Positions 1-64,000 of a stretch of 64,000 bases of DNA are shown here, piece after piece. A model generated the notes under the pieces. That model had not been told where the DNA came from, ran no database searches, and saw nothing but the letters and a program-made list of their open reading frames with translations. The first letter of the stretch is position 1, and the number at the start of each line of letters is the position of its first letter. The translations under genes were made by a program, and so were the position numbers. Where the stretch lies: contig OZ038459.1 in NCBI GenBank assembly GCA_964036195.1, positions 7,499,206 through 7,563,205 on the forward strand, in the 5' to 3' direction. The DNA comes from Sphaerolaimus hirsutus (lineage: Eukaryota > Nematoda > Chromadorea > Monhysterida > Sphaerolaimidae).

Positions 1-30
1 GTGCGCACTTCCGACTTAAATTTTTTTCAG

Positions 31-2016
31 ACTGCCCGCCCGCCATCGGAGTATGATCTGACGCTGACTGAGAAGGTGACGTTTGACTTTTGGACATTTA
101 AATTTTGGACATTTTTTGCTTGAACCCACATCATTCATGTTTCAAGCACGCACTGTACACATGAATGTCATGCTAAAAATACCTGTGTGCAGTTGACAGG
201 TTGTGTTACCTTCATTATTTGAAACACGCGGTTTTTAACAACCGTGTGTCATTCTCACGTTTAAATGTTTCGGACATTTTTTGCTTGAACCCAAATCTTT
301 CATGTTTCAAGCACACACTGTAGAAACCTTGCACGATTTCTTCCATACAGCAAAACACTATAAATCTGGAAATATTCGTGTATTTACATGAAAATATTAC
401 AGCGAAAATTTATTTGAAACGCACTGTAGTTAAACAGTGTGTCATTGTCAGTAGGATTCAAAGGGGATTGAGTTTTCGGGATCGGGATCGGGATTGGGAT
501 TGGGATCGGGATGGGCATGGGAATCGGCATACGGATGGGGATCGGGATCGGGATGGGAATCACGTTCCTCACAGTAAACGTGATTTGCTTGAACCCGCTT
601 CTTTCATGTTTCAAGCACACATTTATATACACACATTCCACTATTTCTACAGTACAAATGGAGATTCTTGCGATTCGTGTGTAGGCCCACACGTGCAAGC
701 TTTCCCAATATTTTGAACACACTGTGTTAAAAACAGTGTGTTATTTTCAGTACGGTTAAAACGGAATTTACTTAGAAGGGATCGGGATGGGGATGGGGAT
801 GGGGATGGGGATCGGGAATGCCAAACCCCAGACTTTCACGGGATATGGGTTCTCACAGTAAACATGATTTGCTTGAACCCACACATTTCATCTTTCAAGC
901 AGTAACTATATAGACACATTCCACAATTTGTACCGTTCTAAAATCCACCAGCGAGTCTTGCTGTATACATGAATTTGAAACACACTGTGTTTTAAAACAC
1001 TGTGTAATTGTCACTGCAAAACACTACTTTGAAATATCTCTCAGGCAAAGCTCGAGTACGAGCGACACGTGGCGCTGAAGAGCAAGGCGTCCAAAAGCAA
1101 AAGGAGCCTGCACGAAGAATGCGTGAAAAAAGAAAATGTGCGCGCCAAGGTGAAGTGGGACGACTGGGAGGTTAATTTAACTTGGGTACACACGCTGAAC
1201 TGCAAACTGTGTGCTGGAAACGTCATAAATCGGCTTTGAATGGATGTCAGTTCACCAAAATAATGTATATGTCAAATGCAATTACTGGGGCATAACTCAT
1301 TCAAGTAAACTGCAATCGGTTCCACACACATTTATGAATGCCTACAAGCACAAAGTTTGCAGTTTACCATGTGCATGCGCAGATGTAGTAAACTTCATTT
1401 TAAGTTCTCTTTACATGAAACAGTAAACTTAGCGTTGTAAACTGCAGAACGATGATGACGACTTCATCACGCCGCGGTACAGTCAGACCGCCAAGTCGCC
1501 ACCGAGCGCAGTGGACGTGGAAATGGAAAGGCGGAGGAAGGAAAACGCCAAGAGACTGGAGGAGCAAACGAGGGTGCTGGCTGCACAGGTCGCTAAAGTG
1601 GTACGTTTAAATGACCGTTTTTGGCATTTTCAAAAGAAGAGTTTGCATTTACAGTAGCACTTTCTTGTATACAGCAAGTGCCAGTCATCCGCCGCAACAA
1701 CAGCAGCGTGCGCCGCTCTCGCGTGAATGCCACGAAGCAACTGAAACAGCTTCAGGATGGCCAAGTGGATGAGGACGATCCACAGAAGGACAAGGACTGG
1801 GTGGAGGACTTCACCCAGGAGGATGATGACCAAGAGGTAGCTTACGATTCGGACCCCTTCGGTTTGGATAGTTCCGGATCGTGCATAATTGTGACTTTCC
1901 CATACATTTTCAGTTACGTGACAATCTCACATACCTCCCGTAACTCAGGAAATGAATCTGTTGGGGCCGCGCGGCCGCAAGCCCAACGACGGGTCGCAAA
2001 CGCCATCCGATGACGA
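31..2016 (+). CDS. Unrecognised multi-exon gene, 5' part (broken by LTR element)
   Basis: Five exon segments read in one frame: 31-75, 1045-1170, 1448-1600, 1675-1836 and 1949-2016. Each is bounded by AG and GT (donors GTGACG, GTTAAT, GTACGT, GTAGCT), and lengths keep phase 0 throughout. The gene begins left of the window. The product here is highly charged: a Lys/Glu-rich stretch ending KWDDWE, a basic coiled-coil-like run (MERRRKENAKRLEEQ), then an acidic tail (EDFTQEDDDQE). I do not recognise the family; a nuclear or chromatin-type scaffold is only a guess. The last segment stops in a DDD/E run exactly where the BEL LTR begins (2017), and the same codon resumes at 14497. Third codon positions are GC-rich, unlike the AT-rich introns. 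Confidence 0.75.
76..1044 (+). repeat. Intronic composite tandem repeat with GGGATC-type arrays
   Basis: This intron is built from about four degenerate copies of a two-part unit. One part is GCTTGAACCC...TTTCAAGCA, near 119, 284, 588 and 871. The other is a GAAACACACTGTGTT-like near-palindrome, near 220, 414, 711 and 968. Short arrays of GGGATC/GGGATG sit between copies (about 477-560 and 779-818). The open frames in both directions across these arrays are translations of simple sequence and are not genes. Confidence 0.7.
2012..2016. repeat. 5-bp target-site duplication (left)
   Basis: GACGA immediately precedes the 5' LTR and is repeated at 14492-14496 immediately after the 3' LTR. Five base pairs is a usual duplication size for BEL/Pao elements. 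Removing the element and one copy restores the host reading frame. Confidence 0.9.
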
Positions 2017-3276
2017 TGTGCTGACCGTGGCAAAATGGATGGATAAAGAAATACAGAGAATTGATAATTAGGCTCATATTTGCACATTTACTTATTTGTA
2101 CTATTTTACATTTTATGCACTATATTAGTTTACCACGTAAATTGTATTTCCTGCACTATATTATTTACCCATGGAGAATATTCGATTAGGAAAGTGTTCT
2201 ATAAGTTATTGATAGGTTTATGTGGAATGTTTAGGTTAAAAAGTCAAATATGTTATTATTAGGTGTATTAACATAATATTGGGCTCATTCAACTCGCCAT
2301 AATTTTCTGATCATTATTATATATACATTTACATGGTTTACTTGTAAATTGATAAAGTCAAATCTTGTAAATATTTATGTTCTGCGTAATTATCTAGGCC
2401 AGCGTCCTAACAAAGAAATAGCGCCCTGTATGTAACTAGCATTTACTGTATGTATTCACGAAGCCCTTCGCGTAGGCATAATTATTATAACCCTGCTCAA
2501 GCTGAATATATTATAGACCCTGCTCAATTACAATACCCATTTACCTCAAATAAGTCCCAATTTTGCCAGATTATTCAACATACGTTTCCAGGAAGTGATT
2601 ATTATTATTATGTTAAATATACCTTACTCTATTTACGTCATTAGGAACATTTGCACTACTATTTACAGTTTTCAAACCCTATTTTATTAGTTCCAATGTG
2701 CGTCAATGTTTTCTGACAAATTGGAACAGATTAGTAAATCGGCCGAGTTTGCCGACTTCGCACCTCGTAAGATTAATAGTTTTTCTATTAACCCAATTTG
2801 TACCTGGTATTTCTTTACCATAATTATTTGAATGTATGCACGCGTAAAATAAGCCAACTGTCTCGGTTAAATGTATCTTATTATTGCATTTACTACTTAT
2901 TTGTGCATTTGTATTAGGAAGTTACTGTATTAATGTCTCTATACATGATTTCCGTGTCTTAGCTACTTTGGAAGTTTTTACTTCAGTCTGCGGACCCCAA
3001 GCTTCTGAACGAAAATAAGCTAGCGATAGAAACTTCGATTAGGAAGCTCGCTAAGCTTTGCGCTTTTGTAACACGCTGTATCTGATCAAATAAAGTACCT
3101 GAAACAATTTCGAACCCCTTTCAACAAGCAACCACGAAATAAACTCAACTTGGCTGTCGACAAGTGGACGTTCGGCTACAACGGGAAATCAACCACTCTA
3201 AAGGCCGTTTCTTACTACGGTCTTGGAGTTGCCGGATTCGGTGGTAGAAGACGCTGACTTCGGTGGCTTCATCACA
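2017..3276 (+). repeat. 5' LTR of BEL/Pao element
   Basis: 1260 bp, begins TGTGCTGACC and ends CTTCATCACA (TG...CA). An AATAAA polyadenylation signal lies at 3089-3094. The matching LTR is at 13232-14491. Small internal ORFs (for example at 2080 and 2450) recur in both LTRs and have no recognisable product. Confidence 0.93.
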
Positions 3277-3295
3277 TGGCGCAGCGAGCAGGGTG
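3277..3295 (+). other. Primer-binding site of BEL/Pao element
   Basis: The sequence directly after the 5' LTR starts TGGCGCAGCGAGCAGG. TGG at this position is expected for priming by the CCA end of a tRNA. I could not assign the tRNA species by eye. Confidence 0.6.
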
Positions 3296-4486
3296 ATTGC
3301 ATGATATTGTGCTATCACCAAGCCGGAACGGACATTGTGCGGCAGTTGGCAGAACTTCAAAAGTCCTGCTGAACATCAATTGGCCTTGGCTGAGCGTTGG
3401 CTGTTGATTTGCAGACAGCATTGTGCCAAAGTCACGGCACTCCTGTCTACATCCTGGGAGCGGTTCTACACTCACGCGCGGAGGACACTGGAGTTCTGAC
3501 AAGCCTGTCAGGATTTCAGGCAGCTTTCACCAGTGTTCTGGCAAGGTGCTAGACGCTGGGCGGCACCGGCATTTGACAAGGAGTCATTGTCGGACGGTGG
3601 TCAAACTTTTGCTGGACGTTCCTGGACATCCGGACGCCAGTGACCGCTCGCACGTCCTTCCTATGCCAAGGGAGGGTGACCTGACGGAGACAGGATCGCC
3701 ACAGAGCCACGCTAGTCAAAGGGCTGTTTTTTGGGCATTCGCGGAGGTCCCTCGCTCCACTGGGTAAGAGTGGACTCATACCTCGGAAGTGCAAAAGTAG
3801 GGGTATCAGTGTACAAAGGGCTGTAGCTGACAGAGGGCTGTAGCTGACAGAGAGTGGATTTGAAAACCAAGTATTAGGATACTTGGTAGCGTGTAGGGGC
3901 TTTGCGGAGCTCCCATCAAATATACACGCTGTGCCTGCTCGGTACCATCAGATCAGACAGCACAAAAGTGCCAGAATACTGCATTGCACAGGCGCAATTG
4001 CAGAGCAGTGTACAGAGCACTGCCCAGAGTCAGAAAGTGCACCAGAGTGCACAGAAACGTGTCACAGGTGACACAGCAAGCGCAGCACTGCGCACAGCGG
4101 CACAGGAGCCGCTCAGGAAAGCAAGTGGCCGGCGTGGTCACAAGGCACACAGGCGTGCCAGAAAGAGCGCCAGAGCGCTCAGAAAGAGTGTGTACGGACC
4201 CTCTTTGGGCGCACACTGCTGGGCAAATAACTTGTTTAACCGGTGTGTTGAAGTCAACGCGTGTAAAGAATCACGTCAGGGGCTTTAGGAACACACCTGG
4301 TGCCAGTGCAGTAAAGGTCAACGCGTGAGAACACGTCAGGGGCCTGTAGGACTGCATTGGTATTGTGCGTGGCACAACAAATCCGTGGTGCACAGAGCAC
4401 TACACAGAAAGACGCAGAGAAGCGTCACGAGCGTCACAGGAGACGCACTATAAAGAGAAACAGTGAAGGAAAATTCATCAGCAAAA
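3296..4486 (+). other. Long untranslated leader of BEL/Pao element
   Basis: About 1.2 kb between the primer-binding site and the first in-frame ATG. It holds only short overlapping ORFs in all frames. The stretch 3960-4440 is rich in CACAGAG/GTCACAG-like words and looks like decayed tandem repeats. No protein domain is recognised. Confidence 0.6.
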
Positions 4487-7400
4487 ATGGTTTCGCCAAC
4501 GGGTCACATCAGAAAGACCCTGGGGCCAGCAAAGCACAGGGTGGAAAGTAGATTGGCAAGAGAATTTGCCAAATATGACCTGGAGCTATTTGCGGAAGCA
4601 TCAAAGGATGATAAGAGAACAGAGATGAGAAGAGTGATTGCATCTATCAAACAGGAGGGTGCAAAATTGGAAAGTGCAATGACTGCAGTGAGAACTCAAT
4701 TTGACGCATGGAGGGATATCGTCAAGGACATTGACGAACCCGACCAGATGGAACAAGAACAGAAGATATACCAAGACTCATATGAGGAATATGCAAATAT
4801 GTCAGACTTGGTGACACAGAAAGTAGTAGCCATGAATGTGTACATCGAAGAGTTGCAAGATATGATCCAGCAACAGAGCGGAAATACCATGTATGAAGTC
4901 AATACAGCATTCATACAGCAGATGGCTGCCCAGATGGCTTTGACAGCTCAGGGAGCTGTTCAGGGGGCCAGTTCAACCAATGCAACCACAGCAAAAAGCG
5001 TCAAATTGCAAAAACTGGAAGTGGAACAGTTTACTGGGGAAATTGTCAAATTTCGATCATGGTGGCAAATGTTCGAATCCCACATTCACAATCGAACAGA
5101 TTTGGAGGACATTTCCAAGTTCTCATACTTGAGAAGCTTGCTGAAGGGTTCAGCATTTGGCATGATCAGTGGATTGAGTGTGACCGCAGAAAATTATGCA
5201 CCCGCAATTGCAATGCTCAAAAAGAGATATGACCAGCCAGTTGTGGTCAGAAACACGCTGATGAGTAATATCATGAAGCTGCGACAGGCCAGGAATACCT
5301 GTCAGGATATGAGAATTTTGTTTGATGCAATTGAAAGGCTGCTCCAGCAGTTGGAGTCACTGGGTGAATCAGTGGAGCATCCAATGCTGTTGAGCCAGCT
5401 GCAACAGAAAGTACCACCCGAGGTTCTCAGAGAAATCCAGAAGGAACAGGGAACTGAGGAAGCCTTGACGGTGGAGATATTCAGAAAGCTGTTTGGCAAG
5501 CAGCTAGCGCTCAGTGAGGCTGTACAGCACGCACAGCAAACTGAGGCACCAGTTCAGCAATCGCGCCAGGGATTCGGGAATAATCCACGCGCACAGCAAT
5601 TCAATAATCGATTCCAAGGCAATGGGAATCGATTCAGAGGGCCAGAGAACCCAAGGACCAGCACAGGGAGCATGTCTGTGATCCAGAATGGTCAGAGTGC
5701 ACCACAGGCTGGATTTATGAATCCTGGGAGGCCGTGTGTGTTCTGCAATGACACACAGCAATTACACTTTAATGATAAGTGTCCAAAGTTCAAAACTGCC
5801 AGAGAAAGGAGAGTGATTTTGTCAAAGGCAGAGAGATGCCTGAGATGCCTGCAGAAAGGGCATTACATGAATCAATGTCAATTTACGAGAAATTGTTTCT
5901 ATTGCAAATCCAATAGGCACCACACGGCAGTGTGCCCAGAGAAATTTGGTGACAATGGCAATGGAAATGCTGGACGGCAAATTCCAGCATTCAAAGCAAA
6001 TGGTCAACAGAATGGCCAGCAATTAGCAAACAATGGCAGAAAGTCTGTGCCGACGGCCGGTCGACCAGCACAGAGCCAACAGAGAAAGGCCACAGTGAAT
6101 TGTGTCACTGTGGAAGAAGCTGGACCAGAAATGGTAGAGACAGAAACCATATCCAGCACAGTGGTTACAGAACCAAACACAAAGCAACAAAATACGTCAG
6201 TGAACCTGTCAGTAAACAGGAATATGTCAATGTTGATGACAGCCAGAACTGTGATTGAGGCTTCAGAAATGGATACAGAGATGGAGCCTGAACAGCCACC
6301 ACTACAGATTCAAGCGTTCCTGGACACAGGATCCCAGGGAACGTACATGTCAGAGAAAGTGGCCAAGAAACTCAATTTGAAGAGTACAGGTGAACACCAC
6401 ATCCAGGTGTACACATTCGGAAATGAAAAGCCGCACTATAAAGTGGTACAGCAAATGAAATTCAGAATGCGGCTCAGAAATGGCCAGAAAGTTGATATGG
6501 TGGCTGATGTGGTCCCGACGTTGACCACAGAACAAGTCAAAGTGCCTGTGTCAGAACAGGACGAAAAGTACCTGCAGAAGTACTTCCCGGATGAGAGTTA
6601 CTTTGCAGACAGAATTCCCAAGGAAAAAGGGACAGAGTGCAAGTTCAAGCCAGACATTATAGTGGGCTTGAATTATTTCTGGGACTTGATGTCCAGAAAC
6701 ACCAGCACCACCAGACTTCCGTCAGGATTGTATGTCATTCCATCAGAATTGGGATTGCTGATGGGAGGTGGGCAGCTGACAAGCAACAGAAACCAATGGA
6801 CCACGGATGGCGCATATCCGGTGGTGGTCAACACAATTGTGCATCAAATTCAGAGAGAAAAGTGGTACGAGGAAGCACCGTTGTCAATTGCTCCTGTACC
6901 AAATGTCAAAGACATCGATAGACTGGATACCATTGGCATAATGGACCAGCCAGACCTCGTCGAGGATGATGAGGCCATCAAGCAATTCAATGAGAGTGTA
7001 CAGAGAAACCCAGATGGACGGTACTCTGTAAAGTTCATGTACAAGCCGAATTTGCATGAACTCCCAGATAACAAAGCAATGGCGTTCAAGAGGTTCAGGT
7101 ACCTCACCAACAGGCTCAAGAAAGACCCAGAATTACTGGAGAAAATTCAGGCAATCATGAAAGCACAAGAGGAGCAAGGAGTGATTGAAAAAGTCCAAGA
7201 GGATATTATGGATGGCAGAAAATTCCATATATTGCCTCATCAACCAGTGATAATGCCAGAGAAAACTACCACAAAGGTCAGAGAGGTATATGATGCCTCA
7301 GCAAAACCGCCAGGCATGCCAAGCTTGAATGAGTGCATGTATCGCGGTCCAGTGATACTACCACAGCTGGTAGGGATGCTGATGCGATTCCGGTTGCATG

Positions 7401-10400
7401 GAATCGCCCTGGTCGCAGACATAGAGAAAGCGTTTCTGCAGATTAGTCTGCAGGACAGTGACAGAGATGTGACAAGATTTCTGTGGTACAAGGATCCCAC
7501 GAAACCATCTATGGAGGACAACATTCAGATTTACAGATTTGCCAGAGTGCCATTTGGTATAATCTGCAGCCCAGCGCTGCTGGCGCTGACAGTCAGATAC
7601 CACCTGAATCAAGCTGGCACAGAAAATTCAAAATTGATCGATGAAAATCTGTATGTGGATAATTTGATCCTCAGTGTGGACACAGAGCAGAAAGCAATCA
7701 AATTGTACCAGGAATCCAAAGTGCTGTTCACAGAGGCACAGATGAATCTGAGAGAATGGAACAGCAACAACAAGAACTTTACTTGGCAATTGGCAGAGTC
7801 AGATGTGGCCAAGGAAATTGTCACAACAGTCCTAGGAATGAAATGGGACACAGAGAGTGACCAGATGTGGCTGAAAACGCCAAAGACAGTTCAGCAATCA
7901 CAATTATCAGAAACTGACCAGAAAATCAAACTTCCCACGAAAAGGACAGTTGCAAAGGTGACTGCGGGATGTTTTGATCCAATGGGACTCGTCAGTCCTG
8001 TCCTACTGCCAGCAAAGAGATTTTTGCAGACGTTATGGCATTCAGGACCAAGTGCCAAAGAGTGGGATACTCCCCTGTCTGAGGAACAGACAGCAATTTG
8101 GCAACAATTGGAGACAGAATTGCTCAAAGTTGGACAGATCAAGTTCAACAGAAATTTGAATTATCAGAGTGGTGCAGATGCACAACTGCACATTTTCGTT
8201 GATGCCTCAGCAATGGCATACAGCGCAGCGGCATACATATGCCAGAAAATAGAAAATGACAGCGGCACGTCAAGCCTGCTGTACTCCAGATTGAGACTCG
8301 CTCCAAAGAAACCAGAAGTGACAATTCCACAGCTGGAATTGTTAGCAATGTTGATCGGCAGCAGAATGTCAAAGTTTATTCACAAAGAGCTCAAGGACGT
8401 CAAATTCAGTCAAACAGTTGCATGGTCAGATTCAACCTGTTGTCTGAAGTGGCTGACAACAGCGAAGCCACTGGCATGTTTTGTCAAGAACAGATTGGAT
8501 GAAATCAGGAAAATTCAGAGTGAGACAGAGAACATGCACATCAGACACATCACAGGACTGGAAAACCCAGCTGACATGGCCACAAGAGGCATGAATATGT
8601 CAGAGTTGGAAGGCAGTAACCTGTGGTGGAAGGGGCCAGAATGGCTAATGACTGGAGAGTGGCCAGAGCCGAAAGTGGAGCCAGTTACGCCAGAGGTAAT
8701 GGCAGAAATCAAGAAAGAAGAGCTCAAGTTCCCAAAAGCCAGTCCAATTTACCTGGGCGCCACACAGCAAGTGGTCAGTGACCCAGATGCCAGCAATGTG
8801 CAAGCTGATGAAAGCAAGCAAAGCAACCCATTGGGGATTGAGATACAAAGATTCTCATCACTGACAAAGTTACTGGATTCAACAGTATACGTGATGAGAT
8901 TTGTGCGACAGATGCACAAAAAGCGCAACAAAAATGACAGTCAGAATGGATTGTCAGAAATCATGGAAAGTATCTGTGGTACAATGAAACCACAGGGAAT
9001 TATCAGCATTGAAGAGAGAGAGATTGCGTTAAAATATTGGATCAAAGTGACGCAACAGAATCATTACAAAGGAGTGGCAGAGATTCTGGCAACAGGCCAC
9101 AGCAAAGGCAGCCAGAATGGCAAGAAAACAGCTGCAGACCAGCAGTTGATCAAATGGCTCAATGTGCAAATGCATCAGGATGGAATCCTGAAGTGCCACG
9201 GCAGAATGGAGCATACAGACCCACATGAGGTCACAGTGCCACTCATACTGTTGCCAGCAACGGCTACAGTGACTCAGCTGATCGTCAGAGACCAGCATGA
9301 GAAGTTGATGCACGCAGGAGTGCAACACACATTGGCAGCAATCAGACAAAAGTACTGGAGTACACAGGGCAGACGGGTGATCTACAATGTGACCAGAACC
9401 TGCCCAACCTGTAAGAAATTGGGAGCGAAGCCGTACCAGCTTCCACCAATGCCAGATTTACCAGAAACCAGAGTTCAGAGAGCCAGACCGTTCCAGTACA
9501 CGGGCTTGGATTATTTGGGACCAGTTTGGTACAAAGTGGACAAAGATCACAGGAAAATGTGGATCTGTTTGTTCACATGCATGGTGACACGTGCTGTTCA
9601 CCTGGAAAGTGTGCTGGACATGACAGCACAAGAATTCCTGAACGCAATCAGGAGATTCATCGCCAGGCGTGGAAAGCCTGAAGCAGTTATTTCAGACAAT
9701 GCGACGCAATTCAAATTGACAGAGAAAGTGCTCACCACAAGCACTGACAAGGCCATCAATACTGGAAAGGAATGGTCAGAAATGGTCAAAAGTGGAGCAG
9801 TACAGACATACTGCTCACAGCAACAAATCCAGTGGAACATGACGACTCCTATGGCACCATGGCAAGGAGGGGTCTATGAGAGAATGGTGGGCATCACCAA
9901 GAAACATTTCAAGGCAGCTGTGGGGCACAGAATGTTAACCCTGCAAGAATTGTTGACACTTCTGCCAGAAGTCGAGGCAGTGATCAACAGCAGGCCAATC
10001 TCTTACATCTATGGTGATGTAAAGAGCCTCAGAGTGCTGACGCCAAAAGACTTCCTGACAGGGGAAGGTCAGATTGGAGCACCACAGTTTGACGCAGACA
10101 AAGATGGAGAATTTGTGCCCAGAATGGATAACGCAGCAAAACTGCAGAAATATTGGGAGACAACTCAGCAAACTTTGGATAAGTTCTGGGACTTGTGGCA
10201 TCAAGAGTACATCCCGAGCCTGAGAGAAAGGACTCAAGTGACACACAAACATGGCAGATTGACAGCAACTCAAGAACCCAAAGTGAATGAAGTCGTGCTG
10301 ATTTATGAAGAAAACATGCCCAGAGGTGCATGGAAAATGGGTCGCATCGAGCAGTTAGAACTCAGCAAAGATGAACAGATTCGCTCAGCAAAAGTCAGAA

Positions 10401-13189
10401 CTGCCAACAGGAATGTGGTCAGCAGACCACTCAATCAATTGTATCCGCTGGAAATCAATTCAAAGACAATGGATATCCCAGAAACAGCAGTGACAGTCAA
10501 AGTGGATTTACTGGACCCAGCATATGTCCAGAAACATGTCAGAAATCAGAGCTCGAACAGAGACTCTGTACCAAACCCTGCTCAGAGGAACTCAGCATCA
10601 GATAGAGTCCTGAGGAGTGCAACAGGGAAAACCACAGCAACCACCAGCAGTCTGGTGATTGGAATGCTGTGTATGGTGTTGATGCTGACAGGCATGTCAG
10701 AGTCAGCAACGCTGAGAGAAGCTGGCAAGGCTTACAGCGAAGTATTTTCCAGAACATACGTTCTAGAAACCTCGACAGTAAGGCCACCATCATTGGCAGC
10801 GCGTCATGGATTGCCGCCTTTGCCTTCAGAATGGCCACCAAAATCTGTCAGAGAAATGCAGACTTATGAGAGATTCAAGGATGCAATCAAAGATCATCCT
10901 GTGGAACAGGTGATCAGCTCACAAAGCCAGAAGTATCAGATTTGCACCAGTGGAAGGCATGGACATGCGCTTACAGTTCCTGAAGAAGTGCAATGCCATA
11001 TCCCACCAAGGAATTTTGTCAAGGCAATGAAAGTCACGCTTTACGCACAGAGACAGATCCCACAGAAAGAGAAAGCATACAGATGCTACACCAGAATCAA
11101 AGAAATCATCACACACACCAGTTTCTGGGGAGCGAAAGGCATTACAGGCAATTTTGAGAAATACCAGCAAGTTGGCGTGGTAGCCTGTAACTATGCAAGA
11201 ATTCACAAAATGTTCAGAGGAACACCTTTAGTGGAAATGGAGCCCAGAGTGTGGACAACCAATCAAACCTTGAATGTGGAATATTCATGGTGTTGCCATG
11301 ACAAAGAGAATGTCGTCAGTAACTTCTACATGGAAGAAGGAACCGTGGCTTCACTTGATGGAAAGACTGTAATCAGCGACTTGCAAGATTTCAGCCAGTG
11401 CAGAGCCATGATGGGACATTGCAGAGACCACAATTATGGAATCACAGTGTGGGATACAGAAAACTTCAAGCATCAATGTGCATATGAGAGAATTGGCAGA
11501 TTCAAATCAGAGATATCTGGCCAGACAATTATTGTGTCAAAATTGCAAGCAGCATACTCCCACAGTAACAAGACAAAGAGGCCAATTGGTTCAGAATGTG
11601 TTCCGGGAGACACATACTACACCGATCAAGGAGGTGTATTCATCCAGTTTGACAGAAGAGAAGATGTGCCTGTGGAATGGGCAATGCCAGGAAAGATAGT
11701 GGAGGCAAGAGAGTCAACAATCAGTGGAACATTGTATGCCAGATTGGACGACAGAAACTCCAAGTTTCAGTTCCTGCAACATGTGGTCAGAGAGATGACT
11801 CAGGCACAATTTGCGATTGTATGGCATCAGCTATGTCAACTTCGCAAGAACCAGCTGGACATGTTGACTCAGCTTTTCCGCATCGATCCAACATTGGGAA
11901 TTCGAGCCATGCTGGGAAGACAGGATGTTCATGCAGAATGGGCTGGAGAAGCAATTATGTTTTGGGAATGCAAGGAAGTGCAGCCATACATAATTTATCA
12001 GACAGGAAAAGTGGGAGAGACATGCTACAAATACACACCAATGAGATTGGACAAAGACGGGCCCTTGTGGTTCAAGAGCCCAGGCAGCAGAGACTTGGTG
12101 GAGAAATCACCAGAAGAGGACTGCAGCCACACTACACCGCATCTGTACAGAAATGAACATGGACAGTGGAAGTCCGCACATGGAATGGTGCATGTCACAG
12201 AGACGCCAATTGAAATGACATGGAAAGGACAGTGGCAGGCCTTCACGTTTGACGCGCCTCACCTGTTCACCAACATTGTCAACAGAGCGACCAATTTCAT
12301 GGATGTCAGAGGCCAGATTCAGAGATTACAGAACTTAGAGCATGTGCAGAACCAGTTGATCGATTACACAGCAGATATGTCATTGGATCCCAGAGTGATC
12401 AGAAATTCAATAGAAGGCATTGGAGCTGGAATTGGACAGACAGCAGCAGGAATCGGCAAAGCATATGGTCACTATATATCTGGAGTGTCAAAAGGGTACA
12501 CCAACTTTATGGGAGGAATGCTAAAAGGACCCTTTCAAGTGATCATCAACGCAATTGCAATGCTGCTGGGGATCACAATCCTGATAGCCGGAATCGTAGC
12601 TGCAGGATACCTGTGGTACAATTGGAGAATTGCCACAGGGAAGCCAGTGATTCCACCATGCGTATACACATGCATATGGAAATGCATAGTATGCCCGTTC
12701 AAATGCATATGGCTATGCTTCAGAGCCATCAGATATACTATCAAGAAATCAACTCAGAAAGAGACCAATTATCCACAAAGAAAAGTACGCAAGACAGAGT
12801 TGAGACCAGCAATCAAGAGGAGAGCCAGATCCAACTCAACACAGTCCGTCAGATTTGCTAGGAGAGCAGAAACCGAGGACAGAATGGCAAAGTCACTATC
12901 AGCATACGTTCAGCCAGATGAAAGTTCAGCTGATGAAGGACAAGTCAGAGCCAGGAACAGAGACAGTGTTCACATGCCTGATATCCGCAAATTCACCACA
13001 CGCGAACGCGCAGGAAGCGACACGGGCAACTACTTGCTTCATCATCAGGCTAGGTCAGCGTTGGCATCACCCGCAACCAGACCTGCGACTTCACGCACAC
13101 CCACGACTTCGCGCACGACCACGTTCACCACCGAGGCGACTGTGGAAACGCCACGCATCACGTTGGCGCCCACCACCACCAGCATGTGA
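4487..13189 (+). CDS. BEL/Pao polyprotein: gag, protease, RT, RNase H, integrase, env-like
   Basis: An open frame of 2900 codons from the ATG at 4487 (context AAAATGG). The frame runs 8 codons further upstream to a GTG, but no earlier ATG exists before the TAA at 4451. Domains, numbered from ATG 4487: gag with a Cys/His zinc-knuckle block at about 417-483; aspartic protease DTGS at 613; reverse transcriptase motif YVDN at 1056-1059; RNase H with FVDAS (Asp about 1239) and a later WSDS; integrase with HHCC-type segment and D1675, D1737, E1798; a second hydrophobic segment at about 2054-2075, likely a signal peptide; a Cys-containing ectodomain of about 600 residues; a Gly-rich segment (about 2640-2680); a transmembrane helix (about 2686-2712); and a Cys-rich juxtamembrane cluster (about 2725-2744). 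No stop or frameshift is present. The env-like part is fused in frame rather than separately encoded, so it would need proteolysis or splicing to be released. Confidence 0.92.
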   Translation: MVSPTGHIRKTLGPAKHRVESRLAREFAKYDLELFAEASKDDKRTEMRRVIASIKQEGAKLESAMTAVRTQFDAWRDIVKDIDEPDQMEQEQKIYQDSYEEYANMSDLVTQKVVAMNVYIEELQDMIQQQSGNTMYEVNTAFIQQMAAQMALTAQGAVQGASSTNATTAKSVKLQKLEVEQFTGEIVKFRSWWQMFESHIHNRTDLEDISKFSYLRSLLKGSAFGMISGLSVTAENYAPAIAMLKKRYDQPVVVRNTLMSNIMKLRQARNTCQDMRILFDAIERLLQQLESLGESVEHPMLLSQLQQKVPPEVLREIQKEQGTEEALTVEIFRKLFGKQLALSEAVQHAQQTEAPVQQSRQGFGNNPRAQQFNNRFQGNGNRFRGPENPRTSTGSMSVIQNGQSAPQAGFMNPGRPCVFCNDTQQLHFNDKCPKFKTARERRVILSKAERCLRCLQKGHYMNQCQFTRNCFYCKSNRHHTAVCPEKFGDNGNGNAGRQIPAFKANGQQNGQQLANNGRKSVPTAGRPAQSQQRKATVNCVTVEEAGPEMVETETISSTVVTEPNTKQQNTSVNLSVNRNMSMLMTARTVIEASEMDTEMEPEQPPLQIQAFLDTGSQGTYMSEKVAKKLNLKSTGEHHIQVYTFGNEKPHYKVVQQMKFRMRLRNGQKVDMVADVVPTLTTEQVKVPVSEQDEKYLQKYFPDESYFADRIPKEKGTECKFKPDIIVGLNYFWDLMSRNTSTTRLPSGLYVIPSELGLLMGGGQLTSNRNQWTTDGAYPVVVNTIVHQIQREKWYEEAPLSIAPVPNVKDIDRLDTIGIMDQPDLVEDDEAIKQFNESVQRNPDGRYSVKFMYKPNLHELPDNKAMAFKRFRYLTNRLKKDPELLEKIQAIMKAQEEQGVIEKVQEDIMDGRKFHILPHQPVIMPEKTTTKVREVYDASAKPPGMPSLNECMYRGPVILPQLVGMLMRFRLHGIALVADIEKAFLQISLQDSDRDVTRFLWYKDPTKPSMEDNIQIYRFARVPFGIICSPALLALTVRYHLNQAGTENSKLIDENLYVDNLILSVDTEQKAIKLYQESKVLFTEAQMNLREWNSNNKNFTWQLAESDVAKEIVTTVLGMKWDTESDQMWLKTPKTVQQSQLSETDQKIKLPTKRTVAKVTAGCFDPMGLVSPVLLPAKRFLQTLWHSGPSAKEWDTPLSEEQTAIWQQLETELLKVGQIKFNRNLNYQSGADAQLHIFVDASAMAYSAAAYICQKIENDSGTSSLLYSRLRLAPKKPEVTIPQLELLAMLIGSRMSKFIHKELKDVKFSQTVAWSDSTCCLKWLTTAKPLACFVKNRLDEIRKIQSETENMHIRHITGLENPADMATRGMNMSELEGSNLWWKGPEWLMTGEWPEPKVEPVTPEVMAEIKKEELKFPKASPIYLGATQQVVSDPDASNVQADESKQSNPLGIEIQRFSSLTKLLDSTVYVMRFVRQMHKKRNKNDSQNGLSEIMESICGTMKPQGIISIEEREIALKYWIKVTQQNHYKGVAEILATGHSKGSQNGKKTAADQQLIKWLNVQMHQDGILKCHGRMEHTDPHEVTVPLILLPATATVTQLIVRDQHEKLMHAGVQHTLAAIRQKYWSTQGRRVIYNVTRTCPTCKKLGAKPYQLPPMPDLPETRVQRARPFQYTGLDYLGPVWYKVDKDHRKMWICLFTCMVTRAVHLESVLDMTAQEFLNAIRRFIARRGKPEAVISDNATQFKLTEKVLTTSTDKAINTGKEWSEMVKSGAVQTYCSQQQIQWNMTTPMAPWQGGVYERMVGITKKHFKAAVGHRMLTLQELLTLLPEVEAVINSRPISYIYGDVKSLRVLTPKDFLTGEGQIGAPQFDADKDGEFVPRMDNAAKLQKYWETTQQTLDKFWDLWHQEYIPSLRERTQVTHKHGRLTATQEPKVNEVVLIYEENMPRGAWKMGRIEQLELSKDEQIRSAKVRTANRNVVSRPLNQLYPLEINSKTMDIPETAVTVKVDLLDPAYVQKHVRNQSSNRDSVPNPAQRNSASDRVLRSATGKTTATTSSLVIGMLCMVLMLTGMSESATLREAGKAYSEVFSRTYVLETSTVRPPSLAARHGLPPLPSEWPPKSVREMQTYERFKDAIKDHPVEQVISSQSQKYQICTSGRHGHALTVPEEVQCHIPPRNFVKAMKVTLYAQRQIPQKEKAYRCYTRIKEIITHTSFWGAKGITGNFEKYQQVGVVACNYARIHKMFRGTPLVEMEPRVWTTNQTLNVEYSWCCHDKENVVSNFYMEEGTVASLDGKTVISDLQDFSQCRAMMGHCRDHNYGITVWDTENFKHQCAYERIGRFKSEISGQTIIVSKLQAAYSHSNKTKRPIGSECVPGDTYYTDQGGVFIQFDRREDVPVEWAMPGKIVEARESTISGTLYARLDDRNSKFQFLQHVVREMTQAQFAIVWHQLCQLRKNQLDMLTQLFRIDPTLGIRAMLGRQDVHAEWAGEAIMFWECKEVQPYIIYQTGKVGETCYKYTPMRLDKDGPLWFKSPGSRDLVEKSPEEDCSHTTPHLYRNEHGQWKSAHGMVHVTETPIEMTWKGQWQAFTFDAPHLFTNIVNRATNFMDVRGQIQRLQNLEHVQNQLIDYTADMSLDPRVIRNSIEGIGAGIGQTAAGIGKAYGHYISGVSKGYTNFMGGMLKGPFQVIINAIAMLLGITILIAGIVAAGYLWYNWRIATGKPVIPPCVYTCIWKCIVCPFKCIWLCFRAIRYTIKKSTQKETNYPQRKVRKTELRPAIKRRARSNSTQSVRFARRAETEDRMAKSLSAYVQPDESSADEGQVRARNRDSVHMPDIRKFTTRERAGSDTGNYLLHHQARSALASPATRPATSRTPTTSRTTTFTTEATVETPRITLAPTTTSM

Positions 13190-13231
13190 CGTTGCTGCAA
13201 CAACGGGGTGCAGCAACTCTTCCGCCCGGAG

Positions 13232-14491
13232 TGTGCTGACCGTGGCAAAATGGATGGATAAAGAAATACAAAGAATTGATAATTAGGCTCATATTTGCAC
13301 ATTTACTTATTTGTACTATTTTACATTTTATGCACTATATTAATTTACCACGTAAATTGTATTTCCTGCACTATATTATTTACCCATGGAGAATATTCGA
13401 TTAGGAAAGTGTTCTATAAGTTATTGATAGGTTTATGTGGAATGTTTAGGTTAAAAGGTCAAATATGTTATTATTAGGTGTATTAACATAATATTGGGCT
13501 CATTCAACTCGCCATAATTTTCTGATCATTATTATATATACATTTACATGGTTTACTTGTAAATTGATAAAGTCAAATCTTGTAAATATTTATGTTCTGC
13601 GTAATTATCTAGGCCAGCGTCCTAACAAAGAAATAGCGCCCTGTATGTAACTAGCATTTACTGTATGTATTCACGAAGCCCTTCGCGTAGGCATAATTAT
13701 TATAACCCTGCTCAAGCTGAATATATTATAGACCCTGCTCAATTACAATACCCATTTACCTCAAATAAGTCCCAATTTTGCCAGATTATTCAACATACGT
13801 TTCCAGGAAGTGATTATTATTATTATGTTAAATATACCTTACTCTATTTACGTCATTAGGAACATTTGCACTACTATTTACAGTTTTCAAACCCTATTTT
13901 ATTAGTTCCAATGTGCGTCAATGTTTTCTGACAAATTGGAACAGATTAGTAAATCGGCCGAGTTTGCCGACTTCGCACCTCGTAAGATTAATAGTTTTTC
14001 TATTAACCCAATTTGTACCTGGTATTTCTTTACCATAATTATTTGAATGTATGCACGCGTAAAATAAGCCAACTGTCTCGGTTAAATGTATCTTATTATT
14101 GCATTTACTACTTATTTGTGCATTTGTATTAGGAAGTTACTGTATTAATGTTTCTATACATGATTTCCGTGTCTTAGCTACTTTGGAAGTTTTTACTTCA
14201 GTCTGCGGACCCCAAGCTTCTGAACGAAAATAAGCTAGCGATAGAAACTTCGATTAGGAAGCTCGCTAAGCTTTGCGCTTTTGTAACACGCTGTATCTGA
14301 TCAAATAAAGTACCTGAAACAATTTCGAACCCCTTTCAACACGCAACCACGAAATAAACTCAACTTGGCTGTCGACAAGTGGACGTTCGGCTACAACGGG
14401 AAATCAACCACTCTAAAGGCCGTTTCTTACTACGGTCTTGGAGTTGCCGGATTCGGTGGTAGAAGACGCTGACTTCGGTGGCTTCATCACA
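13232..14491 (+). repeat. 3' LTR of BEL/Pao element
   Basis: 1260 bp, near-identical to 2017-3276. AATAAA lies at 14304-14309. It is followed by GACGA (14492-14496), the right target duplication. The polyprotein stop is 42 bp upstream of this LTR, leaving only a short and not clearly purine-rich tract before it. Confidence 0.93.
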
Positions 14492-14496
14492 GACGA

Positions 14497-17400
14497 TGAG
14501 CGGTCGCTGGCGGTGGCCCAGTCAAAGACTGAAAAGCGCCCGAGCAAGCTGAAAGTGGCCAGGAAAAAACCGAAAAAACCGGTGACAGTCACACACCGTC
14601 TGCAAGTAAATGTAAACTGTTGCTTGCCTTGCAATTCGTACAATATCATGATAAAACGGTTAGCCGGAAGGCTACCTGTATTTAACAGGATATTTACAAA
14701 CGTGCATGGCTGGAAACAGTATACTGGACAGTTAAGACGGTGTGTGAGTGACCTCAGATTACCGGCGATGTGAGCCGCGTCGGCGTCGGAGGCCGGCCGA
14801 GCGTGCTGATTCCGGCCGAGAAATCGGAAGAATTCTGGGAGAAGTTCCACGAGCTGTTCCAGAAATACCCGCTGTTTGTTTCTGTTTGTATTTTTTTATC
14901 ACACAAGTAAATGGACGTTGTGAACACGTACATTACTCACAGGTGCTGGAGCATGAAGGAGTGCACCAAGTACGACCTGCATCACCCGGAAAGGCAAACG
15001 AACGTTAGTTGCAGTTTACCGCTTACTTTCATTTGAGAGTTAAAGATTCCTTTCTGTAACCATTCTTTCATTTCTTTTTTCAGCGGTCCGATCACCCGGC
15101 GGTGAACAGGTCGTGGAACAACTTCACGAGGGAGAGCTACTTCGAGCCCCCGTACGACAACTACCCCGACAACAAGATGTGGTTGACCCGCGAGGTGGCG
15201 AACGAGTCCGCCAAAACAAACCAGGACGCTCTGGTGGCCCGCCGCGGCATGTTGCAGTCGATGTGGGACACGAAAAAGCGGCAGTTCAAGGTTAACCATG
15301 TTTTAGACTTCTCAGTTTACAGTTCACGAGTACTGCTGTGTCAAATTTCTGTATGCCGATTTACGGCAAGTGCGGGAAATGTATCTGTTTCCCTTTTCTG
15401 GCAAGTGCAAAACATTTCGCAGTATTTGTTTTTGTGCAAGTGCAAATAGCTTTCAGTTTCCGTTTTTCAGCAAGTGAAAACAATCTTTTACTTTCAGTTT
15501 TAAGTAAGCAACTTTGTTTTACACCGTACACGTAACACTGTTTCACTGTCCTTTCAGAGAGCGTTGACCCAAGCGCGCATACTTTACGGCGGCTGTCTGA
15601 GCGGCGTGTCAAACGACGACCTCGGGGCGCACTACTACAAGAAGATCATGGCGCTCAATTTCGCGACTCTGAAGCACATGGACTACTATGCAGACGAGTC
15701 CGGTGAGTTTACCCTTTCCGGGCCATGTAGATGTAAACTTCGCATTTGCATTACGCAAAAATGGTACAACTACTCAGTGTTTCCCGACATCGTGGAACGC
15801 CTGCGCAGTCAGGGCCGCACCGCAGAAGAAAAAGCTGCCATTCCGAAAGTTCAGCCAGGAGAACTGCCCGAGGTTGATTCAGATAAGCCTTGCGTCAGTG
15901 AATTATCACAGTTTGGGGAACAGTAATAACCTTTTCAACACGTTTATTCAGATCAGTCGGCGCGAGCTGGGGCACTACGCGTGGAAAATCGAGTTGGACA
16001 AGGTGCGAACCGACTTGAAGGAGGACATCGTTTTTACACTGGTGCACCAAATGCGGCAATCGGAGGCCCAGGCTATGCAACTGGCGGAAGAAATGATCCA
16101 GTTCTCCACCATGCCCATGATTGTGTTCAAAGACGGAAAGGCCAGTAGATGTTGGTTTACTGAAATGTATCATTTAATGTTGTTTTTATGTTTGTACGTT
16201 TGTAGCAGTGGTTGTGCACTTTACAGCGACCGATTGGCGCCGGGCAATGCAAGTTTACTGGCACAACGTGTGCCAGGGAAACTTCTACATCATGCTGGGC
16301 AAATTGGTGAAAACCACGTTCACGCCGGAGAAATTTGAGCCGCAAAGTATGGCGGTGCAACTCGTGGATTACCGAGTGAAACAGGCTGCGAGTGCTGTTC
16401 CCCCCGCGCCAGGGACGGTGCAAACGGTCAATAGCCCACCGCCGGAGGATTTTCACGAGGCGCCCGACATGGCGCAGGACAACGCGCCCATCATGGCGCA
16501 GGACAACGCGCCCATCATGGCGTAGGACAACGCGCCCATCATGGCGCAGGACAACAACCAGGTGCGAGTTGCATGAATGTAACAGGAAAATTGTAAGGAG
16601 TGAAGAAAAATGTACTTTGTGTTAACGTTAAAGTGTAATAGTAAATTGTTGTTGTTAAGTGTTACGTTTTGACCATTTTAGTTTTTTTTCCTGTTTTTAA
16701 TATACACTTTTTTACATTGCCGTAACCACCGCCAGACATGCCGCGTGCACGAGCCGCTGACGAACCCCCAGTTTCACAGCGTGCTGCAACAGTGCGCGCC
16801 CATTATCGACAAGATGGACGTTGCAGCGATCCGTGCAATGCGCCAAAAAATGGAAAGTATGCTGTCGCAGTGCACCCAATCGGTAAACTATTCTTTATTG
16901 TCATGTATTCAGTCAATTCTACCATATCTTTCAAATGTGCTAATTTGCAGAGCACAAGCGTGAATGCGGACAGCGTGAAGCGCAGCAAACTGCCCTGCAT
17001 TTGCTCCTTCATCAACAACATATGGTTCATCGGCGTGGTGCAGCAGGAAATCGGCGTCATCAACACGCTGCTGAAGGCCGATCTGAACAAGTTCTGTGAC
17101 ATGATCGAGGACTTCATCATGAACCAGGTTATTTGATTGATAAACATTTTGTGGATGGAGTGTGTGTGTTTTCGGGACTGTTGCCTTGAACGTATCTCAA
17201 CGTCACCACTTAAAAGTAGGAAAAAGTAATTTACTTGAAACGTTTCGTAAATGATGTTAACTTTTCGTAGGAATCCGCCCATACTGGAATGACCAGTTTG
17301 CCGATCGTTGCGGCTCCGCCTGCCAATCCGTCTGGCAGTGCGCTGCTCGAACGCCGCCGCCACAGGACCAGCGGGCTCATTGTGTCGCCCCTCGCCGCGC

Positions 17401-19133
17401 CGCAAAAGAACGCGGAAATGGACTACAACGTCACGCCGGTGCAGGTGAGTATAACGGTGGTGTTTCATGATGTACGTAAACAGCATGTAACTAACAACCC
17501 TGTACTAACTACTAATGTTACTTACATCAGAAAACAAACCCGGGCAACTTTGCGTTTCCGCAGCAGGAGGCGAAAGTTGCCGAACCGGACCAAGATGACA
17601 GTCTGGTACAATACCTGGCTGAAATTGTGAGGATTGCACTCTTTCTTTTGTGTCAACAAACTACCTAAGATGCATCTTTTGGTAAATTGAAAATGTGTAA
17701 TTTAAAAGATTTACTTCTTGTTACTTTTGATGAAATCCAATTTACACATTCTTATACATATTTCGGTAAATCAGTGTGTACAGTGGTACTTATTTGTAGT
17801 AGTGCATTTCTTTATGATTATGATTAAGTGACATATCGTACTTACAGCCGACGCAACAACTGGACCAACTTGCCGGGTCTATGAAAAAAGCCAAGAAATC
17901 CGTGCCGACGGAAAAGGGCAAATTGCCCACCGTGCAGAAATTGCCCACTCCGCAACAGAACCTGCAAGCACCGAGTTTGCCGTACACGTCACCGGTGAAT
18001 GTGAACACAGCGACGACCATCGCCGCACACTTGATGCAAAGGCAGGCTTCCGAGGTTGCCCTGGCTGCCAAGCTTCAGGCGACCCGGTTTGAGGTGAAGC
18101 ACTTGCAGCAAGCCCTGCAAAACGTTAACGTTAGTAAGACATTTCATTACTTCTTCATGTGCAATACCATATGCAAATTGAAATTTCTCATGTATATTTG
18201 CAGTCGTGCCACCAGGTGGATGCCACTGAAGACGGCATCACGTACTCGTTTGTGGCATCGCAGGCGCCGCAGCGGCAGCATCAACAGCTGCAGTATGCCA
18301 AGGTGACTGACAGTTTCTGTTTTTTTTCCTACTTATAATTCAGTGTTAAGAAGCAAGTAAATTCTATCCGCTTTTTTACAGCCCGCTGAAATGGACTGCG
18401 AGAACGACGATGGCGTCGTGCTGCCGCAAAGTGCCCAGAAACGCACTGGCCAGCCTGTACCGGACACAGAATGTGCTGCGAAGCGATACCGCCTGACAGT
18501 AAGTTTCTGTCTGCAGTGCTTCTGTTGTACAACTTTGTTGCCATTATAAAATGATAATATAAACTCAGAATCAGACTGCTGCCAGTTCCCCGGCCAGCGC
18601 GCGCAAAAGTGCAAAGAAGAACGAGCAAGCGGCTGCCGGGACCGAAACGGTTAGGATAGAAAATTGCTTTGATATTTTGCTTCGTACTGTAATCTATGTT
18701 TACAGTATGAAAATGTGCAGACAAGCGAACCGCCGCCGACCAGTGAACAGCGCCGTACCGTGCCACAGCCGATCCGCCAATCGCGCGCCGGTACGACGCC
18801 GCGCAATTGCCCTTTGGATGAGGAGGGCTACGCAAAACGGCTGGCGGTACGTCTTGGGTTCAATTGTGGTTTTCGGTGTTGTACATGTTTCTATGTGCAG
18901 TGTCTACTAGACTTTAGTATTTCTACAGTAATTGATATGTACAGTTCCCCAGTGTGCATATATATATATCTGGGAAACAGTTGGAAACTTTTCTATAAGT
19001 TTACCATTACAGATGTTCATAGATGTAAACAGTTTACTTCTTTTTAACAAATAGAACGGTATACTAAAATTGCACACATTCTCAGGCGATCAATGAAGAC
19101 TATTATGAGGAACTGGAGGATTTTGATGATTGA
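14497..19133 (+). CDS. Unrecognised multi-exon gene, 3' part
   Basis: Continuation of the gene at 31-2016. Eighteen segments: 14497-14605, 14758-14873, 14943-15003, 15084-15290, 15558-15702, 15778-15872, 15952-16144, 16209-16561, 16736-16882, 16951-17127, 17271-17444, 17531-17626, 17848-18129, 18204-18302, 18382-18498, 18569-18649, 18706-18846 and 19086-19133 (TGA). All phases agree; with the 5' part they sum to 1065 codons. A Lys-rich stretch (KLKVARKKPKKP) follows the break. A Trp/Tyr-rich middle region comes next (WNNFTRESYFEPPYDNYP, then an amphipathic helical part ending FSTMPMIVFKDG). Then come a cysteine-containing helix, Gln/Pro/Ala-rich linkers and an acidic end (YYEELEDFDD). The family is not recognised. 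The segment 16209-16561 contains an in-frame TAG (16523-16525), so with the LTR insertion the locus may be non-functional in this haplotype, although exon boundaries and frame are otherwise intact. Confidence 0.75.
16468..16561 (+). repeat. 24-bp coding tandem repeat with in-frame stop
   Basis: About four copies of an 8-codon unit (MAQDNAPI) at the end of the exon 16209-16561. In one copy CAG has become TAG (16523-16525), giving an in-frame amber stop in the frame that all flanking exons support. Confidence 0.75.
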
Positions 19134-19280
19134 AATGTTGTTTTTTTGGTAATGTGAAAGGGGCGTGTGCCTCTGTGCATGTTTACCCCATGTGCATGTC
19201 AGCGGTATTCTACATGTTGACTTTCCACGAGGCTCCAGGGGATTGGGTAGACTCCTCTGGAGCGATTGATAGTTCTTAAA

Positions 19281-19286
19281 AATAAA
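19281..19286 (+). terminator. Candidate polyadenylation signal of gene 1
   Basis: AATAAA, 148 bp downstream of the TGA at 19131-19133. This is a position match only; cleavage is not demonstrated. Confidence 0.4.
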
Positions 19287-19680
19287 ACACATGGACTAGT
19301 CGTTTCAAAGGTGAAAATATATAAAAAGTTATGGAAATTGTCGAGTTTGAGTTAAAATTATGGTCCACATGCACACTGGGTTTACATGCACAGAAGGCTT
19401 CAGTCATGTGAAAGTGCTGAAAGTAGTGAATACGTTTTAATGCAGTTTCTTATCATTTTACGTTTTCATACAGTTCCTTTTTTTGTAAGATTTAAATCAT
19501 TCACAAATTATCACATTTCAAAGTGAAAACGTTATGTACTTTTTTAGTTTCTTCCGTATACAATTGTCAAATTTTGCATTCTGAGATAGGTAAACAAGTT
19601 TTAAATTTTGCTCAAAAGTGTAACTCTTGTCAACAGCAATATAGTCTTGTTTTTGTTTTTTCTTAGTTTTTGTTACAGCG

Positions 19681-19898
19681 AGAAGGAGAATGATTTCTTT
19701 TTACAGTTTTAGATTTAAATTGAAAATTGGCGAGTACAAAGTTTGGATTTTTTTTTGTCGCACTTCCTTGCATTTCTTTTTGTCGAAGCAAGAAGGAGAA
19801 TGATTTCTTTTTTTACAGTTTTAGATATACATTGAAAATTCGCGAGTACAAAGTTTGGATTTTTTTTTGTCCCACTTCCTTGCATTTCTTTTTGTCGA
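19681..19898. repeat. 110-bp tandem duplication
   Basis: Two adjacent copies (19681-19790 and 19791-about 19898), each starting AGAAGGAGAATGATTTC and ending in TTTCTTTTTGTCGAA, with a few differences. Non-coding. Confidence 0.85.
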
Positions 19899-20414
19899 AC
19901 TTCCATACAAATCACGTGTCCATGTAATCTTTAATTTTTCTATCCGTAACAACATGATGAAATCACGCAATAAATCTGTTAGGTAGATTTCAATTTGTAA
20001 ATTGAAGTAAAAAGTAACAAAAACGAATTATCAACAGTCACAATAAAAAAAGAAATATCAACAGTCACGATAAAGAACAAATGTTAGCAGACACACACAA
20101 ACGTAATTGTCACATCTAAATTGTCTACGTTTCGCAACAAAGATACGTTAGGGAATTTGAAAAGTCAAAAAAATTAGTTTACTGCTCACCTGATAAGTCT
20201 CGGGGAATAAATCCTTCCTTATTTTTGGCTGTACGACGCGTCGCGAGTCGCATACGACGCGTCGCGCGACGAAAGCGACGCGTCGCATAATCGTCACTTC
20301 CAGTTTACCCAGCTGTGTCACATTCGTGTGTAATCGTGCGACGCGTCGCACTTTTGTGACTTGCCGAAACCACTAACCCCAGAAAGTGAAACACCAACGT
20401 AAACTAAAGTACAC

Positions 20415-20480
20415 ACGTCGATCAAAAATGTAAACCGACGCGCGATGCGTCTCGTTTCAGTTTACATTTTTGATCGACGT
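20415..20480. repeat. Perfect 21-bp inverted repeat with GC-rich loop
   Basis: Arms 20415-20435 and 20460-20480 are exact reverse complements, separated by a CGACGCGCGATGCGTC-type loop. It sits just left of the receptor repeat boundary. This is probably a small foldback element or the end of one. Confidence 0.7.
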
Positions 20481-20739
20481 GCCGTGTTGGTAAACTAGCG
20501 TGTACAGCCACAAATTGTCAAAGTCTATTTATTTAAACAAAAAGATGGCTATAAAAAAAAAGTTTAGAGTAAAAAAATAAATACACTTTCGCAACTGTGC
20601 TTGTTTGAAATAGAAATAGACTTTGAAATAGACTTTGAATAATTTGTCAAACTCTATTTATTTTAACAAAAAGATGGCTATAACAAAAAAAAATTGAGTA
20701 AAAAAATAAATACATTTTCGCAACTGTGCTTGTTTGAAG

Positions 20740-21781
20740 ATTCCGTTGGACGTTTGGCTTGGGTTTATGACTCCTCCTGGATGACAACATTCAAGAGTTT
20801 CGGCCACGATGCATGGATCGGTAGAGTTATCGAGTGACCGTATTTCTTCTAATAGAACGGCAGCCTCCAATAGAGCGGCACCTCAAATAGGTAGAATGGC
20901 GCGTGTTGGCACATTTTCAGCCAAGCAAAGAATAGAATGGCAGCTTCCAATAGAGCGGCATCTCGAATAGAATAGCAGGTTGAAATTATACGTTGAAAAA
21001 CATTTGAAAAGTGTGGGTGAGAACAGTCAATGTGTTTCTAACTATGATTCAGGGGTTGTTTTCACATTTAGTTTTGTTTGAATTGATGCGTTGCTATGAA
21101 AATTGTAGTCGCTGGACGCTGATTGCACTTCAATCAATTGCTGATTCAATCAACTACTACAAAATGTTGCTCATGTTTCATTAAAAATACTATGTTCGAA
21201 TGAAAAATGTGTGAAAAAGATTGATAAAAAATAGAACGAGAGCCTCCAAAAGAACGGCAGGTGAAAAAGTTGACAAAAAATGGATCGGCACACTTCTATT
21301 TATTAGAAGAAATATGGTAATAAACTAGTAACATTGCAAAATGCCTTAGGCGCTTCCGCTTGCGTATACTCGGCGGACATCACACTTAGTATGGGAACAT
21401 ACCATAACCTATCTGAATAATGAACCAAAAATTATACATTTATTTCATCACAATATTCCGTTTTTATTCTGGAAGAGTTAATTACGAAATTTATCACAAG
21501 ATTTTATTCATCAAATTATGGTAGGATTCTGCGCATACTTTGCGGTCCGCCGAGTATACGCGCAAATACGTGAACGGCAGGAATGAGAGCCGTCGGCGGT
21601 GTATACTTTTGGCAGAGTGATGACGAACAGCCGTGCGACGATGTCGTCGCTGACGGGATTGAGATAGAGGATTATGAGGCAGGCAAAAATTGCATTCGAT
21701 TCAAACACGGTGACCCGAAACTGGAGAATAAGCACTATTACGACAAACAAGATTGGGAAATATGCGAGATACGCCGGAATG
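20740..21781 (+). CDS. Receptor copy 1: partial C-type lectin domain 0
   Basis: Exons 20740-20820 and 21581-21781, entering and leaving in phase 1. The first ends ...HDAWIG and the second opens MRAVGGVYFW, giving the typical CTLD core WIG...YFW. It continues through two conserved-type cysteines to DWEICEIR, the usual CTLD ending. The N-terminal strand and first cysteine of the fold are missing, so an upstream exon is expected. The intron is almost entirely MITE (20838-21317 and 21361-21564). The acceptor at 20739 (GTTTGAAG) has a weak pyrimidine tract, so the start is less certain than the rest. Confidence 0.72.
20838..21317. mobile_element. MITE with CCGTATTTCTTCTAATA termini (pogo/Tigger-like?)
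   Basis: A 480-bp element with inverted termini CCGTATTTCTTCTAATA and TATTAGAAGAAATATGG; TA follows the right end and GA (a decayed TA) precedes the left. The interior repeats ATAGAACGGCAG/ATAGAGCGGCA words. It starts 17 bp after a receptor splice donor. The same element, same length, is at 34547-35026, so it predates the duplication. A 100-bp relative is at 61359-61458. Confidence 0.7.
21361..21564. repeat. Short inverted-repeat element ending at a receptor splice acceptor
   Basis: Terminal inverted repeats TGCGTATACTCGGCGGAC (21361-21378) and GTCCGCCGAGTATACGC (21545-21561). The right end lies 16 bp before the acceptor of the exon at 21581. The element is also present in copy 2. Confidence 0.65.
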
Positions 21782-22131
21782 GTTTGTCTGATTTTTTTGA
21801 TCGAACTTCCCACAGTTAGAACACATTTATTTTTTTATTTTTTTTATTCATTCATTCTGGTCTGATATTACTGTACTGGGCGACCGTGTGATGCAAAAAA
21901 TCTTATACCGCAAATCCTCGAATAAGAGCCCCCTCGAATAACTCCCCCTCGAATAACTCCCCCCTCGAATAACTCGCCCTTGAATAACTCCACCTGTTTA
22001 CAAGGTGAGGAAAAAATAACTCCCCCTCTTGAATACCCCCCCCTCTGGATGAAAAGGATAGAATACACAAATACAAAACAATATTAGCCTACCACAGCGA
22101 CAGCAGATACATGATGTGTATGCAGTGTATA

Positions 22132-22696
22132 TAGGGTTCAAACGGGACCGCGGTCCCGGTACATGTTGGGACTGGGGCGGTCCCGGTCCCGACACCCCAG
22201 TCCCGGTCCCGACAATTAAAAAAAGCTAGTCCCGGTCCCGGTCCCGGTCCCGACCACCCAGTCCCGGTCCCGGTCCCGGTCCCGGAATTTTATAGCGGTC
22301 CCGACATTTGATGTTAAAAACGTATTTTTCAATGACCTTTTCAAAAAAATTTGCCAGAAATGGCACTTTGTAAGCGATTTTGTAGGCACATCTGAAAATT
22401 TTGGCGCGCGAGCGCGCAAATACCCACCCAATGACTACTATGTAATTTTCCGTAATGTGACAGCGTTAGAAAGGTCCCCAACAAGACCGCGGTGCCGGTA
22501 CATGGTTCGGCAAATCCCAGTCCCAGTTCCGACCCACCAGTCCCGGCCCCGGTCCCGGTCCCGACAATTGAAAAACGCCAGTCTCGGTCCCGGTCCCGGT
22601 CCCGACCCCCCCAGTCCCGGTCCCGGTCCCGGTCCCGACATTAGAAAATTTCTGGTCCCGGTCCCGGTCCGAAAATCTGGTCCCGTTTGAACCCTA
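22132..22696. mobile_element. hAT-like MITE filled with GGTCCC arrays
   Basis: 565 bp bounded by TAGGGTTCAAACG and CGTTTGAACCCTA, with 8-bp duplications AGTGTATA at 22124-22131 and 22697-22704. Copy 2 has a single AGTGTATA and no insert, an exact empty site. The interior is mostly (C)GGTCCC simple sequence on one strand. Confidence 0.9.
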
Positions 22697-22910
22697 AGTG
22701 TATACACATCTTTTCGTTGTTGGACAGTTAAATATAATATAATACCTGAATTACATGAGTTGACAGACTGCATCCATACAATGAATTAAGTCGAAGTTTT
22801 CTGAGGAAAAATTAAGTCCCCCTTCTATCGAATAAATCCCCCTTGAATAACTCCCCGTCAAAAACTATTTTTGCTAGGCATAATCCATAATCACTAATAC
22901 TCATTTTAAG

Positions 22911-25196
22911 GCCTTAATGAACGATGTCCACTGCACATGCCTTCTTCGTGCAAATACGACGCCAAAAGTGGCAAAGTCTACTTCGCCACGCCCGAACGGG
23001 CTGATACAGCCACTGGGGCTATTGCGCACTGCGCCAATTACTTTGGTGCAACTGCTCCAGTCTTCACGAATTTCGAGCTACTGCACGCCGTGCGTGACTT
23101 GGGGCTCAGCTCGACAATATATGGTGTCAGTTTCTTGGCCTGAAAACTACCGTATTTGCTCAAAAAATGCCCCTGGTGTTATTTGACAGTTGATTGAACT
23201 CAGTTCAATCAAGAATCATCTACTACACACACCTGGGGAAAAAAATTTTCATCAGGCTTTTTTGAGGGGGAACTATTCAAGGGGGTGGGGAAATTATTTA
23301 AGGCGGGATCATTATTTCATCAGAAGTTTCTATCAGTTCATACAAAAAAAAACATGCTTTAATATCACAATGACATGCCATTTTTATTCAAATTGGATAT
23401 AAAGCCGGGATTTCAGCTCAGAAGCATTTGAAGTGAAATGATGACTAACGATGGCAAACCTCCCAGAAAAAGTATTCAAATTTTAAAGTGTTTTTTTCTA
23501 AAATGAATTTTCGAATTTTTGAATTTTTTCCCAAATTAATTTTCGAATTTCAAATTTAATTTTCGAATTTTCGAATCTTTTTTGACAATTTTCTAATTTT
23601 TTAGAAAAAGATTGAATTTGAAGCTTAAAACACAGTATTTGGACTGTTTTCTTGTTTGGAGCCCCTTTTAACCTTAATTTCACTGTAAATGAAGCATGAC
23701 ATGACAGTTTCACTTCACTTTCACATGACAAATGGTAGAAACACTTACCGTACTTCCTCGTATTACCTACCCCCCCCCCCGGGAGTTTATTTTTTCAGAG
23801 TGGAAATTTTTAGTGGGGTTAAACGAGGGGGGGGGGGTATTTCGAGGGGGGGTCATGAAAATTCATAGTGCCCATTTTGTTGGGGGGTAATTCGAGAGTG
23901 GGGTATTGCGAGGGGGGGGTATTTCGAGGAAATACAGTATATGGATCAGTTTGCACCGTTTTTGCTTGGGCTGAATGCCTTCCAAAAAACGTTTGCGTGA
24001 ATGCCCCTCGGAAGACCCGCGAGCGATTTTTTTGATGAACCGGCATCTGTAACCGCGGAAGTAGAGCGCCGCGTTTCTTTCAATTGTTTGTGTGGCGCTG
24101 TGCACTTCTAAACGGATTTGATGGGGTCCACCGCTGCGCCACGGACGCCATTTCAATGTTTTTTAATGTGTGTTTTTTCATTACATGAGACTTTTTCAGA
24201 CCCACCGCATATCAATTGTTGCTTTATTTAGCACGCTGAACTTAAGACTGCATTTTGTCGCCTTGAATTACCTGAAAAATTCTAAAACTATTTTTGAATT
24301 TTCGAATTTTCGAATTTTTTGAATTCTGAGGTACAGCGTTGAAATTTCAGAATTAGATAATTCTAGTAATTGTGTGTAATGTCCCCAAAACATTAAGAAA
24401 AAATTATTATTTAATAAGTTATTTATTTTATGTCAAAATGTACACATTTTATGTCAACAACAAAAATTTTGAGTTAAAATTAATAACTACTTAAATAATG
24501 ATTAGTTTACAAAAAAAATTTTGGGACAACACACAATTACTAGAACTATCTAGTAATTCTGAAATTTCACCGCTGTATCTTTGTCTTTTGTGTTGTAATC
24601 AATTTTACGACATAATTTTATGTCATCATTTCACGTCAAACGCCGCTGAGCATAGGCGGCGCAAGGTCCCAATTTGTGCTTGTGACATTCACAATCACAT
24701 TGGCCAAAATTTGACCTTGTGACACTTTTTACTAGGTAAACTAGGTATTTCTGCTTGTGACACCGAAAATTCCGCTTGTGACATTCACAAGCGCACAAGC
24801 ACTTGCGCCACCTATGCCGCTGAGCTGTAATCCCGGCTTAACAAATAAATCATATGCCCTAAGGGAGGAATTATTCAAGCAAATACAGGATCTGTGAAAT
24901 TAAGCCGTCGCAAAGCAATTTTGCCAAAAGCTAAAAAAATCGTTTAAAAAATGCAAACGCATCGCAGGGCAATATAGGGATGATTTGGCTGTCTGCCAGC
25001 CGCGCGCCACCGAGCACAGTCTGGACGTGGCCCAATGGCGTGCCTTTTGACTGCGCCTTTTTCAGACCAACAGAGCCGAATGAAATGTACAGTGACGAAG
25101 ACATCTGTCTGATGTTCCCGACATATGGAGGTGTCGGAGTCTCTGATGCACGATGTCCGACCATTATTAACGTCGACTTTCCAGCTTTTTGTGAAT
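22911..25196 (+). CDS. Receptor copy 1: C-type lectin domain 1 (EPN type)
   Basis: Exons 22911-23123 (N half) and 24978-25196 (C half); phase 1 in, phase 1 out. The N half runs from CPLHMPSSCKYD to the first long helix. The C half has IWLSASR, a Trp-rich core (VWTWPNG), the Ca2+/sugar motif EPN (FRPTEPNEMY) and the closing FCE. EPN is the motif of mannose-type CTLDs, but the usual partner WND is not obvious (VDF in its place), so Ca2+-dependent sugar binding is not assured. The intron of about 1.85 kb carries MITEs at 23748-23937 and 24651-24816. Confidence 0.85.
23444..24310. mobile_element. Truncated hAT-like MITE (TAACGATGGCAAAC family)
   Basis: Left part of the element complete at 36912-37880 in copy 2. 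The interior is AATTTTCGAATTT-rich. In copy 1 the right terminus and the duplicated target are deleted. A TA-type MITE (23748-23937) is nested inside. Confidence 0.7.
23748..23937. mobile_element. TA-type MITE, CCGTACTTCCTCG termini
   Basis: 190 bp flanked by TA (23746-23747 and 23938-23939), ends CCGTACTTCCTCG and CGAGGAAATACAG, interior of C-run/G-run GGGGTATTTCGAG repeats. Copy 2 counterpart: 37213-37392. Confidence 0.75.
24651..24816. mobile_element. hAT MITE (CATAGGCGGCGCAAG), copy 1 only
   Basis: 166 bp, termini CATAGGCGGCGCAAG and CTTGCGCCACCTATG, 8-bp duplication CCGCTGAG at 24643-24650 and 24817-24824. Copy 2 has the empty site (CCGCTGAG once, at 38243-38250). A relative with its own 8-bp duplication is at 51711-51896. 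Confidence 0.93.
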
Positions 25197-25243
25197 GTTT
25201 GTTGTCTACTACTCTACTATGGCCCTTTATATACATATTTAGG

Positions 25244-25531
25244 ATTAGGGTGTCAACTTTCCGTTTTCCGTTTCCGCTTTCCGCAGGCAAAAATTTTACC
25301 GTTCCCATTCCGTTTTCCGGCTAATGCATAAATTTTTCAGTATCTGTTTCCGTTTGCGGGCACGTGCAAAACTTTTTCCGTTTCCGGTTTCCGCAGGTAA
25401 ACTTGTTCGGTTTCCGTTTTCCCGCAGTGCAAAAAATTACCGTTTCTTTTCGTTTCCGTTTTCCAGCAAGTGCAAATTTGTGTCGTTTCTGTTTCCGTTA
25501 AAAAAATTTGTTGACACCCTAATTATGATGC
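25244..25531. mobile_element. MITE with TAGGGTGTCAAC termini and TTTCCG arrays
   Basis: Ends TAGGGTGTCAAC and GTTGACACCCTA; interior is degenerate TTTCCGTTTTCCG with GCAAGTGCAAA words. Flanking octamers match only partly (TTTAGGAT / ATTATGAT), consistent with age. Present in both copies (copy 2 about 38672-38953). Confidence 0.75.
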
Positions 25532-26020
25532 TTGGCGTTGGCACCCACTATGCACAAATTTAAGAGCGTTGATATTTGTTTGGTAGCTTAGTGTGGTTGT
25601 GCAGGTGGTTTTTGTTGACACCACCCTGGTTTCAGCTGCATAGGCGTTGTCGATATCCAACGAATGCTAAACTGCACAACAAAAATTACAAAAAAACGAC
25701 ATAGGTATATTTAGCCACAGATTCTCATATTCTCATAATTATCATTTCAGCGGACAATTTTGAGTAAATTTTAAAAAAGTCGTGAGAAACATATACACTT
25801 ACATTTTATGCATTGAAAGGATCTGCTTTGAAACCATACGATCTGCATCAGAATCTTTTAAAAATTGATTTTATTTGTTGTGTGTGTCAGAGAGCCAATG
25901 CCAATGGATTTTCATCAATCCTAATAAGATGTGAGCCAATGTCAAACTTTTTCAATTTCTCATTTCATTTCCACATTAATGCACTTAAAAAAGTACATCG
26001 ATCGGTGTGTCCAACCCCAG

Positions 26021-26576
26021 ACTCTGATATCTGCGCACACTTGAACTACGGTGATACCACCGGCCTGCTGCCCAATGCGCCAGCCGCGCCGGACATCAGT
26101 TTCACGTTCAGTGGCACGTGCTACTTCGTGCCCGCGGCCCAGGCGGACGAAGGCGGTGCGCTGGCAGAGTGCCAAAAACACAACCTGCATGCTGAATTGG
26201 CTATACTGCAACATGCGTCCGCATTGGCTGAAGCCAGATCTCATCTGGTCAGTATTTTTCATCGGCGCGACCTTTGTGTTCTAAGTCCGTTTTCTACACT
26301 TTTAGTATTGGAAAACTTGAAAACTTTTTATTTTTGTCAGAATCAGGTTTTGCTGGGAAATCAATGCTTTTCAGGATTCTAGTGAAGGTTACTTGATCGG
26401 ACTGAGAAAAGCGTCGGGGGGAGTCTGGAAGTGGTCTGATGGCACGGAACTTGATCCGCTATCAAACTTGGCTATAGATACATCTGTATCCTGTGCTCGA
26501 GCTTACAAGGATTTTCCTACACCCTTTGTGGCATCTGATTGTACTCTTTCTACATCTGTGATGTGCCAACTTCAAG
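26021..26576 (+). CDS. Receptor copy 1: C-type lectin domain 2
   Basis: Exons 26021-26247 (phase 1 in, 0 out) and 26375-26576 (0 in, 1 out). The N half has FSGTCYFVPAAQADEGGALA, the typical CTLD start with helix 1. The C half has YLIGLRKASGGVWKWSDG and ends CTLSTSVMCQLQG, a classical CTLD close. The sugar-site position reads ELD rather than EPN/QPD. An alternative acceptor at 25993 would add nine codons; 26021 is preferred because CCAACCCCAG is the better acceptor. Confidence 0.85.
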
Positions 26577-26810
26577 GTAATTTATTTATTTATAACCATG
26601 AGAAATTTGGATTTATTCAGATGTATTTTTCTTGGGAAATCCAAAGATAGTGCAAAAGGATTTTCAGCTCTCATGGCTCAGGATCAGCTTTCATGGCATT
26701 TTGCCATTGTTAACCATGATTTGCAAAAACTTTGTATTTTAAATCTTGAGTTACAATTTTATATTACGGACAAAATTGGTTATGATTTTTTTGACAATGT
26801 TCCTCCAAAG

Positions 26811-27034
26811 TAGTGATGGAAAAGTGCCATGGCGCTAGCGCCAAAGGCAAAAGCACCACGGCGCTTTTGGCGCTTGGCGCTATTTTTGGCTGTCGCTGGG
26901 AACAAAATGCCTGGCGCTAGCGCCAAAGCGAAAAGCGCCATGGCACTTTAGGCGGTAAGCGCCATTTTGCTCTGGCGCCATCGGCGCTTGGCACTGGTGT
27001 TCGGGACAGCGCCATGGCACTTTTTCCATCACTA
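26811..27034. mobile_element. hAT-like MITE filled with GGCGCTTTTGGCGC arrays
   Basis: 224 bp with ends TAGTGATGGAAAAG and TTTTTCCATCACTA and 8-bp duplication CTCCAAAG at 26803-26810 and 27035-27042. The interior is degenerate GCGCCATGGCGC/GCGCTTTTGGCGC. Copy 2 counterpart is about 40097-40314. Confidence 0.9.
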
Positions 27035-27114
27035 CTCCAAAGTTACTTAGTCACATTCAAGTTTGCTAGCTGAGTGAGTCAAAAATCATTTCTTGTTGTC
27101 TCATAGTGCTACAG

Positions 27115-28221
27115 TATTGGAGACTAGTTCCCCGGCACTACATAAAAACATTTGTGATGCAGGGCCGCATGTGAATCCGCTCGTGGTGCATAGTGGTCAG
27201 TGTGAAGTGCTACCAGACTGGGATCCAGTCGACCCATACACTGTCCCCACGAATGAAGCCTGTGTGAATTTGAATGGCGACAACTACTTCATCACGTCCA
27301 GCACCTTCCAAACGTGGCCTCAGGCCATCCGCGGTTGTGCTGATTTTGGCGCTTCAATTGCAAAATTGGACTCGGGCCAAGAGCTGGTTACGTTGCTTCA
27401 ACTGGTAGCTACTGCGGGAATCCCACAGACAGAGGTGCGGTCCGCGCATCGCCAATTCACCATAGTTGTTAAAACTTATTTGCGCTTACTGAAAAATATG
27501 TATACATAAGTACATAAGTAAATACGTTTACGTTTTCTCCGGAACGAATATCTGTACCCTTTACGTGTACTTTTTGTACATGTGTACAGAAAATGTTATA
27601 TACAAAAAAAATTTGTGTTGCATAAATTGCAGAACTACTCAAATGAATTGAAATGGCTGCGAAAATACACCGAAGTTGCGACGGGTACGGGAAAGTGACA
27701 ACTCTCACTTATACTTTTACTCACATTTATGTTTTCCTGGTTACACAATCGAAAGAAATAACTCACTTCTATGTACATTTTGCCTGAATAAAAATGCCGG
27801 GGTTTACGTTTTCTCAGCTTTCACGCGATGGAAAAGTAAAAATGCTTACTTTACGTTTTCTGTACTCAGGGATGAGTAAAAAGATACTTTATGTTTACGT
27901 TTACTTTGAAAAACGTTCAGTACTTTAACAACTCTGCAATTCACATATCCTCCTTCAACCGAAGTAATAGACCATTCACTCACATCAATTCTCCTCTATG
28001 GCAGCAAATCCTCACGTCGATTCACTTCAACGCGGGGGCGTGGCGTTATCTGTCCCGCTCGGAAGCGACCGACGTTCCCTGGGCGCCCGGGCAACCCGAC
28101 AGTCCTGAGACCACTTGGTGTGCTGCAGCGGCTTGCAGCTCAGACCAGTGCAGCTACTCGAGTGTCAGCTGCGACGGCACAGAGTCCGCGGCGTACAGGG
28201 CACTTTGTGTCCTCAATGATG
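27115..28221 (+). CDS. Receptor copy 1: C-type lectin domain 3 (QPD type)
   Basis: Exons 27115-27434 (phase 1 in, 0 out) and 28005-28221 (0 in, 1 out). The N half contains GDNYFITSSTFQTWPQAIRG and an AKLDSGQELVTLL helix. The C half has the motif WAPGQPD followed by cysteines and closes YRALCVLND. QPD at this place is the galactose-type signature. No clear WND follows, so binding is inferred only weakly. Confidence 0.85.
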
Positions 28222-28392
28222 GTTCGATTTGGGGGAGGGGAGCTATGCAAATTCACCCATGTTTGCTATGATGACTTGGTAAAACCGTTTCTTAGAGCTT
28301 CATAGACAGCACTTTCGGTGGGGTTGAGGAGGGGGTTGGGGGGTATGCATACAAGTCAACAGACATCCACTTTTCAATTTTGATCACTGCAG

Positions 28393-29299
28393 AACATCTC
28401 AACGACGACCCATGTTCGTCAGTAGCCAGCGCCAGTGCCGGCCCACTGCATGACGTTACTTCCGCATCGTGCTTCTACACAACACCTGATCCGCCCATGG
28501 AAAGCCCACACAACACGATCACGGCTGGCATCCGGCACTGCAACGAGTTGGGGGGAGGCACGTTGGCCACGCTGTTCAACACCACACTCAAGCAGATGGT
28601 GCAGAAGCACTGGGCTGGCAAAATATTTGGATCGGTCAGTTGTCATTTTTGAGCAAATTACTGTATTTGCTTGAATAATTCCTCTGGGTAATTATTTTTT
28701 CTATTGACTTTTTTGAGGGGGAACTATTTCGGGCAGTGGGGAGGGGATTATAAAAGCGAAGGAATTTTTTCTCTCCAGAATTTTCAAGCATTTCTAACAA
28801 CAAATTACACCAAATATGCTTTATTGACACAATATTTTTTTGTTAAAATTCGGCACAACAAATTGATCAAATCTCTTAAGGAGGAATTATTCAAGGGGGA
28901 ATAATTATTTCCCCACCCTTCATACAGCGGGGGGGGATTATTCGAGAGGGGGAATCATTCAAGGGGGAACTATTCAAGGAAGCACGGTATTAGGTATTTG
29001 ATTTCATGTAGTTGTATGAGTAAACATCTTTTCCTCTCCACGATAGGGTGCGAGCAGTTTTCTCAACATTGGCCTCTATCGAAATTCCTTATTGGATACA
29101 AGCAGTGCATGCGAGAAGCCGCACGCGCACTGGTTTTGGATTGGCGGGGCCCCGCTGCCCACTGACAGGAGCCTGTGGGAGACGGATTTTGACACAACCA
29201 TCGCAGATGAAACTTGTGCTGGCATAAATCCCACAGTGCCTGAATATGTGAACACCCCTTGTAATATAAATGCACCAAACTTGTGCCGCAGGAGGGTCT
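28393..29299 (+). CDS. Receptor copy 1: C-type lectin domain 4
   Basis: Exons 28393-28634 (phase 1 in, 0 out) and 29047-29299 (0 in, 1 out). The N half has SASCFYTTPDPPMESPHNT and a helix ending LATLFNTTLKQMVQKHW. The C half has HWFWIGGAPLPTDRSLW and closes NAPNLCRRRV. The donor chosen is GTGAGT at 29300, which sets phase 1 and matches the next exon; GTCTGT at 29296 is a poorer choice. The intron carries a TA-type MITE (28661-28987). Confidence 0.85.
28661..28987. mobile_element. TA-type MITE, CTGTATTTGCTTGAATAA end
   Basis: 327 bp flanked by TA, with ends CTGTATTTGCTTGAATAATT and GAACTATTCAAGGAAGCACG. The counterpart in copy 2 is 42310-42620. Confidence 0.65.
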
Positions 29300-29334
29300 G
29301 TGAGTTTTTGTTGGGTTCTACTTGTTTTTACAGT

Positions 29335-31485
29335 ATTTATTTTTATTTAACACACATACCATGGCTGGCCCTACAAGTCAAGGGCATAAAATACAAACAG
29401 AAAGAAAAAATATAGAACTGACATCTAGTCGGACAATAAAAAAAAAGTTGAGAACAATAATTGTAATAATAATAATAATACACACATTTTCTAAGGCATA
29501 GCATTGGATTGAATAATACACATTTGCAGACTTAAGCAGAATTTTCACTGAACAATTGTAAAATTTAAAAAATGATTGACCTAATACGCATAATAAGGGT
29601 ATACGTGATACAAACAAACAGATATATGTACGCGAGATACATAACTTATTCAACTGTTAAACTACCTAGAAAACAACCAGGGCCCTGGATTTACGTAATG
29701 AAATACTTATAAACACCTTCCCGGACAAGTTCACCACCCATTTTTTTATTCCACTTCGAATGCAATATCTCCATCCATGGGAGTGTTATAATGCTGAAAC
29801 TTTGTATATATTAAGTTCTAAGACCCCCTTACTCCCCAACAATGGGGGGAGGTGCGGCGACTTACTACAGGGTGGGTCGCCCTATATGCAAAAAAATTTT
29901 GTGACGTTTTTGGTGTCCCAAGCAAGTTCACCACACACTTGATTAGCTACACTTTGAAGGCTATATCTCCAGCTGTGAGGGCGGTAGAAAGCTGAAATTT
30001 GGGGGATGTCTTGCCAACAATCCCCCTCACAATACACCAGTGGGGCGGCTGCCAACGACCCACTAAAGCACAGGTTACTGCATATAAATTTGATAAATTT
30101 TTTAAGAACAACCCAAGTGTCCCAAGCAAGTTCGCCACCCAACTGCATTATAAAAAAATGTTGTGAGAACATACCTGATATAAAATTCAATCAGATATGA
30201 ACCCTAGTTCTGCTCATTAAAATTTTTTCAGTAGGGCACCCACCCTGTCCCATAAACAGCAGATTGAAAATTTCACTTTAAACCAATTTTTTGTATCACA
30301 CTTAAAAAGTTGGTTTACAAAGTTCACTAGGGGAGGGTCTAAGGTTCAAAGTTATGTAAACAACATAACCTCTAAAATGCTTCCATAAGGAAATTTATTT
30401 GGGGTGAATGAAAAAGTGACAATTTTGTCAAATTTTCTTCCTGAAATGACATCATTTTGACATCATAGAATTCACCCCAAGTAAATTTCCTTATGGAAGC
30501 ATTTTAGAGGTTATGTTGTTTACATAACTTTGAACCTTAGACCCTCCCCTAGTGAACTTTGTAAACCAACTTTTTAAGTGTGATACAAAAAATTGGTTTA
30601 AAGTGAAATTTTCAGTCGGCTGTTTTTGGGACAGGGTGGGTGCCCTACGGAAAAAATTTTTTTGGCTGAAATAGTGTTCCAACCCGATTCATTTTTATAT
30701 TAGGTATGTTGTTGCAACATTTTTTTTATGTAGTTGGGTGATGAACTTGTTTTGGGACACTTGGGCTGTTTTTAGAAAATGGTTAACTTTATATGCAGTG
30801 ACCCATGCTTTAGTGGGTCATTGGCAGCCGCCCCACTGGTGGATCGTGAAGGGGGTTGTTGGCAAGACATCCCCCAAATTTCAGCTTTATACCGCCTTCA
30901 CAGCTGGAGATATGGCTCTTGTAGTGTAGCCAATCAAGTGGGTGGTGAACTTGTTTGGGACACCAAAAACGCCAAAAAAATTGTTGCATATAGGGTGACC
31001 CACCCTGTAGTGAGTCGCCGCACCTCCCCCATTGTTGGGGAGTAGAGGGGTCTTACAACTTTATATATACAAAGTTTCAGCTTTATAACACCCCCATGGA
31101 CGGAGATATTGCATTCGAAGTGAAATAAAAAAATGGGTGGTGAACTTGTCCGGGAAGGTGTTTATTACACATATCAGAGCAGAGCAGTTTTTTAGCAGAC
31201 TCTTCTAGTAAGAGATGACTTACATGTGGAAGTTAAAATCCCAGTACAAGTCTAATCTAATCGATCAGATTGTTGTATTTCATCTTGACTGCACAATTGG
31301 AATTTAAAATTTTATGTTTTAAGAAGGTAGAAATACATAAAAATGCAATACAATACGTTATCATAAGTGGGCTAGCTGAACATAGTTTTTACAGCATATT
31401 AGAGGCCAGCTATGTAGGTGTCTAATGCCTTAATGTGAGTGGAGATTAGTCTTCTCGACTTTGCGCAACTAATCTGTGAAGTATG
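29335..31485. mobile_element. Insertion private to copy 1, containing a 1.46-kb foldback
   Basis: Copy 2 lacks this stretch: the stalk-exon upstream sequence is contiguous there, near 43845. Short TATTTAT words at both ends may be the target duplication. The core 29709-31165 is one long palindrome. The left flank read on the minus strand ends in AAATAAAAATAAAT, reminiscent of a retroposon 3' end, but no ORF is recognised. Confidence 0.65.
29709..31165. repeat. 1.46-kb foldback (near-palindrome)
   Basis: The left half from ATAAACACCTTCCCGGACAA (29709) is the imperfect reverse complement of the right half ending at 31165, turning near 30437. Inner arms are also complementary (about 30318-30400 with 30475-30560). 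No transposase-like frame. Confidence 0.85.
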
Positions 31486-31629
31486 TATTTATGATTCTAA
31501 TGATACTCGTTTTTGATGCTGATATTCTATCTATTTTACTGAACTTGTCGATTTTGTGTATAATACACAGATCCATTATCCAAACCTCGTGTAAATACAA
31601 TTCGAAGTGCCTATCAAAAGTGTGCGCAG

Positions 31630-31775
31630 CCACACTGGGAGCATCGTGCACGCCGATGACGAGCAGCAGCACGTCCACGCCCACCACCACCAGCACGTCC
31701 ATGCCCACCTCCACCGGCACGTCCACGCCCACCTCCACCAGCACGTCCACGCCCACCTCCACCAGCACGATCACT
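31630..31775 (+). CDS. Receptor copy 1: Ser/Thr/Pro-rich stalk exon
   Basis: 146 bp, phase 1 in and phase 0 out. It encodes LGASCTPM followed by a run of TSTPTSTS-type repeats, probably an O-glycosylated mucin-like stalk. The acceptor is GTGCGCAG and the donor GTGAGT. The copy 2 version is exactly 72 bp (24 codons) shorter. The phase-0 exit fits the EGF exon at 52312 but not any lectin-start exon of copy 2. Confidence 0.75.
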
Positions 31776-32019
31776 GTGAGTTACTGTCTGAGAGGAACAC
31801 ATTCAATTGGATGGAACGTGAGTCGGACTAAGGCGTCTGACAGCTCTTGTGTTATACTGTGCAGTTAGACGACATCGTTCATAATTTTATTGATTGCTGA
31901 AAATACTGCCCGATTTGTTCTTTCATTCCCCTCCTCCTTTTAGGTTATGCTGTGTATGTAAATATTTACATATGCATGCATGTTTTTTCGCATGCTGACC
32001 TTGAGTTAAATTAAATAAA

Positions 32020-32859
32020 CACCTGCCCAATCAAGTCCGGCCCCCAATTTTTTATTTTACTTCTGACGTCCTATCTACAGTTCTAGGACGCGCCAGAAGC
32101 TGAAACTTGGGGGAGATATTGGCGCAACCCCCCTCTACTTCGCATGAATAGAAGGGGTCGCGGCGACCCCCTACAGGGTGGGTTGCCGAGTGCAAAAAAA
32201 ATTTGCAGCTTTTTTAGTGTCCCACACAGGTCCGGCCCCCACCGATTTCTTACACTGCGGGTGCCGTACTTCCAGCTGTGGGAGGGGTATAAATCTAAAA
32301 TTTTGGGGATGTGTCACCAACACCCCTCTTCTACTTTACACCAGCCAGGCGGTTTTTGGCAACTTACCACAGTGTGGGGCGCTATGCTAAAAGTTATCTT
32401 ATTAGTGCTATCTTATCTGACCTAAAACTGCCCACCACATGAACCCCTCCCCCCAAGTGGGTGACAAAAAAATCACTTTTTACAACTTTTTTATTAGACA
32501 CTTGAACTGCTGGTTTACAAAAATTTATAGGGGAGGGTTAAAGGTTTCAAATTGTGTAAAAAAACCTTACCTCAAAAATGCCTTCATACAAAAATGTGCT
32601 GGGTGTAAATTTAAAATTGTAAATTTTGCCTATTTTTGTTCCCACAATGATGTCATTTTTACAATTTGAAATTCACCCCCAGCAAATTTTCTTATAAAGG
32701 CATTTTTGAGGTAAGATTTTTTACACAACTTGAGACCTTTAACCCTCCCCTTTAATTTATTGTAAACCAACCATTCAAGTGTCTAATAAAAAGTGATTTT
32801 TTGTCAGCCACCTGGTGGCAATCCCAAGCCCTGTAAAGTGTAAAGTAAAGTGTTAAATG
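32020..32859. repeat. Diverged foldback relative, truncated by the gap
   Basis: Arms about 32464-32600 and 32665-32808 are inverted copies around about 32633 (GGGGAGGGTTAAAGG and CCTTTAACCCTCCCC). The outer left part resembles the 29709-31165 element (GTCCGGCCCCC...GGGTGGGTTGCC). The outer right part runs into the N stretch. Confidence 0.65.
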
Positions 32860-33059
32860 NNNNNNNNNNNNNNNNNNNNNNNNNNNNNNNNNNNNNNNNN
32901 NNNNNNNNNNNNNNNNNNNNNNNNNNNNNNNNNNNNNNNNNNNNNNNNNNNNNNNNNNNNNNNNNNNNNNNNNNNNNNNNNNNNNNNNNNNNNNNNNNNN
33001 NNNNNNNNNNNNNNNNNNNNNNNNNNNNNNNNNNNNNNNNNNNNNNNNNNNNNNNNNNN
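32860..33059. other. Assembly gap (200 N)
   Basis: Exactly 200 N between the two receptor lectin blocks. ORFs spanning it have no meaning. Confidence 0.99.
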
Positions 33060-34228
33060 TCAACGACATTTTATGTCAACTAGTTTTCATCCCAATTCAA
33101 GGCTTGATGACGAGCCGACAAACAGCGTTCAAAATGCATAGTGTTGCATTATATTGCAAATGAAGTTGTATTGTTGCTGTGTTATGAAGTACCGGCATGA
33201 AGTACCTACCGTATTTCCTTGAAATACACCCAGGGGGTTTATTTTTTCAGGGTGCAAATTTTGAGGAGAGTTTCGAGGGGGGCTTATTCGGGGGAATTTT
33301 TATAAAGGGTTGTAGTAAAGATTGTAGTCTAGAAAGGATTGTAGTCTAGAAAAGCGCCATGGCGCTTTTGGCGCTTGGTGCTATTTTGCTGTGGCGCCAT
33401 TGGCGCTTGGCGCTCGCATGCCAAAAGCGCCATGGCGCTTTTGGCGCTTGGCGCCAAAAGTCCGGCGCTTTTTACATCACTAGCTACGACTTTGGCGCCA
33501 AGCACCAAAAGCGCAATGGCACTTTTCCGAAAACCAGTGCCAAGCGCCAGAAGCGCCATGGCGCTTTTTACTTTGACGCTGGCGCTTTACTTTCTAAAAC
33601 AGATAATGTTAATTTCCATTTTTTATTCAGATTAAATGTGGAAGAAACAAAATAATACTGGTTTCCTGGAAAATGTAAATCTTTTCCTATCTTATCTTCC
33701 TACTTTTACTCTGGCAGACATGGTTAAAAATTTTTTTCGTAGAGTCCCGTATTTCCTCGAAATACCCCCCCCCCCTTGAAATACCCCCCCCCCTCGTTTG
33801 ACCCCCCCCCCCTCTCGAGACCACTATGAAACAATCACCCCCCCCTCGAAATACCCCCCCCCCCCAAATTGAGTGTAAAGGGAACGTACATGACAATAAC
33901 TGTAGTTTGTGTTCAGTGTACTGCAGAACACACGTAAAAACAATGTCGGTGTCACGTTAGAACAATGTACATACCATCTACATACTAATATTAGTCTACA
34001 GAACCTTATAAATGGCGGTTTTTGTTGCATTTTTCGACGTCTGCGTACGTTTCAGACGACAATTTCGTACTTGGTTTTCAACAATTTTCTTGTGAAATAA
34101 TAACCCCCCCCCCCTCGAAATACCCCCCCCCCTCGTTTAACCCCCCCCCCCTCTCGGGACCACTATGAAACAATCACCCCCCGGGGGGTATTTCGAGGAA
34201 ATACGGTAGTATTTTTCCAGGTATGTAA
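33060..34228. other. Gene-free stretch between gap and copy 2
   Basis: No supported exon. It holds a fragment of the CCGTATTTCC MITE family (about 33207-33290), a GGCGCTTTTGGCGC-array fragment (about 33345-33600) ending TTACATCACTA, and a full 460-bp TA-type MITE (33747-34206). Confidence 0.6.
33747..34206. mobile_element. Full-length TA-type MITE, CCGTATTTCCTCGAAATA termini
   Basis: 460 bp with perfect terminal repeats CCGTATTTCCTCGAAATA and TATTTCGAGGAAATACGG; TA follows the right end. The interior holds poly-C tracts alternating with CCTCGAAATA. The unique middle (about 33890-34095) is reverse-complementary in part to the middle of the copy at 40333. Confidence 0.85.
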
Positions 34229-34448
34229 TTTGTCAAAGTCCATTTATTTTAACAAAAAGATGGCTATAACAAAAAAAATTTTGAGTAAAAAAATAAATAC
34301 ACTTTCGCAACTGTGCTTGTTTGAAATAGAAATAGACTTTGAATAATTTGTCAAAGTCTACCTATTTATTTTAACAAAAAGATGGCTATAACAAAAAAAA
34401 ATTTGAGTAAAAAAATAAATACATTTTCGCAACTGTGCTTGTTTGAAG

Positions 34449-35490
34449 ATTCCGTTGGACGTTTGGCTTGGGTTTATGACTCCTCCTGGATGACAACATT
34501 CAAGAGTTTCGGCCACGATGCATGGATCGGTAGAGTTATCGAGTGACCGTATTTCTTCTAATAGAACGGCAGCCTCCAATAGAGCGGCACCTCAAATAGG
34601 TAGAATGGCGCGTGTTGGCACATTTTCAGCCAAGCAAAGAATAGAATGGCAGCTTCCAATAGAGCGGCATCTCGAATAGAATAGCAGGTAGAAATTATAC
34701 GTTGAAAAACATTTGAAAAGGTTGGGTGAGAACAGTCAATGTGTTTCTAACTATGATTCAGGGGTTGTTTTCACATTTAGTTTTGTTTGAATTGATGCGT
34801 TGCTATGAAAATTGTAGTCGCTGGACGCTGATTGCACTTCAATCAATTGCTGATTCAATCAACTACTACAAAATGTTGCTCATGTTTCATTAAAAATACT
34901 ATGTTCGAATGAAAAATGTGTGAAAAAGATTGATAAAAAATAGAACGAGAGCCTCCAAAAGAACGGCAGGTGAAAAAGTTGACAAAAAATGGATCGGCAC
35001 ACTTCTATTTATTAGAAGAAATATGGTAATAAACTAGTAACATTGCAAAATGCCTTAGGCGCTTCCGCTTGCGTATACTCGGCGGACATCACACTTAGTA
35101 TGGGAACATACCATAACCTATCTGAATAATGAACCAAAAATTATACATTTATTTCATCACAATATTCCGTTTTTATTCTGGAAGAGTTAATTACGAAATT
35201 TATCACAAGATTTTATTCATCAAATTATGGTAGGATTCTGCGCATACTTTGCTGTCCGCCGAGTATACGCGCAAATACCTGAACGGCAGGAATGAAAGCC
35301 GTCGGCGGTGTATACTTTTGGCAGAGTGATGACGAACAGCCTTGCGACGATGTCGTCGCTGACGGGATTGAGATAGAGGATTATGAGGCAGGCAAAAATT
35401 GCATTCGATTCAAACACGGTGACCCGAAACTGGAGAATAAGCACTATTACGACAAACAAGATTGGCAAATATGCGAGATACGCCGGAATG
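34449..35490 (+). CDS. Receptor copy 2: partial C-type lectin domain 0
   Basis: Exons 34449-34529 and 35290-35490, counterparts of 20740-21781. One visible amino-acid change is in the closing motif (DWQICEIR against DWEICEIR); a synonymous or neutral set of base changes accompanies it. The missing N-terminal part of the fold is not found upstream here either. Confidence 0.72.
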
Positions 35491-35538
35491 GTTTGTCTGA
35501 TTTTTTTGATCGAACTTCCCACAGTTAGAACACATTTA

Positions 35539-35886
35539 CCGTATATACTCGAATAATCCCCCCGCCTTGAATAATTTCTCCCTTGAAGAATTCCCGCCTG
35601 TTAGAGCAGCGAGGAAAAAATAATTCTCCCCCTCGAATAATCCCTCCCCCTAAGCCATATGATAAAGTTTTTGTGTCTAATTTGAACAAAAAAGGCACGT
35701 TATTTTGTACATAAAGCATATTTCATGAAATCAGTTACTAGATACATGCTTGAAATTTTTGACGAAATAATAATTCCCCCCCTTGAATAATTCCCCCCCT
35801 TGAATAATTCCCGCTCTCGAATAATCCCCCCTCATAAAAGTCTGACGAAAAAATAATCCCCCGGGGGATTATTCGAGTATATACGG
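35539..35886. mobile_element. TA-type MITE, copy 2 only (CCGTATATACTCG)
   Basis: 348 bp with ends CCGTATATACTCGAATAATC and GATTATTCGAGTATATACGG, flanked by TA (35537-35538 and 35887-35888). Copy 1 has a single TA at the equivalent site, an exact empty site, so this family moved after the two copies separated. Confidence 0.93.
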
Positions 35887-36378
35887 TATTTATTTATTTT
35901 TTAATTCATTCATTCTGGTCTGATATTACTGCACTGGGCGACTGTGTTGTGATGCAAAAAATCTTATACCACAAATCCTCAAATAAGAGCCCCCTCGAAT
36001 AACTCCCCCCTCGAATAACTCCCCCCTGAATAACTCCCCCTGTTTACGAGGTGAGGAAAAAATAACTCCCCCTCTTGAATACCCTCACCCCCTCTGGATG
36101 AAAAGGATACAATACACAAATACAAAACAATATTAGCCTACCACAGCGACAGCAGATACATGATGTGTATGCAGTGTATACACATATTTTCATTGTTGGA
36201 CAGTTAAGTACCTGAATTACATGAGTTGACAGACTGCATCCATACAATGAATTAAGTCGAAGTTTTCTGAGGAAAAATTAAGTCCCCCTTCCCTCGAATC
36301 AATACCCCCCTCGAATAACTCCCCCTCAAAAACTATTTTTGCTAGGCAGAATCCATAATCACTAATACTCATTTTAAG

Positions 36379-38624
36379 GCCTTAATGAACGATGTCCACT
36401 GCGCATGCCTTCTTCGTGCAAATATGACGCCAAAAGTGGCAAAGTCTACTTCGCCACGCCCGAACGGGCTGATACAGCCACTGGGGCTATTGCGCACTGC
36501 GCCAATTACTTTGGTGCCACTGCTCCAGTCTTCACGAATTTCGAGCTACTGCACGCCGTGCGTGACTTGGGGCTCAGCTCGACAATATATGGTGTCAGTT
36601 TCTTGGCCTGAAAACTACCGTATTTGCTCAAATAATGCCCCTGGTGTTATTTGACAGTTGATTGAACTCAGTTCAATCAAAAATCATCTACTACACACAC
36701 CTGGGGAAAACATTTTTCATCAGGCTTTTTTGAGGGGGAACTATTCAAGGGGGTGGGGAAATTATTCAAGGCGGGATCATTATTTCATCAAAAGTTTCTA
36801 TCAGTTCATACAAAAAAACATGCTTTAATATCACAATGACATGCCATTTTTATTCAAATTGGATATAAAGCCGGGATTTCAGCTCAGAAGCATTTGAAGT
36901 GAAATGATGACTAACGATGGCAAACCTCCCAGAAAAAGTATTCAAATTTTAAAGTGTTTTTTCTAAAATGAATTTTCGCATTTTTGAATTTTTTCCCAAA
37001 TTAATTTTCGAATTTCGAATTTAATTTTCGAATTTTCGAATCTTTTTTGACAATTTTCTAATTTTTTAGAAAAAGATTGAATTTGAAGCTTAAAACACAG
37101 TATTTGGACTGTTTTCTTGTTTGGAGCCCCTTTTAACCTTAATTTCACTGTAAATGAAGCATGACATGACAGTTTCACTTCACTTTCACATGACAAATGG
37201 TAGAAACACTTACCGTACTTCCTCGAATTACCCCCCCCCCGGGAGTTTATTTTTTCAGAGTGGAAATTTTTAGTGGGGTTAAACGAGGGGGGGGGTATTT
37301 CGAGGGGGGTCATGAAAATTCATAGTGCCCATTTTGTTGGGGGGTATTTCGAGAGTGGGGTATTGCGAGGGGGGTATTTCGAGGAAATACAGTATATGGA
37401 TCAGTTTGCACCGTTTTTGCTTGGGCTGAATGCCTTCCAAAAAACGTTTGCGTGAATGCCCCTCGGAAGACCCGCGAGCAATTTTTTTGATGAACCGGCA
37501 TCTGTAACCGCGGAAGTAGAGCGCCGCGTTTCTTTCTAATTGTTTGTGTGGCGCTGTGCACTTCTAAACAGATTTGATGGGGTCCACCGCTGCGCCACGG
37601 ACGCCATTTCAATGTTTTTTAATGTGTGTTTTTTCATTACATGAGACTTTTTCAGACCCACCGCATATCAATTGTTGCTTTATTTAGCACGCTGAACTTA
37701 AGACTGCGTTTTGTCGCCTTGAATTACCTGAAAAATTCTAAAACTATTTTTGAATTTTTTGAAAAATAAATCGATTTTTAAGTGTTTTTTCCAGGGGTGA
37801 AAATAAAATTCGAAAATTATGAAAAAATTCGAAAATTCGAAAATATTTTCGAATTTTCGAATCTTTTTTTGCCATCGTTAATGATGACATAAATTATGTT
37901 GTAAAATTGACAACATCAAAATAGACTGAGGTACAGCGTTGAAATTTCAGAATTAGATAATTCTAGTAATTGTGTGTAATGTCCCCAAAACATTCAGAAA
38001 ATATTATTATTTAATAAGTTATTTATTTTATGTCAAAATGTACACATTTTATGTCAACAACAAAAATTTTGAGTTAAAATTAATAACTACTTAAATAATG
38101 ATTAGTTTACAAAAAAAATTTTGGGACAACACACAATTACTAGAACTATCTAGTAATTCTGAAATTTCACCGCTGTATCTTTGTCTTTTGTGTTGTAATC
38201 AATTTTACGACATAATTTTATGTCATCATTTCACGTCAAACGCCGCTGAGCTGTAATCCGCTGGCTTAACGAATAAATCATATGCCCTAAGGGAGGAATT
38301 ATTCAAGCAAATACAGGATCTGTGAAATTAAGCCGTCGCAAAGCAATTTTGCCAAAAGCTAAAAAAATCGTTTAAAAAATGCAAACGCATCGCAGGGCAA
38401 TATAGGGATGATTTGGCTGTCTGCCAGCCGCGCGCCACCGAGCACAGTCTGGACGTGGCCCAATGGCGTGCCTTTTGACTGCGCCTTTTTCAGACCAACA
38501 GAGCCGAATGAAATGTACAGTGACGAAGACATCTGTCTGATGTTCCCGACATATGGAGGTGTCGGAGTCTCTGATGCACGATGTCCGACCATTATTAACG
38601 TCGACTTTCCAGCTTTTTGTGAAT
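36379..38624 (+). CDS. Receptor copy 2: C-type lectin domain 1 (EPN type)
   Basis: Exons 36379-36591 and 38406-38624. Same architecture, phases and EPN motif as 22911-25196, and the protein sequence appears essentially unchanged. The intron retains the complete MITE 36912-37880 but lacks the hAT MITE seen in copy 1. Confidence 0.85.
36912..37880. mobile_element. hAT-like MITE, TAACGATGGCAAAC termini, complete
   Basis: Ends TAACGATGGCAAACC and TTTTTGCCATCGTTA, 8-bp duplication ATGATGAC at 36904-36911 and 37881-37888. The interior is AATTTTCGAATTT-rich with a nested TA-type MITE (37213-37392). Confidence 0.88.
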
Positions 38625-39440
38625 GTTTGTTGTCTACTACTCTACTATGGCCCTTTATATACATATTTAGGATTAGGGTGTCAACTTTCCGTTTTCCGTT
38701 TCCGCTTTCCGCAGGCAAAAATTTTACCGTTCCCATTCCGTTTTCCGGCTAATGCATAAATTTTTCAGTATCTGTTTCCGTTTGCCGGCACGTGCAAAAC
38801 TTTTTCCGTTTCCGGTTTCCGCAGGTAAACTTGTTCGGTTTCCGTTTTCCCGCAGTGCAAAAAATTACCGTTTCTTTTCGTTTCCGTTTTCCAGCAAGTG
38901 CAAATTTGTGTCGTTTCTGTTTCCGTTAAAAAAATTTGTTGACACCCTAATTATGATGCTTGGCACCCACTATGCACAAATTTAAGAGCGTTGATATTTG
39001 TTTGGTAGCTTAGTGTGGTTGTGCAGGTGGTTTTTGTTGACACCACCCTGGTTTCAGCTGCATAGGCGTTGTCGATATCCAACGAATGCTAAACTGCACA
39101 ACAAAAATTACAAAAAAAAACGACATATATTTAGCCACAGATTCTCATATTCTCATAATTATCATTTCAGCGGACAATTTTGAGTAAATTTTAAAAAAGT
39201 CGTGAGAAACATATACACTTACATTTTATGCATTGAAAGAATCTGATTTGAAACCATACGATCTGCATCAGAATCTTTTAAAAATTGATTTTATTTGTTG
39301 TGTGTGTCAGAGAGCCAATGCCAATGGATTTTTATCAATCCTAATAAGATGTGAGCCAATGTCAAACTTTTTTAATTTCTCATTTCATTTCCACATTAAT
39401 GCACTTAAAAAAGCATATCGATCGTTGTGTCCAACCCCAG

Positions 39441-39996
39441 ACTCTGATATCTGCGCGCACTTGAACTACGGTGATACCACCGGCCTGCGACCCAATGCGC
39501 CAGCCGCGCCGGACATCAGTTTCACGTTCAGTGGCACGTGCTACTTCGTGCCCGCGGCCCAGGCGGACGAAGGCGGTGCGCTGGCAGAGTGCCAAAAACA
39601 CAACCTGCATGCCGAATTGGCTATACTGCAAGATGCGTCCGCATTGGCTGAAGCCAGATCTCATCTGGTCAGTATTTTTCATCGGCGCGACCTTTGCGTT
39701 CTAAGTCCGTTTTCTACACTTTTAGTATTGGAAAACTTGAAAACTTTTTATTTTTGTCAGAATCAGGTTTTGCTGGGAAATCAATGCTTTTCAGGATTCT
39801 GGTGAAGGTTACTTGATCGGACTGAGAAAAGCGTCGGGGGGAGTGTGGAAGTGGTCTGGTGGCACGGAACTTGATCCACTATCAAACTTGGCTATAGATA
39901 CATCTGTATCCTGTGCTCGAGCTTACAAGGACCTTCCTACACCCTTTGTGGCATCTGATTGTACTCTTTCTACATCTGTGATGTGCCAACTTCAAG
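39441..39996 (+). CDS. Receptor copy 2: C-type lectin domain 2
   Basis: Exons 39441-39667 and 39795-39996. Compared with copy 1 it has several replacements, for example LLPNAP to LRPNAP, LQH to LQD, SSEG to SGEG, WSDG to WSGG and KDFP to KDLP. All CTLD core residues are retained. Confidence 0.85.
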
Positions 39997-40332
39997 GTAA
40001 GTTTTTTATTTATAACCCTGAGAAATTTGGATTTATTCAGATGTATTTTTCTTGGGAAATCCAAAGATAGTGCAAAAGATAGTTCCTCCAAAGTAGTGAT
40101 AGAAAAGTGCCATGGCGCTAGCGCCAAAGGCAAAAGCACCACGGCGCTTTTGGCGCTTGGCGCTATTTTTGGCTGTCGCTGGGAACAAAATGCCTGGCGC
40201 TAGCGCCAAAGCGAAAAGCGCCATGGCACTTTAGGCGGTAAGCGCCATTTTGCTCTGGCGCCATCGGCGCTTGGCACTGGTGTTCGGGAAAGCGCCATGG
40301 CACTTTTTCCATCACTACTCCAAAGTTACTTA

Positions 40333-40720
40333 CCGTATTTCCTCGAAATACCCCCGGGGGGTTTATTGTTTCAGAGTGAGAATTTTGAGGGGGGGTTAAA
40401 CGAGGGGGGGTATTTCGAGGGGGGGTTTATTATTTCGCCAGAAATTTTTTGAAATCCCAGTACTAAAATGTCGTCTGAAACGTACGCAGACGTCGAAAAA
40501 TGCAACAAAAATAGCCATTTATAAGACTCTAAAGACATTTATAAGTGTGTAGACGTACAAACACTGTTCTCACATAACAGAGTCATCGTTTTTAACCTGT
40601 GTTCTGCATTGCCGGGATGACAAACCGCAGCCTTTGTCATTTACGTTCTCTATACACTAAATTTGGGGGGGGGGGTATTTCGAGGGGGGGGGGGTTTATA
40701 AGTTCATAGTGTTCATAGTC
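40333..40720. mobile_element. CCGTATTTCC-type MITE, copy 2 only
   Basis: Begins CCGTATTTCCTCGAAATA after TA. The interior includes a unique middle (40480-40650) reverse-complementary to part of 33890-34095. The right end is degraded within a G-run (GGGGTATTTCGAGGGGG). Copy 1 lacks it. Confidence 0.7.
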
Positions 40721-40759
40721 AAAAATCATTTCTTGTTGTTTGTCGCCATAGTGCTACAG

Positions 40760-41866
40760 AATTGGAGACTAGTTCCCCAGCACTACATAAAAACATTTGT
40801 TATGCAGGGCCGCATGTGAATCCGCTCGTGGTGCATAGTGGTCAGTGTGAAGTGCTACCGGACTGGGATCCAGTCGACCCATACACTGTCCCCACGAATG
40901 AAGCCTGTGTGAATTTGAATGGCGACAACTACTTCATCACGTCCAGCACCTTCCAAACGTGGCCTCAGGCCATCCGCGGTTGTGCTGATTTTGGCGCTTC
41001 AATTGCAAAATTGGACTCAGGCCAAGAGCTGGTTACGTTGCTTCAACTGGTAGCTACTGCGGGAATCCCACAGACAGAGGTGCGGTCCGCGCATCGCCAA
41101 TTCACCATAGTTGTTAAAACTTATTTGCGCTTACTGAAAAATATGTAGGTATACATAAGTACCTATGTAAGTACGTTTACGTTTTCTCTGGAATGAATAC
41201 CTGAACCCTTTACGCGTACTTTTTGTACATGTGTACAGAAAATGTTATATACAAAAAATTATTGTGCTGCATAAATTGCAGAACTACTCAAATGAATTGA
41301 AATGGCTGCGAAAATGCACCGAAGTTGCGACGGGTACGGGAAAGTGACAACTCTCACTTATACTTTTACTCACATTTATGTTTTCCTGGTAACACAATCG
41401 AAAGAAATTACTCACTTCCACATTTTGCCTGAATAAAAATGCTGGGGTTTACGTTTTCTCAGCTTTTACGCGACGTAAAAGTAAAAATGTTTACTTTACG
41501 TTTTCTGTACTCAGGGATGAGTAAAAAGATACTTTATGTTTACGTTTACTTTGAAAAACGTTCAGTACTTTAAAAACTCTGCAATTCACATATCCTCCTT
41601 CAACCGAAGTAATAGACCATTCACTCACATCCATTCTTCTCTATGGCAGCACATGCTCACGTCGATTCACTTCAACGCGGGGGCGTGGCGTTATCTGTCC
41701 CGCTCGGAAGCGGCCGACGTGCCCTGGGCGCCCGGGCAACCCGACAGCCCGGAGACCACTTGGTGTGCTGCAGCGGCATGCAGCTCAGACCAGTGCAGCT
41801 ACTCGAGTGTCAGCTGCGACGGCACAGAGTCCACGGCGTACAGGGCACTTTGCGTTCTCAATGATG
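40760..41866 (+). CDS. Receptor copy 2: C-type lectin domain 3 (QPD type)
   Basis: Exons 40760-41079 and 41650-41866. The QPD motif and closing cysteines are as in copy 1. Replacements include the first codon (V to E), CDAGPH to CYAGPH, QILT to HMLT, EATD to EAAD and ESAAY to ESTAY. Confidence 0.85.
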
Positions 41867-42041
41867 GTTCAATTTGGGGGTGGGGTGCTATGCAAATTCA
41901 CCCATGTTTCCTATGATGACTTTGTAAAATCGTTCCTCAGAGCTGCATATACAGCGCTTTCAGTGGGGTTGGGGGGGGGGGGGGTTGGGGGGTATGCATA
42001 CAAGTTAACAGACTTTCACTATTCAATTTTGATCACCGCAG

Positions 42042-43806
42042 AACATCTCAACGATGACCCATGTTCATCAGTAGCCAGCGCCAGTGCCGGCCCACTGCAC
42101 GATGCCACTTCTGCATCATGCTTCTACACAACACCCGATCCACCGATGGAAAGCCCACACAACACGCTCACTGCTGGCATCCGGCACTGCAACGAGTTGG
42201 GGGGAGGCACGTTGGCCACGCTGTTCAACACCACACTCAAGCAGATGGTGCAGAAGCACTGGGCCGGCAAAACATTTGGATCGGTCAGTTGTCATTTTTG
42301 AGCAAATTACTGTATTTGCTTGAATAATTCCTCTGGGTAATTATGTTTTCTATTGACTTTTTTGAGGGGGGACTATTTGGGGCAGTGGAGACGAAATTTT
42401 TTTTCTCCAGAATTTTCAAGCATATTTCTAACAACCCGTTCCACTAAATATGCTTTATTAACACAAAATTTTTTGTAAAATTGGGCACAACCAATTGATC
42501 AAATCTCTTAAGGGGAAAGTTCAAGCGGGGAATTATTATTTCCCCACTCTTCATACAGGGGGGGGGGGAATTATTCAAGAGGGGGAATCATTCAAGGGGG
42601 AACTATTCAAGGAAGCACGGTATTAGGTATTTGATTTCATGTAGTTGTAAGCAGGGTTGGCAAAATCTCAGAGAAAAAAAATAAAATTAAAATAAAATGG
42701 AAAATTAAAGAATAAAATAAAATAAAATAAAATGGGAAATTAATAAAATAAAAATACAATTTTACTAAAATTCGAATTTTTGTAAAATTTTAGTAAAATT
42801 GTACAATAATTAGAATTTTTGTACAATTTTAGTAAAATTTTACAAAAACTTTAGTGTCTGTTAAATTCTATAGAAAGTTTTCTATCATGTTGCTTAAGTT
42901 CCGAGCTGCCAATTTGCAGAACTAGTGCCTTGTTGTATCTTTCATTGTTGTGATTGAAACATATCGTTGCTCAAAATTGCAAATTTTCACATTTTTAAAA
43001 ATATTTTCACCTTAAAGATCACTAATTTATATGATTTGTTTCCCATTTTCTTCGTTCCATACCTTGAAAAAGCCTATATATTGAACCACGCAAGCCCTCC
43101 CCCCACCCAAAAAAACAACAACCACATTTTAGGTATCTTCCCTTGGGAGGAGCAATTAGATGCATATATCCAGGACCTCCAGAGGGTCAAAATACAAAAT
43201 GCCGACCTCACAACTCGTGTCAAAAGTTTACATAAATTTTTTTTGTATTCATCTGCATGCTTCCAGCATGCACATTGTTTTATGTCCTTGCATCCAAGAT
43301 TTCCGATTTTTTGTAAAACTTTTGTAAAATATTTGTAAAATTTTTGTAAAATGGTTTCATTTTATTTTATTAATGACATTTCAGAATAAAATAAAATAAA
43401 ATAAACTGAAACATGAATAAAATTAAAATAAAATACAATTTTAATAAAAATAAAATACAATTTTAATAAAAATAAAATACAATTTTAGTAAAAAGAATTT
43501 TACTAAAACCAACCATGGTTGTAAGAGTAAACATCTTTTCCTTTCCACGATAGGATGCGAGCAGTTTTCTCAACATCGGCCTCTATCGAAATTCCTTATT
43601 GGATACAAGCAGTGCATGCGAGCAACCGCACGCGCACTGGTTTTGGATTGGCGGGGCCCCGCTGCCCACTGACAGGAGCCTGTGGGAGATAGGTTTTGAC
43701 ACAACCATCGCAGATGAAACTTGTGCTGGCATAAATCCCACAGTGCCGGAATATGTGAACACCCCTTGTAATATGAACGCGCCAAACTTGTGTCGCAGGA
43801 GGGTCT
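42042..43806 (+). CDS. Receptor copy 2: C-type lectin domain 4
   Basis: Exons 42042-42283 and 43554-43806; the intron is enlarged by the MITE 42652-43517. Replacements relative to copy 1 include HDVT to HDAT, NTIT to NTLT, GKIF to GKTF, the first residue of the second exon (G to D), CEKP to CEQP, WETD to WEIG and INAP to MNAP. Confidence 0.85.
42652..43517. mobile_element. hAT-like MITE filled with AATAAAAT arrays, copy 2 only
   Basis: 866 bp, ends CAGGGTTGGCAAAAT and AAAACCAACCATG, 8-bp duplication GTTGTAAG at 42644-42651 and 43518-43525. The empty equivalent is near 29013-29020 in copy 1. Arms are AATAAAATAAAAT simple sequence around a unique middle. A relative is at 59203-60111. Confidence 0.9.
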
Positions 43807-43990
43807 GTGAGTTTTTGTTGGGTGCTACTTGTTTTTGCAGTACATATTTATGATTGTGACGATATTATTTTTTGGATGCCGATATTCTATCTATTTTACT
43901 GAACTCGTTGATTTTGTGTATAATACACGAGATCCATTATCCAAACCTCGTGTAAATACAATTCGAAGTGTCTATCAAAATTGTGTGCAG

Positions 43991-44064
43991 CCACGCTGGC
44001 AGCATCATGCACGCCAATGACGAGCAGCAGCACATCCACGCCCACCTCCACCAGCACGATCACT
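43991..44064 (+). CDS. Receptor copy 2: Ser/Thr/Pro-rich stalk exon (short)
   Basis: 74 bp, phase 1 in, phase 0 out, with the same TSSSTSTP-type repeat but 24 codons shorter than in copy 1. Its phase-0 donor (GTGAGT) is compatible with the EGF exon at 52312, 8.2 kb downstream. Confidence 0.75.
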
Positions 44065-44754
44065 GTGAGTTACTGTCTCAGAGGAACACTTTCAATTGGA
44101 TGGAACGTGAGTCGGACTAAGGCGTCTGACAGCTCTTGTTTAATACTGTGCGGTTAGATGACATCGTTCATAATTTTATTGATTGCTGAAAATACTGCCC
44201 GATTTTTTCTTTCATTCCCCTCCTCCTTTTAGGTTATGCTGTGTATGTAAAAAATATTTACATATGCATGTATGTTTTCTTGTATGCTGACTAGTGATGT
44301 AAAGGCACCGGGGCATTTTTTTCAGAATAGCACCAGTGCTGGTGCGGTGCGGTGCCAATTTTCAGCCGGTGCACATGGTGCTGGCACCAGCCAAAAAAAT
44401 GGGGCACCGGGAAAGGCACCGGCAGGGTTTCAAGGGATCGAAGTGAGTGTGTTCATTGTCCAGAATGGTGACCCAATCTAATGCACGTGCTCACGGCCAC
44501 TTTTTAATTGTTGTTCTTATTTCAAACATAAAAAACTAGCGATTAAAAACAAAAAAATGATGGATTCCCATGTGTTAGAAAAGAGAACGCGTTGTTTTTA
44601 AAACCAAACAAGTGGCTTGGTACTTGCGAAAGCACATGGCACTGGTGCTAACAGAAAGAGTGCCAAGACGCTTTTGGCGTCTGTCGCCATTTTGTTTTGG
44701 CACTATTGGTGTTCAGCACAATGCCAATTTACAGCGCCATGCGTCATTTCTGCC

Positions 44755-46440
44755 CAGGGGCCAGATTTAATACGCCCTACAAATATTCTTAAGTTATGCA
44801 CTACACCCTACACGTGTCTCCCTACACGCCCAACAAAACCGTGTACAAAGCATAGCTGAGTTATGCGCGTAAGGCGCCCTACAAACGAATTTTGAATTCA
44901 ATTCACACGTTTTGTCGGGCGCTCGGCCTACAAAAATAAAATAAAAATGAAAATCTGTCCTACAGCAAAAAGCTGGTGGGCAGGAACAAATATAAATGAA
45001 TACCATTTTGAAAAATCACAAAATCGTCCAAAAATGCCTAAATGCGTTGGTCGCTAAAAAGTGGCTCAATTGTCACTGCGTTGACATTTTACACGCGCCC
45101 GGCCACACCACATGCAGGGTGGCTCACAATAAATTTGTTGTAAGTTTTGTGTTAAAAATATTTAGAAAGGGGAATATTCCATTAAAAACAACTCAGGATA
45201 TTATACTCACAAACAAATTCGTTTAATGATTAGACTCATCGACTGTATCTTTGATGATTTTAAGCAATCATGAATAAGTGAATTTGAAAAAAAATTGCAA
45301 GTTAATACATAGGTTCTTGAATGAAATAATTTGATAAAGATTCCCTTACATCGACATTCAAAATATGACACATAAAGTGATAAAAAATAGTTAAAATGTG
45401 AGCCACCATGCAATGATGGTGGTGGCGAACAGAACACACATGCAACTGGGTATGCCATTTGAATAGTAGACGCCACACAAGTAGTGATGGCAAACTGGTT
45501 GGAAAAAAGTGTTTATATTGTTAAGTGTTTTTTTCTAAATTGACTTTCCGAATTTTGATTTTTTCTGAAAATGGTTTTTGAATTTTAATTTTTTTGAATT
45601 CTCTTCAAATTTTTTGAATACTTGTTGAACATTAAAATTTGTTATCCTGGTGAATTTTGAATTTTACAGCTTTCCAAACTTTTACTGCAGATTCACTTGT
45701 ACATTTTGTTCTGCTTTTATTGATGATCCATATGAAATTGATGTTTCCATCATATGAAATATGAAATTTTAATAAAAATACTGAGAGCAAAAAAATTAAA
45801 CACTTTTCAAATTTCTGAACATTTTTAGAAAAAAATCAATTTTAAGTGTTTTTCTAGGGGTGAAATAAAAATTAATAAACTCTTTAGAAATTCAAAAACA
45901 TTTTTAAATTTTTGAATTTCGTTTGCCATCGTTACACACAAGTGAACCGTGCGAGTGGGTGCAGCGTGCAGGCTCAGTGTGAAATGAGTGCGGAGGGAGA
46001 TATAGCTGCACACAATTTAACAGGCATACTAGGTAGATATACTAAATTACACACGGTTCACATAGGTCCATCTGTATTTACATACAGAACTAAAAAGATA
46101 GTATACCAGTGGTTCTGCAACTGGGTATAACAGTTGTATCACAAATCAATACAGAACCTTGTTTTTTTAGCTGTTCACCTGCATTTTGTTATTTGATTTA
46201 TAATTTTCATCGTTTATTTGCTTTTTTCATGCATTTTTCTTTTTCGTTTTTTTCTTTTTTATTATTTTACTGCCTGAAACACTGAGTTATGCCCTACACC
46301 CGAATCGCGTCTCCCGACACGCAATTGAATTGTGTTGTGGGGAGGTGCGTGCGTGTCGGGCAACCGTAAACAATCTGTAGGGAGGCTGCCCGATTTCGGG
46401 CGTGTAGGGCGCATTACGCGAGAATTGAATCTGGCCCCTG
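44755..46440. mobile_element. Element with CAGGGGCCAGATT termini (nested)
   Basis: Ends CAGGGGCCAGATT and AATCTGGCCCCTG. Subterminal arms are inverted repeats rich in GCCCTACA/TGTAGGGC. It contains the complete MITE 45482-45934. No target duplication is apparent and no transposase frame is found. Confidence 0.75.
45482..45934. mobile_element. hAT-like MITE, TAGTGATGGCAAAC termini (nested)
   Basis: 453 bp, ends TAGTGATGGCAAAC and GTTTGCCATCGTTA, 8-bp duplication CACACAAG at 45474-45481 and 45935-45942. AATTTTT-rich interior, same family as 36912-37880. Confidence 0.9.
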
Positions 46441-46600
46441 GCATATAGGTTTTGACAATGGGTGTCGGAAAAGCGCCAGGGCACTTTTGGGCCTTCGCGC
46501 CAAAGTACTGGCGCTTTTTATACCACTACACAAAATTTGACCCCGTGCGGTGCCTTTCAGTGCTAGCACCGGCTACCCGCCGGTGCCCTTAGGTGCCGGT

Positions 46601-47235
46601 TAGGGTGTAAAAACAAAAAAATTTACAAAAAACGGAAATGGAAATGGAAAAAAAATTTCAGCGGCCGGAAAACGGAACGGAAAACGGAAAAAAAATTTGT
46701 ACTTGGCGGAAAACGGAAACGGAAACGGAAAAAAAGTCCAGTGGCCGGAAAACAGAACAAGGGGCCGGAAAAATGGAAACGGAAAAATAAAATTTGCTGA
46801 AAATTTACCAAAAAACGGATAAAATTTGCTGAAATTTTGCTGGAAGAGGGAAAAATTTGCACAAATTTTGCTGGGAAAAGAAAAAATTTACATAATTGAA
46901 AATCTGCATGAATTTTTTTCCAGTTTGGCTGGAACAGTAAACAGAAAATTGAGCCAAAAAAGGTAAAATGAGGTGGAAAAAAACCGAAAATTGAGGTGGA
47001 AAATGGAAAAAAGGCAGAAAAACAGGAAATTGAGCCGGAAAACAGAAAAAAAGGCGGAAAAACTTTAAATGTAGCCGGAAAATGGAAAATGAGACAGAAA
47101 AACGGGAACAGAAAAAAATGTGGCCGGAAAACGGAACGGAAAACGGAAAAAAAAATTTCAGCAGCCGGAAAACGGAAAAAAATTTGCATGCGGAAAACAG
47201 AAACGGAAAACGGAAAATGGAAATTTGACACCTTA
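46601..47235. mobile_element. MITE filled with GGAAAACGGAAA arrays (nested)
   Basis: Ends TAGGGTGTAAAA and TTTGACACCTTA. Interior is GGAAAACGGAAA/GCCGGAAAA simple sequence, whose minus-strand translation gives low-complexity Phe/Arg ORFs that are not genes. Family of 25244-25531. Confidence 0.75.
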
Positions 47236-48050
47236 GTGGCACCAGTGCCCCAGAGCGCCAGGTGCCCTTTTCACGCGATTGGAGAGGTGCTGGTGCGGTG
47301 TGGTGCCTTTTTTCCCGGTGCCTTTAACATCACTAATGCTGACATTGAGTCAAATTAAATACTTCCGCCCAGCCCCTATTTCACAAGGCATATGCACTGA
47401 ATTTGAACCAATCGAAAAAATAATGAGAAATGTCTTCTAACTGCATGGTATTGAACAAGGGCCACCTGACATGCGAATGTGAGTATAAGTAGGGTGTCAA
47501 ATTTCCGTTTCCGTTTTCCGTTTCTGCCTTTCCACAGGAAAATTTTTTACCTTTCCGTTTTCCGTTTTCCGGCAGCCGAAAAAATTTACCTTTCCGTTTT
47601 CAGGCAGCCGAAAAAATTTTACCTTTCCGTTTTCCGTTTTCCGGCAGCTGAAAAATTTTTACATTTCCGTTTCCGTTTTTCCGGTCCATTTTTCCGTTTT
47701 CCAGCAGAAAAATTTTTACCTTTCCATTTCCATTTTTCCAGGCCATTTTTCCATTTTCTGGCTGGATTTTCAGTTTTCTGGCATTTTTCCATGGTTTTTC
47801 CAATCTGTATTTATATTTTTCCACTATGGTGTTTTTAACTACCAGGTTCTTCTGTCATTCATAATTTTTATCTGTATCCAAATCTGTAAAAAATACAAAG
47901 TAATTTTGGACACATACTTGGCAGTCCGCAGAGTATACTTTTTACTGTTCAGTTACATCAAAGTTCACTTTTGCTAAATTCTGTTGTTGTTGTAGTGTAT
48001 TTTTGCTACCTTTTGATGATTTTTTGTTGGTTCAGTTAAGCTTGAACTAC

Positions 48051-48226
48051 AGTTGAGTGGTAGTGTAGTTGGGGTTGTCACCAAACCCGCGATTGTTAGG
48101 TTTCAAGTGCACACCACCTGTGACCTTTTGTGATGCATGTTCAGTTCAGCACTGTGCAATAAACTTGCTCTCCCAACTGTGTCTTGGGGTTGTGGGCCCC
48201 CGCGTCGACCCACATCTACTCCAACT
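48051..48226 (+). repeat. Left LTR, 176 bp
   Basis: Near-identical to 50754-50929 (one difference: GTGACC against GTTACC). AATAAA occurs in the middle (CAATAAACTTGC), a likely polyadenylation signal. Confidence 0.92.
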
Positions 48227-48538
48227 GGTGCCGCGACCCGGTTCAACTCGGACCTGACGACCCGACCTGTGCCCGACTACCCGACCTGTGCCCGACTTCA
48301 CCTGCCATTGCCCGACTTTGCTGACTCGACATTGACGACTTATCTACATCGGGATCCAGCGACAATTGCCGCTGACTACAACTGCCTGACTACTGACATC
48401 AACTAAACGATGTCGACTGCTCATTGTCGTTGCCTGACTATCTACAGCAGTTCAACACGACAGAAACGTCCGTCGTAGCTGGCTACCGCCATGATGAAAA
48501 CCAAATCTCCCGATTAACAACAACAAGACTAATACGAA

Positions 48539-50554
48539 ATGTCGTCAATTTCGTACGATGCATTCATCAGCTTAGTGGACCAGTATGCCACAGCAAAGAA
48601 TCGAGAGAAACTTGACCAGCTGCGCAACATTTTGAAGGTGCACAATCCTGATGATTTACCAGATGATGAAGAAATGTGGCACAAAATATTGTTCGACCGC
48701 TACGCAACCGAGCTAAAAACAGTGGCTGCTACGATTCGCGACACAGGTGTCACCGATTTGCTGCGGCCGCTACCAGTGCAACAATCTTTGGCTGCGACTA
48801 CTGTTGCATCGTCTGCCCCTGCTACTGCAACGGAATCACCAGAAATTGTGAAGCAGCTGTGCTCCTTCATGCAGTCAATGATGGATCAACAAAACAAACA
48901 GACCCAAGCCATAATAGAGCACCAGGCTGCAATGATTAAGGACCAAAATGAAATTTTTTCACTGCTGACAAGCAAATTTACGAGCTCAATGACAGATGCT
49001 GGCAAGGTGGAAACTGGCACTACATCACATGCCGATGTCAATTCGACAGCACCGTCAAAGTATGCAGTTCACGAGAAACGACTATGGACCCCGCTGCTGG
49101 AAGACCGATTTCCGACATTTGATGGCGAGGACCCACTGAAGTTCAAGCTGTGGCTCAGTGACCTGAAAGCGCGAGTAAAGCTGACTGAAGTCCCTGATGA
49201 ATTCGCTGTGATTCATGTGCGCAAATGCCTCACTGGCCGTGCCCTGCGCCAATTCGAGCACATGCCCGATGAAGACCGACAGACATTTGCGCAATGCTGT
49301 GAATTCCTGGAATCGCAATACGGAGACCATTTTGCTGCTCAAAATGCAATGAACAAATTGGTCATGACTCGGCAGGCTGCCGATGAACATGTCCGCGACT
49401 ACGGATTGCTGATCGAGAGCCTCGTACGCCAAGCGCTACCCGAGACAAGCACAACTGCGCTCAAAATCCAGCTCAAGCACTACTTCATGTCTGGCCTGCA
49501 TAATCAAGAAATGCAGCACTCGCTGTATTCACTCCCAACTTACAAGATGATGTCGTTCAAGGAGCTGCTTGACAATGCTGAACGACTCGAGTTTGCTGCG
49601 AAACGAGTGCAGTTCAACTGGACCATGAACAATAACTACTGCACTGCCTGTGATAGTTATGGCCACTTGTTGGATGATTGTGAAACGATGCGGAAATGGC
49701 ACACTGAAACGAAGAGGTCCGCTGCCAAACCGATGGCATCGAACAAATTCGGTGGGGGAGGAAAGGCACGCTACTCACCACAAACATGGCAAGCATCCAA
49801 CAAAAAAACCGACAGATGGTGTACCTGGCACGAGCTTCCCACACACAACACTGAGGACTGCATGTACCTGAAACGCGTTCCTGAGGAACATCGCACCAAA
49901 GTCGACCTCCGAAATATTCGCCGGATCTACTACGATGACCCGGATACTGAACACGTGGATTTGATCAAGATGGATCCACCGTACAACTGCTCGAAGCACA
50001 GTGCCAACTGCGAGGCACCGTCTGTGAATGGAAAGTGTGCTGACACTTGGCGTGTGGACCCGGGTGCTGACGCGACCATTATTCACCCATCCCTGCTGAA
50101 CTCCATCAACGTCAATGGACAACAAGTCAAACTGACCAGAACGAAATTGATTGCTGCCAACCAGTCACCGATAAACGTCAACGGAGAAATCAACCTGTGC
50201 ATCGATTTTGCTGGTTCGACAACCATGCACACCTGCCTGATCTCCGACCAAATTGGCTACTCCATCATACTGGGCAGAGACGTGCTCACAACACTTGGAG
50301 TCAAGATGTTTGCTGCCGATGGCTCCATCCTGCTTGGAAATCCCGACAACCTGGCCAATCTACACAACATCGCCACACAAACGGCTTTGACTGATTTGTC
50401 ATCCTACGACATCAAGCTGCGACCACCCACCTACCAATTTGGGAAAGTGGCTGATTCTGCAAAATTTGCCGACAGCAGCAGCCGAATGGTCAAGCCTTCA
50501 TGCAAGACATTAACAAAGGCGCATCACAAGTCCAAGTCGATGGATGTTGGATAA
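48539..50554 (+). CDS. Gag-protease polyprotein of non-autonomous LTR element
   Basis: 671 codons from ATG. The N-terminal half is gag-like, with the retrotransposon gag core around PLKFKLWLSDLKARV and the FLESQYGD helix. A zinc knuckle C-X2-C-X4-H-X4-C spans residues 368-381, followed by a second knuckle variant C-X2-H-X4-H-X4-C (CTWHELPTHNTEDC). An aspartic protease follows: the catalytic loop reads VDPGAD (D507-P-G-A) where D-T/S-G-A is usual, and a later ILGRDVL matches the protease C-terminal motif. The frame ends about 50 residues after this without entering RT. Whether DPGA is active is unknown. Confidence 0.88.
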   Translation: MSSISYDAFISLVDQYATAKNREKLDQLRNILKVHNPDDLPDDEEMWHKILFDRYATELKTVAATIRDTGVTDLLRPLPVQQSLAATTVASSAPATATESPEIVKQLCSFMQSMMDQQNKQTQAIIEHQAAMIKDQNEIFSLLTSKFTSSMTDAGKVETGTTSHADVNSTAPSKYAVHEKRLWTPLLEDRFPTFDGEDPLKFKLWLSDLKARVKLTEVPDEFAVIHVRKCLTGRALRQFEHMPDEDRQTFAQCCEFLESQYGDHFAAQNAMNKLVMTRQAADEHVRDYGLLIESLVRQALPETSTTALKIQLKHYFMSGLHNQEMQHSLYSLPTYKMMSFKELLDNAERLEFAAKRVQFNWTMNNNYCTACDSYGHLLDDCETMRKWHTETKRSAAKPMASNKFGGGGKARYSPQTWQASNKKTDRWCTWHELPTHNTEDCMYLKRVPEEHRTKVDLRNIRRIYYDDPDTEHVDLIKMDPPYNCSKHSANCEAPSVNGKCADTWRVDPGADATIIHPSLLNSINVNGQQVKLTRTKLIAANQSPINVNGEINLCIDFAGSTTMHTCLISDQIGYSIILGRDVLTTLGVKMFAADGSILLGNPDNLANLHNIATQTALTDLSSYDIKLRPPTYQFGKVADSAKFADSSSRMVKPSCKTLTKAHHKSKSMDVG

Positions 50555-50753
50555 AAGACCTACTGTCAATGCAACCAGTGAAACTTTGTTGATTTGATTT
50601 AGGAAACATTTTTGTGTAAGCTTTTCTGTTTTCCCATGCAAACATTGTTTTATTGTGTATGTAACTTCAGATACGTGAAACTTGTAGACTTTGTTGTATC
50701 TTTCTTATCTTTTATGATTATCCGAGGTCATATAATCTGGTTACCCCCCGAGG

Positions 50754-50929
50754 AGTTGAGTGGTAGTGTAGTTGGGGTTGTCACCAAACCCGCGATTGTT
50801 AGGTTTCAAGTGCACACCACCTGTTACCTTTTGTGATGCATGTTCAGTTCAGCACTGTGCAATAAACTTGCTCTCCCAACTGTGTCTTGGGGTTGTGGGC
50901 CCCCGCGTCGACCCACATCTACTCCAACT
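50754..50929 (+). repeat. Right LTR, 176 bp
   Basis: Preceded by TTACCCCCCGAGG and followed by the CTAC duplication. Mate of 48051-48226. Confidence 0.92.
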
Positions 50930-50936
50930 CTACAAG

Positions 50937-51678
50937 TAGGGTTCAAACGATATGACTTTTCGATATCGATATTCGATATTCGATATTTTTCAAAATTTTC
51001 AATATCGATATTTGTTTCTGGAACTCGATATTCGATATCGATACGATATGGAACCTCGATATCGATATTCAATATTGAAAAATGGTCGATATTCGATATT
51101 CGATATTTCGATATTTTTGATATTTGATATTGCGATATGCTTTTGATATAGCAAGGCATATTTCAAGTGGCATATTGTATTTTCATGTGGTTGCACACAT
51201 GTTTAATCATCTCTTTACTGAAATTTGAATGGTGCAAGTGATTTTAACAAGCTTTACATCACTCAATGGTAGAAAATAGAAGAAAAACATGATGAATCAA
51301 AGTGTATCAGACAAATAACAATTGGTAGATATTACAGTTCATCCTAACCTAATTGCTTAAGGGCATGTTGCAAAAAAAAAGTATATCAGCGTTTTCTGGC
51401 TTCAAATTTAGCACTCCAACAACAATGACATTATAAATACTGTACTTTTACTCATCAAATACAATACTATAAGCACATCAGATCAACCATAAACATCTCA
51501 AAATGAAAATGAAAAGTAAATTTGGGAACACAATACAGGTTCGATATATCGAAAAAATGGTCGATATTTGATATCGATATTCGATATTTTTTCAAAATTC
51601 TCGATATCGATATTTGATATTCGATATAAAAAAATGGTCGATATCCGATATTCGATACGATATATCGTTTGAACCCTA
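50937..51678. mobile_element. hAT-like MITE filled with TCGATAT arrays
   Basis: 742 bp, ends TAGGGTTCAAACGATAT and ATATCGTTTGAACCCTA. Right target copy ACTACAAG at 51679-51686. The left ACTACAAG is interrupted by the LTR element (ACTAC before 48051, CTACAAG after 50929). Two TCGATATTCGATAT arrays flank a unique middle. Same termini as 22132-22696. Confidence 0.88.
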
Positions 51679-51710
51679 ACTACAAGTGAAGTTACTGGCA
51701 TGATCCATAG

Positions 51711-51896
51711 CATAGGCGGCGCAAGGTCCCAATTTGTGCTTGTGACATTCACAATCGCATTGGCCAAAGTTTGACATTGTGGCACTTTTTACTAGGTAAA
51801 CATAGATGATCGTGCTTTTTGTTCGTATTTCTGCTTGTGACACCAAAAATCCCGCTTGTGACATTCACAAGCGCACAAGCACTTACGCCGCCTATG
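51711..51896. mobile_element. hAT MITE (CATAGGCGGCGCAAG), second copy
   Basis: 186 bp, ends CATAGGCGGCGCAAG and CTTACGCCGCCTATG, 8-bp duplication ATCCATAG at 51703-51710 and 51897-51904. Homologous to 24651-24816 with a short internal extension. Confidence 0.93.
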
Positions 51897-52311
51897 ATCC
51901 ATAGTTGCAGAATCTACAGCTACCACAATCAAAGCCAAACAGGCAAACCTGCATGCAGGTTTTCCTCCTGCAAATTCGTCTATTACCATGCAAATTTCAC
52001 TTTATTTTTTCCGTTTCATTGAAAAGTTCGCTTTCCGTTTTCCGTTTTCCGTCATTTCATTTTTCCGTTTTCCGTTTTCCGGCTGACAATTTTTTTACCT
52101 TTCCGTTTTCAGTAAAGTGAAACATTTTTACCTTTCCGTTTTCCGTTTTCCGTAAAAAAATTTTTTGACACCCTGAGTATGACCATGAAAATGTGCACGC
52201 AATGCGCCTCTGGCCTGACATGCACCTTAAGTTCTAATTGAATCTGACCCCAGCTAGCAGATTCAATAGATCTATGTGTGACGTCAGATACACAGGCCAA
52301 TTCTCACCCAG

Positions 52312-53049
52312 CCCGACCTGTGCACCACGTGCGTCCACGACGAGCTGTGCATCGACCGCGGCTGGACAGTGCAGTGCCAGTGCGAGCCCGGCTACACGGG
52401 CAAGCTGTGCGACTTGGAAGTGGACGAGTGCGCCAGCTCGCCGTGCCAGAACAAAGGACAGTGTGTTGATGGGTTTAACAACTTCACCTGCGTTTGTTTG
52501 AAGGTAAGTCTCTTTTGCGTGTGTGGCTTACACCTGGTGGTTGTCAAAACATTTCTGGCGAAATAATAATCAACCTCACGCAAATAAACTCCCCTTGAAT
52601 TAAAATTTCCTCAAAATTTGTTGGCCAAATAATAACCCACTGGGGGTATTTTGAGGAAATATGGTATTTATCTCTTGCAGTTGAATGATTCTCTGTGAAA
52701 CCCCTCCTGTACGATTCAATATTGGGACACGATTTTGACATTCCTCAATTATTCACCACCCAAATTTTTTTATGATAAATTGTTATATCATGTCAGGCAT
52801 TCAGTGGGCCAACATGTGGTGAACTGCTAACAAGTTGTGGATTGCAAAGCTCCTCAGAAAAGGCCGCATCTGCCACAATGATGGCATCAACAACAGCCAC
52901 ATCTGTCGCTTTGATAATAATGCTCTCTGTCCTGTTGATTGTATTCTTCATTCTATGCAGCTTTTCCTTGCCACGGATTTATCATATCCTTGGCGAGGCT
53001 TCACTTTTGGCTGCCCAGTGTCTCATAATGCCTGTGAAATCGAGAATTG
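52312..53049 (+). CDS. Receptor: two EGF-like domains, then TM1-TM2
   Basis: Exons 52312-52503 (64 codons, phase 0 to 0) and 52797-53049 (phase 0 to 1). The first EGF-like domain is CTTCVHDELC...CQCEPGYTGKLC. The second begins DECASSPC (calcium-binding-type DE at the start) and is completed across the intron by AFSGPTC, giving all six cysteines. About 25 residues later TM1 starts (TSVALIIMLSVLLIVFFILC), followed by the short loop SLPRIYH and TM2 (EASLLAAQCLIM). No GAIN domain or GPS cleavage motif lies between EGF and TM1, and the 293-bp intron, which holds only a MITE remnant (to about 52672), offers no room for one. Confidence 0.85.
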
Positions 53050-53216
53050 GTGGGTCAGAATCATTTTCTTAATTTTCTCGCTTTGTAGTATTGTAATTAG
53101 GGTAAATGAATCCACCCAGACTGAGGTGGGTATTTGACTGTTTTTGTCACATTTTTTGTTTTTCCTGAAACTTCTTTTAGAACCATTTTTTACAGAAAGA
53201 GTGCAAAATTGCACTT

Positions 53217-53287
53217 GCCTCAGGCGGGAATCGAACCCGCACCTCTTGTATAGAACATGAGTGCCCTAACCACTAGACTACAGAGGC
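53217..53287 (-). tRNA. tRNA-like gene (anticodon probably TCT, Arg; possible pseudogene)
   Basis: On the minus strand the 71-nt sequence folds as a cloverleaf. The acceptor stem is 7 bp with one T-T mismatch, the D loop is canonical (AGTGGTTA), and the T arm is a perfect 5-bp stem with loop TTCGATT. A-box and B-box-like blocks are intact. In the standard register the anticodon is TCT, but two of five anticodon-stem pairs fail; shifting by one gives CTA with one mismatch. It may therefore be a tRNA pseudogene or a tRNA-derived SINE head. It lies antisense in a receptor intron. Confidence 0.6.
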
Positions 53288-53435
53288 GGCTGGGCTCCTC
53301 ACTATTAGGGGCTGACATGCTGCGACGGCAATGCCCTTAACATTACCAATGATGACGTCATGATGGAGTGTTTCCGTCATGATGGAATTTTTCGAGTGTA
53401 CCTATATAAACATGCTGATCTCTATGAAAACACAG

Positions 53436-53611
53436 TGATGGACATGGGTGCATTCTGCGATGCGGAAGCCAGCCCCGACTATTCCCCACCAAAGCTGAGT
53501 GGCGGCATGTGTGGCCTGGCCGCAGTCAGCCTTCACTACCTGTACCTGGTCCATTTCGGCGCCATGTTCGTCGAAAGTCTGCACAATTTCACGACATACA
53601 CTTATGTCTTT
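53436..53611 (+). CDS. Receptor: extracellular loop 1 and TM3
   Basis: 176 bp, phase 1 in, phase 0 out. It encodes GAFCDAEASPDY, then the TM3 cysteine and helix (GGMCGLAAVSLHYLYLVHF) and FVESLHNF. The pattern C...A..LHY.YL...FVE.LH matches family-B/adhesion GPCR TM3, with Ala where Trp is usual in the WM(L)xE position. Confidence 0.85.
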
Positions 53612-53978
53612 GTGACCAAACCCATACTGGTTTGCTATATTTTTATTGCATCACAACTTGATTATTTGGCTGCTCAGTAGTTTTAAATGTATGCCTATCT
53701 GGTTTTGCTATGAATTCACATTTTCTGTAACTCAATAAGTTTACACATTCAGTAGTCTGTTGCTGAACATCTATCTAAAATAAATTTAACATAGATTTAC
53801 ACATAGAGGATGCTGATTTGCATATACCTAGATACAAAACTTTGATTGAACAAAAAATTTTATTATTCAATGTACAATTTTGAAAGACAAATCGAAATGC
53901 TGAGCTTCTATACTATCACACGCGCGGCGTTTTCTATGCGTTTTCTATGCGTTCTATGCGTTCACCACACCATTTCAG

Positions 53979-54149
53979 AGCTCCTGGCAAGTCATTGTGA
54001 TTCTACTAATTTATCCACTGTTTCTGGTTGTTCCGACAGCAATCTTTTTCTTTGACGACTACTACCATGAAAACACCTGCTGGCTGAACTTATACACCGT
54101 GAACATGTTCATCGAGTCTGTGCCCATAATAATTCTCGCGCTGACCACG
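53979..54149 (+). CDS. Receptor: TM4, extracellular loop 2 and TM5
   Basis: 57 codons, phase 0 to 0. TM4 is VIVILLIYPLFLVVPTAIFF, followed by the loop with the conserved CWL (ENTCWLNLY) and TM5 (FIESVPIIILALTT). The CWL motif is a hallmark of adhesion/secretin-type GPCRs and pairs with the TM3 cysteine. Confidence 0.87.
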
Positions 54150-55040
54150 GTTGGTTCAATAGTACTGTAAACCTACATATGACTCAGAGTGACGGCGCAA
54201 ACGGCCCTGTGCCGATGCTCAAGTAAACGTGGTGCTCAAGTAGCAATTCCGGTTGTGTATGTAGACCTGGTGCTTAAGTACAGCTTTTGTACTTGAGCAC
54301 TGGGTGTACATGGGCACTGCAGGGGTTCAGTATGGAGGAGGGGGGTAACAAGCGGGGGTCATCAATCTACCTATTACCGTATTTCTCCGTTTATAGCACC
54401 CCCCGTGCATAACACACGGGGTGTTACACAGTTTTATAGCACCCCGGGGGTGCTATGCAAGGTTTCAAAAAAATAAGCTCGAATTGAACAAATTTGAATA
54501 AATGTGCCATCTTTCCCTCGCTTTTCATTCACTTATTACAAAAAGTTATAGATATAATGTTAATTAAATGCTATTGTTACCATCTCAATGTCAAACGTCA
54601 TAAATAGGTACAATGTTTACTAAGTGCTATTTTTACCATTTTAACGTTAGTTACTATGTTGATGAAGTTCCCATGTATAACACCCCCTTTACCTAACACC
54701 CGGGTGTTATACAAGTTTTTAAAAAAATCGCTGAAATAGCTCCAATTTCGCATAACACCCATGTGTTATAAACGGAGAAATACGGTAGGTGTCTATCTAT
54801 CTAGCAATTTTTCGCCATTTTTTCCTTCTAATGCTTGAAAAACCCTATATATTGAACCCCCGCGAACCCCCACCAATTTTTTGCTATCTATCCCTTGAAG
54901 GAACGATTAATTATCTGTATAAACCCCCAGAGGGGTCCAAATTCACCCCTGCGTCTCCACCGGGTATTGCTACTTGAGCACTGGGTTTACTTGAGCACCG
55001 GTCCTTAGTCGCGCAAACGATACACATAATCATCACGCAG
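54150..55040. repeat. Receptor intron made of an inverted-repeat element plus TA-type MITE
   Basis: An outer pair of inverted blocks (GCTCAAGTAAACGTGGTGCTC near 54220 and the inverse near 54971-55000) encloses a TA-type MITE at 54377-54785. That MITE has ends CCGTATTTCTCCGTTTATA and TATAAACGGAGAAATACGG, flanking TA, and interior GTGTTATA/CACCCC palindromes. Confidence 0.75.
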
Positions 55041-55197
55041 ATAGTGCTGAGCGAGTCGACGACGATGATCAACTTCCCGCCGCCGGCGCGCGTGCAGGGC
55101 GACGAGGCCCAGCTGCAGCTGGTGGCGCTGGCGGGCACCAACGCCCGGCTGGCCGGCATCGTGCTGCCCGGCCTCAGCGCCGCCGCCTGGTTCGCCG
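55041..55197 (+). CDS. Receptor: intracellular loop 3 and TM6
   Basis: 157 bp, phase 0 in, 1 out, strongly GC-rich. It encodes a linker (NFPPPARVQGDEAQLQLVAL) then TM6 with IVLPGLSAAAWFAG, which aligns with the family-B TM6 signature LPLLGLTWxFG. The donor GTTGGT at 55198 sets the phase required by the next exon. Confidence 0.82.
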
Positions 55198-55550
55198 GTT
55201 GGTCAGCGCTTGGGTGCGTAGTTGAGGCCAGGCATATTACACACATAAACCCGGCACGCACATAATGAAAACCCGGCATGCACATAGACCCAGCACGCAC
55301 ATAGCGGCCCCTTAATCCACTCAATGGATACACTAAGATGCATTTGTGAAGATGGACGTTACATTGAAAAGTTCAGTAATTTAGGTTTAACAACTCTGTT
55401 AAGTACTTCAACAACTCTGTTCAGACGCGTATGATTGAAATGGCATTCCGATCCTATTCAAAATAAGGCAAATGTGCGCCGTCCCAAATCTCGATTCGAA
55501 ACCGCAGTCTCGTTTGAGCCATAGTGTCTGTTATTGCAAACCTCTCTGAC

Positions 55551-57773
55551 TAGTGATGGAAAAAGCGCCAAGGTTTTTGCGCCAAGCGCCAAAAGCGCCA
55601 TGGCGCTTTTCCGACCCCCAGCGTCAAGCGCCAATGGCGCCAGAGCAAAATGGCGCCAAACGCCAAAAGCGCCATGGCGCTTTTCTGGACCTCGGCGCCA
55701 GACGACAATGGCGCCAAGCGCCAATAGCGCCAGCGCCAAAAAAATTATTCTGCAAATTTGTTTGCGTAATAATAAGTACATGGTCGGGCTGAAAAGTCCC
55801 CGGCAGTGCTCGCCATTCGCGCTAGGGGTAATCTACGGTTATAAAATTTTAACACGTTAATATATCAGGTGTTTTGAGTTTTCACCCAAAATTTCACTCC
55901 TCTAGCTCCACCCACTGCGGAACTGTGGGGGCAAGGACGTATCCAGGATTTCTGAGCGGGGGGGGCTGCTTGTTTACGGAACCCGGCGAGGGGGGGGGCT
56001 CAGCCCCCCCCCCCTACAATTTTCCCTACACAGACGCGGAATGGCGTTTTGGCGCCAGCGCCATACATGGGTGTCACGCCATGGCGTCATTGGCGTTGGC
56101 GCTGGCGCTTAGAACCGCTGTATATGTATGTAAAAATACATACATATAGTGCAGCAGGCACAAAATTGAGTCCATTTCACATGGAGTTGGGACTAAAGCG
56201 ACTGAAAATACCGCTTGTGTGGTGGAATATGCGCGCATGCGCGCAAAATTTTTTTACAAACACCTCAAAAATTGATACCGAAAGTAGTATTTTCCTGCGT
56301 TTTTCATGTCTCACCCGGAAGGGGGGGGGCGCTGCAGCCCCCCCCCGCCCCCCCCCCCTGGATACGGCCCTGTGTGGGGGTTACAATTTCGGTCATTTTG
56401 TACTGATGTACAAATGGTGCTCTAGCTCAACGCTGCTTTAAGTTGTGATCATGAAACTTTGGCTAGTGTAAGCCACCAGTGTTGGCTATGTGCCAACACT
56501 AACCAACATTAGCTATGATATCATAAGCCTCGTCCATATTGCCATTACTGTCACTACCCTCACTACCAAATTCATCATTCTGCCTCTACGGTTGGTCAAT
56601 ACAGGTTAATACAGGAGGCGTTTTTCATGCACACTGCTGTTGAACACAGGTAATGTGTCCACTACAGATTAGTAATGAAACACAAATGAAATTTAATTGA
56701 CATAATAATTTACTGCACATTTCAAAACAACATTAAAATCACTGCAATACAACATGATCTCAGATGATCACCAAAAACATCCATCACAGTTCCCACGTTT
56801 CTTGCACATCACCCTGATCTGCATATTAATTTAACCTTTATAGCAATTTAGCAATGATGTTGATGAAAATGTTGAATACTATCAGCACATTGCCAACACT
56901 GGTGGCTTACACTAGCCAAAGTTTCATGATCACAACTTAAAGCAGCGTGGAGCTAGAGCACCATTTGTACCTCAGTACAAAATGACCGAAATTGTAACCC
57001 CCACAGTTCCAGTGGGTGGAGCTAGAGAGGTGAAATTGTGGGTGAAAACTCAAAACACCTGATATATTAACGTGTTAAAATTTTTTAACCGTAGCTTACC
57101 CCTAGCGCGAATGGTGAGCACTGCCCGGGGACTTTTCAGCCCGACCATGTATTTACATAGATCTGATGTGAATATCATATGTCATTGTACCTACCGCCCA
57201 TGTTTTGGTGTTGTGTTGATTGAACTTACTACAAAAGTGTTGCACACACACTAGTTCACTTCCAGTAAACTGAAAGAGTTTACTAACTGAAAAGATAGTA
57301 GACTCACAAATAAACTTTAACATTTACTGGAATCATATGTTCAACAATTATTTGATTGAGAGTAATGATAACTCATTCCAGTAAACTCAAATGTATCCAA
57401 AGCTGATTGATGAGTTTACTCTATTTGTAAACTTTTATTAAGGAGGGCTTTTGTGTTTTAAGAATTTATTATGTTTTTCACAGCTCTGATTTACAATTTC
57501 ACAAAGTGGCAAAATTATAGTAAAACTTGAAAATACAAAGGAAAATGATAATTACAGTACCAGATTCAGAGATGTTTTTCAAAATCAATATATAGTAAAT
57601 TACCATCATCAACAAATTTTCAAATATCAATGTATTTATTTATGTCCCTGTATTTTAAAAATTTTATCTTTATGGTTGGCGCTTTTTTGGCGCCATTTTA
57701 ATTGCTGGCGCCAATAGCGCCACCAGAAACTAGCGCCAAGCGCCAAAAGCGCCATGGCGCTTTTCCATCACTA
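55551..57773. mobile_element. hAT-like MITE (GGCGC arrays) carrying a nested foldback
   Basis: 2223 bp with ends TAGTGATGGAAAAAGCGCC and GGCGCTTTTCCATCACTA and 8-bp duplication TCTCTGAC at 55543-55550 and 57774-57781. Terminal GGCGC-array arms flank a foldback at about 55784-57150. Confidence 0.9.
55784..57150. mobile_element. Foldback with CATGGTCGGGCTGAAAAGTC termini (mariner-like?)
   Basis: Inverted arms from CATGGTCGGGCTGAAAAGTC (left) and GACTTTTCAGCCCGACCATG (right), flanked by TA on both sides. Arms continue for several hundred bp (for example 56377-56487 with 56894-57003). The left arm is interrupted by another insertion at about 55930-56376 with ends CAAGGACGTATCCAGG and CCTGGATACGGCCCTG. 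Confidence 0.8.
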
Positions 57774-57803
57774 TCTCTGACCTATTTCAATCGCCATACT
57801 CAG

Positions 57804-57976
57804 GTGTGATCGCGGTGAACACGAAGGACCTGTCGGTGAGCACGCTCGCGTCGGGTCTGAGCGTGGCGCTGGGCGTGTGCCACCTGCTCACGCACACCGT
57901 GGGCAACAAGCGCGCCAGGCAGCTCGTCAACAAGCTCTGCTGCTGCTGCTGCAAAACCAAGCAGAAGACGGGCTGA
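57804..57976 (+). CDS. Receptor: TM7 and C-terminal tail
   Basis: Phase 1 in, ends at TGA (57974-57976). It encodes GVIAVNTKDLSVST, TM7 (LASGLSVALGVCHLLTHTV) and a short basic tail with a five-cysteine cluster (NKLCCCCCKTKQKTG), a likely palmitoylation site. The order of a small-residue helix, H..., then a basic tail resembles adhesion GPCR TM7. Confidence 0.83.
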
Positions 57977-59202
57977 AAGTGCCCTGTTGAATGCATGATA
58001 TGACATATTTGGCATATTTTATGACATATTTTGCTTTGCACATATTTTTCAAATAACTTCAATGTTGGTTTTTATCTTGAGTCTTGAGTTGGAGCTGTGA
58101 TAAAATTCAAGAGCTTTCCAATTGTAGTAGTTGAGTGAACAAATACTTTTCAATCAAATACTACACAAAGAATCCATCAGATATTGGAAGTGGCATCGCG
58201 TTTAAGAACTATCATGTTGTAATCAAATTTTGTTACTGTATGTTTTTGTGGCATGGTACCTTTGGCACTTTTTTACATCACATCGACAGACATCAATTGA
58301 CATTGATTTTGGTGTGCCACACCATTTCACTCACTGGTGTTATCAATCATGATGTTTAAGTTCACATGGAATGGATGGTTAAGTGTGACGGATCACCTTG
58401 CCACATGTAAAGTGTCAAAATCTCGATTTGTTCCCAAATAGGTAGTTGTCACAATCTGTCTCATGCACCATATAAATATGTCTGCATTGTCTATATAACC
58501 AGAATATTCTGTTCCTGAAGCCAATGGCATTGTTTTTCTGGCATTCTCTTCAAATTTGTGATCGCTTGCATATCGTTCTCTGACGGTAACTGTGCCTCTT
58601 CTGTTCTGTCTATGCAAACATTTGAATTTGAAGAATAATTATGTCTCCTGGAACTGACAGTCTGCAGACATGAAAAAAATACATTTCATTATTTGCCATG
58701 GTAACATTACCATAAGATTTTCATGTGCATGACGCAAGGCAGAAAAATACTGATGATTACTTGTAGCACTCAACAAACTATAGTAAACTGTTATATCTTT
58801 TTTGATTCACAAATATAATGTGAATAAAAATTTCGATTTGTTGATGTTTAAATTTCACGAATTCCAAAAAAAACAATTGGTGTTTCTTTCTGGCATAGTT
58901 GGATAGGTATGAATGCTGACGAGTAACGAAATACCGTATTTCCTCGAAATACCCCCAGAGGGTTTATTTTTTCACAGTGGAAATTTTGAGGGGGGTATTT
59001 CGAGGGGGGCTTATTCGAGGGGGGTATTATTTCGCCAGAAATTTCCGAGACGGGTCGTACTAAAGAATGCACTATTTCATACCCCAAACTGGTGATCAAT
59101 ACAGTGAACGAGGTTATACTTGAACGTATCAACGTGTATCGCTAGACGAACCAGTCTATGTGTACCAGCGATGTAAATTGGTCCCAATTGATACATCATG
59201 TA

Positions 59203-60111
59203 CAGGGTTGGCAAAATCTCAGAAAAAAATAAAAATAAAATAAAAATAAAATGGAAAATTAGATAATAAAATAAACTAACATAAAATGGAAAATTAATAA
59301 AATAAAAATACAATTTTACTAAAATTCAAATTTTTGTAAAATTTTAATAAAATTGTACAATAATTCGAATTTTTGTAAAATTTTAGTAAAATTTTACAAA
59401 AACTCGAGTGTCTGTTAAATTCTATAGAAAGTTTTCTATCGTGTTGCTTAAGTTCCTAGCTGCCAATTTGCAGAACTAGTGCCTTGTTGTATTTTTCATT
59501 GTTGTGATTGAAACATACCTTCACTCAAAATTGCAAATTTTTACATTTTTTAAAATATTTTCACCTTAAAGATCACTAATTTTTGTGATTTGTTTCCCAT
59601 TTTTTTCGTTCCATACCTTGAAAAAGCCTATATATTGAACCTTGCAAGCCCTCCCCCCACCAAAAAAAACAACCAAATTTTAGGTATCTTCCCTTGGGAG
59701 GAGCAATTAGATGCATATATCCAGTACCTCCTGAGGGTCAAAATATTAGGTTGTCAACTAAGTAACCTTAATTTATTGCGTATGTGTGATCACAAAAAAT
59801 TTTTTACTTAGTTGACAACCTAATACAAAATGCCTACCTCACAACTCCTGTCAAAAGTTTACATAAAAAATTTTTTTGTATTCATCTGCATTGTTTTATG
59901 TCCTTGCATCCAAGATTTCCGATTTTTTGTAAAATTTTTGTAAAATTTTTGTAAAATTTTTGTAAAATGGTTTCATTTTATTTTATTAATGACATTTCAG
60001 AATAAAATAAAATAAAATAAACTGAAACATGAATAAAATAAAAATAAAATACAATTTTAATAAAAATAAAATACAATTTTAGTAAAAAGAATTTTACTAA
60101 AACCAACCATG
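59203..60111. mobile_element. hAT-like MITE filled with AATAAAAT arrays, second copy
   Basis: 909 bp, ends CAGGGTTGGCAAAAT and AAAACCAACCATG, 8-bp duplication ATCATGTA at 59195-59202 and 60112-60119. Homologous over its length to 42652-43517 except for the nested mariner-type MITE 59746-59823. Confidence 0.92.
59746..59823. mobile_element. 78-bp mariner-type MITE
   Basis: Ends TTAGGTTGTCAACTAAGTAA and its near-perfect inverse (TTACTTAGTTGACAACCTAA), flanked by TA. The paralogous element 42652-43517 has the uninterrupted sequence AAAATACAAAATG at this place, so this is an exact insertion. Confidence 0.92.
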
Positions 60112-60965
60112 ATCATGTATCAATGTATACATGATGTACCTACTTCCAGACGGGGTGTATTTCGAGGGGGGGTATTTTTTCCCCAGCTCGAAAACACCTG
60201 GGGTATTTCTAGGGGGGTTAATTCAAGGGGGGGGGGGGGTAAACCCATTTTGACATTATCAAATGGTGAACTTTGTTTAACTACTTCTCATAATTATTCG
60301 TGCAATGAACAATGACAACCTGAACCAAAAACAAAATATCCATATTTAAAAAAACAACTTACTGTATTTGCAAATTCCTCCGTGGGTGAATCAGTAGGAG
60401 GGCCCAACTCGCTCATTGGGAAACCACCAGCATCAGATAAGCGCCTGAAATCGTTGTTTGCGTATACAGTTCACCCAAACCCCCGCTAAAAAATGTAATG
60501 CAAGTTGGGGCTGCTCCTCTGCGCAAGTAAGCTTTGAGAGCAAGTAATCTATTCCCAGCCCAAGTGTGCACACTATGCGCTGCTGTGCACCGTGGCCGCA
60601 CAGTCGGTAAAGAAATTTGTCCCACTTGCTGATTACATAAATATTTATGAAATTAAAAAAAAATTTGAATTTTAAAATTCATACACTGATGTAAATTGAA
60701 AACTAGTGTCAATGAAATAGCCCATAAATATTGATGTATTTATTAGCAAATCGAAAGTTCAATTTGTAAATAAAGCGGCTGGCCGCAGCCAATCTCCTCA
60801 TCGAATTTATAGCACAGAAGCGCATAGGGTGCACACTTGCGTCGAGAGTTCACGCCTACAAGCCGGGGAAAAAATCAAACAGAAAAAACCACACACCACC
60901 GCGCGGCGTGATTATTCCCACAGAGAGTCTAACACCCACAAGCTTCAACCAAATCGAAAACCCAC

Positions 60966-63690
60966 CTGTGATGCATGGCAGAGGCGGCCCAATCTGCAGT
61001 GAGCAGCACGTCGTCGTGCTTGGCAGACTTGCAGTCGGTGGTGTCCCCCTGCCACTGGCTGGCCCCGCCCACCGCGGTGCCGGGCGCGTGCCACGACGCG
61101 TGCACCGGGCACAGCAACTGCGCACCGCGGTGGCGACCCTGTGCAGGGGGCGTAAAGTGGACACACAGATCGCCTTACAATGAATGATACCATATTTTGA
61201 TGAATAAGGTCACGTGATAAAGTGCACCGAATTCACCCAAAGAAGAAGCAATTTGATAAGTATAATGAAATAAAAATTATGTTTGTTCTTTTATTCAGAT
61301 GGGATATGGTAGATTTCATTGTAAGGCGTAATGTCGCTGGAGTATACGCGTGTGGATACCGTCTTTCTTCTAATGTAAGAGCGCCGTTCTATTTTTTCGT
61401 CAAGTTTTTTTACTTGCCGTCCTATTGGATGTATGCCGTTCTATTAAAAGAAATACGGTAAGCTTGTGGATACCGGGCAATGACAATAGTTAAAATAGTG
61501 TTTAAAGTGGCGTTATTTGTTCTGCCGCTTTTCCGTAACCGATAATGGTTAGATACGAACGATCTTTTATTAACTAAAACGTTTCACGGCGGGCTGCAAA
61601 ATATTAGCTGAATCCTTGATAACTTTCCTTGTCCCTCCCCATGTCAGCAGTGTGATTAAGTGATAAAAATAAATGTGAAAACGTGTCCTGGAAGCTGTTT
61701 AAGGTTGTTTACGATACCTCAACATTACTGTTCTGGTGAATGTTATTGAAACAAGCAGTACAAATTATAAATTTCACCTCCTTTGTCTGTTCATTCAATT
61801 GCGGCGTTGTGGAATCTGATGTTCTGGATGGGATGTCACATTCTGACGCCACATTCCTTGCATCCGCGAGACACTGGTTCTGAACCACCGTATGCTGCAA
61901 CGACAATAAAATACAGTGTACGTATGAAACGTCCAATTATAAGCCAATAAGCGTCCAATAAGTCTAATTTGAAACCTTTCTGTTAGAAAACGTCATCAGG
62001 GGCTACTCCCACTTAGTCCTACACATTTTATATACCTTTCCATAAGTTTTCATTTCATAACTTACACCTCACACGCCCCTATATGATAGTGTCCAATCTA
62101 ACATTTTTTGGGGATAATGCAAAAAAATTGGGCAAGAAGTCGACAAGTCTACTTAGTTTGAATTGCGATTAACTCAAAATCGCATTTTTTGGAACTTTTA
62201 GAACTTTGACTTTTAGGGGGGGGGCTAAGGGGTGGGGCGAATAAATTCATATTGCCCATTTTTAGGGGGTATTTCGAGGGTGGGGGTATTTCGAGGAATT
62301 ACGGTATATAAACATCGCAGCGCATTTTTGTGCAAAACGGCTCACCTTCCTGCTGGGACCGTTCTGGTGGCTGGCGTGCCTGAACAAGCCGAGCCCGCGC
62401 AGCACTTGGGCCGTGTCCTGGCCGCACATGACCGACGACCGCGCTGCCGCGGCCGCGTCCGCGCATCCCGTTGGCGTGCTGCCAACGCGGGGCCATTGCC
62501 GCCGGAGCTGCGCCAAGCTGTCGCACGTGTTGCACGTGGCGCTGCTGCACGTGCGATTTGAATTGCGCTGCGGCAGGCGCGACGAGGCTCGCTTCACCGC
62601 CGGTGTTGGTGTGGAACTGGGGACATTCCCGGAACATGAAAAATGCCCTGTAAAATGTCAAATGACATGCAAAGTGTCAAAAGTCATGTAAAATGCCCTG
62701 CAAAATGGCAACTCGGTTGCCATTTTGCAGGGAATGTTTCATGACTTTTGACACTTTGCGTGACATATGACATTTGACAGGGCATTTTCCAGGGTCCATG
62801 ACTGGCACCTGGGCGTGTTGTCCCGACTATTGGTCGGCCGCAGGACCACGCCGTAGGAGGGCGGAGCTAGACTCACGTCGATCGCCTGCGACGCGGATAG
62901 CAGCGATGCGCATTGGACAAGTGAAGAGTATAAATATTTACCTAGTGTCTATTTTTCCAAGTTTTCACATTTTGAATGAATTTTAAGCTGTGATTTTTTC
63001 TTTGCCGAGGCGAAATCGTCGAAGGTGAAATCGACTCGACTTTTTTTTGGAAATGAGAGTATTGAAAATTCGGATTTTTCAGCGGTTCTGACGAAATAAT
63101 CACCTCCCTCGAATAAGCCCCCCTCGAAATAACCCCCTCAAAATTTCCACTGTGAAAAAATTAACCCCCTGGGGGTATTTCGAGGAAATACGGTATTAAC
63201 ACGGTAGAAAAAAAACGAGAAAATACGGCCACACACCGCATATGTGTAATGTGCACACCGAAACTCATGTGTAAAACCCAACACCCTGCAAAAGAATTTG
63301 TAAAGATCGAAAAAGCTGCAGCAACCAAATCAATCATAAATAAAGGTATTCTAATATTTATCAGTTGGGACCACATGGAAAATGCCATAATGCACTAATA
63401 ACTTCAGCCAACCTGCAGCAACAAAGGAATGCCCCTCAACCTCTGTCGAATCTCACTATCAAAATACCCCTGCATATCAGTGCTTTGGTTAAATTCTGCA
63501 TTATCAACGGAACCGCAGCTTTCCTTACGCTCCAGTCTCAGTTTCCTCCTTAATATACTCATCCAGGAGCATTTCACACAGGAACTAGCTCGATTGCGTC
63601 TTAACCTACGGCCCGTGGCCGCTTTGAAATATCGTGACAGGGAGATGCAAGTCATCACAACGGTGATCAGACAAGAGCTGCATAATGTGC
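60966..63690 (-). CDS. Unrecognised minus-strand gene (five exons, probable membrane protein)
   Basis: In transcript order the exons are 63690-63413, 62885-62809, 62616-62346, 61894-61778 and 61138-60966. Each is bounded by AG and GT, and phases chain without conflict (two bases in, then 0, 2, 0, 0, 2). The first exon holds a hydrophobic stretch (LCSSCLITVVMTCISL) followed by a basic segment, suggesting one membrane pass then cytoplasm. Later exons are hydrophilic, with Cys- and Ala-rich patches (CSSATCNTCDSL; ASWHAPG). Two of the later exons have GC-rich third positions. No family is recognised; start and stop exons were not found. A gene prediction based on splice phase alone remains tentative. 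Confidence 0.5.
61359..61458. mobile_element. 100-bp MITE, CCGTCTTTCTTCTAAT end
   Basis: Flanked by TA (61357-61358 and 61459-61460), with ends CCGTCTTTCTTCTAAT and TTAAAAGAAATACGG and GCCGTTCTATT words inside. Short relative of 20838-21317. Confidence 0.75.
62639..62789. repeat. Hairpin element filling an intron
   Basis: A near-perfect palindrome of about 150 bp (arms from AAAATGCCCTGTAAAATGTC; turn near GGCAACTCGGTTGCC at 62713). It makes up most of the 192-bp intron between two minus-strand exons (62809 and 62616). Confidence 0.85.
63080..63194. mobile_element. Fragment of CCGTATTTCC-type MITE
   Basis: The right part ends GGTATTTCGAGGAAATACGG followed by TA, with CCTCGAATAAGCCCCCCTCG repeats before it. 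A similar fragment ends near 62304. The left end is not recognisable. Confidence 0.6.
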
Positions 63691-64000
63691 CTGCGATGGG
63701 AGGGTTTGTAGGGCTGGCGTAGTTTTGACGTGAACGCCAAACACGGGGAGTTTGAAACTACCATTATTTTTGTGATGATCAAAACAGGTAGGTGCAGTAA
63801 GTGACGAAATCAATTGCATTTAGGTGTACCTACAATCTACGGTAATACGGTATTTAAACGTAAAATAAAACGTAACCGACACACTATAATAGCTGGCAGG
63901 AGAGCGGAGATCCACCGTGCCCGCGCTTCCTCGGGTGTGTTCAAGCGGACCACCTGGCGCCACTTCCGCAACGTGACATGCGGCGAGTCAAGTGTTAAGT

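What the first reader, a model, noticed from the sequence alone, without database searches (positions are those of the whole stretch)
20740..57976. Lectin-EGF-7TM receptor lacking a GAIN/GPS domain
Phase-consistent exons join CTLDs, a mucin-like stalk and two EGF domains directly to a seven-helix region with family-B/adhesion marks (TM3 C..LHY, ECL2 CWL, TM6 LPGL..W). Only about 25 residues separate the last EGF cysteine from TM1. Adhesion GPCRs normally carry an autoproteolytic GAIN domain there; a multi-CTLD receptor without one would signal by a different mechanism than tethered-agonist release. This is the best candidate in the window for an undescribed receptor type.
Basis: partly seen in the sequence, partly recalled or inferred. 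Interest (0 to 1): 0.85.

Follow-up and report, generated by a model that had tools for sequence, protein, structure and literature searches.

The report
Lectin-EGF GPCR family lacking GAIN domain
This stretch of an unnamed animal genome appears to hold a cell-surface receptor that joins lectin-like and EGF domains straight to an adhesion-type seven-helix signalling part, without the self-cutting GAIN domain that nearly all such receptors carry, and the same genome holds a small family of receptors built this way.

Summary
The core of the finding holds; its extent does not. Six exons (52312-57976) encode two EGF domains, a linker of about 21-27 residues and seven helices (7tm_2, 36 bits; nearest solved relatives are adhesion GPCRs D1, L3 and E5). 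No GPS or GAIN was found. Upstream exons encode five C-type-lectin-like units (three confirmed by sequence search) and a Ser/Thr-rich stalk.

The claimed 20.7-58.0 kb gene runs across a 200-N scaffold gap. The lectin exons occur twice, once on each side of it (A 20512-31999, B 34227-44291; mostly 93-99% identical, dN/dS 0.16): alleles placed in series or a recent tandem copy. The supported gene is copy B plus EGF-7TM, about 34.4-58.0 kb; its 5' exons were not found.

The decisive evidence lies outside the window: nine related 7TM copies (perhaps six loci) in the same genome. In five, the end of an EGF and the 7TM share one open exon; in L017, lectin, EGF and 7TM exons follow each other between two 7TM copies. 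Two other 7tm_2 loci of this genome do carry GPS.

That the window's lectin exons join its 7TM is inferred from paralogues. How it signals is inference; TM7 motifs are eroded.

The parts
34449..34529 (+). CTLD unit a, part 1 (copy B); the exon before it was not found
   Evidence: ORF and GT donor, phase 1, read; identical in copy A at 20740; CTLD by inspection only
35290..35490 (+). CTLD unit a, part 2 (copy B)
   Evidence: phase-1 acceptor read from the sequence printed; CTLD by inspection only
36379..36593 (+). CTLD unit b, N half (copy B)
   Evidence: (join score weak)
38396..38624 (+). CTLD unit b, C half with EPN at the sugar-motif position (copy B)
   Evidence: motif role recalled
39441..39667 (+). 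CTLD unit c, N half (copy B)
39795..39996 (+). CTLD unit c, C half (copy B)
   Evidence: (second-ranked join)
40808..41079 (+). CTLD unit d, N half (copy B); acceptor position uncertain
41650..41879 (+). CTLD unit d, C half with QPD (copy B); donor uncertain
   Evidence: motif role recalled
42079..42283 (+). CTLD-like unit e, N half (copy B); acceptor uncertain
   Evidence: third-ranked join; by inspection only
43554..43806 (+). CTLD-like unit e, C half (copy B)
   Evidence: by inspection only
43991..44064 (+). Ser/Thr-rich mucin-like stalk (copy B); ends uncertain
   Evidence: copy A has more units of an in-frame 24-bp repeat
52312..52503 (+). EGF 1 and first part of EGF 2 (acceptor could be 52288)
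52797..53049 (+). End of EGF 2, linker without GAIN/GPS, TM1, TM2
53436..53629 (+). ECL1 end, TM3, ICL2
   Evidence: (donor revised by alignment to one-exon paralogues)
53979..54149 (+). TM4, ECL2 (CWL), TM5
   Evidence: hit by L011, not by L016
55041..55197 (+). ICL3, TM6
   Evidence: not hit
57804..57976 (+). TM7, Cys-rich short tail, stop
   Evidence: weak hits
20740..31697 (+). Copy A of the lectin and stalk exons, on the other side of the scaffold gap; not part of the supported gene
32860..33059 (.). 200-N scaffold gap between copies A and B

Best explanation
The window holds one supported gene, copy B lectin exons plus EGF-7TM exons, about 34.4-58.0 kb, with 5' exons missing. It encodes a membrane receptor: five CTLD-like units, a short Ser/Thr stalk, two EGF domains, a linker of about 21-27 residues, an adhesion-type 7TM and a short Cys-rich tail. 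There is no GAIN/GPS. It belongs to a family of such receptors in this genome. Shown by sequence: the order EGF-linker-7TM, absence of a GAIN domain at the junction, kinship of the 7TM with adhesion GPCRs, CTLD-EGF-7TM exons in series in a paralogue, purifying selection. Inferred: that the window's lectin exons splice to this 7TM. Inferred, most likely mechanism: the lectin array binds surface glycans (microbial or cellular), and clustering or pull is passed through the disulphide-rich EGF pair directly to TM1 and the extracellular loops of an uncleaved receptor, instead of by release of a tethered agonist.
For: EGF-7TM model in phase; 7tm_2 and EGF above Pfam cut-offs. Profile of the 7TM (window plus 5 paralogues) against the PDB: 15 sequences at E<=10, of which 14 are adhesion GPCRs (ADGRD1 6.7e-10, ADGRL3 1.6e-8, ADGRE5 1.1e-7), 1 is a prostaglandin receptor (0.52) and none is a secretin receptor. 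EGF end and 7TM in one open exon in 5 of 9 related copies: L011, L013, L015, L016, first copy of L017; all five have 7tm_2 above the cut-off, and the partial EGF is above the PF00008 cut-off in 2 of 5 (L016, L017) and otherwise rests on sub-cut-off hEGF (L013, L015) or on alignment (L011). L017: CTLD, three EGFs and 7TM exons in phase, lying between two 7TM copies on the same strand; the joined protein has Lectin_C 26.6, EGF 39.6 (3 stretches) and 7tm_2 24.1 bits, all above cut-off, with no GPS/GAIN. Controls: GPS exons of two other 7tm_2 loci of this genome, L003 and L005, score 36.6 and 47 bits in the same scan. dN/dS 0.16 for lectin exons A against B and 0.09-0.48 over the 15 pairs of six paralogue 7TM ORFs.
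Against: No transcript. The stalk-EGF intron is about 8 kb and holds retroelement-like sequence, so two neighbouring genes are not excluded for this locus. The window's CTLDs are not found by a profile of three paralogue CTLDs (shuffled sequences scored higher). Pfam calls Lectin_C in the window only on the joined 705-aa part (not). Several joins in the lectin part are weak or not the top-ranked ones. Of the seven other 7tm_2 loci first fetched (L001-L006, L008), a motif scan of about 3 kb each showed a GPS in two only; introns may hide others, but how exceptional GAIN loss is in this genome is therefore not measured. TM7 motifs (NSLQG) are missing in the family alignment, which speaks against ordinary G-protein coupling. 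The first exon(s) and signal peptide were not found.
Confidence: 0.7

Rival explanations
1. Two neighbouring genes: a secreted or anchored multi-CTLD/mucin protein (44.1 kb and upstream) and a separate EGF-7TM receptor (52.3-58.0 kb).
For: About 8 kb and an LTR-element-like ORF separate them. A profile of three paralogue CTLDs does not find the window's CTLDs above shuffles. Gene-prediction fusions of Lectin_C with other domains are documented in lancelets (PMC4967905, passages).
Against: Same strand, phase-0 join available. In L017 CTLD and EGF share exons and the set lies between two 7TM copies. I did not look systematically for a start exon of a separate EGF-7TM gene.
Confidence: 0.2
2. One reading: one receptor with about ten CTLDs, copies A and B both in one gene from 20.7 to 58.0 kb.
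For: Both copies are open, on one strand, and under purifying selection.
Against: A 200-N gap lies between them and they are near-identical copies with insertion-sized differences. Other receptor loci of this assembly show similar near-identical pairs involving small contigs (L013/L015 96.5%, L016/L017 97.3%).
Confidence: 0.1
3. Same architecture, but the linker acts as an uncleaved built-in agonist, or the receptor is a non-signalling adhesion/endocytic protein.
For: The linker is conserved among five of the six paralogue ORFs and similar in the sixth, L011. The TM7 class-B motif is eroded, and a multi-CTLD ectodomain recalls the endocytic mannose receptor group (PDB match of unit d).
Against: The linker is not conserved between the window gene and the paralogues. 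A set of residues in TM2-TM5 and ECL2 is invariant over the six aligned sequences, which suggests retained 7TM function.
Confidence: 0.4
4. The EGF-7TM exons are a decaying pseudogene or chance ORFs.
For: Some donors are weak (GTTGGT twice); a tRNA-like sequence in an intron suggests element insertion; the TM6 exon was not hit by the paralogues in tblastn.
Against: The joined model aligns over its length with open relatives at 28-31% identity, with many invariant columns; one-exon relatives hit five of six exons in order without any splice model, though only two or three with E below 1e-3.
Confidence: 0.06

Closest known systems
Adhesion GPCRs (class B2), nearest solved 7TM: ADGRD1, then ADGRL3, ADGRE5
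   Same: 7TM sequence relationship; long modular ectodomain
   Different: No GAIN/GPS found, so no GPS-linked tethered agonist; TM7 motif eroded
EGF-TM7 receptors (ADGRE1-5, CD97)
   Same: EGF domains before an adhesion-type 7TM
   Different: Those have a GAIN domain between EGF and 7TM (recalled as a family feature; GAIN of E5 seen in passages of PMC13197933); here EGF meets TM1 directly and CTLDs are added
Amphioxus adhesion GPCRs with a Lectin C-type domain (PMC2246102, passages)
   Same: C-type lectin domain on an adhesion-type GPCR
   Different: The passages say that many amphioxus adhesion GPCRs have GPS, not whether the lectin ones do; not compared by sequence here
GPS-less adhesion-type receptors of the sponge Amphimedon (12 of 40; PMC4302439, passages)
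   Same: 7tm_2 without GPS
   Different: Some are described there as having short N-termini, possibly incomplete models; here a lectin/EGF ectodomain is present
ADGRA1, the stated GAIN-less exception in eutherians (PMC13197933, passage)
   Same: Adhesion-type 7TM without GAIN
   Different: A lectin/EGF ectodomain is present here; that A1 has lost most of its ectodomain is recalled, not read
Mannose receptor group (MRC1, LY75)
   Same: Tandem CTLDs in one membrane protein (PDB match of unit d)
   Different: Single-pass endocytic receptors (recalled); no 7TM

Membership tests
Adhesion GPCR (class B2) | 7TM of the 7tm_2 family, nearer to adhesion than to secretin receptors | tested here: met
   Pfam 36.3 bits against cut-off 20.6; 14 of 15 PDB sequences at E<=10 are adhesion GPCRs, none secretin
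Adhesion GPCR (class B2) | GAIN domain with GPS next to TM1 | tested here: not met
   Last EGF Cys and TM1 in one exon in the window and in 5 paralogue ORFs; no GPS/GAIN at E<=10 in two joined models while two control exons score 36.6 and 47 bits
Adhesion GPCR (class B2) | Tethered agonist (Stachel) freed at the GPS | tested here: not met
   No GPS; whether the linker acts as an uncleaved agonist could not be tested
Adhesion GPCR (class B2) | Long modular ectodomain | tested here: met
   Two EGFs in the window, CTLDs upstream (their splice to the 7TM is inferred); L017 joined protein Lectin_C + 3 EGF stretches + 7tm_2
Secretin receptors (class B1) | Hormone-receptor (HRM) domain before TM1 | tested here: not met
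   No such Pfam match reported at E<=10 in the two joined models
Methuselah receptors | Methuselah N-terminal ectodomain | tested here: not met
   No such Pfam match reported at E<=10 in the two joined models
C-type lectin-like domain proteins | CTLD sequence signature | tested here: met
   Units b, c, d by PDB sequence search; units a and e by inspection only; Pfam only on the joined lectin part (not 16, 56, 90)
C-type lectin-like domain proteins | Calcium/sugar site (EPN or QPD plus WND) | tested here: inconclusive
   EPN in unit b and QPD in unit d at the expected place by inspection; no WND seen; motif meaning recalled
Adhesion GPCR (class B2) | G-protein signalling | not testable with these tools
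   Needs cell assays

The most novel reading that the evidence does not exclude
In this animal lineage an adhesion-type GPCR lost its GAIN domain and expanded into a family of lectin-array receptors in which glycan-binding CTLDs are coupled through EGF domains directly to the 7TM: pattern-recognition or self-recognition GPCRs that signal without autoproteolysis or Stachel release.
Probability: 0.45. Interest if true: 0.78.

Novelty: new variant of a known kind. Interest (0 to 1): 0.62.

Why it matters
A recent review states that the GAIN domain is found across nearly all adhesion GPCRs, the exception named being eutherian A1 (PMC13197933, passage). A natural family with a large adhesive ectodomain but no GAIN would be a test case for whether such a 7TM can be driven by its ectodomain without cleavage or a tethered agonist. 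It also would link C-type lectin recognition, common in invertebrate immunity (recalled), directly to a GPCR scaffold.

Tried and rejected
Protein database search with the EGF-7TM model returned 11 proteins, all with EGF-type and none with 7tm_2 domains in the listing. With the 7TM part and the lectin part of the 1078-aa draft nothing reached E<=10 (4299 and 7991 candidates scored). So the species' own proteome is probably not in that database and no close relative was reached; the word filter hides distant ones. The organism was not identified. A profile of three paralogue CTLDs did not find the window's CTLDs. No upstream exon of CTLD unit a was recognised in 14.4-20.8 kb or 33.1-34.5 kb. 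The first exon-3 donor (53611) was replaced by 53629 after alignment with the paralogues; searches before one search used the older model. The paper searches listed no matching description. Structure prediction was not run: the stated rule names unspliced window translations and loci from other tools than genome search/get_from_genomes, so neither a spliced receptor nor the paralogues seemed admitted. Genome-wide counts of GPS loci, of this family and of copies A/B could not be made, because the genome search answered with results only once.


Full report
What was checked. The window is G000:C15:7499206-7563205 of a 348-Mb genome in 762 contigs. BEL/Pao and tRNA-like elements, introns and adhesion-type GPCRs point to an animal (inference); I could not name it. 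A 200-N gap lies at 32860-33059.

EGF and seven helices. On the + strand, exons 52312-52503, 52797-53049, 53436-53629, 53979-54149, 55041-55197 and 57804-57976 join in phase to a 379-residue piece that ends in a stop codon. Pfam finds 7tm_2 (35.6 bits, cut-off 20.6) and EGF (32.2 bits, cut-off 21.5) in the first version, and 7tm_2 at 36.3 and EGF at 22.9 bits in the full draft. By sequence against the PDB the 7TM meets ADGRD1 (8.8e-6) and ADGRE5 (0.0035). A profile of the 7TM with five paralogues gives 15 sequences at E<=10: 14 adhesion GPCRs and one prostaglandin receptor at 0.52, no secretin receptor.

No GAIN. The last EGF cysteine and TM1 are in the same exon, with 21 residues between the cysteine and the first strongly hydrophobic 19-residue window in the window gene and 19-23 in six paralogue ORFs. 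A loose GPS pattern gave four matches in the window that look like chance. Pfam at E<=10 reports no GPS or GAIN in the 1109-aa draft or in the joined L017 receptor, while the same scan gives GPS at 36.6 and 47 bits for exons of L003 and L005, two other 7tm_2 loci of this genome. Of the seven 7tm_2 loci first fetched that are not of this family (L001-L006, L008; about 3 kb each), only these two showed a GPS by the motif scan. The other five may have it beyond an intron or not at all, so I cannot say how unusual GAIN loss is here.

The family. The one answered genome search (7tm_2) listed 21 places. L007, one of eight loci it delivered, is related to the window model (tblastn E 1e-33, 29% over 327 aa). 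I then fetched the surroundings of twelve places, that of L007 included (14 stretches). tblastn with the window model and L007 finds eight of the twelve related (L011, L013, L015, L016, L017, L018, L019, L020); the other four (L021-L024) gave no hit at E<=0.01. L017 holds a second related copy, so nine copies are seen outside the window. Five of the nine (L011, L013, L015, L016, first copy of L017) run from the end of an EGF into TM1-TM7 in one open frame of 338-377 codons. All five give 7tm_2 above the cut-off (25.3-37.6 bits). The partial EGF is above the PF00008 cut-off in L016 and L017, is seen only as hEGF just below its cut-off in L013 and L015, and gives no Pfam match in L011, where it rests on alignment. 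The second L017 copy has its EGF end in another frame, and L018-L020 are split by introns. Some pairs are nearly identical (L013/L015 96.5%, L016/L017 97.3%, L018/L020 up to 97.8%) and involve small contigs (C75, C535, C24), so they may be alleles; about six loci remain. The window model aligns with the six ORFs at 28-31% identity. tblastn of L011 and L016 against the window hits five of six exons in order, three (L011) or two (L016) of them with E below 1e-3, and not the TM6 exon; L016 also gave three weak hits elsewhere.

Lectin domains in the family. In the L011/L012 stretch and in L017 one exon holds a CTLD C-terminal half followed by an EGF: Lectin_C 30.6 and 30.2 bits (cut-off 22.6), EGF 26.2 and 23.2 (cut-off 21.5). 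The L011/L012 one lies about 14 kb before the 7TM exon and could belong to another gene. A nearer exon there gives Lectin_C 25.2. Of the two L015 exons sent, one gave 16.4 bits, below the cut-off, and the other no Lectin_C match at E<=1. L013 and L016 show similar CTLD exons by eye. In L017, exons of CTLD, EGF, EGF, EGF and 7TM follow each other in phase within about 4 kb, between two 7TM copies on the same strand. The joined 533-aa protein scores Lectin_C 26.6, EGF 39.6 with three stretches, 7tm_2 24.1. Weak points: the last join has a poor donor (-2.6) and the join to the further upstream CTLD-EGF exon is poor too.

Lectin domains in the window. Five CTLD-like units, each from two exons, lie upstream. 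The joins are in phase, but several are weak (b: -4.3; a to b: -0.1) or were chosen over higher-ranked ones to give a sensible CTLD (c, d, d to e). Units b, c and d meet CTLDs in the PDB (best E 1.4e-5, 3.2e-5, 0.0013). Pfam Lectin_C reaches 34.1 bits on the joined 705-aa part but is not reported for single units or for the whole draft. A small profile of paralogue CTLDs does not find them. Units a and e rest on inspection.

The duplication. Copy A (20512-31999) and copy B (34227-44291) match block by block: eight blocks measured, 94.6-99.4% in seven and 93.1% in the stalk block; a ninth block (21828-22131) is 89.4% and was not remeasured. Over ten exon pieces, the stalk left out, there are 34 synonymous and 19 non-synonymous differences, dS 0.076, dN 0.012, ratio 0.16, so the exons have been under purifying selection. 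The divergence is uneven: 11 synonymous differences in about 319 sites up to unit d part 1, 23 in about 154 after it. Either two alleles were placed in series at a scaffold join or a tandem duplication is recent; I cannot tell which. In neither case is a single gene with about ten CTLDs the simplest reading.

Mechanism. Shown: EGF-7TM architecture, absence of GAIN, kinship, constraint (dN/dS 0.09-0.48 over 15 pairs of paralogue 7TM ORFs). Inferred: glycan binding by the CTLD array and direct transmission through EGF domains to TM1 and loops in an uncleaved receptor. Against ordinary coupling stands the loss of the TM7 motif: where ADGRD1 reads LNSLQGLFIF the family reads differently. For retained function stands the set of invariant residues, for example in TM2, TM3 and ECL2 (six sequences). 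A built-in uncleaved agonist in the linker and a non-signalling adhesion role remain open.

Comparison with print. Passages read: adhesion GPCRs of amphioxus include a Lectin C-type domain (PMC2246102); 12 of 40 sponge adhesion receptors lack GPS (PMC4302439); [quoted passage not shown] GAIN is nearly universal with the eutherian A1 exception (PMC13197933); lancelet Lectin_C fusions can be gene-prediction errors (PMC4967905); Ciona adhesion receptors mostly carry only GPS (PMC2396169). The listings of eight paper searches showed no report of a CTLD-EGF-7TM receptor without GAIN; the library lacks most subscription papers and holds no bioRxiv preprints.

Change on checking. Confidence in the best explanation went from 0.72 to 0.70, and the pseudogene rival from 0.05 to 0.06, because the TM6 exon was not hit, the EGF part is above the Pfam cut-off in two of five one-exon paralogues only, and several lectin joins are not the top-ranked ones.

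Noticed in passing
window 2017-14491: Intact BEL/Pao-type LTR element: two 1260-bp repeats 99.6% identical and one 2911-codon ORF with Pao peptidase, reverse transcriptase, integrase parts and a Monjiviricetes-type fusion glycoprotein match (55 bits), i.e. with an envelope-like part.
   Followed up: partly
window 48134-51127: Likely LTR element between stalk and EGF exons: a 673-codon gag/protease-like ORF (48533-50554) with a repeated stretch at 48134 and 50837.
   Followed up: no
window 53216-53287 (-): tRNA-like sequence with anticodon CTA (Rfam tRNA 50 bits) inside the receptor intron; probably a tRNA-derived SINE rather than a suppressor tRNA (the reading is inference).
   Followed up: no
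L013/L015, L016/L017, L018/L020: Near-identical receptor copies involving small contigs (C75 89.9 kb, C535 102 kb, C24 27.9 kb; L016 and L017 are both on small ones): uncollapsed haplotypes are possible in this assembly.
   Followed up: partly
family 7TM alignment A2: Short C-tail with a run of cysteines in the window gene and most paralogues, and a conserved extra cysteine seven residues after the last EGF cysteine.
   Followed up: no
window 31667-31769 and about 44002-44064: Stalk repeat (24-bp unit) differs in copy number between copies A and B but stays in frame.
   Followed up: no
L017:8822-9814 (-): Second receptor copy whose EGF end is in another frame than its 7TM ORF: a frameshift, pseudogene or assembly error.
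   Followed up: no
window 14.4-18.1 kb: Exon-like ORFs of an upstream host gene (four tested) with no Pfam match above cut-off; identity unknown.
   Followed up: no
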